From Porpolomopsis calyptriformis (taxonomy: Eukaryota > Basidiomycota > Agaricomycetes > Agaricales > Hygrophoraceae): a stretch of DNA of 64,000 nucleotides. Within the stretch, counting starts at the first letter, position 1; each line of letters begins with the position of its first letter. Made by a program: the position numbers and the translations under genes. The notes below the pieces were generated by a model. It saw only the letters and a list, made by a program, of their open reading frames with translations. It searched no databases and was not told where the DNA came from. Of this stretch, positions 1-64,000 are shown one piece after another. Location: positions 620,001-684,000 of the forward strand of contig OX621175.1 of the NCBI GenBank assembly GCA_951640195.1, written 5' to 3'.

Positions 1-1313
1 TGCCCACGAGCTGGAGCTTTGCGAGTGAAACCACTCGCAGAGAGAGGAAACGATCGACAAGATTGACGGAAAGAAATAGCGTCTCTGGGAGGAGGTGGAA
101 GCGGGCATGGACTTGGATGAGCCAATCTATTAGTATCCCACGCATTTTCCATGCGAGGTCATGTTGGCTTTCCATGTAGTTTGGATTCGGCAAGGTTGTT
201 AACTGTGAATTAAAAAAATGTTATTATGAAAGGAGGCCTTCCGAAAATGGACAACGAACCTCGGTTTGTCGGAGATACTCGAAAATCTCGACGACATACT
301 CACTGGCCATGAGTGGGTCATCACCGTCTTCCGCATCAAGATCTTCCCATTGATCACCCTTGGGGTCTGCCTCTGGCTCCAAATCTATGTAAAGATCGGG
401 ACGGAGAAGGTCGCGTTCTCCTTGGGATCGCCTCCCTGTTGAAGCCTCAGGTGGGGGGTCAGATGACGTCCGCCGTTTCTTATGAGCACGTTTTGATTCC
501 TCGTCATCCACGGGTTCGTAAGCCCGAACGAATACCTGCCGCGACTCTGGTGGCCGTGAAAAGACCGGTGTGGGGATTTTATCCGTTAGAGGACCAGACT
601 TGCGCCTCGAGAGTTCGGGGACCAAAGTAGGGGCCGGTTTGAGTACTGGTTCCGGAGCAGCAGGGGAAATGATGACAAGATCGGCGACAGGAGGATCAAT
701 GACAGGCTCATCGACGACATGGAGATCAATGACAGGGTGATCAACAACCATTACATCTTCGGCGGCCACCTCCACAATTTCTGGTTCTTCCTGCACTTCC
801 TCCAAATCTGGTAGCGGAGGTGGATCCGCTGCCGTCCGCCGAGTGGTACGCCTCGTGGCGGTTCCTCCGTTGACTCGTTTTTTGGCACCCACCGATGCTG
901 GCTGATCCTTGAGGATAACACCGTCAAACTTTTCCTTGGCGAGGTCCTTGTCCTTCTTGAGGCCTTTCGCGGGTTTCGTCCTGCTATTGGTGACCAACCT
1001 CGTAACCTCGCCCAGGGCTGCACGTTTTCGCTTTCCCATAGATGAGTCTACCTTGGCATCGCCGTTGGCCTTCGCGCGCGATGCAGCCGTTGTAGCCGTG
1101 ACGCGAGCAGGCGCATCGTTGGCACTCAGCTTGGTACCTCCGGATGAAGGGGGTTTCGCACGCGACTTGCTTCGCGAAGGTCTAGCATTGGCGTTTTCGG
1201 TATCCTTCGCGGTGGCAGTGCGGGTAACCCTCGTCGTTCGCCGTGTCTATTGATCGTTCAGCTGGTGAGGTTGCGAATGGGAAAAATATGCTCACGGGAA
1301 TATTTGAGGACAT
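1..1313 (-). CDS. B-type (G2/mitotic) cyclin, C-terminus beyond the window
   Basis: Activating partner of Cdk1 at G2/M, nuclear. Model: exon 1 1313-1296, intron 1295-1247, exon 2 1246-260, intron 259-203, exon 3 from 202 past the edge; junctions are GT-AG in phase 0. 402 residues are visible. The first ~305 are low-complexity and rich in Arg, Lys, Pro and Asp, as in cyclin N-tails. A degenerate destruction box RAALGEVTR starts near residue 81; the usual final Asn is Arg. The cyclin fold begins with [17 protein letters not shown], then [10 protein letters not shown] and [16 protein letters not shown], the family's most conserved stretches. The start at 1313 was chosen because the 49-bp intron restores an Arg-rich N-terminus typical of fungal B cyclins; a Met at 1039 would drop the front. 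Most of the cyclin boxes lie outside the window. Family assignment is secure; which Clb it is cannot be told. Confidence 0.93.
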
Positions 1314-1559
1314 GACAGGCTATCGTGTGTGGTCTTTGGATGCAGTTTCGACAAAGTCAAGTGGTGGTGAAGGTATAAGATCAAGTTCAAGGTCACGAGC
1401 GGAACGCTTTGCCATTAAAACCCAACCGAACAAATATGTACAAACTACACAAATACAAGCAAACAAAGCGGTACGCGTCAAGGTCACGTGTGTTCACGCC
1501 TGCTCTCGTGTATTTCAATTGATGAAATGGTAGTCACATCCGAATAGATTCAGCGTGTT

Positions 1560-4500
1560 CTATAGCTTTGAGCTATCATCCTTTTCCCAACCAGGATTCT
1601 TCTGCAATATCACAAGACCCTCCAGCACGTTCGTGTAAGGAATGAATTCCTCAGTCGCCAACTCTGCCCTCTCGGTCGTCCCTAACCGCACTGGTGTCTG
1701 ATGGGTCTGGAACCCAGAAATCGTCCGAGGTTTTCCAGCCTGTCCAACCACGTCGACCGCCTAGCAATGATAGAGCAGTGAGGGAAGAATAATGGTGCTA
1801 ACGCATCAATGCCTACCTGGCCTACTCGGACAGTCACGGGCTTCGGCTTGAGCTCCTCATCTAGCGTGATCAAAAAGCGCGGATACATAGCTGTTACCAA
1901 AAAGTACAGCATCCAATGATACTTGTCAAGCACAACTACGATTTCGAGGCATCAATTTTTACATTCTTCAAGTGAAAACGAGACGCTACTCACAGGCCTT
2001 CGCATCCGTAAACGCCGTCAATGTTGCCAAAAGTCCAGCCACCGCCGTCCGACTCATAATATTACGATCGGAGAAGAACGGATTCAGCCCAATCGTCCCC
2101 TTGCCCATATGTACCAGACCCTGTGCAATGCGCACCATGAACAGACAATCGGCCTCTTTAAAGTAGTACCCGGCTAGCTGGCGGAGCATCTGTGCCAGCC
2201 GAGCGTTGTTCGAGCCAGCTCCCACAAGACCCATGGCAAAAATGGCATTCAGAGCCACTTGTAAGTCGTTATCATGACTGTATTTTGATAGCGTGTCTAA
2301 TATTGGCAACTTGGGATTCGACGCGCTCACAAGGCCGAGGGCCAAGGGTACAGCTCTTCGAATAGTCGGTTCACCGTAGTGCATCTATTACTCGTCAGCA
2401 AGTGTAACAGAAGAAAGGGAGAGGGAGATCACCAGATGGTTGAATTGCCTGAGTGACATCTCGGCGCCAATGTCCTCACCCATCGCAACCAGGGCAATTC
2501 CCAGGACAGCAAACGCTTGGAACGTATCATCCTGTTTCGTCTCGTTTTTGGGATCTTTATTCTCCGGTTCTTTCCCCTTCTCTTTGTCCCTTGACGTGTC
2601 GATGTGCTCGTCGCAATGATGCAGCATCATTTGCACTTTGAGAACATTCCCAGACCCAGCGAAGGAACAAACTTCGACCAAAATCTGGGCAGTTTTGGTT
2701 ATCGGATGTTCAATTGCCTTGAGCGTCTCGATCGTTGCATCCTTTGCGTCCGAATCCTGTAGGCCTATTACCCAGGGAAATGGTCAACACAACCCCAAGA
2801 TTACATGGACACTGATTCAACAAACCAAGATAAAGGAGGCCCAAGCCTAACACCATAAATCTCCCCCACTTCTCATCAAGAGCTTTATCATCCCTCTCCA
2901 TCAGTGTCTGCAAAATCGTACTTGCAACGTCTCCGTTGGCACTCCCCACAAACACAAACCCAAGTGCAAGGGCAGAAAGAGCGGCAATTTCCATTGACAC
3001 CCCCTCGTCAGCGACGTGCGGCAATAACAATGATAGAAGATCCTCGCGGTGAGAACCTGCGTACGCGAGTCCTAGCCCCATGATGGCGTTTGTTTTCAAC
3101 AGGACTGATTTGTTGTCGACATAGTCGCCCAGAAGAGCAAGTGCTGCGTCAGCCTCTGTACGAACACCAGTATTTAGAAGACCTGTTGCGAGAAGAGCAC
3201 CGGCCTTGAAAAAGGAGGTGAGTAAACAGTGACTAACGGCCTCTGGACCTACTTTGATAAACTCCTCGGAGGAATATGTGTACTTATCGACATGACTAAG
3301 TCCCACATCCGTATCCCACAAAAGACTTAGCCCAAGACTAGCAGCGGCACTCAACATGCCTAAAGCGCAAGTGTATTTAGAGCCGTGGGACGGTTGAAGA
3401 GAAGAGACAGACCATGGTCCTTGTTTTTGTATATCCAACTATTTCCTTCTTCAGCTTCGACCATGAGCTTATCGTTGCCAAATCCGGCATTGACGAACGC
3501 ATTGACGAACGTTCCGGCAAGATTTCCTCGCGCAGAATCGACATTCGCTGTCGTAGTCGGTCCTGTCCGTGAGACAACAGATTCACTGTAACGGTCCGCG
3601 AAGGATCGATGTACCCACGCGTGTTTTCAAGATGTGACTTGTACACATCCTCCAGACTCTTTGGATCAGCAACACCGAGTTCCTTCCCAAACTCTCGGAA
3701 GAACGTGCTCAACCGTGTATTACTCAGACATTCTAACAAGTCTTCCGGAAGTTCTTCTAAAAGGTCGATGTCTGCATCTGCATCTCCATCGTCGTCGGTA
3801 GTTGGGAGTTGCAGCCATTCAAGAGGTATTTGTGCTCGTGCGAGAAGAAAGGCAAGCTGGCGCCGCATTAGCCTGAAGGAGTAATTAACATGTAGAATGA
3901 AGAGAACAGATGCAAGTCGCACGGATTAGCGGGTGCGTTAAAGTCCTGTTGGATGAGGTCGCCATCTCCCAGACGGATGGCAAGGGCGAGAGCTTCTGGG
4001 AACTTATCATATTGTAGATAGATCTGATGTGCGGAGCGCAGAAATGCGATGTCGTCCTGTGGTAATGGAAGAAGATTCACACAGCTGCCAACAGAATTCA
4101 GACTTAACAAGGAAGAAAAAGATGAACAGAACTGCCCACCGAACCATGTACTGCGTAACTCGTACATAAGTATCTTCGTCCACCAGATCAGCGATTCTAT
4201 GAACCATTTCTAGCTCTTCCAACAAATCAACCGCGTCTGGTTCTGCATTATGTGCAAGTAAGAATTTCGCACATTGAATTGCGAGCGCACGCAAGTCCTC
4301 TATCGATCCAATTACTTCTGCTGGTTTAACTGGTGTGTCTTCCTGGTCATCTGTCGGAGGAACTGCTGGGGATACGGCTGGGAGTTCGGCCGCTTCCTCG
4401 TCCATGCGAAAGGTATATTCTTCACCAAGTTCGGCAGCAAGGTGCCGAACGTATTCGTGACCCCATGAACCAGGTTCGGCCAGGGTAGACGAGGCAGGCA

Positions 4501-5116
4501 GGAGAGAATCGGAGAGGAGACGGTAACGTAGAGTTCCACGGGGTTCGGTGTCAGAGTATGTCATAGCAAGGACGGAGAGTATGTCGCAGAAGAGGCTCTA
4601 CGGATAAATAAGGAGTCAAAACAAATAGTTGGTTGCAGTATCAAATCTTGACCTTGTCTTCGGAAGCAGGCCATGAATCATTCAAAGCTTGAAGGCCGGG
4701 ATAGTATGGGTGAAGGAACTTGAGGGGTTTGGGGACGGACGTCATAGAAGACGTTGATGTTCTGATCAACGTCCGGAGAGTTTCGAGTGCGGGGCGGTAA
4801 AGTTCGGTATTTGGTTCCTTTCACGTCTGTGAAGATTTACAGAGTAAAGCGATGAGATCACAGCAAACCTTTAGACGTTCCACAAGCATATCCAACTCAT
4901 TCCTTAGCTGGATGTCTTCCTCAGACTGGAGAAGTAAATCCTATTTGTATCTGAGCGTCTAGAAGAGAAACTGGCACGCACCAGTTCCTCTCCGTCTTCG
5001 TTTGGGTCTTCCTTGGGCTTTGACGCGACCTCCTTCTTGTCTTTTTCATCAGCTTTTTCATTTTTCTTTTTGGGATCGTCTGAGGGGACCTGGATAGAAA
5101 AGCCGTTAGCAGACAT
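1560..5116 (-). CDS. RPN1: 26S proteasome regulatory subunit Rpn1 (PSMD2)
   Basis: Largest base subunit of the 19S regulatory particle; it docks ubiquitin-like shuttle factors and Ubp6. Thirteen exons, all GT-AG: 5116-4982, 4925-4869, 4817-4653, 4597-4140, 4084-3923, 3872-3619, 3547-3413, 3359-3253, 3204-2826, 2764-2433, 2384-1994, 1935-1817, 1760-1560. They sum to 2895 nt, 964 residues, close to the yeast and human lengths. Visible landmarks are a charged Lys/Glu N-tail, [19 protein letters not shown], the PC-repeat core ([72 protein letters not shown]) and the C-terminal [16 protein letters not shown] with [14 protein letters not shown]. The Met at 5116 is preferred; the frame is open upstream only through a GTG. 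The junction at 3618/3548 was set by phase and fit to the [11 protein letters not shown] motif and is the least certain. Divergent from the CBS gene with 68 bp between start codons. Confidence 0.97.
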
Positions 5117-5184
5117 CTTGTACGCGTCACTTGAGTGTACGGTCACACATGCACAGTCACGTCACGCAACCGTCTCTTGCAGAA
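5117..5184. promoter_or_regulatory. 68-bp divergent promoter between RPN1 and the CBS-domain gene
   Basis: Only 68 bp separate the start codons of two divergent genes, so both core promoters and 5' UTRs must overlap here or each other's first exons. The stretch holds two TCAC/GTGA-type motifs, including TCACGTCACG near 5158, but no TATA box. Regulatory role is inferred from position only. Confidence 0.5.
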
Positions 5185-5870
5185 ATGGCAGAAGACAAGT
5201 ACCGTGGTGCAGTCGTCGAGGTATGGTCCATTCTCGTACTCGAACTAACGAATTCTCTGAATTTCGCATCCAAAGGACCTCCAACTACCCCCTGCATTCG
5301 CCCTTCCGCGTGATGCTGCCATATCGCGAGCAATGGAGCTCGCGTACGACCGCGACTTTTCTCACATCCCGTACGGTGTTTTTAAGTAAGGTTAGCGTTT
5401 GACTGACGACCACACAGTGTACTTGATCGCCGTCGGAGACCGATCGGTTATCTCGATGTCGCAAGATTGAAGGATGAATGGAAACGCGACAATGCCGACC
5501 CGGTCCGTGTTTCTTCCTTCCCTCGATCATCGTATCAACCCCAGTTGTTAGAACGAAAAAGTCTCTCGATATATGACAAAATTTAACCGATCTTCCTCCC
5601 ATCCATACGCCCTTATCACCCCATCTTCGCCTTTAGCTGACCTCGAGCAATTTTTGGAAACCAACATTTTCGCGCTAGGTCCATCCACGCGTTGCATGCA
5701 ACCCGAAATCTCCACTAAATGACATCGCAACTTCCAGTCACAGATCTTGATCGAAAGTTTGTGCTGGCCGTAGCAACATCACAGGATTTGGATGTAAGAC
5801 TTCTCACCTACCCTCCACCGCTCCCTGATGGACAGATGGTCAGAATTTTGTGTCCCGTCGAGGACTTTGA
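5185..5870 (+). CDS. Small CBS-domain protein, 141 residues
   Basis: Six exons: 5185-5220, 5276-5370, 5418-5502, 5552-5678, 5738-5793, 5844-5870; total 426 nt with consistent phase and GT-AG junctions. The protein consists of little more than one pair of CBS motifs: the first around residues 15-70 (LPRDAAISRAMELAYDRDFS, then HIPVLDRRRRPIGYLDVARL), the second around 73-135 (VSRYMTKFNR, ITPSSPLADLEQFLETNIFA, then DRKFVLAVATSQDL). CBS pairs bind adenosine nucleotides and usually tune a partner protein; no catalytic domain is attached here. It ends in NFVSRRGL. Partner and ligand cannot be read from sequence. Confidence 0.88.
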
Positions 5871-6295
5871 CTATAAGTTCGCCCAGCAATGTCTACACTC
5901 TCGTGTATTTGGTCCTGATCAGTTGTATCATTTTTTCGCCCCCCCAGAACGGCATGTTCACCATAAGCTTGAGCACAGCAACTCTATGTATACGGTATCA
6001 TGATGGCCCACACGGCAACTCGCTGATGGTTGCGGGTAAGCCATGCTGATCATTACTTTCCCAATCTGGTCATTGGCTGTCAATGGCATGATGGCCAGTG
6101 TTCCGACCCAGCATTCCGTTATAAATGCCGTTGGAAGAATTAAAATTGATAGATTCGTCTCGAGGCGGTACGCGTTGCTTGATCTCCACCGCAGTGTAGC
6201 CCTTCAAGCTTTGACCTCCACCATACGGGCGCAGGCCGACCACATATCCGTGTAGAGCTGTCGGGGACAGTTTCTTCACCCACAATCCTTTCAAA
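5871..6295. other. Intergenic, CBS gene 3' end to receptor 5' end
   Basis: 425 bp between two genes on the same strand. It must contain the CBS-gene terminator and the receptor promoter. I see no convincing coding frame, no clear TATA box and no repeat. Confidence 0.6.
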
Positions 6296-8484
6296 ATGTC
6301 TCAAAATCTTTCATTAGACCCCAGCCAGTTCTCTGGGGCCGTCGTGAGTGCCTTCCACTAGATTGATGATATGTTACATATAATTGCCTCACCCAGGTTG
6401 TGAATATATTCGCCTTGCTATCTGCAAAAGCCTTGCTCTTGGTCGGTATCCGGGTGGGCTGGCTTGCGCTAAAGGCCCATCTACGTCACGGCAAGGGGTT
6501 TTCCCCACCAGAGTCCGCCTTCTTTCAAACACGAATGGGAGTATACGCGGTCTGCCTCCTCACAGGTAATTTATTCAGCAGCATCGCTGGCGTCATTGGA
6601 ATTGCCTGGGTGGCCAAGCGAATGGTCATAGTGGGTATGTACCAGATCCATTATATTTCATCTTTGATTCACACCTTCCTTCAAGGTTCGGCCTGTACTG
6701 CTCAGGGTACCGAGTTTCCTCGCGAGTCGACATTCTGTGACTAAGAATGACTTTCATTTACAGCCGTGTTCATGTCAATGGGTAATTCTTCAACGGCGTA
6801 TTTTATTGTCGCGATTGCAGTCCATTCGTTTATTTCTCTCGTATTACGTCGACGTCAACCGATGTGGACTGGGATCCTGGCCGTTGCAATCGGATGGACG
6901 TTTGCGTTCACCATATCACTCGCTCCTTTGTCGCCTGCGCTGGAGAATGGCGCAATGTACGGACCTGGGGATCTGACTTGCGGGGTCCAGAGTATATTCA
7001 TCAAAGCTTTGTTCTACCATCACCTCCTTCCGGTACGTATCGATCTTGTTACGAATCGTGATTACCTTGTATTAATAGCTTCTTCAAGATTCTTTTGGCT
7101 TCCATCCTTTCGACGATATTATATTCAGTCATTTTCCTCGTTCTTCGGGGCACCTTGACTATTCACAATGGGCTGAAATTAACCCTCACCCCAACTCGTC
7201 GGTGGAGCGATGAAGTTGATGATCTGAAAGGATATCATCGCTTCATTTTGGCTATAGCCAGGACTATGCTATGGTGAGTTATTATTCCGGAATTCAGCAC
7301 TGCGACCATGTTCACCCTCTTCTGTTTAGGTATCCAGTTGGTTAGTAAACATGTAGACTCTTCTGATGAATCCAGTCTAATCGCGTTGCAGCATATGTAA
7401 TTCTTCTCTTCCCATATTCTATCACCCGGCTGTTGTCCCTTTCTGGTTTCTACGTTCCCACCGGATTCTCGATGTTTGCCTTCTCATGCTGGTATATGCT
7501 CGGTATGATCGGGTGCAGGCGGTTTCTTTCTGTTACTGAAATAGATCTTTGTCATCAGGTGTCGTCAATGTGGTTCTTCTGTACAACACTTTCCGTGTCC
7601 TGGTTCCTGCCTTCGAGTTGTTACTACCTCAATCAAAACCCAGTACCATGGAAGACGGCCGCATGCAGTCCATGATGACACAGACTACGCCGACTGACTT
7701 CCAGAAGGAGGCTATGGAGGTCGGCTGCCACATAATAGCGCACCATAGATCCGCCACCGCCAGTTCTATCGCATCCTCCACCCGTGGTTTGATTTCCAAT
7801 CATCCTTCCACAGAGGAGGTTAATGACAGCCGTAGTTCGGCTGGGTCGTCTACTCTCCATGATGCGTCTTCTCCTCTTGCAGACCTGTATCACGGTGCTA
7901 TTGTCATCCCCGAGCCAGTCTCCAACTCTCCGGATGCGTCTTCCCGACCAACATCAATAAATTCGACTCTGAGTCTCTCGGCAGTCCTCCGATCCACTCG
8001 CACGACGAGGGTACAATACCCTGAATTTCACCGGGTCCTTAACCAAAACGGGGGATCAAACGGTAAAAGCAAAAGCCTCGAGCGACAGGATTCTGCTCAA
8101 TCATTTCCGCGCGACGTCAACTCTGTACGACCGTCCACGATCCAAACCACTTTAGAACGTGACAGCTTCGACATCACTTCCGCGCAGCATTCCCCAGAGA
8201 CTCTGGATATATCAGGGTGGCTTGCACAACAGCCGTCTGAAGACTTTGTCCCCCCTCCCCGACCACCAAAGCGGCCTCCGCTGCACACATCCCAACCATC
8301 TCTTACAGCTGTCTCACCCACTGGGTCTCCTGTAAGCGAAAATGCGGACGACATCGTGGACGGCGACTTGTCCAGCTATTCGTCGCCCTACGCCGCCCCA
8401 CGAGCTCCCTTCCCGATCCCTCCTCATCGTCGAAACGACTCCCAGACTAGAGGCAAGAATGTCACCCGACCAGAGCCGTTTTGA
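6296..8484 (+). CDS. Seven-transmembrane receptor-like protein, candidate fungal GPCR
   Basis: Eight exons: 6296-6343, 6397-6634, 6686-6706, 6764-7032, 7089-7273, 7330-7340, 7392-7502, 7559-8484; 1809 nt, 602 residues. Two exons are only 21 and 11 nt. Seven hydrophobic segments are visible in the first ~300 residues: near NIFALLSAKALLLVGIRVGW, AVCLLTGNLFSSIAGVIGIA, STAYFIVAIAVHSFISLVL, GILAVAIGWTFAFTISLAPL, ILLASILSTILYSVIFLVL, AYVILLFPYSITRLLSL and FSMFAFSCWYMLGVVNVVLL. Cys residues before TM3 (SACTAQ) and in loop 2 (LTCGVQ) could form the usual GPCR disulfide. The last ~300 residues are a Ser/Thr/Pro-rich cytoplasmic tail. The layout fits the fungal cAMP-receptor/Git3-like class of nutrient receptors. 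It lacks STE3 pheromone-receptor hallmarks. Ligand unknown. Confidence 0.82.
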
Positions 8485-8816
8485 GTATTCCCTTTTTATT
8501 CTGTGATTGGACCTTCACGTATCACTTTGAATCTTCGTATTCAACGATAGACACCAGTGATAGGTGCTTGTTTTCTCTGATGATCTTTGGGCCTGCGGCT
8601 TCAAATGTGAACTATACATTCCTGTGTTGAGAATAGCAAGATTGAAAGTTACTACGAAAATGTATCTACAGTAGAGGCAATATCATCATCGAACGGCTTA
8701 CGCGACGACAGGGGGCTCTCGAACACGTGACGATACCTGACTTACCTCCGCTGACCTGTCCAGCGAACAGGCATATTTTTGCATCCCCACGTCATTAACC
8801 GGTATCAAAGACCGTG
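8485..8816. other. Intergenic, receptor gene to TFIIF beta
   Basis: 332 bp between two plus-strand genes; no supported frame, repeat or RNA gene seen. Confidence 0.6.
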
Positions 8817-10098
8817 ATGGATGATCTATCCGTTGAAGATGACAGGAAGCCATTTGAGGCGTCATTGGAGAACTTGAACGAGGAAGAAACACAGCCAGAT
8901 CCCGACGAGGAACTCATGCTAGACCAAGGGAATGGAAGGGTGTGGCTCGTAAAGGTGTGTACACCGGTCGCGCCAACACATTCCTCCAATTGATCTCCGG
9001 TCTTGCTTTTAAAAGCTCCCAAAATATCTCATGGAACGCTGGGCGTCCATCGACGTCGAAGACGTCCACCTCGCGTCCCTACGCATTTACCCGAACGCGG
9101 CGGGGCCACCAGGGAACAAGCCACGCATCGTACTCTTTCTGCCGCCCAACCCCAGCCCAGACCAGGCAGCCGACGCCAATGGCTCGAATCCACCACCCAA
9201 GACGGACCCTTCCCGTCCGATATTCATCCCGAACCCCGCGTACACCATCCAGCGCCCCGCCGACGAGCCCGACGCATACGAGTTGGAGATGTTGAATGAC
9301 TCGGTCGAGAATCAGATCGTCGTCGCCGAGCGCCCGAAGGACCCCTTCCTGACCCTCGTCGGTGCCCCCACTCCTGGTCCGGTCAATCCCCGCGCGCGAA
9401 CGACTATCCTCACCGGGCGCATCAAACACGAATGTAACCTGCGGCCCGTGTTTTCTGCCACATACCGGAGGCAGATGAGGGAGCGGACCAAGAAGTACAA
9501 CACGCCGAAGCGGCAGATTTTGAGGATTGAAGAGGCCGATGTGCCCGGTGGGCGAGGAGGCGTTAACAGGCTTAGTAGCGGTGTGACTGTGGGCGCTGGT
9601 AATACATTTGGGAACCTCATTGTGCGTGCCACCTCTTTTCATCTTCGCCTAATTAACACGACTTACAACCTGCAGCCGTCCAAACCGAAGCACGCAAAGG
9701 GCTCATTTGAACGCATGGCGCGGATACCACGGAATCAGCTCCTTGATCTCATATTCAATCTCTTTCGGGATACACCGCGGTGGGGGATCAAACCTCTGCG
9801 CGAAAAGACTCAGCAGCCTGAGGCATACCTTAAGGAGGTGCTCAGCGAGGTCGCGGATCTTCATCGGAGTGGGGAGTACAATGGGCTGTGGGAATTAAAG
9901 GATAACTATAAGGGGGATGGGGCAAGTCTTTCTCTTTGGTGTCCTTTTTTTTCGCTGCTGACTTGCTGCTTTTCGGTTCATTTCCAGTTCAAAGGAGAAT
10001 TTATATTACCAACAGCGGGTGATTTAGGGGAAACTAAGGTCGAACCTGGTGGCGAGGAAGAAGAGGAGGAAGATGACGATATGGAGGAGGTTTCATGA
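8817..10098 (+). CDS. TFG2: Transcription initiation factor IIF, beta subunit (Tfg2/RAP30)
   Basis: TFIIF partner of RNA polymerase II in the pre-initiation complex. Exons 8817-8954, 9016-9621, 9676-9921, 9988-10098; 1101 nt, 366 residues. The N-terminal dimerisation domain opens with GNGRVWLVKLPKYLMERWAS; the middle carries MRERTKKYNTPKRQILRIEE; the C-terminal winged helix is clear (RIPRNQLLDLIFNLF, then RWGIKPLREKTQQPEAYLKE and LSEVADLHRSGEYNGLWELK). It ends in an acidic tail closing DDDMEEVS, like yeast Tfg2. The last intron (9922-9987) begins GCAAGT: a GC-AG intron, chosen because no GT donor keeps the acidic tail in frame. Intron 9622-9675 is 54 nt, so its retention would not shift the frame. 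Confidence 0.95.
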
Positions 10099-10233
10099 GG
10101 TGGACAATCGTTATTTATTTCATAGCATTAATCAAAAAGGCGATATTAACGTACCTCGCCGTCGTTGTACGCGTGGGTCTATTCCTCGACCGTGAAGACC
10201 ATCCTGTCCCTTTTGGCAACCGTTCAAGTTACC

Positions 10234-12503
10234 ATGACAAAGAGGAAAAACTCGGACGATCACTATAGTACGAGCAGTGATTCAGACTCACTCGCATCGT
10301 CGTGGAAACCATCGAGGACGCCCATTTCCCGACGCTTCCGAACGAAACAGAAAGTCAAGGCCGCCCATACCGACTCGGATGGTCGTGGTCACCTTGACGA
10401 GCAGAAGAATGAGAATAACAGACACGCGTTCTCAACCCATCTTGTCGCGCCTGAGGCTCTCATTGGCACCACCCTGCTGGAGTGGTATGCTGGCGTACAT
10501 GGGTCCCGCGGCATGCCCTGGCGCAAGCCCTTTGACCCTTCATTAGATCCTGAGCGCCGTGCCCAGCGTGCCTATGAGGTAAGATCTTCGCCCACCGACC
10601 CCTACACACGTTCGTTCATCAGCTGGGTAGGTCTGGGTGTCAGAAATAATGCTACAGCAAACTCAGGTAGCGACGGTGATTCCTTATTTCAATAATTGGA
10701 TGGAGAGGTCAGTGACATTGGTCCCATCTCTTCTCTCCCCCACATGCTGAATGCACATCAGGTTTCCGACAATTAAAGATCTGGTAAGCTAACCCATTTA
10801 ACGATTGACGTACAATCCTTCGCCGTTTGTAGTGGGGAAGCTTGATCAACTGACATCCATGCTGGGATCGATCGTTTTGTAATTTCGGATCATCTTTTCC
10901 CAGCACAGCTCCCCAGATGGTCGGATTATTGCCAAAGGGATACTTTTACCGCACATATTTTCAAGCCTTTCCCATCGAAAATATGGGGGATTGCTCACGT
11001 CAGGCTGGGGTCCCATTCTGACTGTTCTAGGCTGCTTCAGATATCGAAACGGTCAATCGTCTCTGGAAAGGCCTAGGCTACTACTCCCGTGCGGCCCGTC
11101 TGCTCAAAGGCGCTCAAAAGGCCGTCCAGGAACTAGGCGGTCGCCTACCCGAGAACGCGAAGGACATGGAAGCGAAAATACCTGGAATTGGCCGGTACAG
11201 TGCCGGTGCCATCTGTTCTATCGCGTATAACCAGAAAGCGCCCGTGGTGGGTCGGCCTCCCATGTGGCAGTGCAATTTGACTGATCGCCCCTGCTACTTA
11301 TCGATCTTTTTTTTTCTTCTCTTCTTCCCCTGTTCCGCAGCTGGATGGAAATGTTCACCGACTACTCAGCAGACTTCTGGCTCTGCACGCCCTGCCCAAA
11401 GCGAAAGCTACGCTCGATATTCTTTGGTCGGGTGCAACAGCCTTGGTTGAATCCTCCGATCGTCCCGGTGATCTTAACCAAGCTCTCATCGAGCTTGGGA
11501 GTACTGTGTGTAAGGCCCATGATCCTGCTTGTGTTCAGTGTCCATTGAGACAGTGGTGTAAAGCGTATCAACGCAGTCAAGGAAAGGTAAAAAAAATTAC
11601 GCTCCTCATCATTTCCTGTAACGCGGGTCGTATCTATGGCTGATTCCAACTAAGGCGACCGAACATTCGCGATCTCACTCTCCGGAAATGGTGGATATTG
11701 AAGATGTATGCACTCTTTGTGACCCATTACCAAACGGGGCACCCGTTACTGCGTACCCAATGAAGGTGGAACGCAAGAAGGCTAGGGAAGAGCTTGATAT
11801 TGTTAATGTTGTGGAGTGGCGTCACACCGCAAACAGCGACCGTCGGTTTCTACTCGTTCGGCGACCTGAGGGGGGTGAGCACTTTCTCACATTCTCGGAA
11901 AAAATTGCCAAAGCTCATTGACCCTCGTCAGGCCTTTTGGCAGGTCTTCATGAATTCCCCACCATGCCGGACGTGTCTGGCTCCCACACTACTTCAGACC
12001 TAACCAGGATAACCCGGCAATTACTCTCTTGGTTACTACTATCACCCCCAGAGGAATATTCAGAAGGGCAAGTGTCACCAGAATTGTCAGTTGGGGTACG
12101 CGGCTCTGGGTCATTTCGAGTTACGAAGATAGAGCGGGCAGGAGACGTTGTCCATGTGTTCTCCCATATCAAGAAAACATATCGCTTGCAATGGGTGTTA
12201 CTGGAAGGGGGGAGTGAGCCTCCCAGATTAAATCCGAAGCCCGAGAGCAACCCTGGCAAAGTTAAAGGAAAAGGAAGGAAGAAGAAGGGGAAAGGACGAG
12301 AGGGTGTTGTTAGTGGGGCCAGCGAGTCTGAGCCATCACCTAAGTCGCCAATCTCCATGTGGGTGCCCATTCATGAAGTCGCCAACGCCAAGTATGTAAC
12401 AGTAACTTGGTGTTGGGAGTCATCCTTACTGAAGTATTTTGTCAGCATCGGAAATGGAGTTGTGAAAATATGGAACCAAGTCAAAGCCTTGTGGGAAGGC
12501 TGA
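10234..12503 (+). CDS. MUTYH: A/G-specific adenine DNA glycosylase (MutY homologue)
   Basis: Base-excision repair enzyme removing adenine mispaired with 8-oxoguanine. Exons 10234-10578, 10631-10707, 10762-10783 (22 nt), 11031-11246, 11341-11586, 11655-11874, 11932-12391, 12446-12503; 1644 nt, 547 residues, phases consistent. Catalytic core: [19 protein letters not shown] with the catalytic Glu of SEIMLQQT, the helix-hairpin-helix [16 protein letters not shown] and LDGNVHR carrying the catalytic Asp. The iron-sulfur loop is C-x6-C-x2-C-x5-C ([17 protein letters not shown]). The C-terminal part (from about residue 330) is NUDIX-like and reads the 8-oxoG base: [21 protein letters not shown] basic Lys/Gly-rich insert around codons for [19 protein letters not shown] interrupts it. 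Intron 10784-11030 is 247 nt, unusually long for this window. The Met at 10234 was preferred to an in-frame one at 10165. Confidence 0.94.
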
Positions 12504-12752
12504 CAGTGAAAACGGCGATTTTTATGAAGAGCGGATCATCTTCTCCGCCGTTCGCTGGAGCTCCTTCGATTTGTCAAACCGTCCATATGCCCCATACATA
12601 ATATATATATATAAAATGAAATTGCGTCCAACTCAGTTGAGGTCTGATATTTCGGAATATCACGTGATTCTACCTCAGAAAAAAAAAAAAAATCACGTCT
12701 TTTGGCGTTTTTTTTATTTTCTTCTTCCAGAAATTAGGATCAGAGGAGCGAA
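12504..12752. other. AT-rich spacer with an ATATAT tract and poly-A run
   Basis: 249 bp between the MutY and DNAJC11-like genes. Contains an alternating AT tract near 12597-12612 and runs of A and T around 12680-12720. A CACGTG core lies in ATATCACGTGATTC near 12657-12670. No coding frame supported. Confidence 0.6.
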
Positions 12753-15441
12753 ATGAGCTTCTCAGAATTTCAGAGCAGTCTGGGCGACAACCAGAAGGAT
12801 TTTCTCTAGTCAGTCCCTATTTTCTGTTCTTTTTTTTGTTTTTTGTTTTTTTCTTTCTTTGGCGAGTGTTCGCGTTCGGGATTTTCGGGGAGGATCCTGA
12901 AATTTGGAGCGATTGCTTTTCCTAGCTCAGTACTCAACTTGCCAACATGCGCGTCCCCGTCCGAAATCCGAGAGCGGCACCGCGCCTTATCGGTTATTTT
13001 CCATCCTGACAAGCAGCATGATGACCGGGCACGAGCCACTGCCGCGAAGCGGTTTCTTGAAATACAAAAAGCGTACGAAGGTGAGTGGGCGGTCTGCATC
13101 AGACACCAGGCGACGGAAGCCAAAAAACACCGTCGATCATTTTAAAATAACTGACCCGACGCGGATTTCTTTTTTTTTTTCCTGTCTCATCATCATCACC
13201 ACCCCTCTCCTGCCCCGCTCCGTCCTACCTCCTCCGAAATGATTGATGCCCTCAACTGCCGGCTACAGTCCTGTCCGATCCATTCTTGCGGTGCGTTCCA
13301 TGCCGCATGACTTGCTCTGTCCTAAAACTGATTCCGGCCGTATTACAGGGAGGTGTATGACGCACTAGGTATCTCGCCATAACTGTCCCCTTTGTTTTCA
13401 CAGACACCCACCCCTAGTTTCTCCATCAGGCGAAGAGGGTCTAGCGATCAGATGGTCGGCAACCATCCGTTCTAAACCGACTGACGAGGTATTAGTTTTT
13501 TCCGTCAAGTTACACAAGATATATTACTTTCCGATTTTAGCTACGAGATGAGCTACGAAAACAAAAGCATCACAGGACACAAACCAAACTCGAAAGCCTT
13601 ATCCAACCTCGCGGCCGGCTCTCTTGCGGCATAAATGCGGTATCATTATTCGAACGTTACCCTGAGCCACCGGGCGTCAAATGGGCCGAGCGAGTTTTTC
13701 ATCGGCTTCAAGGTGTCCATCTATCAAGTTTTGCCATTCGGCATTCCGTTCAGGTCAGTCACTTTCTGCGAATTTTGTTTTACTACTTTCCACGGGAGTC
13801 TTCTCATAGAACGCCCGTTTTTTTCTTTCTTTCTAGAAAGCTATCAATGAAAAGACCAGGGTTAGCGCCTGGGCGCGCTTGTCCCGACAGGGGGGCTCCG
13901 GTGCTTTATTTGGGACAGTCAAACATCAATATTCTCCACGTTGGTCATTTGGGGTCAGCCACGGTTTTTTAGTTCGCGGACTTGTGATGATGAGTCCGTA
14001 CTCACGGATCGTTTTCCCTCTGGAAAGGCAACGGGCGCGTTCTTGGACCCACGCGTGGTTCTCCAAAGCGAGTACCGGGATGATGAATCCGCCGTGGTGA
14101 TTCAAGCCCGTATTTCGCGTTTATTTCCGCCACCGTGGACGGTTTCGGTTTCTCGAAGGTTATTCCGCGATTCTCTCACGGAAGGCGTGTTGAGTTTCGG
14201 CTCGAGCCCTCTTCCTCATGTTACGATTGGGTTACTTTCACCTAAACCATTCGATTTAACTTCTGAGTATCGCGATACATCCGAGGACATTCCGAACGAT
14301 GTCTCTGGGCTTGGGTCAGTTTCTGGGTTTGACGTTGGGACACGTTACTGGTCGTATGCGATTGGCCTGGCTGGAGTGAGTCCGAGCCTGAAAGGAGAGT
14401 GGGGAGTGAGTTTCACAGAACTAGCCGTCCAGGTGAAGCTGGGTCTAGAATTCGGGCTTGAGGGGCTAGTGTGGATGCTCACTGGAACGTGGGCGAGCAA
14501 AACGAGCGAAGTCTCGGCGTGTGTAGGCCTGGCAGTCGAGGGAGTTTTTCTGAGATTAGAGTGCGTTTTAAACTTTTGGAGCATTGGGCTGTGGAAAGTT
14601 TGAAGGGGATTCCATATCAGGTTGGCGTATGTGGAACAACGAGTGTCGATTCCGATAATTCTTTCTCAGGATGCAGATGCCGGACTCGCGTTATGCACAG
14701 CCATCGTGCCGTGTACTGCGCTTGTGTTGGGATATCACTTTATTCTCAAGCCGCGCCGACTGGCAGAGCGGGCAGAGTGAGTGGTTGTGGGACCGATTTC
14801 CATTGTGGGTCAAATTTGACTTTATTGAGATATTTAGGTACTTTAGGGCGGCCCGTGAGGCTGTTGATGACGAAAAGAGCAGTACGTGGAGAGAGGCGAG
14901 GGAAAGTGCGAGTCTCCTAAAGGAAACGGCGAAGCGACATATGCAGACTGAGCGTCTAAAAGGAGGTAAGCCCGAGACCTCGGATTAGATTTTGCCACCA
15001 TCTGATCTTCTTCTGAATAAGGTCTGGTGATTATCGAGGCAAGTTATGGGCCCAGCGAGCCAGATGAGGAAGGAAAGGCGCTGGTCGTGGACGTGACTGT
15101 CGCAGTTCAGGCTCTTGTACACAACAGTCAACTGCATGTGGCGGGGCAGAGATCCAAGGTAGGGCTGGTGGCACGTACGGGATTTTTCTGCGTTAAAGTT
15201 TCTGCCAAAGCGTGGTATTCAAGGTTTCTATGATCCTGCACCGAAGGTGGCCAAGACCCTTCGAATCCGTTATCTGTTTGGTGGACGAGCGCATTACGCG
15301 GAGATCGCCGACTGTGTGCCGGTGGTTCTGCCATTAGAGGGTGGGTGCGAACCAGCCTGTGTGGAAAAGCGCTGATTCTAACTGATTTTGCGTGGGCAAG
15401 ACCACCTTGTCCCCGAGGGTGGACTCCATTCCAATCTGTGA
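12753..15441 (+). CDS. DnaJ-family protein of the DNAJC11 type, with an apparent frame break
   Basis: Outer-mitochondrial J-domain protein family linked to MICOS and cristae organisation. Exons 12753-12808, 12926-13080, 13269-13290, 13349-13368, 13430-13488, 13541-13753, 13837-14560, 14621-14776, 14838-14965, 15022-15158, 15211-15340, 15401-15441. The J domain occupies about residues 18-85 and keeps HPDK. The C-terminal DUF3395-type domain reads GLVIIEASYG, DVTVAVQALVHNSQLHVAGQ, then RGIQGFYDPAPKVAKTLRIR. One hydrophobic stretch (ALCTAIVPCTALVLGYHFIL) precedes a coiled helix. In the exon at 13837-14560 the frame of LFGTVKHQYSPRWSFGV and that of SSRTCDDESVLTDRFPS differ by one base, with the switch near 13955-13975 by a run of six T. 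This may be a sequencing indel, a real mutation, or a very short 41-nt intron. Confidence 0.88.
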
Positions 15442-16045
15442 TAGATATGTCTGCGCAGGATACAGTCGTCAGACAAAAGAGGCTAGGCCGCGGACAAGAC
15501 AACCTTGTTTTTATGGTGCACGGCATGCTTGTAACGTTGTCTGGAATCGGGTATCACATACACACGGATAGCTTATTATTGCTTAGCCACCAGGCACGCA
15601 TGTTGGCGACAGCATGATCGCTGATGTGAAGTGGCGACGCAACTCATTCATCATCTTCACATCGCAAGGTGGCATCGATGCAATAAAGATCAAAGGGTCT
15701 GGTCTCTGATTTCCGCCACACACGGAATAATGAAATGAATTTATCGAATAGAGCCGGACCCGAGCGACTTCCATTATGGATTAACGGTCGTCGATTACAC
15801 TTCTTGTCACCGCCATCGATCTGTGCAAATTTGGCTCAAAGGGGCTTTTCAAGCTTCAAGCTTCAAATTCCGCACCACACCCTGGGGAACGCACATCTCC
15901 ATCTGTTTATCTCCCCGGGCGCTGCGACTCGAGCTGGGGTCTCGCCGTGATCAGAGTGTGATCGAGATAAAGTTAAGGTCACTCAATTTCCCACGCTCCT
16001 TTCTGGGTATAAATACCGTTCGGTCGCGTATCACACCATTCATCC
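15442..16045. promoter_or_regulatory. Upstream region of the WOPR gene with TATA box
   Basis: 604 bp with no supported coding frame. TATAAATA lies at 16008-16015, only 38 bp before the WOPR start codon, which would leave a very short 5' UTR unless transcription starts further upstream. A short tandem (AAGCTTC repeated) sits near 15850-15865. Confidence 0.5.
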
Positions 16046-17337
16046 ATGCAGCGACCGACCCTCACAGACGTCAAGATTCGCTCTACCCGTGACGCGCTCC
16101 TCGTCTTCGCTGCCGTCGCCCGGAACCTCTTGCCACTCATCACCAGACGGCTCGATGCGGAGGAACGCAGGGCGATCGCGCCCGGCAATGTCTACGTCTG
16201 GGAGGAGCGTGGCGCGAACACAGAGTCCACTGGGATCGGCATGGAGCGCTGGACGGATGGCATGGGCTGGGGTCCAAGCAGAGTCCGCGATGTCTGTCCT
16301 TCCTCTCTCCCTCTCCGTTTGGTCTCGATTGACTTTCTCGTTAGGAATTTCTCTTTTATCACCAGAAAGAATTTGAACTGGGCGAGGATCTGCACACTGC
16401 ATCCACTCCCTGGGCACAAATGATCAGGTTAGTACCATGCCATTCAGCCCTTCAATCTGCCCGTCCGATTTCTTCATCGAAGTTATCTGTTTTTGGTCTA
16501 AAAGAACGCGCTAATAACCCAGCAATTAATGTCAATCAAAACACATACAACAGTGTCTATCCCGCCTCACATTCCCGTTTGGCATCCGATGCAGAGCGTC
16601 TCATCAAGCAGACCTACTCTGTTCACGTCTCACTACCTGCCGATCGTTCAAGCGGACTTACCCGAAAATGGCATCTCAGTACGTGTTTGATTATATAATA
16701 TTCCATTCATTCCATTTCATCATCTTTCCCATTCATTCCAGCGGCATACTTTAGTCAACAAAAATTGGACGCTCTGGCCACACTTGACACTATTCCGGGT
16801 ATCGGTGACGTTGAAATTCCCGATGGTTGGTTTAAAAGCGCCCGAGCTGGCAAATCACGCCGTGATCATCGCGACTCCTCTAACAACAACGCCAACACCA
16901 CCACCACCAACCCAGCCACCGCCACCGCCACCTCCACCCCTAACAGCACTAGCAGCAACAGCATTCCCTCCCGCCCGACGGATCGCCCTCTAAAACACGA
17001 GCCGGACACACCCCATCTCGTCTCACATCCTTCTAACCGTCCGCATCACCATCACCACCACCACCACCACCACCACCGGCCCAGCCGCCACCATCTCTCC
17101 CCCACACCCCCATCTCCCTCGTCTGATCGTCCCGCCCCCCCAAAGCAAACTCAAACCCCCCAAACCCAAACCCATATGCCCTTGACTAACTCCGGCCAGC
17201 TCGTCCCGCTCCAGTACCTCCAGACCGTGACCTACCCGCGCCGCGACCCAACAGACGAGCAGCTCCTCAGACGCCTCGCCACTCACTCCCCTCCCGGCTT
17301 CCAGTTCCCCCAGCCGTCGCACCTCTGCATCGAATGA
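16046..17337 (+). CDS. WOPR-domain (Gti1/Pac2/Wor1 family) transcriptional regulator
   Basis: Fungal-specific DNA-binding regulator of morphological switching and development. Exons 16046-16291, 16345-16427, 16554-16678, 16742-17337; 1050 nt, 349 residues. WOPRa covers about residues 1-110: TLTDVKIRSTRDALLVFAAV, RRLDAEERRAIAPGNVYVWE, MERWTDGMGWGPSRVRDEFL. WOPRb follows: AERLIKQTYSVHVSLP, GLTRKWHLTAYFSQQKLDAL, and the signature IPGIGDVEIPDGWFKSARAG. The tail is low-complexity, Asn/Thr/Pro-rich with a run of ten His, and contains PRRDPTDEQLLRRLA. It faces the next gene tail to tail. Target genes cannot be inferred. Confidence 0.94.
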
Positions 17338-17611
17338 GTGGCATGCACTCCCATTTGTTTGATTTTTTTTTTTTTTGATTTGGATTGGGATTTGCCCTCC
17401 CTTTTTTCCCTTCTGTATATCATCTTCTGTAACCGGGACTGATGTGGAGAAGGGAGAAAAATGAAAGAAAAAAAGAAAAATCATCATCATAGATCATCGC
17501 AAATAGAGCTCTCATCATTTTTTTTACTTACACCAAGGTTGGGGTACTGTACTGTACATGTCCATGAAGGATTTTGCTGCAAGTATTAAACTTTTTTGTA
17601 TTCTATTCATA
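17338..17611. terminator. Convergent 3' region between WOPR and the unknown-protein gene
   Basis: 274 bp between two genes that converge. Contains T- and A-rich runs on both strands (near 17364-17380 and 17462-17480) suited to 3' ends. No gene seen. Confidence 0.45.
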
Positions 17612-19709
17612 TCATGGCCTCCACTCGATAATCGGCAGTTCTTCGTTCCCAGTGCCCCCGGCGTCGCAGTGGACGACGCCACAACTGGGGAGATTGAGCA
17701 TATCCCAGACGGCTGCTGCAGCCCGTTTGCGCTACGGGAACGAAAGAGATGAATAAAAAAAAAAAAAACAAAAAAAAAAGGGAGACGTCCGTACTTCGCT
17801 CATCATCCTCCTCGTCCTTGGATATCTCTTCCCCATCTCGTCCACGTCGACTTTGAGCACCACGACGTCGTCAGAGGGAGGTGGGGACGGCAGACCATGG
17901 CGAGGTGCACCACCACCACCAGGCCTGTCATAGCCGCGCTCTACCTCCTCCTCGACGTTCTCATCGTGGCAGTTCTCATAAGGGGCGTCGCTTGCTGTAT
18001 GCGCGCCACGGGACGCAGTCGTCGTCCTCGTCGGGGCCATCGGAGGCGGAAGGTATGTGATCACCCTTCTCTTCAGCCCACCGTCAGCGGTGGTGGCAAC
18101 TACACCGGCGGCTGTCCAGCTCCCGTTCACATTCTCGTCCCTTCGCGTCCTGGGGGCGATTGGGAGCCTGAAATTTCCGGACGTCTTTATGCCTGCTCGT
18201 TTCTTCGCTCGGGTGGTACTAATGCGGCAAGGGGAGCGGGGGGGGGGGTCGAGATAAATATATTGTTCTAGGTTGTCAACTCCTCATGAAGAGACAAACG
18301 AAGCAAATAGACATACGCTAGCGCTGGAGACTTCACGTTCTTGCGCACGTGTAACGTAGACCATGACCCATCGGGGTCTGGATCCGGGAGGGCGTAAGCA
18401 TCTACCCGTGGCCTGCCGTTCCATTCAGGCTGGTGCGCCATAACACGAGAATGTTGGGGCGACGAAGACGGGTCGTGTCCCCCGCGACCAGCGCTAGTCT
18501 GCCGTTGGGAGCTGTCCCGTGGCGAATGTGGGATCTGGCTGGGCGAGTCGGCGGAAAATGAAAGCGGACGGTCGGGTTCTGTTACCGTGTCGAGATCTGA
18601 GGTACAAGAGGGTGTGGGTACGGAATCCAGTGCGGAGAGGAGCCATTGCGGTGGCTGAATCCCTGGGGAGGAGACTTGACGGGTGGTCACGTTGATACCA
18701 CTGGCCGGTAAAAAGCGCGGGGCTAACTCGAGATGGTCTTCATTTCTTCCAAGGGGCCGGATATTGGGGAAGGAGCGTGTGGTCGGAGTAGAGTTTTGTT
18801 CCGGTTTCGGGTCATCGCGTGGGTTTAGTTGTTCGTATCCCGGATCCGCGGAGGTTGTGAGTAGAACGTTCAGCAAGAAAAAAAGGGTATACCTGGGGAA
18901 GGTGGCAAGGAGGTTCGAAGCAAGCTGTCGAAAGGCAATCTAACAGTATTTAGAGAGGCACTCAAGAAAGGACTTGAGAATTTTGCGGGAGGTAAGTGCA
19001 CAAGATCACGAGTTGCAGGATTTGGCAGAGCGGGAACTGTAAGCAATGTGTTGATGAGCCTGGATGCAGAAGAATCACGGCCAGGGCCAGTCAGAGAAAG
19101 GTGAGAATCATAAGTTTGAATGGGTGAGCGCGCCGAGCCGGAGTCAGTTGGTAGAGGGCCAGCTATTTTGGAGAATGTAGGAGCTACAGGCAAAGGAGGA
19201 CCGCATGAGTCAGGAAAAGCATAAAGCGGAGGTTGTCCGGCTGGATTTTGTGTTGCGGTCGAGAAGGGAAGATGGGCGAGAGCAGGGGAGTCAGATAAGC
19301 CATTATTCAGTGATCGCGATGTCGGGCGCCGAGCCGGGATGATGTCGGGAGCTTTTGTAGAATCCAGCATGCGGAGGGATTGAGATCCGGGCTTAAGAGC
19401 AGTTTTTTGGGGTTGGCTCCCGAGCTGTTTCTTGAACGCATCCACAAGAGGTCTAGACTGCTGGATAGAAATTCGATTCAGAGGGACGTCCTTTGGAAGA
19501 GCAGAAGAGCGGGAAGCAGCATTGATTTTTGCGATACTCCAAGGGTTAGGATTGTACACGACGTGCTCTGGTCTGGAGGAGAGGTCCAAGTCCTTAATGA
19601 GCTGTGCATCGTCTGATAGCGGAACGTTATTAGAGTCAAGAGTTTCGTCGTCAGATGAGTCTGAGAGGTGGTGTTGGTGAGAACGCAGGTTGAAAACCCA
19701 GGCGGACAT
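17612..19709 (-). CDS. Unknown protein, 607 residues, disordered with one hydrophobic segment (module copy 1)
   Basis: I do not recognise the family. Model: exons 19709-19002, 18939-18317, 18167-17795, 17731-17612; all GT-AG with phases closing exactly (1824 nt), which supports it. Start MSAWVFNLRSHQ. A short conserved-looking motif VVYNPNPWSIAKINAASR lies near residues 50-68. The rest of the first 235 residues is Ser/Pro-rich and probably disordered. A hydrophobic stretch around residues 245-265 (PRYTLFFLLNVLLTTSA) may cross a membrane. The end is basic and closes with LPIIEWRP. Broken copies occur at 28.25-29.27 kb and 51.85-52.23 kb, each just downstream of a pheromone gene on the same strand, so the gene travels with the pheromone module. 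Whether it works with the pheromone is unknown. Confidence 0.7.
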
Positions 19710-20025
19710 GTTTGATGAGGATGATGAAGCCGCTGACTGTCAACTGACAAAAATACATCGAATTTTTATTGCAGCCCAACATTGGAATTAAAATGTCGAA
19801 AAAATGAATACAACAATGCTGGAGCGAGTGAGAAACGAAGTGAATAAAATACTGAAATGCCCTCTACGCAAAGGTGGTAAAGTTGCATAATCGAATTCAT
19901 GCGGTCGTGGGAGATGGGATGGATGGGTGGTGGCGGATAGATGATGTGTGTCAATGCTAGTCCTGGAGGAGCCGATTGTGAGAAGAGTCAGAGGGACCGA
20001 GTTGACCTGATCTACTCACATACAT

Positions 20026-20071
20026 GGGTTGGGTTGGGTTGGGTTGGGTTGGGGGGGGGGGGGGGGGGGGG
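20026..20071. repeat. (GGGTT)5 microsatellite followed by G21
   Basis: Five GGGTT units (20026-20050) run into 21 G residues (20051-20071), ending two bases before the stop codon of pheromone gene 1, so the transcript would carry a C-rich 3' UTR. Copies 2 and 3 have only GGGTTGGGTTGGGG at the same place, so the tract expanded in copy 1. G-run length is likely to be unreliable in assemblies. Confidence 0.85.
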
Positions 20072-20073
20072 AT

Positions 20074-20193
20074 TTAAGCAATAACGCAGTAGCCGCCTCC
20101 GCCGTTCCCTCCGCCGTCTTGGTCAACGGGTACGGAAACGATGTCGTCCTCAGGGGTGGAGGTGGTGAAGAAGGAGGTGAAGAAGGAATCCAT
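20074..20193 (-). CDS. CaaX lipopeptide pheromone precursor, copy 1 (39 residues, ends CVIA)
   Basis: Single-exon frame of 39 codons. Begins MDSFFTSFFTTSTPEDD and ends GGGGYCVIA. The CVIA tail is a CaaX box for farnesylation and carboxymethylation, identical to that of yeast a-factor and common in basidiomycete mating pheromones. Length, MDSF start, acidic-Val-Pro middle (EDDIVSVPVDQD) and Gly-rich stretch before the Tyr-Cys fit that class. Family knowledge: the precursor is cut internally and the lipidated C-terminal peptide acts on an STE3-type receptor. The cut site is not clear here; a site in the VPVDQD region is a guess. TATAAAAGG lies ~100 bp upstream. Too short for many gene finders. 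Two diverged copies at 29.6 and 52.5 kb support the call. Confidence 0.86.
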   Translation of the reverse strand: MDSFFTSFFTTSTPEDDIVSVPVDQDGGGNGGGGYCVIA

Positions 20194-20294
20194 TTGTAGC
20201 TCGAGAGGATGGGGTTTTGAGTGAAGAGCGAGTTGGATGTGCGGTGGAGTTAGCTGCGTGTGCTGCTGGGAAAAAAAAGAGAGCTGATGGTGGC

Positions 20295-20303
20295 CCTTTT
20301 ATA
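20295..20303 (-). promoter_or_regulatory. TATA box of pheromone gene 1
   Basis: TATAAAAGG on the minus strand within CGTATAAAAGG, about 100 bp before the start codon. The same motif sits at the same distance in both other copies. Confidence 0.75.
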
Positions 20304-20880
20304 CGTGAAAGAGAGCGGAGCATGATAGGAACGATACATACCTCGGACGTTCTAATTGTGTTCAAGCCGAAGGATGGACAGAAACTACCAATGGTTACCG
20401 AGCATGGGATAAAAACAACAATAAGATGATCAGACGCAATTTATGATATGAGACGGTGTGAGACGCAATGTGTGCGACTGTTCGCCGAAAGGTAAGACCG
20501 GTAATACTATCGTCGGGTCATCGTGCCTGATCGGTAAGTTTAAATCAAATTTGTTATTATGACCCGAAAGGCAGATTGTACCGTTCCCCGCATAGTTTCC
20601 AGCGATATTGTTAACAAGAGGAGTGGTACCGCACTCAACGACCTAGTTCATGGGTAGTTAGAAAAATGAAATAAAAGATAAATAAAACGAACGGTTTCAT
20701 CCCAATCTAACCCTCATCATCCTTCATATCCTCGGTGTTTTGTTCGAACGAACAATAAGAGTGGCCGTAATCTGCCACAAATCACGTGATTTAAACAATT
20801 GTCAATAATTTAGAACGCAACCGTTCACTGTCCATTCGATCAGACTTTCCTTATATCCTTTGGTGCCAGGTCCCGACTCC
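20304..20880. other. Upstream flank of pheromone gene 1, shared with copies 2 and 3
   Basis: No coding frame seen. Contains AAATAAAAGATAAATAAAAC-type A-rich sequence near 20665-20690 and the 14-bp perfect palindrome AAATCACGTGATTT at 20779-20792. Related sequence, with the CACGTG core kept, lies upstream of the other two pheromone genes (30238-30243 and 53154-53159). CACGTG is a bHLH-type site; any role in pheromone expression is inference. Confidence 0.5.
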
Positions 20881-20884
20881 AACA

Positions 20885-22590
20885 CATGCTTCATCACCTT
20901 TCCGCTCGCCGTCTTGTGTTCATTCGGCCTCCCTTCCTCTCCGATGAACCAAACCCAGTTCGGCGGATTCGAATCACAATAGCCTCGATCAGCGAATCGC
21001 TACACCTGACGGATGATCATCCTCTCTACACATCCGCGTACTTCTTCTGCCGATATTTGTCTCCCTGGCTGGTGTGAAATCCATGCGCCGACGACTTCCC
21101 CGTATTTGGCCTCGGGCACAGCTGCGGCAGCGGCTTCGCAGATAGCAGTGAGGACGTTTTCGATTTGGACTGGGAATAAGTTCCGAACATAGGAACCAAG
21201 CACATTGGTTGATAAGTGTGTAGTACGAACCTCTCATCTATGCATTAAAAGGACGCCAAAGAGCGAGTGAACACAGGATTGACCTTTACCGACTGGTTTC
21301 AATCGTCAGCATTCTACCAAAACGAAAGTAGGACTTTACTTCTCAAGTAGCCTTCTTCATCCATAATCCCTTCGTCGCCTGTGTACATCTATACCGTTCC
21401 CGATCCATCAGCTCTCATGACTTTTCCAGCCTGCTCTTCGTCGTTCCAGTATCTGCAGACCAGTTCCTTACACAAACGGAGACCGCATACCCTTTCTGAA
21501 CCAAATACCCAGCCACGCAAAGCCCCACCTTGCCTGACGGATCAACAACCTTAGCTCTGACATGATGGGATCCGAAGGGGTCGTTTGGAAAGAGATTGGG
21601 CTATCACGCAAACACATGATTGAGATATTCAAGACAATTTTTCATGTACGTTCCTTTGCTGACCTTGGAACCAGGAGTAAGTCATCAACTTGTTGAATTC
21701 CCAATTCGCGGAACTCATGCCATATCATGGGTGCTTTACATAGAATGTCATTCGGTGTGAGGCGATACATCGACCAGCGGAGAGTGCGTTATTCAAAAGA
21801 TTGTGGTGAGTAAGCTGCACAATTTGATTGTGAATTCATTGTATCCGAGTCTGCCTTGATAGATGACCAAGGACTGACCTTATGAATTGGCGTCATCTTT
21901 GTCGAGGGACCTCATTATTTCGACTTGCAGATGTTTTTCCTTGGTATCCTCTGCCAAAAGCATAAGTTCCCTCCAATCGATCGCGCCCTTCACCTCGAAC
22001 TTGTCTTGCTGTGCCCGAAATTCGCCATTGTCATCCAGAACGACAAGATTGCGAAGTTCAGGCATTCCACTTGGTGGAGAGTTTGGCAGGGAGGGAAATG
22101 CGTCGGAAAGCATGGAGACATAACAAAGGTTCAACAACGAAGAGACGGCAGACTCCGACTAGTTTCAGAGTGTTGAGGCGTAGGCTGCAGAAGTAACACT
22201 CGATGAATAGCACTCCCATAAGCTCGCTAAGACGATAAGTAGGATTGATAGTAGCTAAAATAGCGCCAATGCTTGCGGAAGCCCGCTACAGAGTGGCATA
22301 TGCACTAGACACCGTCCGAAATGGTTCAATAGCCTTCTGTCTTCGCGAAACAAATGGCGTCACCTGTTATTACGATCTCTTTTCGTCACTCCAAGATTCA
22401 GCAATCAGGAGAGCGCGGGCCCCTCAAGCGATTCCTTCCTGCAAATCAGACGAGAGGGATGGGTTCCTTAAGATGACATCCAGAAAATATTCAGGGAGGG
22501 TATGAGGCACCAATGGTCGCCGACTCGGTCAAGAAATGACCGCGGCTGATGTTTCGCATTTTGATGGAAAATGCGAGAGATGGCGTGCCG
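20885..22590 (-). pseudogene. Acyl-CoA synthetase pseudogene (left copy)
   Basis: Degraded relative of the intact gene at 53194-55852. Recognisable pieces in order on the minus strand are the N-terminal exon (22.4-22.6 kb, with deletions), the region around LPELRNLVVLDDNGEF (22.0 kb), the exon with MRLTPND (21.75 kb), the GYGM exon (21.7 kb), and the C-terminal NLFPVQIENVLTAICEAAAA (21.1-21.2 kb). The MRLTPND exon runs straight into the GYGM exon, so about 0.5 kb including three exons of the adenylation core is missing. Frameshifting small deletions occur elsewhere. Cannot encode an active enzyme. Confidence 0.85.
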
Positions 22591-22689
22591 CCGAATGGCC
22601 TGGAGCATGGTGGAGGTCCCGTTCATCACGAAACCTGAGTAAGCGGGCGTGTTATTCTGACAAATGCGACTTGGCGTTTTGGTTTGGAA

Positions 22690-24006
22690 AATGGATTTCC
22701 GTATACGCGATCATGTGATCGTAGCACATCATCCTGGCTCAAATATGCCGGACAAACAACCGAGGGTGTGATGATAAACCCGGATGAACATGACTCACGC
22801 TCGTCCTATGAAGAGGATGTAGTTGGGAAGCTGGGGAACGACGATAGTATTGTGCAAGAAGGTCAGTCCACTCATACAGTTTGTATCCCTTTGAACAAAT
22901 TATTACAGACTTGGAAGCAACCGATGATTTCCCGAAGAATTTTGAAAAGAATCGGATTTGCGTAGACCCTTGCTGCGCCAAGTCTGGGAGGCGAATTTCA
23001 GGTATCTCGGTCGCCCTTCCCATGACCCATACTTATACACCCTCAGCAAATCCTACTATTTAAAGCAACTCCACCAACCACGTCGCTTATCTGAGTCTGC
23101 CCGTCTCTTTGGTTTTAACTGCCTATATGTTTGTACCCCAAACTCACAATTCCTTCCCCCCCCCCCCTCTTGGCTCACTTCCCGTACAGTCTGGTACGTG
23201 GTGCCGCTCGTGTAGCTTCCCATAGCTGCCTACCTTTTCCTTCGCTCCGTCCTTCAATTTGCCGGGCCCCTTCCACGACTTCTCCCCTTCTCCCCCTGTC
23301 TTCCTCCCATAAATTTTCTTTAGCAGATGTCACAAAGACCCTCGTCTGCTTCTTCATGGGAAATATCATCTGGACGATGTTAGAATATCGCTTTTTATTC
23401 CATATTGATGAGCGGCTGCCCGATCGCCCGCTGTTCCTGACTGTGCACTTCTTGTTGCATGGAATACATCACCTCTTGCCCATGGATCGGTACGTCCTCT
23501 TTAATATCTACCCCGAAAATTCCTTTCATCGTCTACTCATGCCAGATTGAGACTGGTGATGCCTCCGTTACTGTTCTGTGCCCTCCAGTATCCATTCACG
23601 CGGTGCAGTATTTCCAATGCCTATCGCAAACGGTATCATTGCGGGCGCATTCACGTTTTGTGCGCCTGTTCCATTTCCAGTGGCAAACGCTTGCTTATTC
23701 ACTTTGATCCGACTGCTCGGTTTAAAGATGTTATATATGATTGCATGCACTATGCGCGGGTAGCCTTCTATTCCCATCCCTTGCCTCTCCAGATTCAACC
23801 TTTGCTCTGATAGGCTCCACCACACGAGCCTACCTAAATGCCTGAAAGAGACGAAGAAATACCATCTCGCGCACCACTACAAAAACTTTGAGCTGGGTTT
23901 TGGCGTTACCAGTTGCGTCTCTTTTCGACCGACGAGACGCACACGTGCACTTTTTCACTCAGGCAAGATTTGGGACGTGGTTTTCAATACCGTCCTCCCA
24001 GTTTAA
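22690..24006 (+). pseudogene. Fatty-acid 2-hydroxylase pseudogene (left copy)
   Basis: Inverted relative of the hydroxylase at 62730-64000. Visible: the end of a cytochrome-b5 domain (LKYAGQTTEGVM, then KLGNDDSIVQE), EATDDFPKNFEKN, the membrane/His-box region GNIIWTMLEYRFLFHIDERL with HFLLHGIHHLLPMD, and the last exons HHYKNFELGFGVT and DVVFNTVLPV. Damage: the cytochrome-b5 heme part is lost, three residues (GFH of the first His box) are deleted in frame near 23392, and an 8-bp deletion near 23605 shifts the frame. Its 3' end directly faces the NACHT-WD40 gene. Confidence 0.82.
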
Positions 24007-24139
24007 GGCCCGTTCAGATACACTTTCGCACAAGAAAATATTTGATTTTCGCAAGATGAGGGTCTGTGTGCACGGTCTCTTTGGCATCTTTGCTCGGTTG
24101 GCCTATGAGCCCACAAAACGAGGGAAGGACTAGAAGCCG

Positions 24140-27100
24140 CTATAGGTTACGAAAATAGATGTCCGTATATCGAAAGTCAAGGACAACGAAACGATTGTCA
24201 CTTGTGACGAATACTACACGATTTGTGTTTGAAGCAAGGAGGACCGGTCTATAAGAGGCCGGAACCCAGCAAATGCGTCGATTCCAAGTAATCGAATGGA
24301 CCCAGCCGTCTTCCGCAATATAACCAAACACCGGACAAGGTTTCGAGTCATCGGAAAACGAGGTCTGGAATAAATCATAAGATCGCGCGACCGATTCAAC
24401 CGAGCTGAAATGTGTTGTGAGGGTCTTCAGATGTGCACCGCTGAGTGTATCCCATACCCGAATAATATTGTCGTCAGATCCAGACACGATACGCGTGCCA
24501 TCGTGGGAGAATGCGACCGATTCTACACAGCTGGAATGTCCCTTGAGAGTATTCAGATCCGCGCCACTGGCTGCATCCCACAGACGAACAGTCTTGTCTT
24601 TGGATCCAGACACGATACACGTGCCATCGGGGGAGAATGCGACCGATTGTACCCAATTGGAATGTCCCTCGAGGGTGTTCAGATGCGCCCCGCTGGTTGC
24701 GTCCCACAGGCGAACAGTCATGTCAAAGGATCCAGACACGATACGCGTGCCATCTGAGGAGAATGCGACCGAATGTACCCAACCGGAATGTCCCTCGAGG
24801 GTGTTCAGATGCACACCGCTGGCTGCGTCCCACAGACGAACAGTCTTGTCAAAGGATCCAGACGCGATACGCGTGCCATCGGGGGAGAATACGACCGATT
24901 GTACCCAATTGGAATGTCCCTCAAGGATGTGCAGATGTGCACCGCCGACTGCGTCCCATAAGCGAACAGTCTTGTCAGAGGATCCAGACACGATACGCGT
25001 GCCATCGGGGGAGAATGCGACGGATTTTACCGAGCTGGAATGTCCTTCGAGGGTGATCAGATGCGCACCGCTGGCTGCGTCCCACAGACGAACATTCTTG
25101 TCAGAGGATCCAGACACGATACGCGCGCCATCGCGGGAGAAGGCAACCGATTGTAGCAACTCGGAATGTCCCTCGAGGGTGTTCAGATGCGCACCGCTGG
25201 CTGCGTCCCACAGACGAACAGTCTTGTCATTGGATCCAGACACGATACGCGTGCCATCGGGGGAGAATGCGACCGATTTTACCGAGTCGAAATGTCCCTC
25301 GAGAGTATTCAGATGTGTACCACTCACTGCATCCCACAGACGAACAGTCTTGTCGTTCGATCCAGACACGATACACGTACCATCTGGGGAGAATGCGGCC
25401 GATTTTACCAACTCGGAATGTCCCTTGAGGGTGTTCAGATGTGCACCACCCACTGCGTCCCATAGACGAACAGTCTTGTCAAAGGATCCAGACACGATAC
25501 GCGTGTCATCTGGGGAGAATGCGGCTGATTTTACCAACTCGGAATGTCCCTCGAGGGTGTTCAGATGCACACCGCTGACCGCGTCCCACAGACGAACAGT
25601 ACTGTCGGTGGATCCAGACACGATACGCGTGCCATCGCGGGAGAATGCGACCGACGCAACTTCACCGGAATGTCCCTCGAGAGTATTCAGATGCGCTCCG
25701 CTGACTGCATCCCACAGACGAACAGTCTTGTCGTCGGATCCAGACACAATACGCGTGCCATCGGGGGAGAATGCGACCGAATTTACCGAGTCGAAATGTC
25801 CCTCGAGAGTATTCAGATGTGCACCACTCACTGCATCCCACAGACGAAAAGTCTTGTCAAAGGATCCAGACACAATACGCATGCCATCTGGGGAGAACGC
25901 AACCGACGCAACCACACCAGAATGTCCTTCCATCGTCCGTAGGCATGAATTCCACCTCTTCTCCAATCCACAGTATATTTTCACAGGAACATCCAGCTCT
26001 CTTGCATATATCTTTTTCACCGAGCTTTCGTGAGGAGTGAACAGTAATGCAGAAAGGTATATTTGAAGTGAGCAACTGCTGATGATCCAGAAAAATTCCC
26101 GGGTAAACCGTTCGCAATCATGAAGTAAATCCTTGGCATCAATCATGGCTTTGTCTGCTTTCTTTGGAATAAGATGAGCATGGTCCATTCGAGTGAGAGA
26201 AGACAACATACAGCAATCGCCTTTTGTGCCGCATCTAATCCAAGCAGGCCATTTCGAAGATCTCCCATCAAACTGAGTGCCTCAAGCCAGTAGAGTAGAT
26301 ATTTCAGGCAAAACTCGTTCACAAGGTCGACAAGAATGTCAGAGAACGTCGAATTTTCTAGGTGCCAATACCAATGACGACATGCATACTGAAGTTCAGG
26401 TCGGATGCAAGTCATGACACGCATCGGCAGGTTGTCTACCTCGGTATTGAGTAACGACGGATTTCTTATTCCACACATATCTCGTTTCAGCTGTTTCATG
26501 GCAGATAGACAAGCACACGAAAGTAATGTGTGCTGCGTCTGAGGGTCAACAACATATTTCGGATTTAGACATCGAGTTGGATTGGTTATAAAGTCGAAAA
26601 ATGATGGATGAAGGGTTCGAATCACTTGCGTGTCATCATCGGGAACCATGATAACCGAATGAAGACGTTGAAGTGTCACTCCCACTGTACGTGATGGCAT
26701 GCCTAGTAATCGTTCAAGAGCAGGTGGCGAAAGAGGATCCCGGAGGAGAATGATCGTGCCCAGAATCATCTTCAGTCGACCAGAAAGATGAGCGGATATG
26801 TTAGGAAATGCATGGTTCAACACTTGGGAGTATAACCGATCAAGGCTATAATGCGGAGACGTGTCTTCCGTTGACGTGGGAGAACCGCATAGAAGACGCA
26901 TAAGTTGGTGTTTCGGGTCAGAATAGTTTGGATCTTCAATGAATCTGATGGAAGTTGACGCGAAGATGAATAGGCCAAAAGACATCTGCGTCAGGGTATG
27001 GATATCTGCTGCGGGGGGCCATTCATGGTCAAGATGATAGAAGGCTCTCGTGAAAACGAGTTTCGTCCGAATGTAGTGTTGGATATCGGCTTGTACGACT

Positions 27101-27956
27101 CCTAATTCCACTTCATGCAAAACGCATCGCCGAGTGACGGGGTTCAAATCAGGGGATTTAAAAACGACGGTAATGTGACTTTCCGGTCGGCTTGTCACCA
27201 AGAACTTCAACGGGAACAGTCCATCGACGTGACGAGAAAGTGATGATAAAATGATAGATGTCGTCCCAGCCTCTTTGCACTCATCAAGTGCATCCAATAC
27301 AACAACACACGGAGGAAACAAGTTTCGGAGGGAGCGAATAGGTTTGATGATAAGCTCTTCAAGTTGATATGAAGGAGTCGTATAGCCAATGTCGCGATTC
27401 GCTTTCATGGCACGAGTAACCTCTGCTCGAAACAAAGGATTGAACATCCCGAGCTGGTAGGCGATCGTCGTAAAGATCAGATTCGGATTGCTGCAACCCG
27501 CATCATCTCGAGAGCAGAAGAAGCTCGCGCCAAGCACACCGTACGCTTTACACACCTCCGCAACGGTGTAAGCAATCGTCGTTTTCCCAGTCCCGGCCGA
27601 TCCGTTGATCCAAAATATACAAGCATCTGCGACAGTATTGCCATCTCTATCCAGAACCGGCTCACGACCAGGTTGTGAATTGCTACTACCAATCCAGCGG
27701 AAAATCTGGTCAAGAATGTCCGTTCTTGTACCCTCTAGGCATCGCGCTCGATCTTTGCAGTTGAAAGGAGAAAATAGGGCATGTGGTGGGTGTTCGTCTG
27801 GAATACCTTGGTCAGTTATATCGCTTTTTGAGAACGCAGTGACAGAAGAAAACCTCGTCACTAGGGCCCCAACTCACCTTGCGGATAGACAAGATAGGTA
27901 TTTTGGTCACGCCCAGCAACGCTGAACGTACTGTCGTGGATCTGGACGCTGGACAT
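24140..27956 (-). CDS. NACHT-WD40 (NLR-like STAND) protein, left copy, 1231 residues
   Basis: Signal-transduction ATPase of the type that mediates non-self recognition in fungi (HET-E/HET-D relatives). Exons 27956-27878, 27806-26212, 26161-24140; GT-AG, phases consistent. The short N-terminus (MSSVQIHDSTFSVAGRDQNT) has no obvious death-effector domain. The NACHT domain starts near residue 85: Walker A NGSAGTGKTTIAYTVAE, Walker B VVVLDALDECKEAG, sensor LVTSRPESH. A helical linker follows, then at least twelve WD40 repeats from about 25.94 to 24.42 kb, each close to EGHSxxVxSVAFSPDGTRIV and DKTVRLWDA, then a degenerate final blade. Repeats are very similar to one another and vary mainly just after GHS. 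Its inverted partner is at 56199-60003. In-frame Met codons upstream of 27956 are possible starts but less likely. Confidence 0.93.
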
Positions 27957-28249
27957 GATGGAAGTGAAGATAATCGATGGTTGGCACAGCCTTGAGGGGC
28001 TCGTCGGAGTTTGAGTCGACGATTGCAGGTACTTGTCTGCTCCCATCCTCCTGGATAACCGGCTTAATAATGGATCAAGCAAGTAGCCCTTGTGCCAGGT
28101 GCGCGCCCACTGATTTGTAGTATATGCTATCTAGAGTACAACGCCGACATTATTGAAAACCTAGAACGCCGTATAAAGCAACACAGGTAACATCATGGAT
28201 GAGAATGAGGATGATGTTCTGACCAGATTCAGCGAGACTTAGAGCATGG
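27957..28249. other. Upstream region of the left NACHT-WD40 gene
   Basis: 293 bp. The bases just before the start codon match the region before the right-hand copy (CCTCAAGGCTGTGCCA versus CTTCAAAGGCTGTGCCA), showing that the duplication included promoter sequence. Nothing else identified. Confidence 0.5.
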
Positions 28250-29270
28250 GATGGCGTTCTCAACTTGTATGCCTGCTCGTTTCTGCGCTCGGGTGGTGCT
28301 AATGCAGCAAGCGGGGTCGTCAACTCCTCATGACGGGACAAACGAAGCAAAAAGACAATGCTAGCGCCGGAGACTTCAAGTTCTTGCACACGTGTAGGGT
28401 TGACCATGACCCATCGGGGTCTGGATCCGGGAGGGCCGCCCGTGATCTACTATTACAATCTGGCTAGTGCGCCAAAACACGAGAATGCTGGGGCGACGAA
28501 GACGGGTCGTGTCCCCCGCGACCACCGCCGGTAAAAAAGCGCAGGACTGACTTAAGATGATCTTCATTTCTTCCTGGGGCCCGGATGTTGGGAAAGGAGC
28601 GTGTGGTTGGCGCAGAGTCAGAGTTATTGTATCCGGGAACGTTCCGCAAGAAAAAGTAAGGGTATACCTAGGGAAAGTGGCAATCGAAAGGAAAGTTTAG
28701 AGAGGACTTGGGAATTTTGCGGACGGTAAATGCACAGGGCGGCATTATTTGGCAGAGCGGGAACTTTAAGCAATGTGTTGATGAGCCTGCAGGGCCAGTC
28801 AGAGAAAGGTGAGAATCAACGGGGATTGAAGCATAAGTTTGAATGGGTGAGCGCGCCGAGTCGGAGTCAGTTGGTGCAGGGCCAGCTAGTTTAGAGAATG
28901 TAGGAGCCACAGGCAAAGGAAAGGCACGAAGCGTGGAGGTTGTTCGGCTCGATTTTGTGTTGCCATTACATGAGCGGAGTGATCGCGGTGACGGGCGTTG
29001 AGCAGGGAAGGCTTTTTAGGATCCAGCGTGCGGAGGGACTGCTTCAGAGCAGCCTTTGGGGTTGCCTCTGCGGTTGTTTCTTGAGGGCTATGTTAGTATT
29101 TGGCCTGTCTACCGAGGATATGATTACTGGATAGAAATTCGTTCGTCCTTTGAGTAGAAGAGCATTGATTTTTGTGACACTCCAAGGGGTAGGAGGAGAG
29201 CATCGTCTGATAGTGGAATGTTAGAGTCAAATCGTCGCAAGTTGAAAACCCGTGATAGGTGGAGCGGGAG
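28250..29270 (-). pseudogene. Broken copy 2 of the unknown-protein gene
   Basis: Collinear with 18.19-19.65 kb but shortened by several deletions. Recognisable pieces include PLAALAPPERRNEQA (28.3 kb), SGASIVFLLRLSRHEELTTP, GRGGHDPSSSPQHSRVLAH (28.5 kb), TTRSFPNIRAPGRNEDHL, LPVAPTFSKLAGPAPTDSDS (28.87 kb). Stops and frameshifts separate them. Sits downstream of pheromone gene 2, as copy 1 does. Confidence 0.82.
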
Positions 29271-29569
29271 TAAGTTGACCCCCGCTGATTCTCAGGCCGT
29301 ACACAAAATACACGCGTGCCAACATTGGAATTAAAATGTGGAAAGAAATGAATACAACAATGTTGGAGCGAGTGAGAACGAAGCGAATAAAATACTAAAA
29401 TGCTCTCTACACAAAAGGTGGTAAAGTTGCATAATCGAATCCGTGCGGTCGTGGTGGAGATGGGATGGTGGATGTGTATCAATGCTAGTCCTGGAGAAGC
29501 GATTGTGAGAAGAGTCCGAGGGACCGAGTTGACCCGATCTACTCACATTTATGGGTTGGGTTGGGGTAT

Positions 29570-29689
29570 TTAAGCAATAATGCAGTAGCCTTTTCCGCCG
29601 CCGCCTCCGGTCTCTTGGTCAAACGGTACGGAAATGATGTCGTCCTCAGGGGTGGAGGTGGTGAAAAAGAAGGTGAAGAAGGAATCCAT
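29570..29689 (-). CDS. CaaX pheromone precursor, copy 2 (39 residues, ends CIIA)
   Basis: Same length and layout as copy 1: MDSFFTFFFTTSTPEDD start, IISVPFDQETGGGGG middle, KGYCIIA end. CIIA is also a valid CaaX box. Compared with copy 3, ten of 120 nucleotides differ and eight of these change the protein, with most changes in the C-terminal third that would form the mature peptide. Single exon; TATA box 91-99 bp upstream. Confidence 0.86.
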   Translation of the reverse strand: MDSFFTFFFTTSTPEDDIISVPFDQETGGGGGKGYCIIA

Positions 29690-29779
29690 TTGTAGCTCGA
29701 GAGGATGGGTTCTGAGTGAAGAGCGAGTGGGATGTGTGGTGTGGTTAGCTGTGTGCGCTGCTGGAAGGCGGATGGTAAC

Positions 29780-29788
29780 CCTTTTATA
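29780..29788 (-). promoter_or_regulatory. TATA box of pheromone gene 2
   Basis: TATAAAAGG on the minus strand, in the context GACGTATAAAAGG, at the same spacing as in copies 1 and 3. Confidence 0.75.
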
Positions 29789-30492
29789 CGTCAAAGACAA
29801 CGGAGGATGGGGATACATACCTAATTGTGTTCAGGCTGAAGGATCAACAAAACTTGTTAACGGCCACCGAGCATGGGATAAAAAACAATAAACAGGTGAT
29901 GAGCGTCCAATAATGACGAGAATAAAAAACAGGGAGAGTGTTTACCGAAGGGTAAGACGTGAAATACTAACGAGAGGCGTGTCGCATGTGTCTGGCCGAT
30001 AAGTTTAAACCATTGTCCAGAGAACCCGATTCGCTCCCTGCATAGTTCCGAGCGATATTAACCAGAGTGTTCATACCGCACCGCACTCAACCGCCTAGTT
30101 TATGCAATGATTAACAATTGAAATAAAAGATAAATAAAACGGACGGTTTATCCCATTCCCTCATCACTAATGGACTCCGGAATTCATCGGTGTCTTCATC
30201 GGCGTCCAGTTGGAACAATAACAAATTCGTCACAAGTCACGTGTGCAAACGTTACATGGCAACAAGCCAGTGTTGGAACTTAATTTCATTTCAGTGAAAC
30301 TGGCAAAGCTTTGGTGTGATTTCGCCGACACTTGTTTCGAAGCAAAACTACAGTCGTCACCCTCTTAACCCATACCCTTTGGTCACAGCCCTAGACTATG
30401 GGTTATCAGAGAGTATGGCTTTCAAGGGTGTTGCTAAAAATAGATCCCAAAATCCAATTAAAATTTTTGTACTGTATTTTGAGCATCCTCGA
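29789..30492. other. Upstream flank of pheromone gene 2 and unexplained sequence
   Basis: To about 30255 this is the duplicated pheromone upstream flank with CACGTG at 30238-30243. From there to 30492 I see no gene; it would be the 3' untranslated part of the transposase-like fragment that follows. Confidence 0.45.
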
Positions 30493-30756
30493 CTATTTAC
30501 AACTAAAGTAGTCAGTGAGATGAGTAGGAGCCATAGAATGAGACTCCTCCAAATGCATTTGATGCCCAAAAGAGGCTAAAATTACCTCTAGCTTCTGTGC
30601 AAAGGGATCATTCATGCTGTCAATGTACCTGTTAATCACTGATGCTGCCTCCAGTACTTCACAACATATAGGGCAAGCTTCAATGAATGCATCATCGTCA
30701 ATATCATCATCCCCACCATTGATTGGCCCCTCTTTTTGTGCCTGTTGTGCATCCAA
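30493..30756 (-). pseudogene. C-terminal fragment of a transposase-like protein (pogo/DDE type suspected)
   Basis: An 87-codon frame ending EVILASFGHQMHLEESH and THLTDYFSCK. The pattern (acidic stretch, RYIDSMNDPFAQKLE, SFGH, TDYF at the end) resembles the C-termini of pogo/Tigger-like DDE proteins in mushrooms; this is recall, not a search. Its upstream part ends at the left LTR of the first retroelement (target duplication ATCCAA at 30751-30756), and does not obviously resume at 45109. Confidence 0.4.
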
Positions 30757-31123
30757 TACTGTTACAATACGTCCCTTTTTCTTTCTTTATCTTATCTTAT
30801 CACAACCTTCCTTGTCCCATCTTCTTTCCTTATTGTTTTCCCCTTGTTATCTGTGACCCGTGACTGTGACTGTCACACACGAGGGACTTCTGCCATTGGT
30901 CGGTGAAGATGTCATCTGCAGTTGCACAGCAGCTGAGTCAGCCATTCCATGGATTGTTGTTGAGTCATAGAATTCAAACTCAGAGTAGATAAGTAGCATA
31001 GTCAAAGTTTGTATTCCTTAGTTTCGACCTCAACAAAGACACCTCCCTCTAACCTTTGGTTGGAGTCTCTGCTCTTTCTATTGACTATCCCTAAGCCGAC
31101 CAGGAGACTACTGCGCCTTAATA
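30757..31123 (+). repeat. Left LTR of chromovirus 1
   Basis: 367 bp, matches 44719-45108 except for an extra ~20 bp in the right copy (near 44835-44855) and scattered substitutions, nearly all transitions. Starts TACTGTTAC where the right copy has TGATATTAT. Confidence 0.9.
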
Positions 31124-31345
31124 GAAGGTTGAAACTCCTCCTCCCCCTCTGCTTCTCTTCGCAAAAGCCTCTGGACAAGATTCGTCTGACATTGCCCATC
31201 TTTCTTAAGACCGTTGTTGTTGCCTTGGAATCCCAACTCAGGCTCCCCCTGCAAGGCCAACCTCTTTTGATTGGAAAACCACAGGTGACTCTGACATCCC
31301 CGCACAGTATCTAATTCGACCACCACCCTGGCTTCGCGCTCTCCA

Positions 31346-33189
31346 TTGCCACCCCTGCCTTACTCCCTTGCAAATCCTGAACCCCACCAGGCCTCAATGT
31401 CCAAGCTCATTAGCAACAAGCATCTAATTGCCACAGCTGCACTAGACTTGTTGCCGCTTGAGCTTAATTCCCTTACAGAACAGCTCAACCTGCTAGCTGA
31501 CGAATTCTTCGAACCCAACCTTGCCCCTTCCCCACCTTTGTCTCCTTTGTCATCCTCATCTGAGGAATCTTTTGATACCACCCTGTCCTCTCCGATTGAA
31601 GACCCATCCGACCCAGCAACACTCCTTGAAGTAGAGCTGGTCATCCAAGTTCAAGTTCACATTCACCACCCTCATCATCTCACAGAATGAGCCACTGTCC
31701 CCGTCATTTTTATCTTTTGATAACGTGAAACCCAAGACATACAAGAAGTTCATCTCATACTCAATTATTGATCATCATGTCTTGTCTGTCACAAAGGCCT
31801 TCCTATAGCACCTTGGAACCCAAAGAGGATCTCGAGTATGAAGACGCACCTGAGGATCACGAGATCCACTCACCCTTCTCATCACAATTCCTTCCGCCTC
31901 TTCTACCCTCCATCTCTTCGCTCAAATCCAGGCCCTCCACCTTCGTACCCCAAACTCCTGTCTCATTCTCCTTCCTAGGTCTTAGACCTCGACGAACCCC
32001 TCCTCCTCCAGTCAATTCACCTTTCCCGCAACCTACCCCCAAAGGAAAGCAATGGATCACTTCTGTAGGTTTTGAACCAGAACCTGAACCTTCAGACCCA
32101 CCTCCTTCTGCCCCATCTTCCCTTTCTTTGAGAAAACCAAGTCCTTCTCCTCAAAGGCCACAAGCTCCCACTTCCAATACAAACCTCGAACCAAATCCAA
32201 CCCTGCACATGTCTCCTTCTCCCTCACCCCCAAACAGCCCCCTCCTTACTCCTCTGATAGCTACTGCCATTTCCAACAAGATTAAGCTCGCCAAACCTGG
32301 GACATTCAATGGCAACCCGAAAACCTACAAGGATTGGTACCAACAAGTTATCATTTTCCTTGCTGGCTGAGGCATCACCGATGCTACTGAATGCGCCCTT
32401 GTTACCCTCTCCTACATGAAGGAAGGAACTGCTGCCATCTGGGCTCAGCAATTCATCGATGATTTTCTTGACCGAGTCGACAAAGATGGCAACATGATTC
32501 CTTTCCCTTCCTGGGCAGACTTCAAGTGTAGCCTCGATAGAGCTTTCCAAGACACCACTTCGGAGCAACGTGCATGAGAAGAAATCAAGACTATGACACA
32601 AGGATCATCCCTTATTGTGGAATACCTCATCAAGTATGAGATGAAGGCAAAACTTGCTGGCCTTGGTGGCCAGGATAAAGAAAAAATCTGGATCTTCGAG
32701 AAGAATATCCATTGCAACATTGTTTGCCAAATGTACCTCAACCCCCCTCTTCCCACAGTTTGGGCTGACTACATCGAGAAAGTCGTGGCTATTGGACAGC
32801 TCCATGAGTGATACCATCAACAGGAGCAAGCTTGTTATCCAGTTGCCCCCCCTTCATGATTTGTGCCCTGGACCTTCCCCTCTCATCCCTAGACCCAACC
32901 TGCTGAAGATCATCGTGTCCCCACTGGGATCATCCATGGCAGTCAGGGAAAACCCATGGATGTTGACAAGACACATCAGGTCCACCGATGTTTCAACTGT
33001 GGAGAAATTGGACATTTCCAATGAGATTGTCCCAAAGAGAAGGCTGCTGTGAATGTCTGCGCCCTCTTCTACAACATGACTGTGTTGGAGCTTGATGAGC
33101 TGAAGAACCTCCTTTCCACAGAGGAGCACAGCTCAGTGAACGATTCCCCCATCCCCAAAGACAAATCAGATTTTGTCGACAGTCAATGA
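31346..33189 (+). pseudogene. Gag of chromovirus 1
   Basis: Capsid-like region around KPGTFNGNPKTYKDWYQQV (32.3 kb) and a CCHC zinc knuckle RCFNCGEIGHFQ-stop-DC near 32990-33030. In-frame TGA at 32368, 32575, 32809, 32857 and 33022, each where Arg (CGA) is plausible, plus a TAG near 32893. The Pro/Ser-rich N-terminal part is in other frames near 31346 and 31768. The stop at 33187 may be the natural gag end, overlapping an ATG (ATGA) that starts the pol frame. Confidence 0.82.
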
Positions 33190-33773
33190 AGATGCATTCC
33201 CTTCATTCGACTGGTAGCTGTTTGCTTTGGCAGAACACTTTAGTATCGGACATTTCTCCTTTATCTACAGCAACGGCATGTACAATACCTAGTATATCCG
33301 AATCCAATACCCCCATTGTTTCTCCCCCTCCGAAATCTGTTCTGTCAGGTGAATATGTTGAATGCCCTGAAATCCTCATTCCCAAACCATCATCTCTTTC
33401 TGTTGATTCAATTGACGTCAACTCTCTTTCAACACCTTTAGACATCATTAATGCTATTAAGGGCAACGCTAATTCAGCAATCCCCATTCTTCAACACTAG
33501 TCACACCTAGCACGTTCATGTGAGATGGTACAGTCCACCATCGACAAAATTGCTGCCCTCACCCCGGAGAATGCCATTCAAGCCTTGAATGAACTCAAAC
33601 AACCTCATGTCTTTGTTCGTGGCTCAAAAGGAAACCAACTCGTCCTCAAAGCTCATCTTGTTACTTTGGATAATTGTGCAGAGCATACTGCCACCACCCT
33701 TGTCAATAGTGGGTGTGAAGGCTCCTGTATCAATGTTAAGTACGTCCAAGATTATGATCTCCATATGACCTCC

Positions 33774-34163
33774 TGTTATAAACTGGATATTGTTGAGATA
33801 GTTTTACTTCAGAGTGCTCTGTCCCAAGATGTTGATAAGATCTCAAGTCCTAGTTATTGGGTTGTCTAACGAGGAATCAGACTTAAAGTCTGAGTACGAC
33901 TAACTAGGAGTTTATATACTGACTACACTACTGCGGATGAGTCAGTGTAAACATGAGGAATACATGCAATGAGTAGAGATAAGCATGATAGAAGACTCGG
34001 AGCATGTGAAAAGATGAAACATGATCGTCAGAAATGAAATGTGTCTTATCTAGGATATATGAAAAGATACGAGACTGTGGGGAATCCCAAGCAAAGATAA
34101 GACCTATCCGACTAAGCAGTAATGACTAACATAGAGAGGAAATGAAAATTTATGTCCATGACA
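33774..34163 (-). repeat. LTR of chromovirus 2 (low-coordinate copy, 3' end of the element)
   Basis: 390 bp. By eye 20 substitutions against 40526-40915 and no indels; all 20 are transitions and about 15 fall in CpG of one copy or of the inferred ancestor. Confidence 0.93.
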
Positions 34164-35099
34164 TACACCTCGTTTTTTGGGAAATTCGACCCAAATTTCA
34201 AACTTGGGCGGTGTCAGTCGTTTCATCCTCTGAGGCCTGAGTTGGGATTTCCTCAGTGGCGGAGGCCTCGATGGCCACTGAGAGGGAAGCGGTGGGGGTG
34301 GTTTCCAAAGCCACTTCAATGGGGGAAGGGGCTCAGACTGTTGCAACGTCGTCCTCATCTGGGTATTCCAAGTCGAGGTCGATCGGGTACTCGACTAACG
34401 CACCGTATTCAATTAGAGTCTCTGTCGTTGCGAGATCTCGTTGGGCCCAAAGAAAATCTTCTCAGGAGAGTCATTCAGCTCAACAACTCTCTTCCACGAG
34501 CTTGACGATGATAGTGTGAGTGGTGACATCGTAACAGTTGACCCACGTATACTTCTTTTCCCATTGAAGTTCCCAAACTTTCAACTCACTCTGATCCCAA
34601 CGATTCTTCCAAAATAAGGCACTCCTTTCTGACACTTTGAGCTCAGCTTTCAAGACGTCACATTCCTGACAAAGTTCTTGGTTCCATTTGCTAACGCTAT
34701 TGCTGTGAACTGTAAGGCGTGAGATGGTGACAGTGGGGTCTTCAGGAGGAGGTGTTTGTGTAGGATATTCTTTGAAGAAGTCTTCCATGCGTGCACAAGC
34801 TTGTCAATGTAACTGTCAAGTGGAGGAGGTAGAGGTGGAGGGACCGGGAGTAGGGGAATGGATAGCGGATGAAGGAATTCGTCCAGCATGTTGGATGGCA
34901 ACTTGAGGAGAGGGAGATCAAGTGGCAGGCATTGTGAATGATGGTTTTGCGACGTTGGTATTGGGTAAGTTCATCGAAAGTGGGGAAAGACTGGATGGAA
35001 TCATATCAATGATTCTGAGTTTATAAGCACCAACTTAATCTAAAAATAGGATTCAAAAAATGGACAGCCGGAATGATGACAAACGAGTTAAGTTGCCGT
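34164..35099 (-). other. 3' region of chromovirus 2, after the chromodomain
   Basis: About 0.9 kb between the chromodomain and the LTR. Two overlapping minus-strand frames (34650-34901 and 34480-34788) hold a Pro-rich piece (PLLPVPPPLPPP) and a charged helical piece. They may be a decayed accessory reading frame; function unknown. Confidence 0.4.
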
Positions 35100-38000
35100 T
35101 TGAATTGAGTCTTCATAAGTCTTCACAATTTCCTTGGCGTGTCGTAAGAGGTTCAATCATTCTTCCCAAGTAGCTTCTTCAATTGGATAACCTTTCCACT
35201 TAATCAAATATTTTCGTCGGCGTTTAGCTCCAGAGTGTTGAAGAATAGATTCAACTTTATATTCTTTTTCATTCTCAATTAGATCTGGAGGAGGTTGAGA
35301 CATATCAGTGATATCAGGGTGGAGCGACTTATCTTTGACGTTCGGTCTCAGGAGTGATACGTGAAAAACTGGGTGGAGCTTCCAAGTTCCGGGGATATCG
35401 ATAAGATACGCAAGATCTGATACTTGTTTTAGGATCTTGAACAGTCCAGTTCTTCAGTTATCCAGCTTCTTAGCGGGTCAAGTCGTCTTGATGTTCTTGG
35501 TATCTAACCAAACCAAATCTCCAATTTTGAAGGAGGGAGAGAGTTTCTGTTTTCAATTGGCATACTTCTTCATTGATTCTGTGGCGTGTGATAGTGATTC
35601 TCTAGCACTCTTCTGAGCACACGTGAGACGTTCGTGGAAGGTATTTGCTGTGGGGACATTGATACGACCCCTCCATCCCCTGAGCACTGTATATTCAACT
35701 ATACGAATACTAGACGCCTACCAAGTCCTTCGAACACGAACTTGAACCCTTCGAACGCTCCTGATAGCTCCCAAACATCCCAAACAACTTTGAGAATCAT
35801 TGAACGCTCCAAACGCAATCGAAGCTTTCCGAACACGAATGAATGTTTGTATATCAAAGGGAAGACACTATTCAAAGGCATCTGTTCTCTTCTATTTCTC
35901 CCTTTTCATTCGATTCCTTCATTCCCATTCACTACTTTCCCCTTAGATTATTAGAGAGGCTCCCCTTTTATCATATACACTCAAAGGGATCCTTGTACTA
36001 GAAGATATATATACTGTATGTTGTAGCTAGTGATCCAACAAGTTAGATATTCGCTTCTCTCTCACTCTTGAGTCTAGATCCTCTTTAGATCTTCTAAGAC
36101 TTCCTCTTTAGACTTCCCAATCCTTCCGATTCCCCAATCGATCTCGTTCGCGAACGATCGAAGACTCCCTTTCCACGATTATCGATCATAGGCTGTGTCA
36201 AGACTCTTTATAGTCATCCTTGCACCTTGTTCTGTGTTCGGTTCTCATACACGAAGCAGATGTATCAATGTTACTCAGGGATTCGATTGTGATCAGTAAA
36301 TGAGGATGACGGCCATATTCTAAATAGAAGGGTGATTGTGATGTGGCAGAGTGTTGTCAGTTATTGTAAGCAAATTCGGCAGAAGCTAGCCATTCAGACC
36401 AGTCGTCTTGCATAAAGTTGGTGTAGAACCATAAGTAGACCTCAAGTTCTTGGTTCATTCGTTTGGTCTGGCCATCAGTTTCGGGATGATAAGCAGTAGA
36501 TAGTCCAGAAATGGTTCCTAGGAGTTTATTGAGGGCTTCTGTGAACTTTGATGTGAACTGTACTCCATGGTCAGAAATGATCTTCTTTGGCCATCCATGA
36601 TGTTTCCAGATGTGATCACAGAAGAGTCAGGCAGCACCTTCTAATGAAAGATTGGAGGTCGTCAGAATAAAGTGGGCACGTTTCATGAAGCAATCGACAA
36701 CTACCATCACAGCATCATATCCAAGCAAGTCAGGTAGTTGAACAATGAGATCGACAGTTATCTCAGTCCATGGTTTGGTAGTGGGGGGTATAGGTTGTAG
36801 GAGTCCTGTCGGTTTTGAAGGGTAATTCTTGTTCTGCTGACAAGCAGGACAGGATCGTACATAGTTGATAATGTCTTTAGAGATGCCATCCCAAACAAAG
36901 TTTTGGAGCACCAGCTCCTTCGTCTTCTCAATGCCAGGGTGTCCAGCATGGGGGTAGGCGTGGGACAGTCGTATTATGTCTGTGCGCAAAGATACTTCCT
37001 CTGCCACCACAATTCGACCTTCAACATCATGAACCAACCCATCGGCTTGGTCCCAAAACAATGAGGCATCCTCGATTTTCTGTGAGATCTTGTTCGGTAT
37101 CAGCAATTTGAAGTGTAATCTTGCAAAAAAGTTCAGTTCTGAAAGTTTGACGATTGAATTGATCCAGTGTTCATCCGCGATTAAAATCTCATCTTCCACC
37201 TTGCCTTTACCCTCGTCAAAATAATCCGGGCATCTGGACAACCCATCAGCCTTGTTCTTTCTCCCCGGGATGTACTCGATTTTGTATTCATATCTTGACA
37301 AAATTTCTGACCAATAAGCACATTGTCCAAATAACACGCGAGCAATACTGAAATATTTGAGGGTGAGACTGTCGGTACGAATCAGAAGGTCATGTCACAA
37401 ACCCTCTAAAAGGTGTCACCACACTTTAAGACAGTCTATTATCACCAGAAGCTTGGCGTCATGAGTTGGATATTTCTTTTCAGCAGGGGTTAAAGATCTC
37501 GAATGAAAGCCTACGGGTTTCCAGTCGTTTTCATGTAGTTGAGACAGTATTCCTCCTAAGGCAAAACCAGAGGCGTCAGTCTCCAAGCAATATGGCAGGT
37601 CTTGGTCTGGTACTTCAAGGACAGGGGCATTCATAAGGGAGTGTTTCAGTTGATCAAAGGCATGTTGTCATTCGAGAGTCCATTCCCATATAGTATCTTT
37701 GCAGAGTAACTGGTTAAGTGGTTGGGCAATCTTTGAAAAGTCCTTGATGTATTTTCTCCAGAAATTCGCGCTTCCAAGAAAGGATTGAAGCTGTTTTACA
37801 GTTCGAGGTTCAGGCCATTTGGCTATGGCTTTGATTTTCTTGGGGTTGGTTCCGATATGACCTTTCATCAAGGTCATCCCTAAATAGATCACCTCTTCTT
37901 TCTCGAATTGGCATTTAACGGGTTTGCAGGAGAGTTTGTTCTTCTTCATGATATCAAGGGTTTTGAACATCCAGTAACGCAGTTCTTCTAGATCATCTCT

Positions 38001-40438
38001 GCAGATGAGAATGTTATCAATATAGATAAAAACACAACCTGATTTCAGTACTTCAGCAAATCGCATATCGATCATTCATTGGAACATAGCTGGGGAGTTT
38101 CGTAGACCAAAGAACATCACTCTTGGAATATAGAGTCCCTTGACCATGTTGAAAGCAGCTTTCCATTTGTCACCTTCTTTGATCTGAATATTGTTAAATC
38201 CCCAACGAATATCTATGACTGTGAATAGCGCAGCAGATCGTAACTTTGGCTGTTGAACAATTTGATGGAGGAGTGGTAGGGGATATCGGTCAGGAACAGT
38301 AAAGTGATTCAGGTAACAGTAATCTTCGATTGGTCTGTATCCAGCATCTTGTCCTTTCGCATTGATTTCTTCAGCTTTCTTGCTCAGGAAGAAAGGAGCG
38401 GCTTGAGGTGAGGATCCCTTGAATATTCATCCAGTAGCCACGTTTTCTTCCAAAAACTTCTCTAGGAAGTCTATCTCTCAAGGGGACATCAGATAAGTTG
38501 CATCATTTTGGGGTACGAAATCATCTTTAAGATCAATGACGTGATTGAACTCGGAATGAGGTGGAAGGCAATCGAAGGACTCCTTGGCAAAGACACTAGT
38601 ATAGTCTTTCCAATAGACCTCTGGTACAAACTTTCACATATCTTCCTCCACCATGCTGGCTTGAGATTCATCCAATTTTGAAATACTTGTTATCACCAGT
38701 GAGACCGATTCTACCACAGAGGACTCTGCTTCACCGCTACAATACTGACGAGAAGTCTCTTTGCCTCTGAGAGCCAGTGTTGACTTCTCCCAATCAATAC
38801 TAGGGTTTTGAGCTCTGAGCCATGGGTAGCTGAGGATAATATCAAACTTGGATCCGAGGTTGGTCACTTCCAAATGGATCCTTTCAATGTGTCCACCTGG
38901 AGCTTCTATCCAGACATCTGTGTCAAAAACGATCAGGCCTCCTCAGTTCTCTGACCCATTGGCATTCCATACAGGGATTGGGATTTCCAAATCCTGAAGA
39001 GTAAATTCGTGATGAGTTGCGAAAGTCTCGTCCATAAAGTTTCCAGAAGCTCCGCTATCAATAAGACATGTGGCGGGGACACATCGGCCACTGTCTGAAG
39101 CTTTGATCCAAACATCCATCGTAAGTCCTGAATCACCCTTTTCGATAGTACCAAGAGTTCGAAATGGATTGCATGGGGTAATGGTACATTGAGTAGTATG
39201 GTTCGTAACATCGAGCTTATCGTCCGAACCTTTCAAAAACCCTGGGATTTCAAGTCCGCTGCCAGCCTCTTCTTTCAATTATCTGACCAATTGCATATAC
39301 CAGATTTCACCATATCCGAGCGAGTTTCACCCATTCCCAGTGTAGGGGGTGAGTTGACATTCTCCACGCGGGGCTCAGTGGTAATGACACATATGTCGTG
39401 ACCTCGTCCTCGACCTCATCCTCGGTAACCACCTCTGCCTCAAAAGTATCCTCCTCGACATGAGGAAGAGGTATCAGGTAGATTCTTCACATCACCGGCG
39501 ACATGGTTTGGGCAGGCATTTGTGAAGTGCCCTGGTTGACCGCAGGAATAGCAGTTTCCATATGGGATCGTAAGGGTAGAAGAGGAAGACTCTTCTCTTT
39601 TGACGGTGGGGGCTGCTGACATTTGGTGGGTCATCATTGCAGCCACATACGATCCTCAGGTAGGAAAGGGATTAGAGTATTGGGGTTGGGACGTGGAGGA
39701 CTGTTTCTGTGAAGCAAGAATGTCCTTTTGATATTGGTAACGTGTCATCGCGTCCTTCCACTCTTGAAGTGTGGTTGGGACGGTGGGGAGTTGGTAAACA
39801 AATTCAATGAACTTGGAATCAAGTCCAGCTTGATAAAGGTCGATGAGGGCGGCGTCGTTAAAACCGGTGTCGACTTGCAAAGCGCCGAAGCGCAGGTTAT
39901 AATCTTCTATCTTCTTCCTTCCTTGGCAGAGATTCTTGATGTTGTTGCAAGCACGAGACTGTCTGTCGATTCCTTTGAATGTTGTTCAGAATCGAGTCAC
40001 AAATGCGGCCCAGGTAGCAGTTGGGCCTGTCCAATTGACAGTTCTCATGTCATTCGTCTCCTTCTCAGACCAGGTCTGAGCGTTCGTTCCTTTCATAAAA
40101 GAAAGGGCAAAGGGGATCTTGTGTTCATCGTGGTATGGCTTTCCCATAAAATACAATTCGCAGCTGTTGATAAATTTGTCGACATCCTGCTGTCGACCAG
40201 TAAATTCATCTGGTTTGGCCATCTTTATCTCGATGGTGGGAGCAGCAGGAGGTTGCGGTTGAGGTTGCGGTGGGGGCTGAGGCTGAGCTTGGGCAGCAAG
40301 TTGTTGATGAAGATCTTGAATCTCTGCCGCCTGGTTTGCATTCGAAGCCTGGAGATTGGCCATTTCTCTCCGCAAATCATTCATGACTGTGAGGATTTCA
40401 TTGAGGTTGGGAACAGGGGGATTAGCGCGAGAACCCAT
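35100..40438 (-). pseudogene. Gag-pol of chromovirus 2
   Basis: Starts MGSRANPPVPNLNEILTVMN at 40438. Gag has a CCHC knuckle CYSCGQPGHFTNAC (about 39.55 kb). Protease TCLIDSGASGNFMDE is intact. Reverse transcriptase has GYRPIEDYCYLNHFTVPDRY and FIYIDNILI near 38013: the usual YIDD is YIDN, consistent with one G-to-A change. RNase H: LETDASGFALGGILS. Integrase: HAGHPGIEKTKELVLQ, ACQQNK, VDLIVQLPDLLGYD. Chromodomain KYLIKWKGYPIEEATWEE near 35.2 kb. Stops are mainly TGA at Arg positions. Interrupted at 35660-36267 by a solo-LTR-like insert. Confidence 0.9.
35660..36267. repeat. Solo-LTR-like insertion inside chromovirus 2
   Basis: 608 bp beginning TGATAC and ending GTATCA; the inverted match extends to ACATTGATAC/GTATCAATGT (35656-35665 and 36262-36271). 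Non-coding, with ATATATATACTG and LTR-like T/C-rich sequence. The pol frame of chromovirus 2 resumes on both sides (LLITIESLSN before, PTANTFHERLTCAQKS after). No clear target duplication. Could also be a MITE-like element with 10-bp terminal inverted repeats. Confidence 0.6.
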
Positions 40439-40525
40439 TGGATCTGGTGATGGTGAAGGTGAAGGTGTTGTTAAAGGTGAAGAAGATCGAGTAGGGGGGA
40501 GAGAGCAAGAAGGAAGTCTGATTCT

Positions 40526-40915
40526 TGTTATAAACTGGATATTGTCGAGATGGTTTTACTTCGGAGTGCTCTATCCCAAGACGTTGATAAGATCTCAAGT
40601 CCTAGTTATTAGGTTGTCTAACAAGGAATCAGACTTAAAGTCTGAGTACGACTAACTAGGAGTTTATATACTGACTACGCTACTGTGGATAAGTCAGTGT
40701 AAACATGAGGAATACATGCGACAAGTAGAGATAAGCATGATAGAAGACTCAGAGCATGTGAAAAGATGAAACATGATTGTTGGAAATGAAATGTGTCTTA
40801 TCTAGGATATATGAAAAGATACGAGACTGTGGGGAATCCCAAGCAAAGATAAGACCTATCCAACTAAGCAGTAATAACTAACATAGAGAGGAAATGAAAA
40901 TTTATGTCCATAACA
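40526..40915 (-). repeat. LTR of chromovirus 2 (high-coordinate copy, 5' end of the element)
   Basis: 390 bp partner of 33774-34163; followed by target duplication CCTCC at 40916-40920. Confidence 0.93.
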
Positions 40916-43900
40916 CCTCCCTCGTTCGACCCATTCCGGTGCACAATGCTGACGGTCAACCCAACACCAAAGGCCCCATCATGGAAATGGTCACTCTCGA
41001 ACTGCGAGTCAGAACTCATGTGGAACAAATCAACTTCAGCATAACCACTCTTGGCAAAGGACAGGTTTTCCTCAGACACAACTAGCTCAAGACTCATAAT
41101 CCCTCTGTGGACTGGAAGGCTGGTACTCTCAACTTCAATCGATGCCCCCTGGACTATCACCCCTCTGTCGACTCCTTCAACATCAACAACCTCACTCTGG
41201 AGGATGACAATCATCTCCTCATAGTCGATCTCGCTCCTGCCATCCAGATCTGGTTGATAACTACTAAGTCGCAGGAACTTGCAATCAAGGCTGCTGAGTC
41301 CCAGAAGAAGGACTGTGATTGGAAAGACATCATCCCCAGCTATCTTCACAAATTCCAGGATGTCTTCACTAAAAAGGACTTCGACAAACTACCACCACCT
41401 CGCCCTTGGGATCACGCGATTGAATTACTCCCCAGAACCAAAGAGAAACTCGATTGCAAGATCTATCCTCTCAGTGTGGATGAATGTTCGCAACTTGATG
41501 AATTCCTTGAGAATCTCCGAACTGGACAAATTCACCCTTCCATCTCTCCCATTGCTTCCCCCTTCTTTTTCATCAAGAAGAAAGACAGTCGATTACGCCT
41601 GATCCAGGATTACCGTAAACTGAACAACATGACTATCAAGAATCGCTATCCACTCCCCTTGATCACCAAACTCATCAATGCCCTCCAGAATGCCCACTAC
41701 TTCACCAAGCTAGATATTCACTGGGGCTACAACAATGTTTGCATCAAGGAGGGTGACAAGCACAAAGCTGTGTTCAGGACCAACTGTGGCTTATTCGAGC
41801 CCTTGGTTATGTTTTTTGGACTCACAAACTCGCCTGCAACCTTTCAAACAATGATGAACAATATCTTCCACATTCAGATCCACCAAGGTCGTGTGTTGAT
41901 TTATATTGATGACATATTGATCTTTGACAAAGATCTTGAGATGCATCATCAGCACGTCCACAAAGTCATGTCTCTACTTTGCGAACACAAGCTTTATCTC
42001 AAACCTGATAAATGCAAATTTGACCAAAAACAAGTGGAATATCTCAGAGTCATTGTCTCTGAGGGCCAAGTCAAGATGGATCTGATCAAGGTCCAAGGCA
42101 TCACCAATTGGCTGACCCCAACCTGCAAGTGCAACGTTCAGTCCTTCCTTGGATTTTGCAATTTCTATTGTTATTTCATTCACCATTTTGCCGGCATCGC
42201 CTGCCCCCTTAATATCTTAACTGGGAACACTCCTTTTGAATGGACCAATCAATGCCAGGACACCTTCGATGTCCTCAAGACAATCATTACTTCCACTCCC
42301 ATTCTCTCCATTGCGAATGATCACAACTTACTCTGTGTCAAGACTGATGCTTCTGAATACACTCTGGGTGCTATACTCTCACAAAAACAAGGAAATATCT
42401 GGAGGCCCATTGGATTCCTCTCAAAATTGTTCAGTCCCATGGAACAAAATTACCAAATTTATGATCGCAAGCTCCTCGCAATAATAACTGCCCTGCAGGA
42501 GTTTCGCAAACATTTGTTGTCTGCCAAGCAAGTCTTCAAGGTTTGGACTGATCACGCCAACCTCCAATACTTCAAGAAGCTGCAGAAGCTCAATAGGTGT
42601 CAAGCTTACTGGCTCACAGAGTTGCAAGACTTCCATTTCACCCTTCATCATGTCACTGGTAAGGCCAACTCGAAGGCTGATATCCTGTTGAGATGACCAG
42701 GTTTTGAGAAGGGGGTGGACAACAATGACAACATGATTCTCTTGCCTGACTCTCTTTTTTCTGTTTCCTCTCACCCTGTCATAGACCTCTGACCAGTTCA
42801 ACTCAATGTCAAACCTGACCACTTTTGTTTATGCATCACGGATTCCTACTGGAACAAAGAGGAATCCATTACACTCTCTCAAGGAAAACAGGAAAACAGC
42901 TGGAGGACCCAAGACAATGGTATCCTCACCTTCAATGATCGGATTTACATCTCTGTTGACAAATCTCTCCATGGAGAAATCATCTCTCAGTATCATGATA
43001 GCCCTCTGTTAGGACACTATGGCCCATTCAAGACCACCAAGGTCCTCTGTCGCGATTATTGGTGGCCCACCATCCATCAAGATGTGAAGCAATACATCTC
43101 TGGTTGCAAGACTTGTCAATGCACCAAAGTGTCTTGCTTGCCCGCGAAGACCCCGCTCCATCCTTTCGATCCCCTGGCTCACCCTTGGGACACGATCACT
43201 GTTGACCTTGTGGGACCAATCCCTGAATGTCAGGGCTACAATGCCATCCCAACCATCGTCGACATGTTCTCAAAAGCTGCCAAGTTCGAGCCTACCCATA
43301 TTGAGCTTAACTCAGAGGGCTTCACCAAGATCATTTGAGATGGCATTATCTGGGATCATGGAGTTCCACAATGAATCATTCACAATCGTGATCCGCAATT
43401 CATATCCAAGTACATGACTGACCTCTTCCGCCTCCTAGGCACAACACAAAATGTTTCCACTGCTTACCACCCCCAAACCAACAGCCAATCTGAATGAATG
43501 AATCAGACTCTCAAACAGTACTTACAAGTTTTCATCAATCATCATCAGGATAACTGGAAGGAATGGCTGGCATTGGCCAAATTCTTGTACAACAATTCTG
43601 TCCATGCCGCCACCACTCAAACTCCTTTCTACATCAATTACAGCCAACACCCTTGGTCTGGAAACGACACCTGAAGAGAAGTCTGGAACGAATTCACTAC
43701 CCAATTTGCCAAGTGAATGAAACGTGTCTGCCAAGAGACTGAGTCTGCCCTCAGACAAGCTAATGAGAGAATGAAGACTAGCCACAATAAACGATCCCAA
43801 TCTGCTCATGAGTACTCCCCTGGAGATAGAGTCTGGCTTGCTGCCACGAACATCAAGACTAATCGCGCAATGAAGAAACTTGACAGCAAACATTTTGGAC

Positions 43901-44718
43901 CCTTCAAGGTCATTGAGAAAATTAGTCATTCAGCTTACCAACTTGAACTCCCCCATGAATGGATGGGCTTACACCCAGTCTTCAATGAATCCTATTTGTC
44001 TCCCTACCATCATTCCTCTTTCCCGAACCAAAAAGCTCCCCCTCCTCCCCCTCCTCTCCAGCTGGATGGTGAAACCGAATATGTCATCGAGAAAATCTTG
44101 GATTCCCGAATCCACTGAAAGCAGCTCCAATACCTAGTGCACTGGGAGGGTTACACCAATGAAGAGAACACTTGGCAGTCCACGTCCAATGTTGCACATG
44201 CCCAAGAATTGGTTGACGAGTTCCACACTCTGAACCTGAAATGACCAGGTCTAAGACTTCACATCCATGTTATTCATATGGACAACTTCTTCAGCATTGA
44301 TGATCGCCTCTATGATCCAGTCACTGACTCATACAGTGAAGGTTACAAACCACCAATGAAGTCTGGCAACATCGACATCATCATTCCACTCACACCTATT
44401 GAGGTTGACCGCATCCTGGATTCTGACTTCAATGCTTCTGTTCTCTTCCCTCATCTCCCCTCTTATGTATGACAAGTCTGGATCTACAAGGAAGGTCCAG
44501 TCAATGCAGTCACTCTCATTGTGCGATTGGACAATCACAGCTAAGTGCTTCACACATACCAACTCACACTCCCTCTTTCGGCCTTGGATATCTAGCAATG
44601 ATACGGTCATTACCTCCCTGTCATCCCTTGTTATGCTCCCCACTAGCTCCTATGAGACTGCTCAAGACATCTCCAATGTCTACGTTAGCCTTGCGCAGAC
44701 ACGATTCTGAGAAGAGAG

Positions 44719-45108
44719 TGATATTATGATACATCCCTTTTTCTTTCTTTATCTTATCTTATCACGACCTTCCTTGTCCCCTCTTCTTTCCTTATCATTT
44801 TCCCCTTGTTATCTGTGACCCATGACTGTGACTGTCACCCAACCAGTCAAGTGACTGTTACACATGAGGGACTTCTGCCATTGGTCAGTGAAGATGTCAT
44901 CCACAGTTGCGCAGCGGCTGAGTCAGCTATTCCATGGATTGTTGTTGAGTCATAGAATTCAAACTCAGAGTAGATAAGTAGCATAGTCAAAGTTTGTATT
45001 CCTTAGTTTCAACCTCAACAAAGACACCTCCCTCTAACCTTTGGTTGGAGTCTCTGCTCTTTCCGTTGACTATCCCTAAGCCAACTGGGAGACCACTGCG
45101 CCTTAACA
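44719..45108 (+). repeat. Right LTR of chromovirus 1
   Basis: 390 bp, TGATATTATG to CTTAACA, so the canonical TG...CA ends are kept here. Followed by the target duplication ATCCAA. Confidence 0.9.
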
Positions 45109-46652
45109 ATCCAACAATATTCCAATCCTGTAAATGGGGAGAGAACTTGCATGCTCATATAGAGCATGATGAATTGCTGATAGTAGCGATTCGCAGAGGA
45201 TACATATCTGATGGATTATTCAGCAAGGTTCTTGAAAACCCTGATCACCATAAGGCGTTCACTGTCTGTGAAGGCCTGATTTAGTCTAAGAATTTGGGGG
45301 GAGAGGAAGTATTATGTATCCCATCTGCAAAGATGGGACAAGAATCAATTTTCAGCCTGATCATTGATCAAGCACACTCAATAGTAGGCCATTTTGGTCC
45401 ACAATGTACCACCGACTACATAAGACAATGGTACTAGTGGCTAAAGATATTTAGCCATGTTAAACAATTCTGCAAGTTGTGTCAGACTTGTCAAATGTTG
45501 AAAGACGATATGCAGCACCTGATAGGACTGTTGCATTCATTACCCATACCCACAAAACTGTGGCAATCAATTGGAATGGACTTTATTGGTCTGTTTCCCA
45601 AAATTAACTGGTACAATTACCTATGGGTAGTCATTTGTCAAATGACATCAATGATCCACCTAATTCTGGTGAATACCAAAATGAAAGTGTCAGAGCTTTC
45701 ATGGATCTACTTAAAAGAAGTAGTAAGGCTACATGGCCTTCCTGAAAGTATAGTCTCAGACAGAGACTTGAAATTTACCTCCAAATAGTGGAGCAAACTT
45801 CATAGGCTCTTAGGAGCTAAACTATTGATGTCCACATCTTTCCATCCTCAAATGGATGGTGCAACCAAATGAGCTAATCATTCAATAGGTCAAATCCTCC
45901 AAGCGACCATAAGCTTGGATCAACGAGACTGGATCACAAAGATCCTGATGACCAAATTCATGATTAACGCAAGTATCAGTGAAGCTACAGGCTTCACCCT
46001 GTTCGAGCTGAATGGAGCATATATGCCTGCTATGATTAAGCAGGTAGAAAATACCACTGAGACACTACCAGGTGTCCAAGCATTTGCTCAACAAGTGCTG
46101 CAGAATCTGGCAGCTGCTTATGATGTGATCATTGCACATCGCGTATTTCAAAGACACTACACTAATCAGCGTAGAAGGGAAGAACCGTTGATAAAAGTAA
46201 ACAACTTTGTATATCTATTGACCAAGAACCTTAAACTATGGCAAGGTAGAGCAGGGAAACTACTGCCAAGGTTCATTGGGCCGTACAAAGTCATATGGGC
46301 CTTTCCTAATGAATCCAACTATGAGTTGGAACTCCCCAATGAGCTCACAAAGTGACGGATTCATCTGTGCTTTCACATAAATTTGCTGCGTCCGCACCAT
46401 CCAAATGATGATGCGTTGTTCCCTAACCGAGTGTCAGTACACGCTTATGACTTCGGTGAACCACTTCAAACTGAATGGTTAGTTGATGAAATAGTCAGCC
46501 ATAGGTGGAACAACTGAAAACTCAAGCTGGAGGTTCATTGGAACCTTGGAGACACAACATGGGAGCCCATCTCATCATGTAAAGAGCTTAGTGCTCTAGA
46601 TAAGTACCTAACCCTAATGGGTGTAGATACCCCTTATCAACTGCCGAGATAG
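45109..46652 (+). pseudogene. Integrase-chromodomain remnant of Ty3/gypsy element 3
   Basis: Begins abruptly after the ATCCAA duplication with the end of RNase H or the spacer (IEHDELLIVAIRRGYISDGL), then the zinc-binding region (SIVGHFGPQCTTDYIRQWY, FCKLCQTCQMLK), the integrase core (IGMDFIGLFPKINWYNYLWV, HGLPESIVSDRDLKFTSK) and a chromodomain-like end (WLVDEIVSHRWNN-stop-KLKLEVHW). Several TGA and TAG stops. Gag, protease and reverse transcriptase are missing, so the element was truncated before or when chromovirus 1 inserted. Confidence 0.85.
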
Positions 46653-46885
46653 CCAGTTAAGAGGCACTGAATGCCGACTGCACTCAGAGCCTTGAGGCAT
46701 GCCAACAAGCACACCTTGTATGCGCGCTAAACTGAGCGCAACTGATAATTGCCTTAATCAGCAATCAATGGACCGGACATACCTGGTCCAGTGGTGGACT
46801 CACCCCAATTGAGGTAATTAGAGGCACCAGAATGATGCCACAAGTCTAAGTGTGACTTGTATAAAAGCACAATAAACAAAAAACA
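46653..46885. other. Spacer between integrase remnant and downstream frame
   Basis: 233 bp, no frame. Contains TATAAAAGC near 46859-46867 ahead of the next frame, so it may hold a promoter or internal untranslated region of element 3. Confidence 0.4.
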
Positions 46886-47089
46886 ATGGTAGAATATTTT
46901 CTACCCCATACAACTATGTCAAACAAAAGCAACATGCCCACAAGCGTAAGAACAAGCCCCCACCCCATAGACCTGAGACTACCAGAAATGGTGGAAGACA
47001 ATGGGGATCAGCTAATGGCTGGTCCTGACAAAGTCATCAGATCCCCATGCCAGACACAGCATGGGCCCTCTTCTGAAGGGGTGTCACAA
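46886..47089 (+). pseudogene. Start of a downstream frame of element 3
   Basis: Frame with MVEYFLPHTTMSNKSN to PSSEGVSQ. I read it as the front of the decayed frame that resumes at 48836, with the 47.09-48.83 kb segment inserted between. Supported by shared strand and the sudden change of content, not by a clear target duplication. Confidence 0.4.
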
Positions 47090-47744
47090 CTGTAGTTGCA
47101 AGTCTTTTCATTGATCACAAGACAGGCTTTGGAGCTTAATAGGTCTAGTAGGATATACAAGAAGGTTCTGACAGGAACGTCTTCGTAAAGGGTAATAATT
47201 CCTTCTGAGTTGAGTTGGACTTCTATGAAGAAGTTATTCTGTGGGTTGAATCTGTTGCGTGCCTCTGCTGAGAGTTTAGGGAATATGGGCATGAACAGTT
47301 GGCTCAATAGTTGTGGGGTTATGTTTCTCTTTTCTTGTTCTGATGGAAAAGAAGTCTGATGTTTCTGATTGCATTCGTGCTACTACAAGTAATCTCACAG
47401 GAGGACAAAGTGATGATCCGCTTTGCCCTCAGGGTTTATATAGTATTTCTAAAATAGGAGTCACTATGAGTCAGCCTCCGCAGTCACCCCATTTTCTATT
47501 GTTCACAGCCTCCAGTTTAAGGTTTGCCATTGTTCCTAGTCATACTGCGGAAGGCTGTGTGCTTCTGTTGACTCAATTCTATTGGGCACTACCTTCCGCA
47601 GCATTAGGCTGTGTTGTCTCATGACTGGTTCCTATTGTTCTTCTGGTCATGAGATTGCCGTTGTTTCTATCTCTTGTCCAGCATATTGGGTTTCTCTTCT
47701 TTGACTGAGGAAGCTCCTTTTGGTCCTTCCTTTGTGTCTGGGCA

Positions 47745-47752
47745 TATAAAAG
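47745..47752 (+). promoter_or_regulatory. TATA box of the inserted gene
   Basis: TATAAAAG 47 bp before the start codon at 47799, followed by a short pyrimidine-containing leader. Confidence 0.65.
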
Positions 47753-47798
47753 GCATGGGTTATATCCCTATGCTTCAGTTTGATCCTCATCAATCATC

Positions 47799-48631
47799 AT
47801 GACTCCCTCCCACCAAGGCTACTACATCCGATTCTTCAAGCAGTCCAGAGTGGTGCACTACACTGCTCCTGTCTTTCTCGATTGTGATTCATTTCACTAC
47901 TACCTCCAGCGCATCCCCTCCAACACTGACCTCTGTTGGTCTTCCTTCTCCTGCTTTGCTTGCAGTGGCAAGCACAAAGTCAAGAAGTGTCTGTTTGTTC
48001 GCTGGCCAATCCAGCATGCTTGTGGCTTGATGGAGGATCTGCTTGGTGAGTACTTTGTTTTGTCTTTATTAGTCTGTGTTTGTTGATAATAGGCTTTCCC
48101 TTTCTTAGCTTGGGATGATGACGCCCCTCCCCCTACTTCCCAGCTTCCTTTGGAGGAGCAGGTTAATTGGGGGTCCAACAAGTGGGCTGACTCTCTTCCT
48201 TCTGTAAGGAAGGAGGCAGTTGACTGGGCTGCCAGTCCCCCCTTCCATCCTTGGACCCCTAGTCCATTAAGTCCTTTATCTGGTGGTAATGCTCTCAACT
48301 CTCTCGCTCTCTTTGCAATCACTAATCTCTTATCTTTTTAGTTGAAGCTTTGTCCTTGTCGTCGACTAATGTTAATGTCAAGATTGAGGAAGAAGAAGTT
48401 CCTCTTAGTTTGTTGTGGAGTCCTACCAATGATTGGTTGGGTGAAGAGGCAAGGAAGATTGCAATGGGTTTTGTCGAGGGGAAGGCTGCTGAATTGCAGG
48501 CTTCTGGTGGAGACACCAATGGGGCAATCTATTGGGGTAATAAGTTGGCCACATTAGATGGTCAAGTAGTATTGAGTTTCATAGAGTTCTTGAGGGATAG
48601 CATAGTGCAGGAGATTGCTAAGATGGACTAG
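47799..48631 (+). CDS. Unknown 237-residue protein with a small Cys-His cluster
   Basis: Exons 47799-48045, 48109-48285, 48342-48631; GT-AG introns of 63 and 56 nt, total 714 nt with exact phase, no internal stop. I do not recognise the family. Residues 45-85 hold CWSSFSCFACSGKHKVKKC, including C-x2-C-x3-H-x4-C, which could bind zinc; the spacing is one short of a retroviral knuckle. The middle is Trp/Pro-rich (GSNKWADS, PFHPWTPSPLSPLSG). The C-terminal ~95 residues look helical and acidic (KIEEEEVPLSLLWSPTNDWL, LSFIEFLRDSIVQEIAKMD). All surrounding transposon frames are riddled with stops, so this gene arrived later or is under selection. Splice donor 48283 is an alternative to 48286. Confidence 0.65.
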
Positions 48632-48835
48632 TCTAAATAGTTAGTTGGACATGGACTTCCCCTTTTGTACAAATAGTTTCTGCTGCCAATAAAGACAGCC
48701 CCTCCTCTAAAGAGAACAGGCATAGAAAAGCAAGGAAAAGAACAGAATTTTAAGAGGGTGAATGCCAATTTCATGACAAGGGGAGAGAGAGCACTGCTCT
48801 TGACAAAACACAAGTAACTTGTCAGAGTTACCCCC

Positions 48836-51045
48836 AAAAACATGGGTGTGTAACAGCACCATCAATGTTGCGATACACTCCAGTCACCAGAGGTGTAAAG
48901 TCTGCAAAGACTATGTAATGCATGTTATCAAAGACAGCATATATGAAGATGCCTCATTGAAAGAGGCATTTGAGGACTGCCGCAAGGCACACCAAGAGGA
49001 ACTCATCACAGAGATCCGAAACCTAACCGTCTCACTCGAGAAGGCTCAAGATGATGGTGACTACTATCACGCATGTTATGAATAAACTCAAGATGAGCTC
49101 TATAAAGCCAATCAGCTTATAGCTGAGCTGAATAAGTCTAACGACGCTAGCCACGCCGAATCGCTAGGAAAGCGCAAGCACTCCTGTACTGAGAGATCAC
49201 ATTCACGATCGTCAGAATACACAAGGGCAGCCAGCCCTGTGACCAAGACTTCCTCTGCCCAAGACAAGGGCAAGGGAAAGGAAACCAACAAGGAGGCTCA
49301 ATGAAGAGCCGATATGGAACACTTCGATCTGTACTTGGATGACGAGTTAGCAGGCTGTGGCCCGATGTTCGAAAACCTCAACAAGGAGGATAACACATTG
49401 ATATGACTGGGCTGGGCCTGAGCCCTCCAGAAGTGCAAGTTCAGAGGGAATGTGGTGGTTGCATACAAAGGCTTCTTCTCTCATTACATGTCACATCTAC
49501 TGTAACTAGTCACTATCAACATTAACACATACAAATCATGAATCAGAGTCCAAAGGACCAATGGGTTGTATCAGCGTACATCAAGAGATGCTTCCCCCAA
49601 CTCATTTGAGAGAATGAGGAACTGAAGGCTCACCTTCATCCCAACTCATATGTTGAGTTCCCAAACCTCCCAGATCTGGGAGTGAATAATCAATCTGGCC
49701 CTAGTGGTGAGATGATCAAACAGCGCAAGAAGTGCTCAACTATTACTGCTTGGCCCAGCATCCCTACTGGGGCCCATTACTCACCTATTGACCAGACCAT
49801 CCAGGTTGGCGCAAGCGCTGAAGCAGTGCAACGAAACGAAGCATTGGGATTACCCCCTCCATGTGGAACTTGATCTGCGGATGACCGCAGATACCCAGTC
49901 AATGCGCACCAATAGCGCACTCTGTTCATTCAAGCCCAAGAATCAGGCAATAATGAGGCTCTCGAACTTGCGCAATCGTTCATCACAACAGCGCAGGCAA
50001 CTCCTTAAGAGAGTAGAATGGATGCTCAATGCATTGTGTTAATCAATTGGAGAGTTCCCACCTGGGCTTCAGGTGATTCCACCAATGCACCTGTACAGGT
50101 TCCAACTTCTTCTGTACCTGGACGGATTAACCAGTCTCAGCCAACCGCCATGAGCTCCCTAGAAGAGTGGGCTCATTGGTTTTACATAAACTGCTGTGCC
50201 ACACACCCTGGAGTGTGCTTGGAATGAGATGGCAGCATTTCGCTGCGAAGCCTCTGCAGGATGCTTTTGGTTAGTTGACACAAACCAAAGTTGCCCAAGA
50301 CCCGTGCTCCTGCCAGATCATTGACAGACGCTGACCAGATACGGTCGCAATACATTAGAGCAGTGGCCCTCTTGTTTGGAATGCCTGGCCACTATCGCTC
50401 ACTTGTGATGGGATCGAACCTGTCCATTGCGGAACCTCCCAGAGAACCAGCCTAGTACTCTAGATCACCTAATGTCACAGAACAATCCCTCGTTCCATTC
50501 TTCGCTAGACAAGGCGTTACATTGAACAGGTGGATGATGCCTTTGTCTATGCCTTTCAATGGCTCAAGGACACCCTCCAGGGTAATGTCTCAGACTTATC
50601 CTCCCTTGAGATGTACAGAGAGTCTGTGCGTAATACATTAGCAAGGAATAGCACTCTGTCATCACTTCGTGATGGAAATGACACATGGTTCCTAGACAGA
50701 TGTCCCCGCCGATGTCCCCCATCTCGTATCTCATCCAATGATGAGTCTGTTGCCCCATCCACAGGCCTGATCACCCAAGATGCATTTGATGCATCTAACT
50801 TGTTCACTCGGCATGGACAAATCACATACACGCTCGCCGAGCATGGACCACCTCATGGCTGGGACTCATCCCGCACTTCGCGATGCCATTCACAGTGCGA
50901 TTCGCAAGACAGCGCTGCGCCGCTAGGCAGCAATAGTGAGCAAGTATCACTTGGCTTGCCAATCCCCGAACCTGAGCCAGCTTCGCTTCAGGAATGTATT
51001 GATAGTATGTCAGAGCTACCTGACGTCCTGATGGACTATGGATGA
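48836..51045 (+). pseudogene. Decayed long frame downstream of the integrase of element 3
   Basis: Pieces in several frames: KRCKVCKDYV-like start near 48.88 kb, a charged helical region (LITEIRNLTVSLEKAQDDGD), Arg/Ser-rich KRKHSCTERSHSRSSEY, a conserved-looking HFDLYLDDELAGCGPMF, ITAWPSIPTGAHYSPI, EEWAHWFYINCCATHP and the last open piece 50530-51045 ending MSELPDVLMDYG. TGA, TAA and TAG interrupt it. Position between integrase and the LTR would make it a 3' reading frame of the element; family unknown to me. Confidence 0.5.
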
Positions 51046-51191
51046 ATGTAGTCATTGCTGCAGTTGTATTACTACGGTGTTTATTTTCTGTTTCTCTTAG
51101 TCCTTTCTATGTAATATATAGATTGTTTTGTATGTATTCTGCCTGGCTATCAGGCTTAACTTACCCCAGCAGTTAAGCCAAAGGGGGAGGA

Positions 51192-51854
51192 TGTAACAGA
51201 TATGTTACATACAGCCACTGCGCTGTGTTTGTACATATTTGTACTGGATACCTTAAGTACCAGTTACGCTTAGGTAAACAATAAGTTTACATCCCACTCC
51301 CGCTTATACCAGATTGCCCCAATACATTGGTTCTGTGCATATCCTGGTATTGAGCAAAGTGTGATAACTTATCCCCAACCCTTACAACATCCCATTAGTT
51401 ATCATACCATGTATTCACAAGTATGGGAATGTCAGCGGCTGCTGACTACAGTTACAATGATTCATTAAGAATCCAAAGTACTATTATTAACACAGGATTC
51501 CCCAGTTGTCCAACTCTGGACCATCCTGTTATCATAGGGTATTGAAGCTAGCATTCAGGCATGAAGTCCATAACATGCTGCCAACTCCACAATGCTTTAC
51601 CAACTGGTTACCAAGATTGTGGGGGTATTACCTGCTCACCCAAGGTAGGAATAATTTGTTTAGAGTTTACATCTATCACCCAGCAATCTGGACTTATTGC
51701 ACTTTTGCTGATGTAATTCTGTCTTTATTGCTTACAAAGCCTTAGCTCTATTTGTAGCATAAAGCTTCCATCTAACGCCACGCCACGTCACAAGTCCTAC
51801 TGTTCACCTTGCTCACATTGCCACGACCTCCAACCCGAGTCGTATATATTAACA
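51192..51854 (+). repeat. Probable right LTR of element 3
   Basis: Preceded by the polypurine tract AAAGGGGGAGGA (51180-51191) and starting TGTAACAGATATGTTACA; ends at TATATTAACA where similarity to the pheromone-module flank begins. About 660 bp, no coding frame. The matching left LTR is not in the window, so ends are inferred from the polypurine tract and the flank. Confidence 0.6.
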
Positions 51855-52230
51855 AAGGAAAGGCACGAAGCGTGGAGGTTGTTCGGCTGGATTTTGCGTT
51901 GCTATTACATGAGCGGAGTGGTCGCGGTGACGGGGTTGAGCGGGGGGGCTTTTTAGGATCCAGCGTGAGGAGGGACTGCTTCAGAGCAGCCTTTGGGGTT
52001 GCCTCTGCGGTTGTTTCTTGAGGGCTATGTTAGTATTTGGCCTGTCTACCGAGGATATGATTACTGGATAGAAATTCGTTCGTCCTTTGAGTAGAAGAGC
52101 ATTGATTTTTGTGATACTCCAAGGGATAGGATGGAGGAGAGCATGCGGAATGTTGGAGTCAAATCGTCGCAAGTTGAAAACCCGTGATAGGTGGAGCGGG
52201 AGTAAGTTGACCCCCGCTGATTCTCAGGCC
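51855..52230 (-). pseudogene. Truncated copy 3 of the unknown-protein gene
   Basis: Only the N-terminal coding part remains, itself broken, ending at the retrotransposon border. Matches the 28915-29270 part of copy 2 closely and the 19.2-19.7 kb part of the intact gene less closely. Confidence 0.8.
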
Positions 52231-52498
52231 GTACACAAAATACACGCGTGCCAACATTGGAATTAAAATGTGGAAAGAATGAATACAACAATGTCGGAGC
52301 GAGTGAGAACGAATCGAATAAAATACTAAAATGCACTCTACACAAAAGGTGGTAAAGTTGCATAATCGAATCCGTGCGGTCGTGGTGGAGATGGGATGGT
52401 GGATGTGTATCAATGCTAGTCCTGGAGAAGCGATTGTGAGAAGAGTCCGAGGGACCGAGTTGACCCGATCTACTCACATAGATGGGTTGGGTTGGGGT

Positions 52499-52618
52499 TT
52501 AAGCAATAACGCAGTAGCCGCTTCCGCCGTTGCCTCCGGTGTCTTGGTCAACGGGTACGGAAATGATGTCGTCCTCAGGGGTGGATGTGGTGATAAAGAA
52601 GGTGAAGAAGGAATCCAT
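52499..52618 (-). CDS. CaaX pheromone precursor, copy 3 (39 residues, ends CVIA)
   Basis: MDSFFTFFITTSTPEDD start, IISVPVDQDTGGNGG middle, SGYCVIA end. Same length and CaaX box as copy 1, but the surrounding DNA is nearer to copy 2. No intron, no stop. TATA box 101-109 bp upstream. Expected to be farnesylated and exported like other fungal lipopeptide pheromones; that is family knowledge, not shown here. Confidence 0.86.
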   Translation of the reverse strand: MDSFFTFFITTSTPEDDIISVPVDQDTGGNGGSGYCVIA

Positions 52619-52718
52619 TTGTAGCTCGAGAGGATGGGTTCCGAGGGAAGAGTGAGTGGGATGTGTGGTGTGGTTAGCTGCGTGCGCTGCTGGGAAAAGA
52701 TGGAAGGCGGATGGTAAC

Positions 52719-52727
52719 CCTTTTATA
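52719..52727 (-). promoter_or_regulatory. TATA box of pheromone gene 3
   Basis: TATAAAAGG on the minus strand, same context and spacing as in copies 1 and 2. CACGTG lies further up at 53154-53159. Confidence 0.75.
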
Positions 52728-53193
52728 CGTCAAAGACAGCGGAGGATGGGGATACATACCTAATTGTGTTCAGGCTGAAGGATCAACAAAATTTGTTAAC
52801 GGCCGGAATAAAAAACAATAAGCAGGTGATGAGCGTCCAATTATGACGACAATAAAAAACAGGGAGAGTGTTTACCGAAGGGTAAGACGTGAAATACTAA
52901 CGAGAGGCGTGTCGCATGTGCCTGGCCGATAAGTTTAAACTATTGTCCAGAGAACCCGATTCGCTCCCTGGCATAGTGTTCATACCGCACCGCACTCAAC
53001 CGCCTAGTTTATGCAATGATTAACAATTGAAATCAAAGATAAAATAAAACGAACGATTTTATCCCAATCCATTCCCTCATCACCCCTGGACTCTGGACTT
53101 CATCAGTGTCTTCATCCGCGTCCAGTTTGAACAATAACAAGTTCGTCACAGGTCACGTGTTTTAACAATGGCTAATGTCACACGTTACATGAT

Positions 53194-55852
53194 CTATCCC
53201 CTCCCCACTCTCCCAATATTATTTTCTGCGAGATTTTGACTCCATTCTCTCAACACATGCTTCATCACCTTTCCGCTCGCCGTCTTCGGCAGCTCATCCG
53301 GCCTCCCTTCCTCTCCGATGAACCAAACCCAGTTCGGCGCATTCTAATCACAATAACCTCGATCAGCAAACCGCTCGCCAAAGTACAGTACGCACCTGAT
53401 GGTTGATCGTCCTTTCCACACACCCGCGTACTTCTTCTGCCGATATTTGTCTCCCTGGCTGGCGTGAAATCCATGCGCCAACGACTTCCCCGTATTTGGG
53501 GTCGGGCACAGCTACGGCGGCGGCTTCGCAGATAGCAGGATTGGCAGTGAGGACGTTTTCGATTTGGACTGGGAATAAGTTCTGAACATACGAAAGGTAT
53601 TGAGCAGAATATGTGATAAATGAGCAGTACAAACCTCTCCTCCACGAATAATAATATCCTGTGCAATGTATTAAAAGGACGTCAAAGAGTGAGTGAACGC
53701 AGGATTGACCTTTATCCTGCCGACGACTAGTTTCAATTGTCAGCATTCTACCAAAACCCAAGTCAAACTATGAACTTTACTTCTCAAGTAGCCTTCTTCA
53801 TCCATAATCCCTTCGTCGCCTGTGTACATCCATACTGCTCCCGATTCATCAGCTCTCATCGCTTTTCTAGTCTGTTCTTCGTCATTCCAGTATCTGCATA
53901 ACAGTTTCTTAATCTCACGCAAACCGGGGGGAGAGACCGCATACCCTTTCTGAACCAAATAGCCAGCCACGCAAAGTTCTCCTGGGGTCCCCACTGGGAC
54001 AACCTTGCCCGACGGATCAACGACCCTGGCTCTGACATGGGGTTGCACCTTGCCGACCGTCTCAACCCTCTTGATAATGGGATCAGCAGGGGTCGTCTGG
54101 AAAGAGATCGGGCTGCCAAGCAAACACATGATTGAGATATTCAAGACGATTTTTCATCTGTTCCTCGCTGACCTTGTTTCAGCTGAGAGCCAGGATTAAG
54201 TCATCCTCAACTTGTTGAATTCCCAATTCGGGGACTCACTCATGCCATATCCATTCGTAAAATCAACCAGGTTGAGCTCAGAGATGAGCGCCTTCATCAA
54301 ATCGATAGGAATCGGAGAGCCGGCGGCGATACCCGTTCTGCGTGAAATAGGAATTATCCTGTGGGTGACCGCCCGACAAGGATGAAAACCGACCTCAGCG
54401 TGCTCATATCAGCCTTGCGCCCTGATGACTTCCTCTTTTCGAGTTCGGTCAAGACTCCGAGGAAATGAGTGGGTACGCCGTGCAGTGCCGTGCATCGCTC
54501 GGCAACGACGGCGTCAACGATAGCTACCGGATCATAGACGTCGGATGGATATACTATGCATGCGCTGTGAGCCCATGCTGCTAAGTTTCCAAGAATCAGG
54601 CTTGGAAGGATATCAGCTGCGAGAAACGGACTCGACGACGGGGGAACACTCATCAAAACAGTGGAAAAGTGGTGGGACATTGCCTAGGGGAAAAAATCAA
54701 GGCTCAGCGAGCGCAAAGAGATGCATGAATGCCTTACAAAGAATGTCATTTGGTGTTAAGCGCATGCATCGACCAGCGGAGAGTGCGTTATTCAAAAGAT
54801 TGTGGTGAGTAAGCTGCAAGTTTTTCAGAATTTGGCTGTGAGTTCATTGTATCTGAGTCTTACCGATACCGCCTTTGGAGACCCAGTGGTGCCGCTAACA
54901 CGAAGAGATATTTAAATTGTCATCACGATAGATGACCAAGGATTGACCTTGTGAACTGGAGGTTAATAACGTCATCTTTATCGAGGGACCTCATTATTTC
55001 GCCTTGCAGACGTTTTTCTTTGGTATCCTCAGCCCAAAGCATGATATCCCTCCAATCGATCGCGCTTTTCACCTCGAACTTGTCCTGCTGTGCCCGAAAT
55101 TCGCCTTTGTCATCCAGAACGACAAGATTGCGAAGCTCAGGCAGCTCGGACACCTGAATGCTGCCTGGCGGAGAGTTTGGCAGGGAGGGAAATGCGTCGG
55201 AAAGCATGGAGACATAAGCAGAGGTTCGGATGCGGGGAACGACGAAGAGATGGCGGACTCCGACTAGTTTCAGGGTAGTCACCTGTTGAGGCGTTTAAGC
55301 TGCAGAAGTAGCTCCCGATAAATACCACACGCACAAGTTCGTTAAGACGATAGGTAGGATTGATGGTAACTAAAATAGCGCCAATGCTTGCGCAAGCCCA
55401 CTGCAGAGTGGCATATGCACTACACACCGTCCGAAATTATTCAACAGCCTTCTTTCTTTTCGAAACAAGGTGCGTTACCTGTTATTTCCCATGATCACTC
55501 CTACACGATCTCCTTTCGTAACGCCAAGATTCAGCATTCCTCTTGCAAGCGCATTGATGTTCCGATCGAATTCTTCAAAGTTCCAAACCAAGCGTGACTT
55601 GGTGTGTCCATCGACGTTTGGAGAACGTGGACCCCCATGAATGTCAAACGATTCGTTCCTGCAAATCAGAGCAAGACGAGAGGGATGGTTCCTTAAGATA
55701 ACATCCCGAAAATATTCAGGGAGGGTGTGAGATACCAATGGCGGATGTAAAGGGCCATCAGCAGCCGACTCCGTCAAGAAATGACGACGGTTGATGTTTG
55801 CATTTTGATTGAAAATGCGAGAGATGGCATGCCGCCGAATGGCCTGCAGCAT
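53194..55852 (-). CDS. Acyl-CoA synthetase (ANL/AMP-binding family), intact, 635 residues
   Basis: Activates a fatty or organic acid to its CoA thioester through an acyl-adenylate. Fifteen exons: 55852-55479, 55419-55335, 55282-54948, 54894-54864, 54813-54738, 54683-54650, 54600-54394, 54337-54240, 54182-54173 (10 nt), 54112-53945, 53893-53781, 53726-53710 (17 nt), 53658-53635, 53581-53396, 53343-53194; 1908 nt with exact phase throughout. P-loop FTSGTTGSPKA; GYGMTETSPISFQTTP (A5 motif, assembled across the 10-nt exon); YTGDEGIMDEEGYLRIVGRI (A7/A8); DIIIRGGENLFPVQIENVL; catalytic Lys in PKTASGKVMKHVLREW. Resembles medium-chain/AMP-binding ligases. No peroxisomal SKL end is seen; the start MLQAIRRHAISRIFNQ could be a mitochondrial presequence. 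Substrate unknown. Confidence 0.9.
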
Positions 55853-56198
55853 GGTGGAAGTTCAGATGGTAGATGTCGTCGGCCCCGTTGCGGGTGTTCT
55901 TGGCGTAACATTCTGATTCTTTGCAAAATGGTATCGGACAGGCCCGGCACGTACCACCTAACGTCCGTCGTTCTGGAAAACTTAGTTTTCTCCATAAAGT
56001 TTTCTGGAATCACAAGCGCAATGCTCAAGATATCACCGTCATCCTCTTCAGTCGGATTGGGTTTGCCGCAAAGGTTTTATACAGCAAATGCACTTGTGAA
56101 CGGATGCAAGGGTACCAGAGAAGCTGCGTGGTCGTTCTGGTCTTGAATGAGACTGCATTTGGACTTTTGCGCCCTTCAAAGGCTGTGCCAAATATATC

Positions 56199-59100
56199 AT
56201 GTCCAGCGCCCACATCCACGACAGTACGTTCAACGTTGTAGGGGGTAATCAAGTCAACCAAAACATCTATCATATCAATTCGCAAGGTGATTTTGGCGCC
56301 ATAGGACGATGATTCCGTCCGTCACTGCATTCTCAAAAAGCGATATAAATGACCAAGGCATTCTAGACGAACACCCTCCACATGCCCTCTTTTCTCCTTT
56401 CAACTGCAAAGATCGAGCGCGATGCCTGGAGGGTACAAGAACAGACATTCTTGATCAGATTTTCCGCTGGATTGGTATTGGCAATTCACAACCTCCGGTT
56501 CTGAATAGAGTTGCCAACGCCGGGGATGCCTGCATATTTTGGATCAACGGATCGGCTGGGACTGGGAAAACGACGATTGCTTACACCGTTGCGGAGGTGT
56601 GTAAAGCCTATGGTGTGCTTGGCGCGAGCTTCTTCTGCTCTCGAGACGACGCAGATTGCAGCAATCCGAATCTGATTTTCACGACTATCGCCCACCAGCT
56701 AGGAATGTTCAACCCTTTGTTCCGAGCAGAGGTTACTCGTGCCATGAAAGCGAATCACGACATTGGCTATACGACTCCTTCATATCAATTTGAAGAGCTT
56801 ATCATCAAACCTCTTCGCTCCCTTGAAAACTTGTTTCCTCCATGTGTTGTTGTATTGGATGCACTTGATGAGTGCAAAGAGGCTGGGACAACATCTATCA
56901 TTTTATCGTCACTTTCTCGTCACGTCGATGGACTGTTCCCATTGAAGTTCTTGTTGACAAGTCGACCGGAAACTCACATTACCACTGTCTTTAAATCACC
57001 CGATTTGAGCCCCGTCACTCGGCGATGCGTTTTGCATGAAGTGGAATTAGGAGTCGTACAGGCCGATATCGAATGCTACCTTCGGACAAAACTCGCTCTA
57101 ATAAGAGCATTCTATCATCTTGAACATGAATGGCCCTCTGTAGCAGATATCCATACCCTGACGCAGATGTCTTTTGGCCTATTCATCTTCGCGTCAACCT
57201 CCATCAGATTCATTGAAGATCCAAACTATTCTGACCCGAAACACCAACTTATGCGTCTTCTATGCGGTTCTCCCACGTCAACGGAAGACACGTCTCCACA
57301 TTATAGCCTTGATCAACTATACGCTCAAGTGTTGAACCATGCGTTTCCTAACATATCCGCTCATCTTTCTGGTCGACTGAAAATGATTCTGGGCACGATC
57401 GTTCTGCTCCGAGATCCCCTTTCGCCACCTGCTCTTGAACAATTACTAGGCATGCCATCACGGACGGCGGGAGCGGCGCTTCAACGTCTTCATTCGGTTA
57501 TCATGGTTCCCGATGATGACACGCAAGTGATTCGAACCCTTCATCCATCATTTTTCGACTTTATAACCAATCCGACTCGATGTCTGAATCCGAAATATGT
57601 TGTTGAACCCCAGGCGCAACATACATTACTTTCGTGTGCTTGTCTATCTGCCATGAAACAGCTGAAACGAGATGTATGTGCGATAAGAAATCCGTCGTTG
57701 CTCAATACCGAGGTGGACAACCTGCCGATGCGTGTCATGACCTGCATCCGACCTGAACTTCAGTATGCGTGTCGTCATTGGTATCGGCACCTGGAAAATT
57801 CGGCGTTCTCTGACATCCTTGTCGACCTTGTGAACGAGTTTTGCTTGAAATATCTACTTTATTGGCTTGAGGCACTCAGTTTGATGGGAGATCTTCGAAA
57901 TGGCCTGCTTGGATTAGATGCGGCACAAAAGACGATTGCCGTATGTTCTCTTCTTTCACTTGAATGGACAATGCTCATCTTATTCCACAGAAAGCCGACA
58001 AAGGTATGACTGATGCCAAGGATTTACTTCATGATTGTGAACGGTTTACCCGAGAATTTTTCTGGATCATCAGCCGTTCTTCGCTTCAAATATACCATTC
58101 TGCGTTACTGTTCACTCCTCGGGAAAGCTCAATGAAAAGGATATATGGGAGAGAGCTGGATGTTCCAGTGAAAATATACCGTGGATTGGAGGAGAGGTGG
58201 AATTCATGCATACGGACGATGGAAGGACATTCCAATGAAGTTCTGTCAGTTTCATTCTCCGCAGACGGCATGCGTATTGTGTCTGGATCTCACGACAATA
58301 CTGTTCGTCTGTGGGACGCAGTGAGCGGTGCACATCTCAATACTCTCGAGGGACATTCTAGTTCAGTGCAATCGGTCGCCTTTTCCCCCAATGACACCCG
58401 TATCGCCTCTGGATCCACCGACGGTACTGTTCGTCTATGGGATGCAGTCAGCGGTGCACATCTGAACACCCTCGAGGGGCATTCCAACTGGGTACTATCG
58501 GTTGCGTTCTCCCCAGATAGCACGCGTATCGCCTCTCGATCTTTCGACAATACTGTTCGGCTGTGGGACATAGCCAGCGGTACACATATGAACACCCTTG
58601 AAGGGCATTCCAACTCGGTATCCTCTGTCGCATTTTCCCCCGATGGCACGCGTATCGTGTCTGGATCCTTCGATAATACTGTTCGGCTGTGGGACGCAGT
58701 CAGCGGTGCACATGTGAACACCCTCGAGGGGCATTCCAGCTGGGTACAATCGGTCGCCTTCTCCCCAGATAGCACGCGTATCGCCTCTGGATCTTTCGAC
58801 AATACTGTTGGGCTGTGGGACATAGTCAGCGGTACACATATGAACATCCTTGAAGGGCATTCCAACTCGATATCCTCTGTCGCATTTTCCCCCGATGGCA
58901 CGCGTATCGTATCTGGATCCTTCGATAATACTGTTCGGCTGTGGGACGCAGTCAGCGGTGCACATGTGAACACCCTCGAGGGGCATTCCAACTGGGTACA
59001 ATCGGTCGCCTTCTCCCCTGATGGCACGCGTATTGTGTCTGGATCACAAGACAAGACTGTTCGGCTGTGGGACGTAGTCAATTGCGCACATATGAACACC

Positions 59101-60003
59101 CTTGAAAGGCATTCCCACTTCATCGCACTCTCCCCTGATGGCACGCATATCCTGTCTGGATCCATTAATAGTGTTTGTCTATGGGACGCAGTCAGCGGCG
59201 CACATTTGAACACCCTTAGAGGACTTTTTGATCGAGTTCTGTCGGTTGCATTCTCCCCTGATGGCACGCGTATCGTGTCTGGATCCAGTGACAAGACCGT
59301 TCGGCTGTGGGACATAGTCAATGGCGCACATATGAACGTCCTTGAAGGACATTCCGACCTCGTGTATTCTGTCGCGTTCTCCCCTGATGGCAGGCGTGTT
59401 GTTTCCGGATCTTTCGACCATACCATTCGGCTGTGGGACGCAGTCAGCGGCGCACATCTGAACACCTTCGAGGGACATTCCGACTCCATAAGATCGGTCA
59501 CATTCTCCCCTGATGGCACGCGTATCGTGTCTGGATCCCAAGACCATACTGTTTGTCTATGGGACGCAGTCAGCGGTGCACATCTGAACACCCTCGAGGG
59601 ACATTTCGATTGGGTACAATCGGTCGCATTCTCCACGAGTGGCACGTTCATCGTGTCTGGATCCGACGACAATACGGTCCGTCTTTGGGATGCACTCAGC
59701 GGTGCACATCTGAAGACCCTCACAACACATTTCAGCTCGGTTGAATCGGTCGCGAAGTCTTGTGATTTAAGCCAGACCTCGTTTACCGACGGCTCAAAAA
59801 CAACTTGTCCAGTGTTTGGTTATATTGCGGAAGACGGCTGGGTCCACTCAATTATTTTGAATCGACGCATTTGCTGGATTCCGCTCTCTTATAGACCCTA
59901 CCACCTTGTTACGAACGCAAATCGTGTAGTATTCGTCACAAGGGATGGTCGTCTCGTTCTCCTTGAGTTTCAATACCCAGACGTAACCTGTAGTGGTCGG
60001 TAG
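56199..60003 (+). CDS. NACHT-WD40 (NLR-like STAND) protein, right copy, 1227 residues
   Basis: Inverted partner of the gene at 24140-27956. Exons 56199-56286, 56358-57940, 57991-60003; GT-AG, exact phase. Start MSSAHIHDSTFNVVGGNQVN. NACHT: NGSAGTGKTTIAYTVAEVCK near residue 92, VVVLDALDECKEAG near 195, LLTSRPETH. Twelve WD40 repeats at 58.2-59.7 kb (one shortened, ERHSHFIALSPDGTHIL), then the same degenerate C-terminal blade as the left copy (FGYIAEDGWVHSI, RRICWIPLSYRP). The NACHT halves of the two copies are nearly identical while the WD40 blades differ more in sequence and order, as in HET-E-type genes where repeats are reshuffled. No N-terminal effector domain is evident, so how it signals is unknown. 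Confidence 0.93.
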
Positions 60004-60024
60004 CTCTTCCATGGTCTTGTGGGC

Positions 60025-60117
60025 TCATCATTAATTTCAGAAGTTGTGGTACTGTTCTGGTTGATGTTTTCGCAACCTACTTTATGGTATGTAGGTAAAA
60101 ATTTTCAGAATAGAAGG
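60025..60117. repeat. Direct repeat left of the Crinkler-type gene
   Basis: TCATTAATTTCAGAAGTTG, TTTCGCAAC, TTATGGTA, ATGTAGGTAA and TTCAGAATAGAA occur in this order here and at 62478-62605. Together they bracket the Crinkler-type gene. Confidence 0.75.
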
Positions 60118-60240
60118 AACTCTCGATGAATAGCACATGCACAAGTTCATTAAGATGATACGTGGGGTTGATGGAAGCTAAAATAGCGCCAATGCTTGCG
60201 CAAGGCCACTGCAGAAATGGTTCAACAAGGTATTTCCCTC
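60118..60240 (-). pseudogene. Orphan fragment of acyl-CoA synthetase exon 2 region
   Basis: CTAAAATAGCGCCAATGCTT and flanks match 55310-55440 and 22195-22330. It is a lone piece just upstream of the Crinkler-type gene, left by rearrangement. Probably part of that gene's promoter now. Confidence 0.8.
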
Positions 60241-60282
60241 TCCGACTGAAATAGATGGTGAGATCGATCTTCCGATGACCTC

Positions 60283-62409
60283 ATGCTCCAACTCAACTGC
60301 TTGCCCCTCGGTGATCCCCCAAAGCGAGCCTTCCCTATCAAGATTGACGAGGGGGAGACAGTCGGCTATTTGAGAGAGATCATCAAGGAAAAAAAGAAAC
60401 CTGAGTTTGACCACCTTTCTGCCAACTCACTCAAGCTTTCCCTGGTGAGCGGTCTTGACTTTAGCTGGTTCCACAGGCTTATGGTCGCCCGACAGGTATC
60501 CATCCCTTACCTCAATACCAAAGCCCCACTACAAGAATCCCAGCCTCGGCCAATGGATCCTTTCGACAGGCTGGATGAGTATTTTCCTCAACATCAACAT
60601 CCCGAGTATGGCCACATTCACATCCTAGTGGAGGCGCCCCCTATGGCTGAACCTGGTACTTTACTCTCCATCTTCCCCATGTTGAAGATTACTGATGGCG
60701 TGTCTTCACGTTACCTCGCCTTTTGTCGTGGATTTATATCACCTCATTGCATTCATATGGCTCTCGCTGCCTTTTCCATTGCAGCCACTGGATCAAAGCG
60801 GCCATTTGATGAAGGTACTATGCTTGATTCTGATGTTTTCATGCGACAGAGCTGACAATTTGGATCCTTTCAACAGCAATGGACCTGACCGACGAGTATT
60901 GTCTTAAACTTGTGCGGCGATTCGATTCCATTCCAAGACACGCCTCTGAGATCGCACATCTCGTTCGAACTCGTCTCCTGAACAGAATACCTGTGATACG
61001 CTATTTCTTCAGGAAGATAGAGCTCGAGGTTTGTTCATTCGGAGGTCCCTGTTCTGTTGTCCTCGCTGATCTCTTCCACTTGTTAGCATTCCCCGATGTT
61101 AAATCATTTCGAGCCCATTAACGGCGGCGAACTTGCCATGACCATTACGAATGCGTTGCGAGACACCACTGGCTTAAATGCTGCGGCAGGTCGGTCAGAG
61201 GATATGCTGCATAGCCCCGTGGACATGATGGTCAGACATCCCCTAGAGGTCATCCAGAGAAGTTTAGGCAAACACCTGCCGATTGAGATGGATAGAAACA
61301 GGGTGGATGAGTACGTTCTTACTCATGTCGATCATGGTGGTCATTACTTACGTTCATTTCTTGTCACAGAGGGACGAATTTACAAGCGCCCAGACTTCCT
61401 CCTCTGGATACATAATGTGCTTATATTCTGGGGTGAGGAGTCAGCCAACCTCGGTGCTAAGAAGGACCTTGACAGAAAATTTCAACATATCGATCCCGTT
61501 GCTTTCGGCGACGTCCAGTTCATGATATGTTATACTATGGATGCGCCCAAGATTCGCTTCTATGCCGTAGACAAAGATTCAAGGCAAAGGCGAACAGACC
61601 CCTTCGTGCCGCTCACGGAAGAACTGGACTTAACCTTTTTCAACAATCGATTCGAGGTCCTACAGACGATTATCAATATTTCGCGCCTCTTGGTGACGAT
61701 CAAGGACGTTCTTCCTGTCGTTTCCTATCCTCTCAATAAAAAGATAAAGTATGGGGCGACGGAAATAACCTACAATCCTGCAAGTGTCGAGAAGAAACTC
61801 CCAGTCACCAATCTCCCATATAGCCGACCAAATCTGCAATCTCGTATCAACTTCCTTTCTGGAATGTATTCGCACGCCAAAAGTCATCGCGGCCTCGCCC
61901 AGGTCATGGATGGTCCCCGATTGACCCAACAAAACACTCATTACAAGGTTACTTTGACTACCAGAGGGATCTCACGAGAACCGAATACCGAAGGCGAGCT
62001 ACGAGCTATGACAAAAGACATAGTTTCTGGGCTGGCTTGGTTGCATGGTGGAGATTACCTTCACTGCGATGTCCGCCATCCGAACATCGTCTATGATCCT
62101 GCTAAAGGCCAGTGGGTTCTAATCGATTTTGAGCATGGAAACTCAGCGAGGGGGAGCCGATCCAAGAGCAAAAAGAGCAAAAACGTACACGTTGACGGTC
62201 CGCTGAAAGATTGGGACAATAAAACACTGGATGATGGCATCTACACCATGGCCTCTGAGATGTATCAGTTTGGGAAATTGCTGAGTGGTCTGTCGGAAGA
62301 TGGGAAATTGCTCAGTGGCAACTTGTCAAAAGATGGGCAAGCCTTTATAATGGGGTTGTGTAAGAAACAGATGACAGCCAAACAAGCACTCGAGCATGAA
62401 TGGATGTGA
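60283..62409 (+). CDS. Crinkler-type ubiquitin-like header plus kinase-like protein, 608 residues
   Basis: Exons 60283-60444, 60496-60655, 60785-60814, 60877-61028, 61087-62409; GT-AG, exact phase. The N-terminus LNCLPLGDPPKRAFPIKIDE, ETVGYLREIIKEKKKPEF, LVSIPYL matches the ubiquitin-like header of Crinkler/CRN proteins (LxLWxVxI region). The C-terminal half looks like a divergent protein kinase: LVSGLAWLHGGDYLHCDVRH with the HxD-type loop (HCD-x3-N near residue 493), then VLIDFEHGNS in place of DFG near 513, and a C-terminal KQALEHEWM typical of kinase lobes. Family knowledge: such proteins occur in oomycetes and fungi as effectors or in inter-organism conflict. No signal peptide is visible. 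Lies between NACHT-WD40 and hydroxylase only in the right-hand arrangement. Confidence 0.78.
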
Positions 62410-62729
62410 TCTCTGTTGCTGTTACAGGAATAAAATATGTTTATTGTCAGATCTCTGATTTCTGGCTCTTCCGTGCCCCTTCATTAATTTCAGAAGTTGC
62501 TGTACATGATATTAACAATTGCTTTCGCAACGTCCAAGTTTCTTATGGTATTGACAAAGATGTAGGTAATTTTTGATATTTGACGGCAGATTCAGAATAG
62601 AACTAAGTGTTGAATCGACACCTTCCGGCCAACCGAGCAAGGATGCCAGAGGGAAAGTGCCATACAGGCCCTCGTCTAGCCAGTTTACGAAAGTCAAATT
62701 TCTCGTGCGAAAGTGTATCTGAGCGGGCC
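62410..62729. repeat. 3' spacer of the hydroxylase with the right direct repeat
   Basis: 320 bp between two convergent genes. 62478-62605 is the longer version of the repeat at 60025-60117. No gene seen. Confidence 0.7.
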
Positions 62730-64000
62730 TTAAACTGGGAGGACGGTATTGAAAACCACGTCCCAAATCTTGCCTGAGTGAAAAAGTACACGTCAGCGTT
62801 TCGTCGGTCGAATTACGGTTGAAGGGAAGAAATTAAAAGGCACGCAACTGGTGACGCCAAAACCCAGCTCAAAGTTTTTGTAGTGGTGCGCGAGATGGTA
62901 TTTCTTCATCTCCCTCAGGTATTTAGGCAGCGTCGTGTGGTGGAGCCTGTCATAGCAAAGGTTGAATCTGGAGAAGCAAGGGATGGAAATAGAATGCTAC
63001 CCACGCATAGTGCATGCAATCATATATAACATCTTTGAACCGAGAAGTTGGATCAAAATGAATAAGAAAGCGTTTGCCACTGGAAATAGAACGGACGTAC
63101 AAAACGTAAATGCGCCCGCAATGATACCGTTTGCGATAGGCGTCGGAAATAGCACATATGAAAGCCGCGTGAATGGATACTGGAGGGCACAGAACAGTAA
63201 CGGAGGCATCACGAGTCTCAATCTGGCATGAGCAGACGATGAAAAGGGTTTTCGGGGTAGATATAAGGGTACGCACCGATCCATGGGTAAGAAGTGATGT
63301 ATTCCATGCAACAAGAAGTGCACAGTCAGGAACAGTGGGCGATCGGGCAGCCACTCATCAATATGAAATAAAAAGCGATGGAATCCGTATTCCAACATCG
63401 TCCACATGACATTTCCCGTGAAGAAGCACACGAGGGTCTTTGTGACAGCTTCTAAAGACATTTTATGGAAGGAAAACAGGGGAAGAAGGGGAGAGGTCGC
63501 AAAAGGTGGGAGGGGCCCGGCGAATTGAAGGACGGAGCGAAGGAAAAGGCAGGCAGCTATGGGAAGCCACACGAGCGGCACTACGTACCAGACTGTGCGG
63601 GAAGTGAGCTACGGGGGGAAAGGAATTGTGAGTTTGGGGTACGAAAATATTGGTAGAATATCCAAACCTCGAGGTAGTCAGGACCAAAGAGACGGGCAGA
63701 CTCAGATAAATGACGTGGTTGGTGAACTTGCTTTAAATAGTAGGATTTGCTGAGGGTCTATAAGTACGGGCCGCTGGGAAGGGCGACCGAGATACCTGAA
63801 ATTCGCCTCCCAGACTTGGCGCAGCAAGGGCCTACGTAAATCCAGGAACTGATTTTTTTCAAAATCCTCCTTTGGCTTCGTGTCATCCGGGTGGAAATCA
63901 TCGGTTGCTTCCCAGTCTGTAATAAATTGTTCAAAAAGGCATACAAACTTGGCCATATTAGTGGACTGACCTTCTCGTACAATGCTATCGTCGTTCCCTA
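62730..64000 (-). CDS. SCS7: Fatty-acid 2-hydroxylase (Scs7/FA2H type), 5' end beyond the window
   Basis: ER membrane di-iron enzyme adding the 2-OH to the fatty acid of ceramides. Visible exons: from 64000 to 63971, then 63916-63796, 63749-63668, 63608-63277, 63222-63101, 63032-63005 (28 nt), 62946-62849, 62773-62730. The visible start (GNDDSIVRED) is the linker after a cytochrome-b5 domain that must lie outside. Histidine boxes are all present: HRFLFH, HFLLHGIHHFLP, HYALHH, HLAHHYKNFELGFGVTS. Hydrophobic segments VVPLVWLPIAACLFLRSVL and ANGIIAGAFTF flank them. Ends KIWDVVFNTVLPV. All junctions are GT-AG and in phase, in contrast with the broken left copy. Its orientation is opposite to that copy. 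Confidence 0.92.

What the first reader, a model, noticed from the sequence alone, without database searches (positions are those of the whole stretch)
20074..52618. Three CaaX lipopeptide pheromone precursor genes in one 33-kb stretch
Frames at 20074-20193, 29570-29689 and 52499-52618 (all minus) encode 39-residue peptides starting MDSFFT and ending YCVIA, YCIIA and YCVIA, each with a TATAAAAGG box ~100 bp upstream. This is the layout of basidiomycete mating pheromone precursors. A multi-copy pheromone cluster embedded in transposons would be either part of a B mating-type (pheromone/receptor) locus or a pheromone family outside it. Such short genes are commonly missed by annotation.
Basis: partly seen in the sequence, partly recalled or inferred. 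Interest (0 to 1): 0.85.

Follow-up and report, generated by a model that had tools for sequence, protein, structure and literature searches.

The report
Dispersed pheromone-like peptide genes, mushroom
Three tiny duplicated genes for fat-tailed signalling peptides sit in a repeat-rich stretch of a mushroom chromosome, far from the mating-type genes, and so look like the known but poorly understood side branch of mushroom pheromones that does not decide mating type.

Summary
Three 39-codon frames (minus strand) start MDSFFT, end YC[VI]IA, and have TATAAAAGGG 99-110 bp upstream. Searches of the 33.5-Mb host genome find only these three copies, plus two distant relatives on contigs C8 and C14 with the same layout. 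The nearest of 27 STE3-like receptor loci is 533 kb from copy C; the mip-HD locus is on C2; no precursor was seen in the stretches read around the receptors. So this is not a B mating-type locus. The Gly-rich predicted peptides and the scattered arrangement match the non-mating pheromone-like genes reported for Agaricus bisporus (PMC8305134). Copies B and C are a recent duplication (671 of 690 flank sites alike), yet B carries 8 private changes in the CDS, all in its C-terminal half. Evidence for selective maintenance is moderate: the CDS of copy A is far better conserved than its upstream flank, but no better than its 3' flank. Expression, processing, receptor and function are untested. New member of a known kind.

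The parts
20074..20193 (-). copy A: 39-aa lipopeptide precursor, CVIA
20294..20303 (-). TATAAAAGGG box of copy A, starting 110 bp upstream of the ATG
29570..29689 (-). copy B: 39-aa lipopeptide precursor, CIIA; C-terminal half divergent
29779..29788 (-). TATAAAAGGG box of copy B, starting 99 bp upstream of the ATG
   Evidence: position computed from the distance
52499..52618 (-). copy C: 39-aa lipopeptide precursor, CVIA
52718..52727 (-). TATAAAAGGG box of copy C, starting 109 bp upstream of the ATG
   Evidence: position computed from the distance
28914..30244 (.). duplicated segment holding copy B (91% to 51853-53160, gaps counted)
51853..53160 (.). duplicated segment holding copy C
19776..22617 (.). 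older duplicated segment holding copy A, collinear in pieces (73-83%) with 52251-55861
24105..27959 (-). NACHT-WD40 gene beside the cluster, inverted duplicate (85%) of 56196-60028; neighbour, not part of the pheromone genes
56196..60028 (+). NACHT-WD40 gene, the other inverted copy; neighbour

Best explanation
The three frames are real genes for farnesylated peptide signals of the 'non-mating-type pheromone-like' class of mushrooms. Inferred route: a TATA-driven short transcript gives a 39-aa precursor; the CaaX cysteine is farnesylated, the last three residues are removed and the new end is carboxymethylated; the N-terminal part is cut off near the acidic D-Q-D/E site about 10 residues before the cysteine; a Gly-rich peptide of about 10-12 residues ending in YC is exported and sensed by STE3-type receptors encoded elsewhere. 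They lie outside both mating-type regions, so they most likely serve self-signalling, fruiting or growth rather than mating-type discrimination. Segmental duplication made the three copies, and copy B has since changed in the half that holds the processing site and the signal. Shown here: frames, promoter boxes, copy number, distance to receptors, conservation pattern. Inferred: processing, export, receptor, function.
For: Frames and boxes. PF08015 Fungal mating-type pheromone is the only Pfam family matched (16.4, 19.3, 20.5 bits; cut-off 22). Two unlinked relatives, C8:219717-219860 (47 aa) and C14:520459-520575 (38 aa), share MD-x-F, YCVIA and GTATAAAA. All 51 stop-ended C[VIM][VIM]A sites among 70 in the genome were read (52 read in all): 5 are precursors. 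Copy A against C: 9 of 120 CDS sites differ, 85 of 262 upstream (P=4e-8), with no indel in the CDS and 11 upstream. 27 STE3-like loci, none in the window, nearest 533 kb from copy C. mip beside HD on C2. Same arrangement and Gly-rich peptides in A. bisporus (PMC8305134).
Against: All three stay under the Pfam cut-off; the family search of the genome sees only copies B and C, at 16.6 and 13.4 bits (E 0.55 and 5.4), and not A; the C8 relative has no Pfam match. The processing site DQD/DQE is not one of the dipeptides listed in PMC8305134. No homologue in the protein database (word-based, weak for so short a query). The CDS is not better conserved than the 3' flank (A-C 25 of 239, P=0.45) nor clearly than the promoter stretch (20 of 130, P=0.07), and dN/dS does not depart from its null. 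Gene conversion could explain the conserved block. No transcript data.
Confidence: 0.68

Rival explanations
1. They are the mating-specific pheromones of this species, physically unlinked from the receptors; a modified system with the ligand determinant on C13.
For: They are three of only five precursors found; no pheromone frame was found beside the mating-like receptors on C3 and C5.
Against: Ligand and receptor genes that set mating type usually share one locus in mushrooms (PMC8686365, PMC8305134). Gly-rich, mutually similar peptides are the pattern reported for the non-mating class (PMC8305134; PMC4101180 passages). Gaps in my search: tails such as CTIS, present in Hypsizygus (PMC8686365), were not searched genome-wide, and only about 4-15 kb on either side of the receptors was read.
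Confidence: 0.15
2. They are relics of duplication: frames preserved by chance or by gene conversion, not expressed.
For: Copies sit in a repeat-rich duplicated region; dN/dS does not depart from the null, and a chance stop would be absent in 76-85% of null runs per pair; the CDS is no better conserved than the 3' flank.
Against: Promoter box, CDS and 3' flank are conserved together while the upstream flank of copy A has drifted, and the CDS has no indel in any pair; unlinked relatives on C8 and C14 keep the same layout.
Confidence: 0.13
3. The frames encode some other short prenylated peptide, not a signal sensed by STE3 receptors.
For: Pfam scores below cut-off; function untested.
Against: MD-x-F start, acidic residue near -10 and CaaX end follow the mushroom pheromone layout as described in PMC8305134, PMC8686365 and PMC4101180.
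Confidence: 0.04

Closest known systems
Agaricus bisporus pheromone-like precursors (PMC8305134: passages, sections 12 and 15 whole, section 19 part 1 of 2 read)
   Same: Four short CaaX precursors with Gly-rich mature peptides; [quoted passage not shown] scattered away from the STE3 genes and only loosely linked to MAT; judged without mating-type function.
   Different: Agaricus precursors are 44-54 aa and the island about 270 kb (centromere); here 39 aa, a retrotransposon-like stretch of some 14-20 kb between B and C, copies in segmental duplications, and 27 rather than 4 STE3-like loci.
Non-mating pheromone-like peptides of Coprinopsis cinerea and Laccaria bicolor (consensus GGGSGNGAYC and GGGSGNNAYC, as printed in PMC8305134)
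   Same: Gly-rich ten-residue peptide ending in YC; the last ten residues of copy A's predicted peptide share 7 and 6 of 10.
   Different: Copies B and C share only 5 of 10; the original papers were not read.
Pycnoporus cinnabarinus precursors (PMC4101180, passages read)
   Same: Seven precursors of 39-65 aa with CaaX end and MD-type start; four mutually similar ones read as resembling non-mating-type peptides.
   Different: Genomic arrangement not given in the passages seen.
P/R (MAT-B) pheromone genes, e.g. Hypsizygus marmoreus PHB1-3 (PMC8686365, passages and section 16 read)
   Same: CVIA tail (two of three), acidic residue about 10 positions before the CaaX box.
   Different: Those lie within a 22-kb locus with STE3 receptors; here the nearest receptor is 533 kb away.

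Membership tests
Basidiomycete lipopeptide pheromone precursors | short precursor, MD-x-F start, C-terminal CaaX | tested here: met
Basidiomycete lipopeptide pheromone precursors | acidic or charged processing site 10-13 residues before the CaaX cysteine | tested here: inconclusive
   D, E, D at position -10 within DQD/DQE; not one of the dipeptides listed in PMC8305134
Basidiomycete lipopeptide pheromone precursors | PF08015 match | tested here: inconclusive
   only family matched, 16.4-20.5 bits, curated cut-off 22 not reached; genome search sees B and C weakly, A not. A short, divergent family, so I do not treat the cut-off as defining
Basidiomycete lipopeptide pheromone precursors | farnesylation, secretion, receptor activation | not testable with these tools
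   needs mass spectrometry and a reporter assay
B (P/R) mating-type locus | STE3 receptor gene next to the pheromone genes | tested here: not met
   27 STE3-like loci, nearest at C13:1205190, 533 kb from copy C
B (P/R) mating-type locus | allelic difference between compatible strains | not testable with these tools
   one genome held
Non-mating-type pheromone-like precursors | Gly-rich mature peptides ending YC, several mutually similar copies | tested here: met
   comparison with consensus in PMC8305134. Holds for the window triplet; the C8 and C14 relatives are less Gly-rich
Non-mating-type pheromone-like precursors | location outside the P/R and HD loci | tested here: met
Non-mating-type pheromone-like precursors | no role in mating-type discrimination | not testable with these tools
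   needs crosses

The most novel reading that the evidence does not exclude
A private self-signalling system has expanded on one chromosome: a triplicated, diversifying set of Gly-rich lipopeptides on C13 acts on the array of 17 STE3-like receptor loci on the same contig (1205-1322 kb), with copy B evolving a new ligand specificity.
Probability: 0.12. Interest if true: 0.75.

Novelty: new member of a known kind. Interest (0 to 1): 0.4.

Why it matters
Mushroom STE3-like receptors outside the mating locus are orphans: the S. commune study proposes self-pheromones as possible ligands (PMC8161036, abstract and section 4.4 read). A genome with many such receptors and only five candidate ligands found, three of them near-identical and one visibly diverging in its C-terminal half, is a tractable place to pair orphan receptors with ligands and to ask what these signals do.

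Tried and rejected
B-locus reading: rejected, because no receptor lies near and none of 30 CaaX-like frames in the 20 fetched 10-kb stretches around or beside the STE3 loci starts MD-x-F (frames across a join between stretches would be missed there). A looser re-scan of 30 kb at the C3 and C5 receptors found no precursor; one MD-x-F frame on C5 has no CaaX end.

Purifying selection by dN/dS: not shown; ratios 1.06, 0.59, 1.17 and null probabilities 0.62, 0.43, 0.75. A first CDS-against-flank test (A-C 9/120 against 135/461) ran past the 3' end of the homology; redone within it, the CDS stands out against the upstream flank only.

Protein homologues: none for copy C extended by three upstream in-frame residues nor for the C8 relative; the C14 relative finds only itself in the genome. 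NCBIfam and PDB searches gave nothing meaningful.

Further tails: 79 C[TA][VIM]A-(TRR) sites, fewer than the control's 100. 35 were read and none is an MD-x-F precursor; only 155 bases upstream were fetched for 34 of them, so a longer precursor could be missed where the frame stays open. 39 unread sites end in TGG, 5 read C[TA]MA. For the C[VIM][VIM]A pattern: 70 sites, control 42; the 18 unread ones end in TGG, which is no stop. Tails not ending in A were not searched genome-wide.

Species: not identified. The TFIIF-beta frame of the window has as best hits bearing an organism name Tricholoma matsutake (64%), Hypsizygus marmoreus (64%) and Lyophyllum atratum (56%), and an unnamed metagenome hit at 73% (best 120 of 421 listed); so an agaric, perhaps near Tricholomatineae.

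Literature: MDSFFT, YCVIA and YCIIA as word starts occur in no paper of the held library. Other searches.

Full report
What is there. The three frames stand as described. Each has 39 codons, starts MDSFFT, ends in YCVIA or YCIIA, and has TATAAAAGGG beginning 110, 99 and 109 bp before the ATG. No frame of the kind MD-x-F...CaaX arose in 100 Markov simulations of the window, against 3 seen. The only Pfam match is PF08015 Fungal mating-type pheromone, under its cut-off in all three; searched over the genome, that family sees copies B and C weakly and copy A not at all.

Genome context. The host genome (33,544,692 bases, 17 contigs, unnamed) can be searched; the window is C13:620001-684000. DNA and protein searches find only these three copies (the tool calls such counts lower bounds). 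The STE3 family search gives 87 exon-level matches, which I grouped into 27 loci: 17 on C13 between 1205 and 1322 kb, five on C3, two on C10, one each on C5, C6 and C12. A tree of 25 of the 27 (two fragments left out) sets four rows (three at C3:2454-2465 kb, one on C5) against 21 others; the tool warns that long branches meet at that split and that one of the four, C3:2457287, is itself a long branch. Calling these four mating-like is my reading of their sequence, recalled, not a test against named receptors. Two homeobox matches were found; the one on C2 (2461652-2461771) lies 1.3 kb from a Peptidase_M3 (mip-like) gene, the usual HD layout (PMC8305134), while the one on C10 is 570 kb from the other Peptidase_M3 gene. 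Of three PBD-domain matches the second best, C3:2501338, lies within 50 kb of the C3 receptors, somewhat as CLA4 lies near MAT-B in Sanghuangporus (PMC8537844, passages); the best is on C5, 767 kb from the C5 receptor, and which of them is CLA4 was not settled. On this reading the window's genes are unlinked to both mating-type regions.

Other precursors. Of 70 sites matching a C[VIM][VIM]A end, 52 were read, among them all 51 that end in a stop: five are precursors, namely the three window copies and one each on C8 and C14. The two new ones, 47 and 38 aa, share 10 invariant columns with the window copies, including M, D, F, Y, C, I and A, and carry TATAAAA boxes at -95 and -71. None of the five lies in the stretches read around the receptors, and no MD-x-F CaaX frame was found there.

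How the copies arose. Copies B and C lie in a 1.3-kb duplicate at 91%; copy A belongs to an older duplicate collinear in pieces with C at 73-83%. NACHT-WD40 genes nearby are an inverted pair at 85%. Retrotransposon-like sequence, low in GC (0.43-0.47 from 30 to 50 kb), lies between B and C.

Selection. Within the stretch where A is homologous to B and C (about -400 to +360 from the ATG), A against C differs at 9 of 120 CDS sites, 85 of 262 upstream (P=4e-8), 20 of 130 in the promoter stretch (P=0.07) and 25 of 239 downstream (P=0.45); A against B at 15 of 120, 90 of 292 (P=6e-5), 16 of 120 (P=1) and 24 of 239 (P=0.48). The CDS has no indel in any pair; the upstream flank has 11 and 9. So a block from the promoter to past the gene is conserved, which fits a transcription unit, but the CDS is not singled out within it, and conversion could give the same. 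dN/dS is uninformative. B against C is the reverse: 10 of 120 in the CDS, 19 of 690 in flanks (P=0.006). With A as outgroup, 8 of the 10 are on the B branch, all between offsets 65 and 108 of the CDS, against 6 of about 690 in flanks (P=3e-4; the last 60 flank sites have no homologous A and no B-C change). I chose that contrast after seeing the data. Seven of the eight change residues, at codons 23, 26, 30, 33 and 37; of these only 30 and 33 lie inside the predicted ten-residue peptide, 26 is at the processing site and 37 in the part that is cut off. Divergence of the ligand under selection, or conversion from an unseen paralogue, both fit.

What it is. Agaricus bisporus has four such precursors, three flanking a transposon island and one on another chromosome, Gly-rich, scattered from the receptors and judged without mating-type function (PMC8305134). 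Copy A's predicted decapeptide matches the C. cinerea consensus printed there at 7 of 10, B and C at 5. I therefore file the triplet under non-mating-type pheromone-like precursors. That the scattering points to a bipolar species is likely by analogy but not tested.

Noticed in passing
G000 C13:1205190-1322040 (L015-L023): Seventeen STE3-like receptor loci on one contig, 16 of them within 62 kb, part of 27 in the genome; several show stops in the exon-level reading and two are fragments.
   Followed up: partly
L037:318-461 (+) and L038:160-276 (-): Two further, dispersed pheromone-type precursors (47 and 38 aa, both ending LLYCVIA) on contigs C8 and C14.
   Followed up: yes
window 24105-27959 and 56196-60028: Inverted pair of NACHT-WD40 genes with a 126-bp WD40 unit repeated about 12 times each.
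   Followed up: partly
window 60283-62409: Crinkler N-terminal domain frame next to a protein-kinase-like frame (kinase match just under its cut-off), possibly one gene.
   Followed up: no
window 18268-19709: Two adjacent long minus frames without Pfam match beside copy A, fragments of which remain beside copy B.
   Followed up: no
window 20025-20073: A poly-C run two bases after the stop of copy A, followed by a TGGGT tandem repeat; B and C have only a short AACCC run there.
   Followed up: no
window 22834-24103 and 62627-63998: A second inverted duplicate (83%), next to the NACHT-WD40 pair; the frame 62997-63581 in it has no Pfam match.
   Followed up: no
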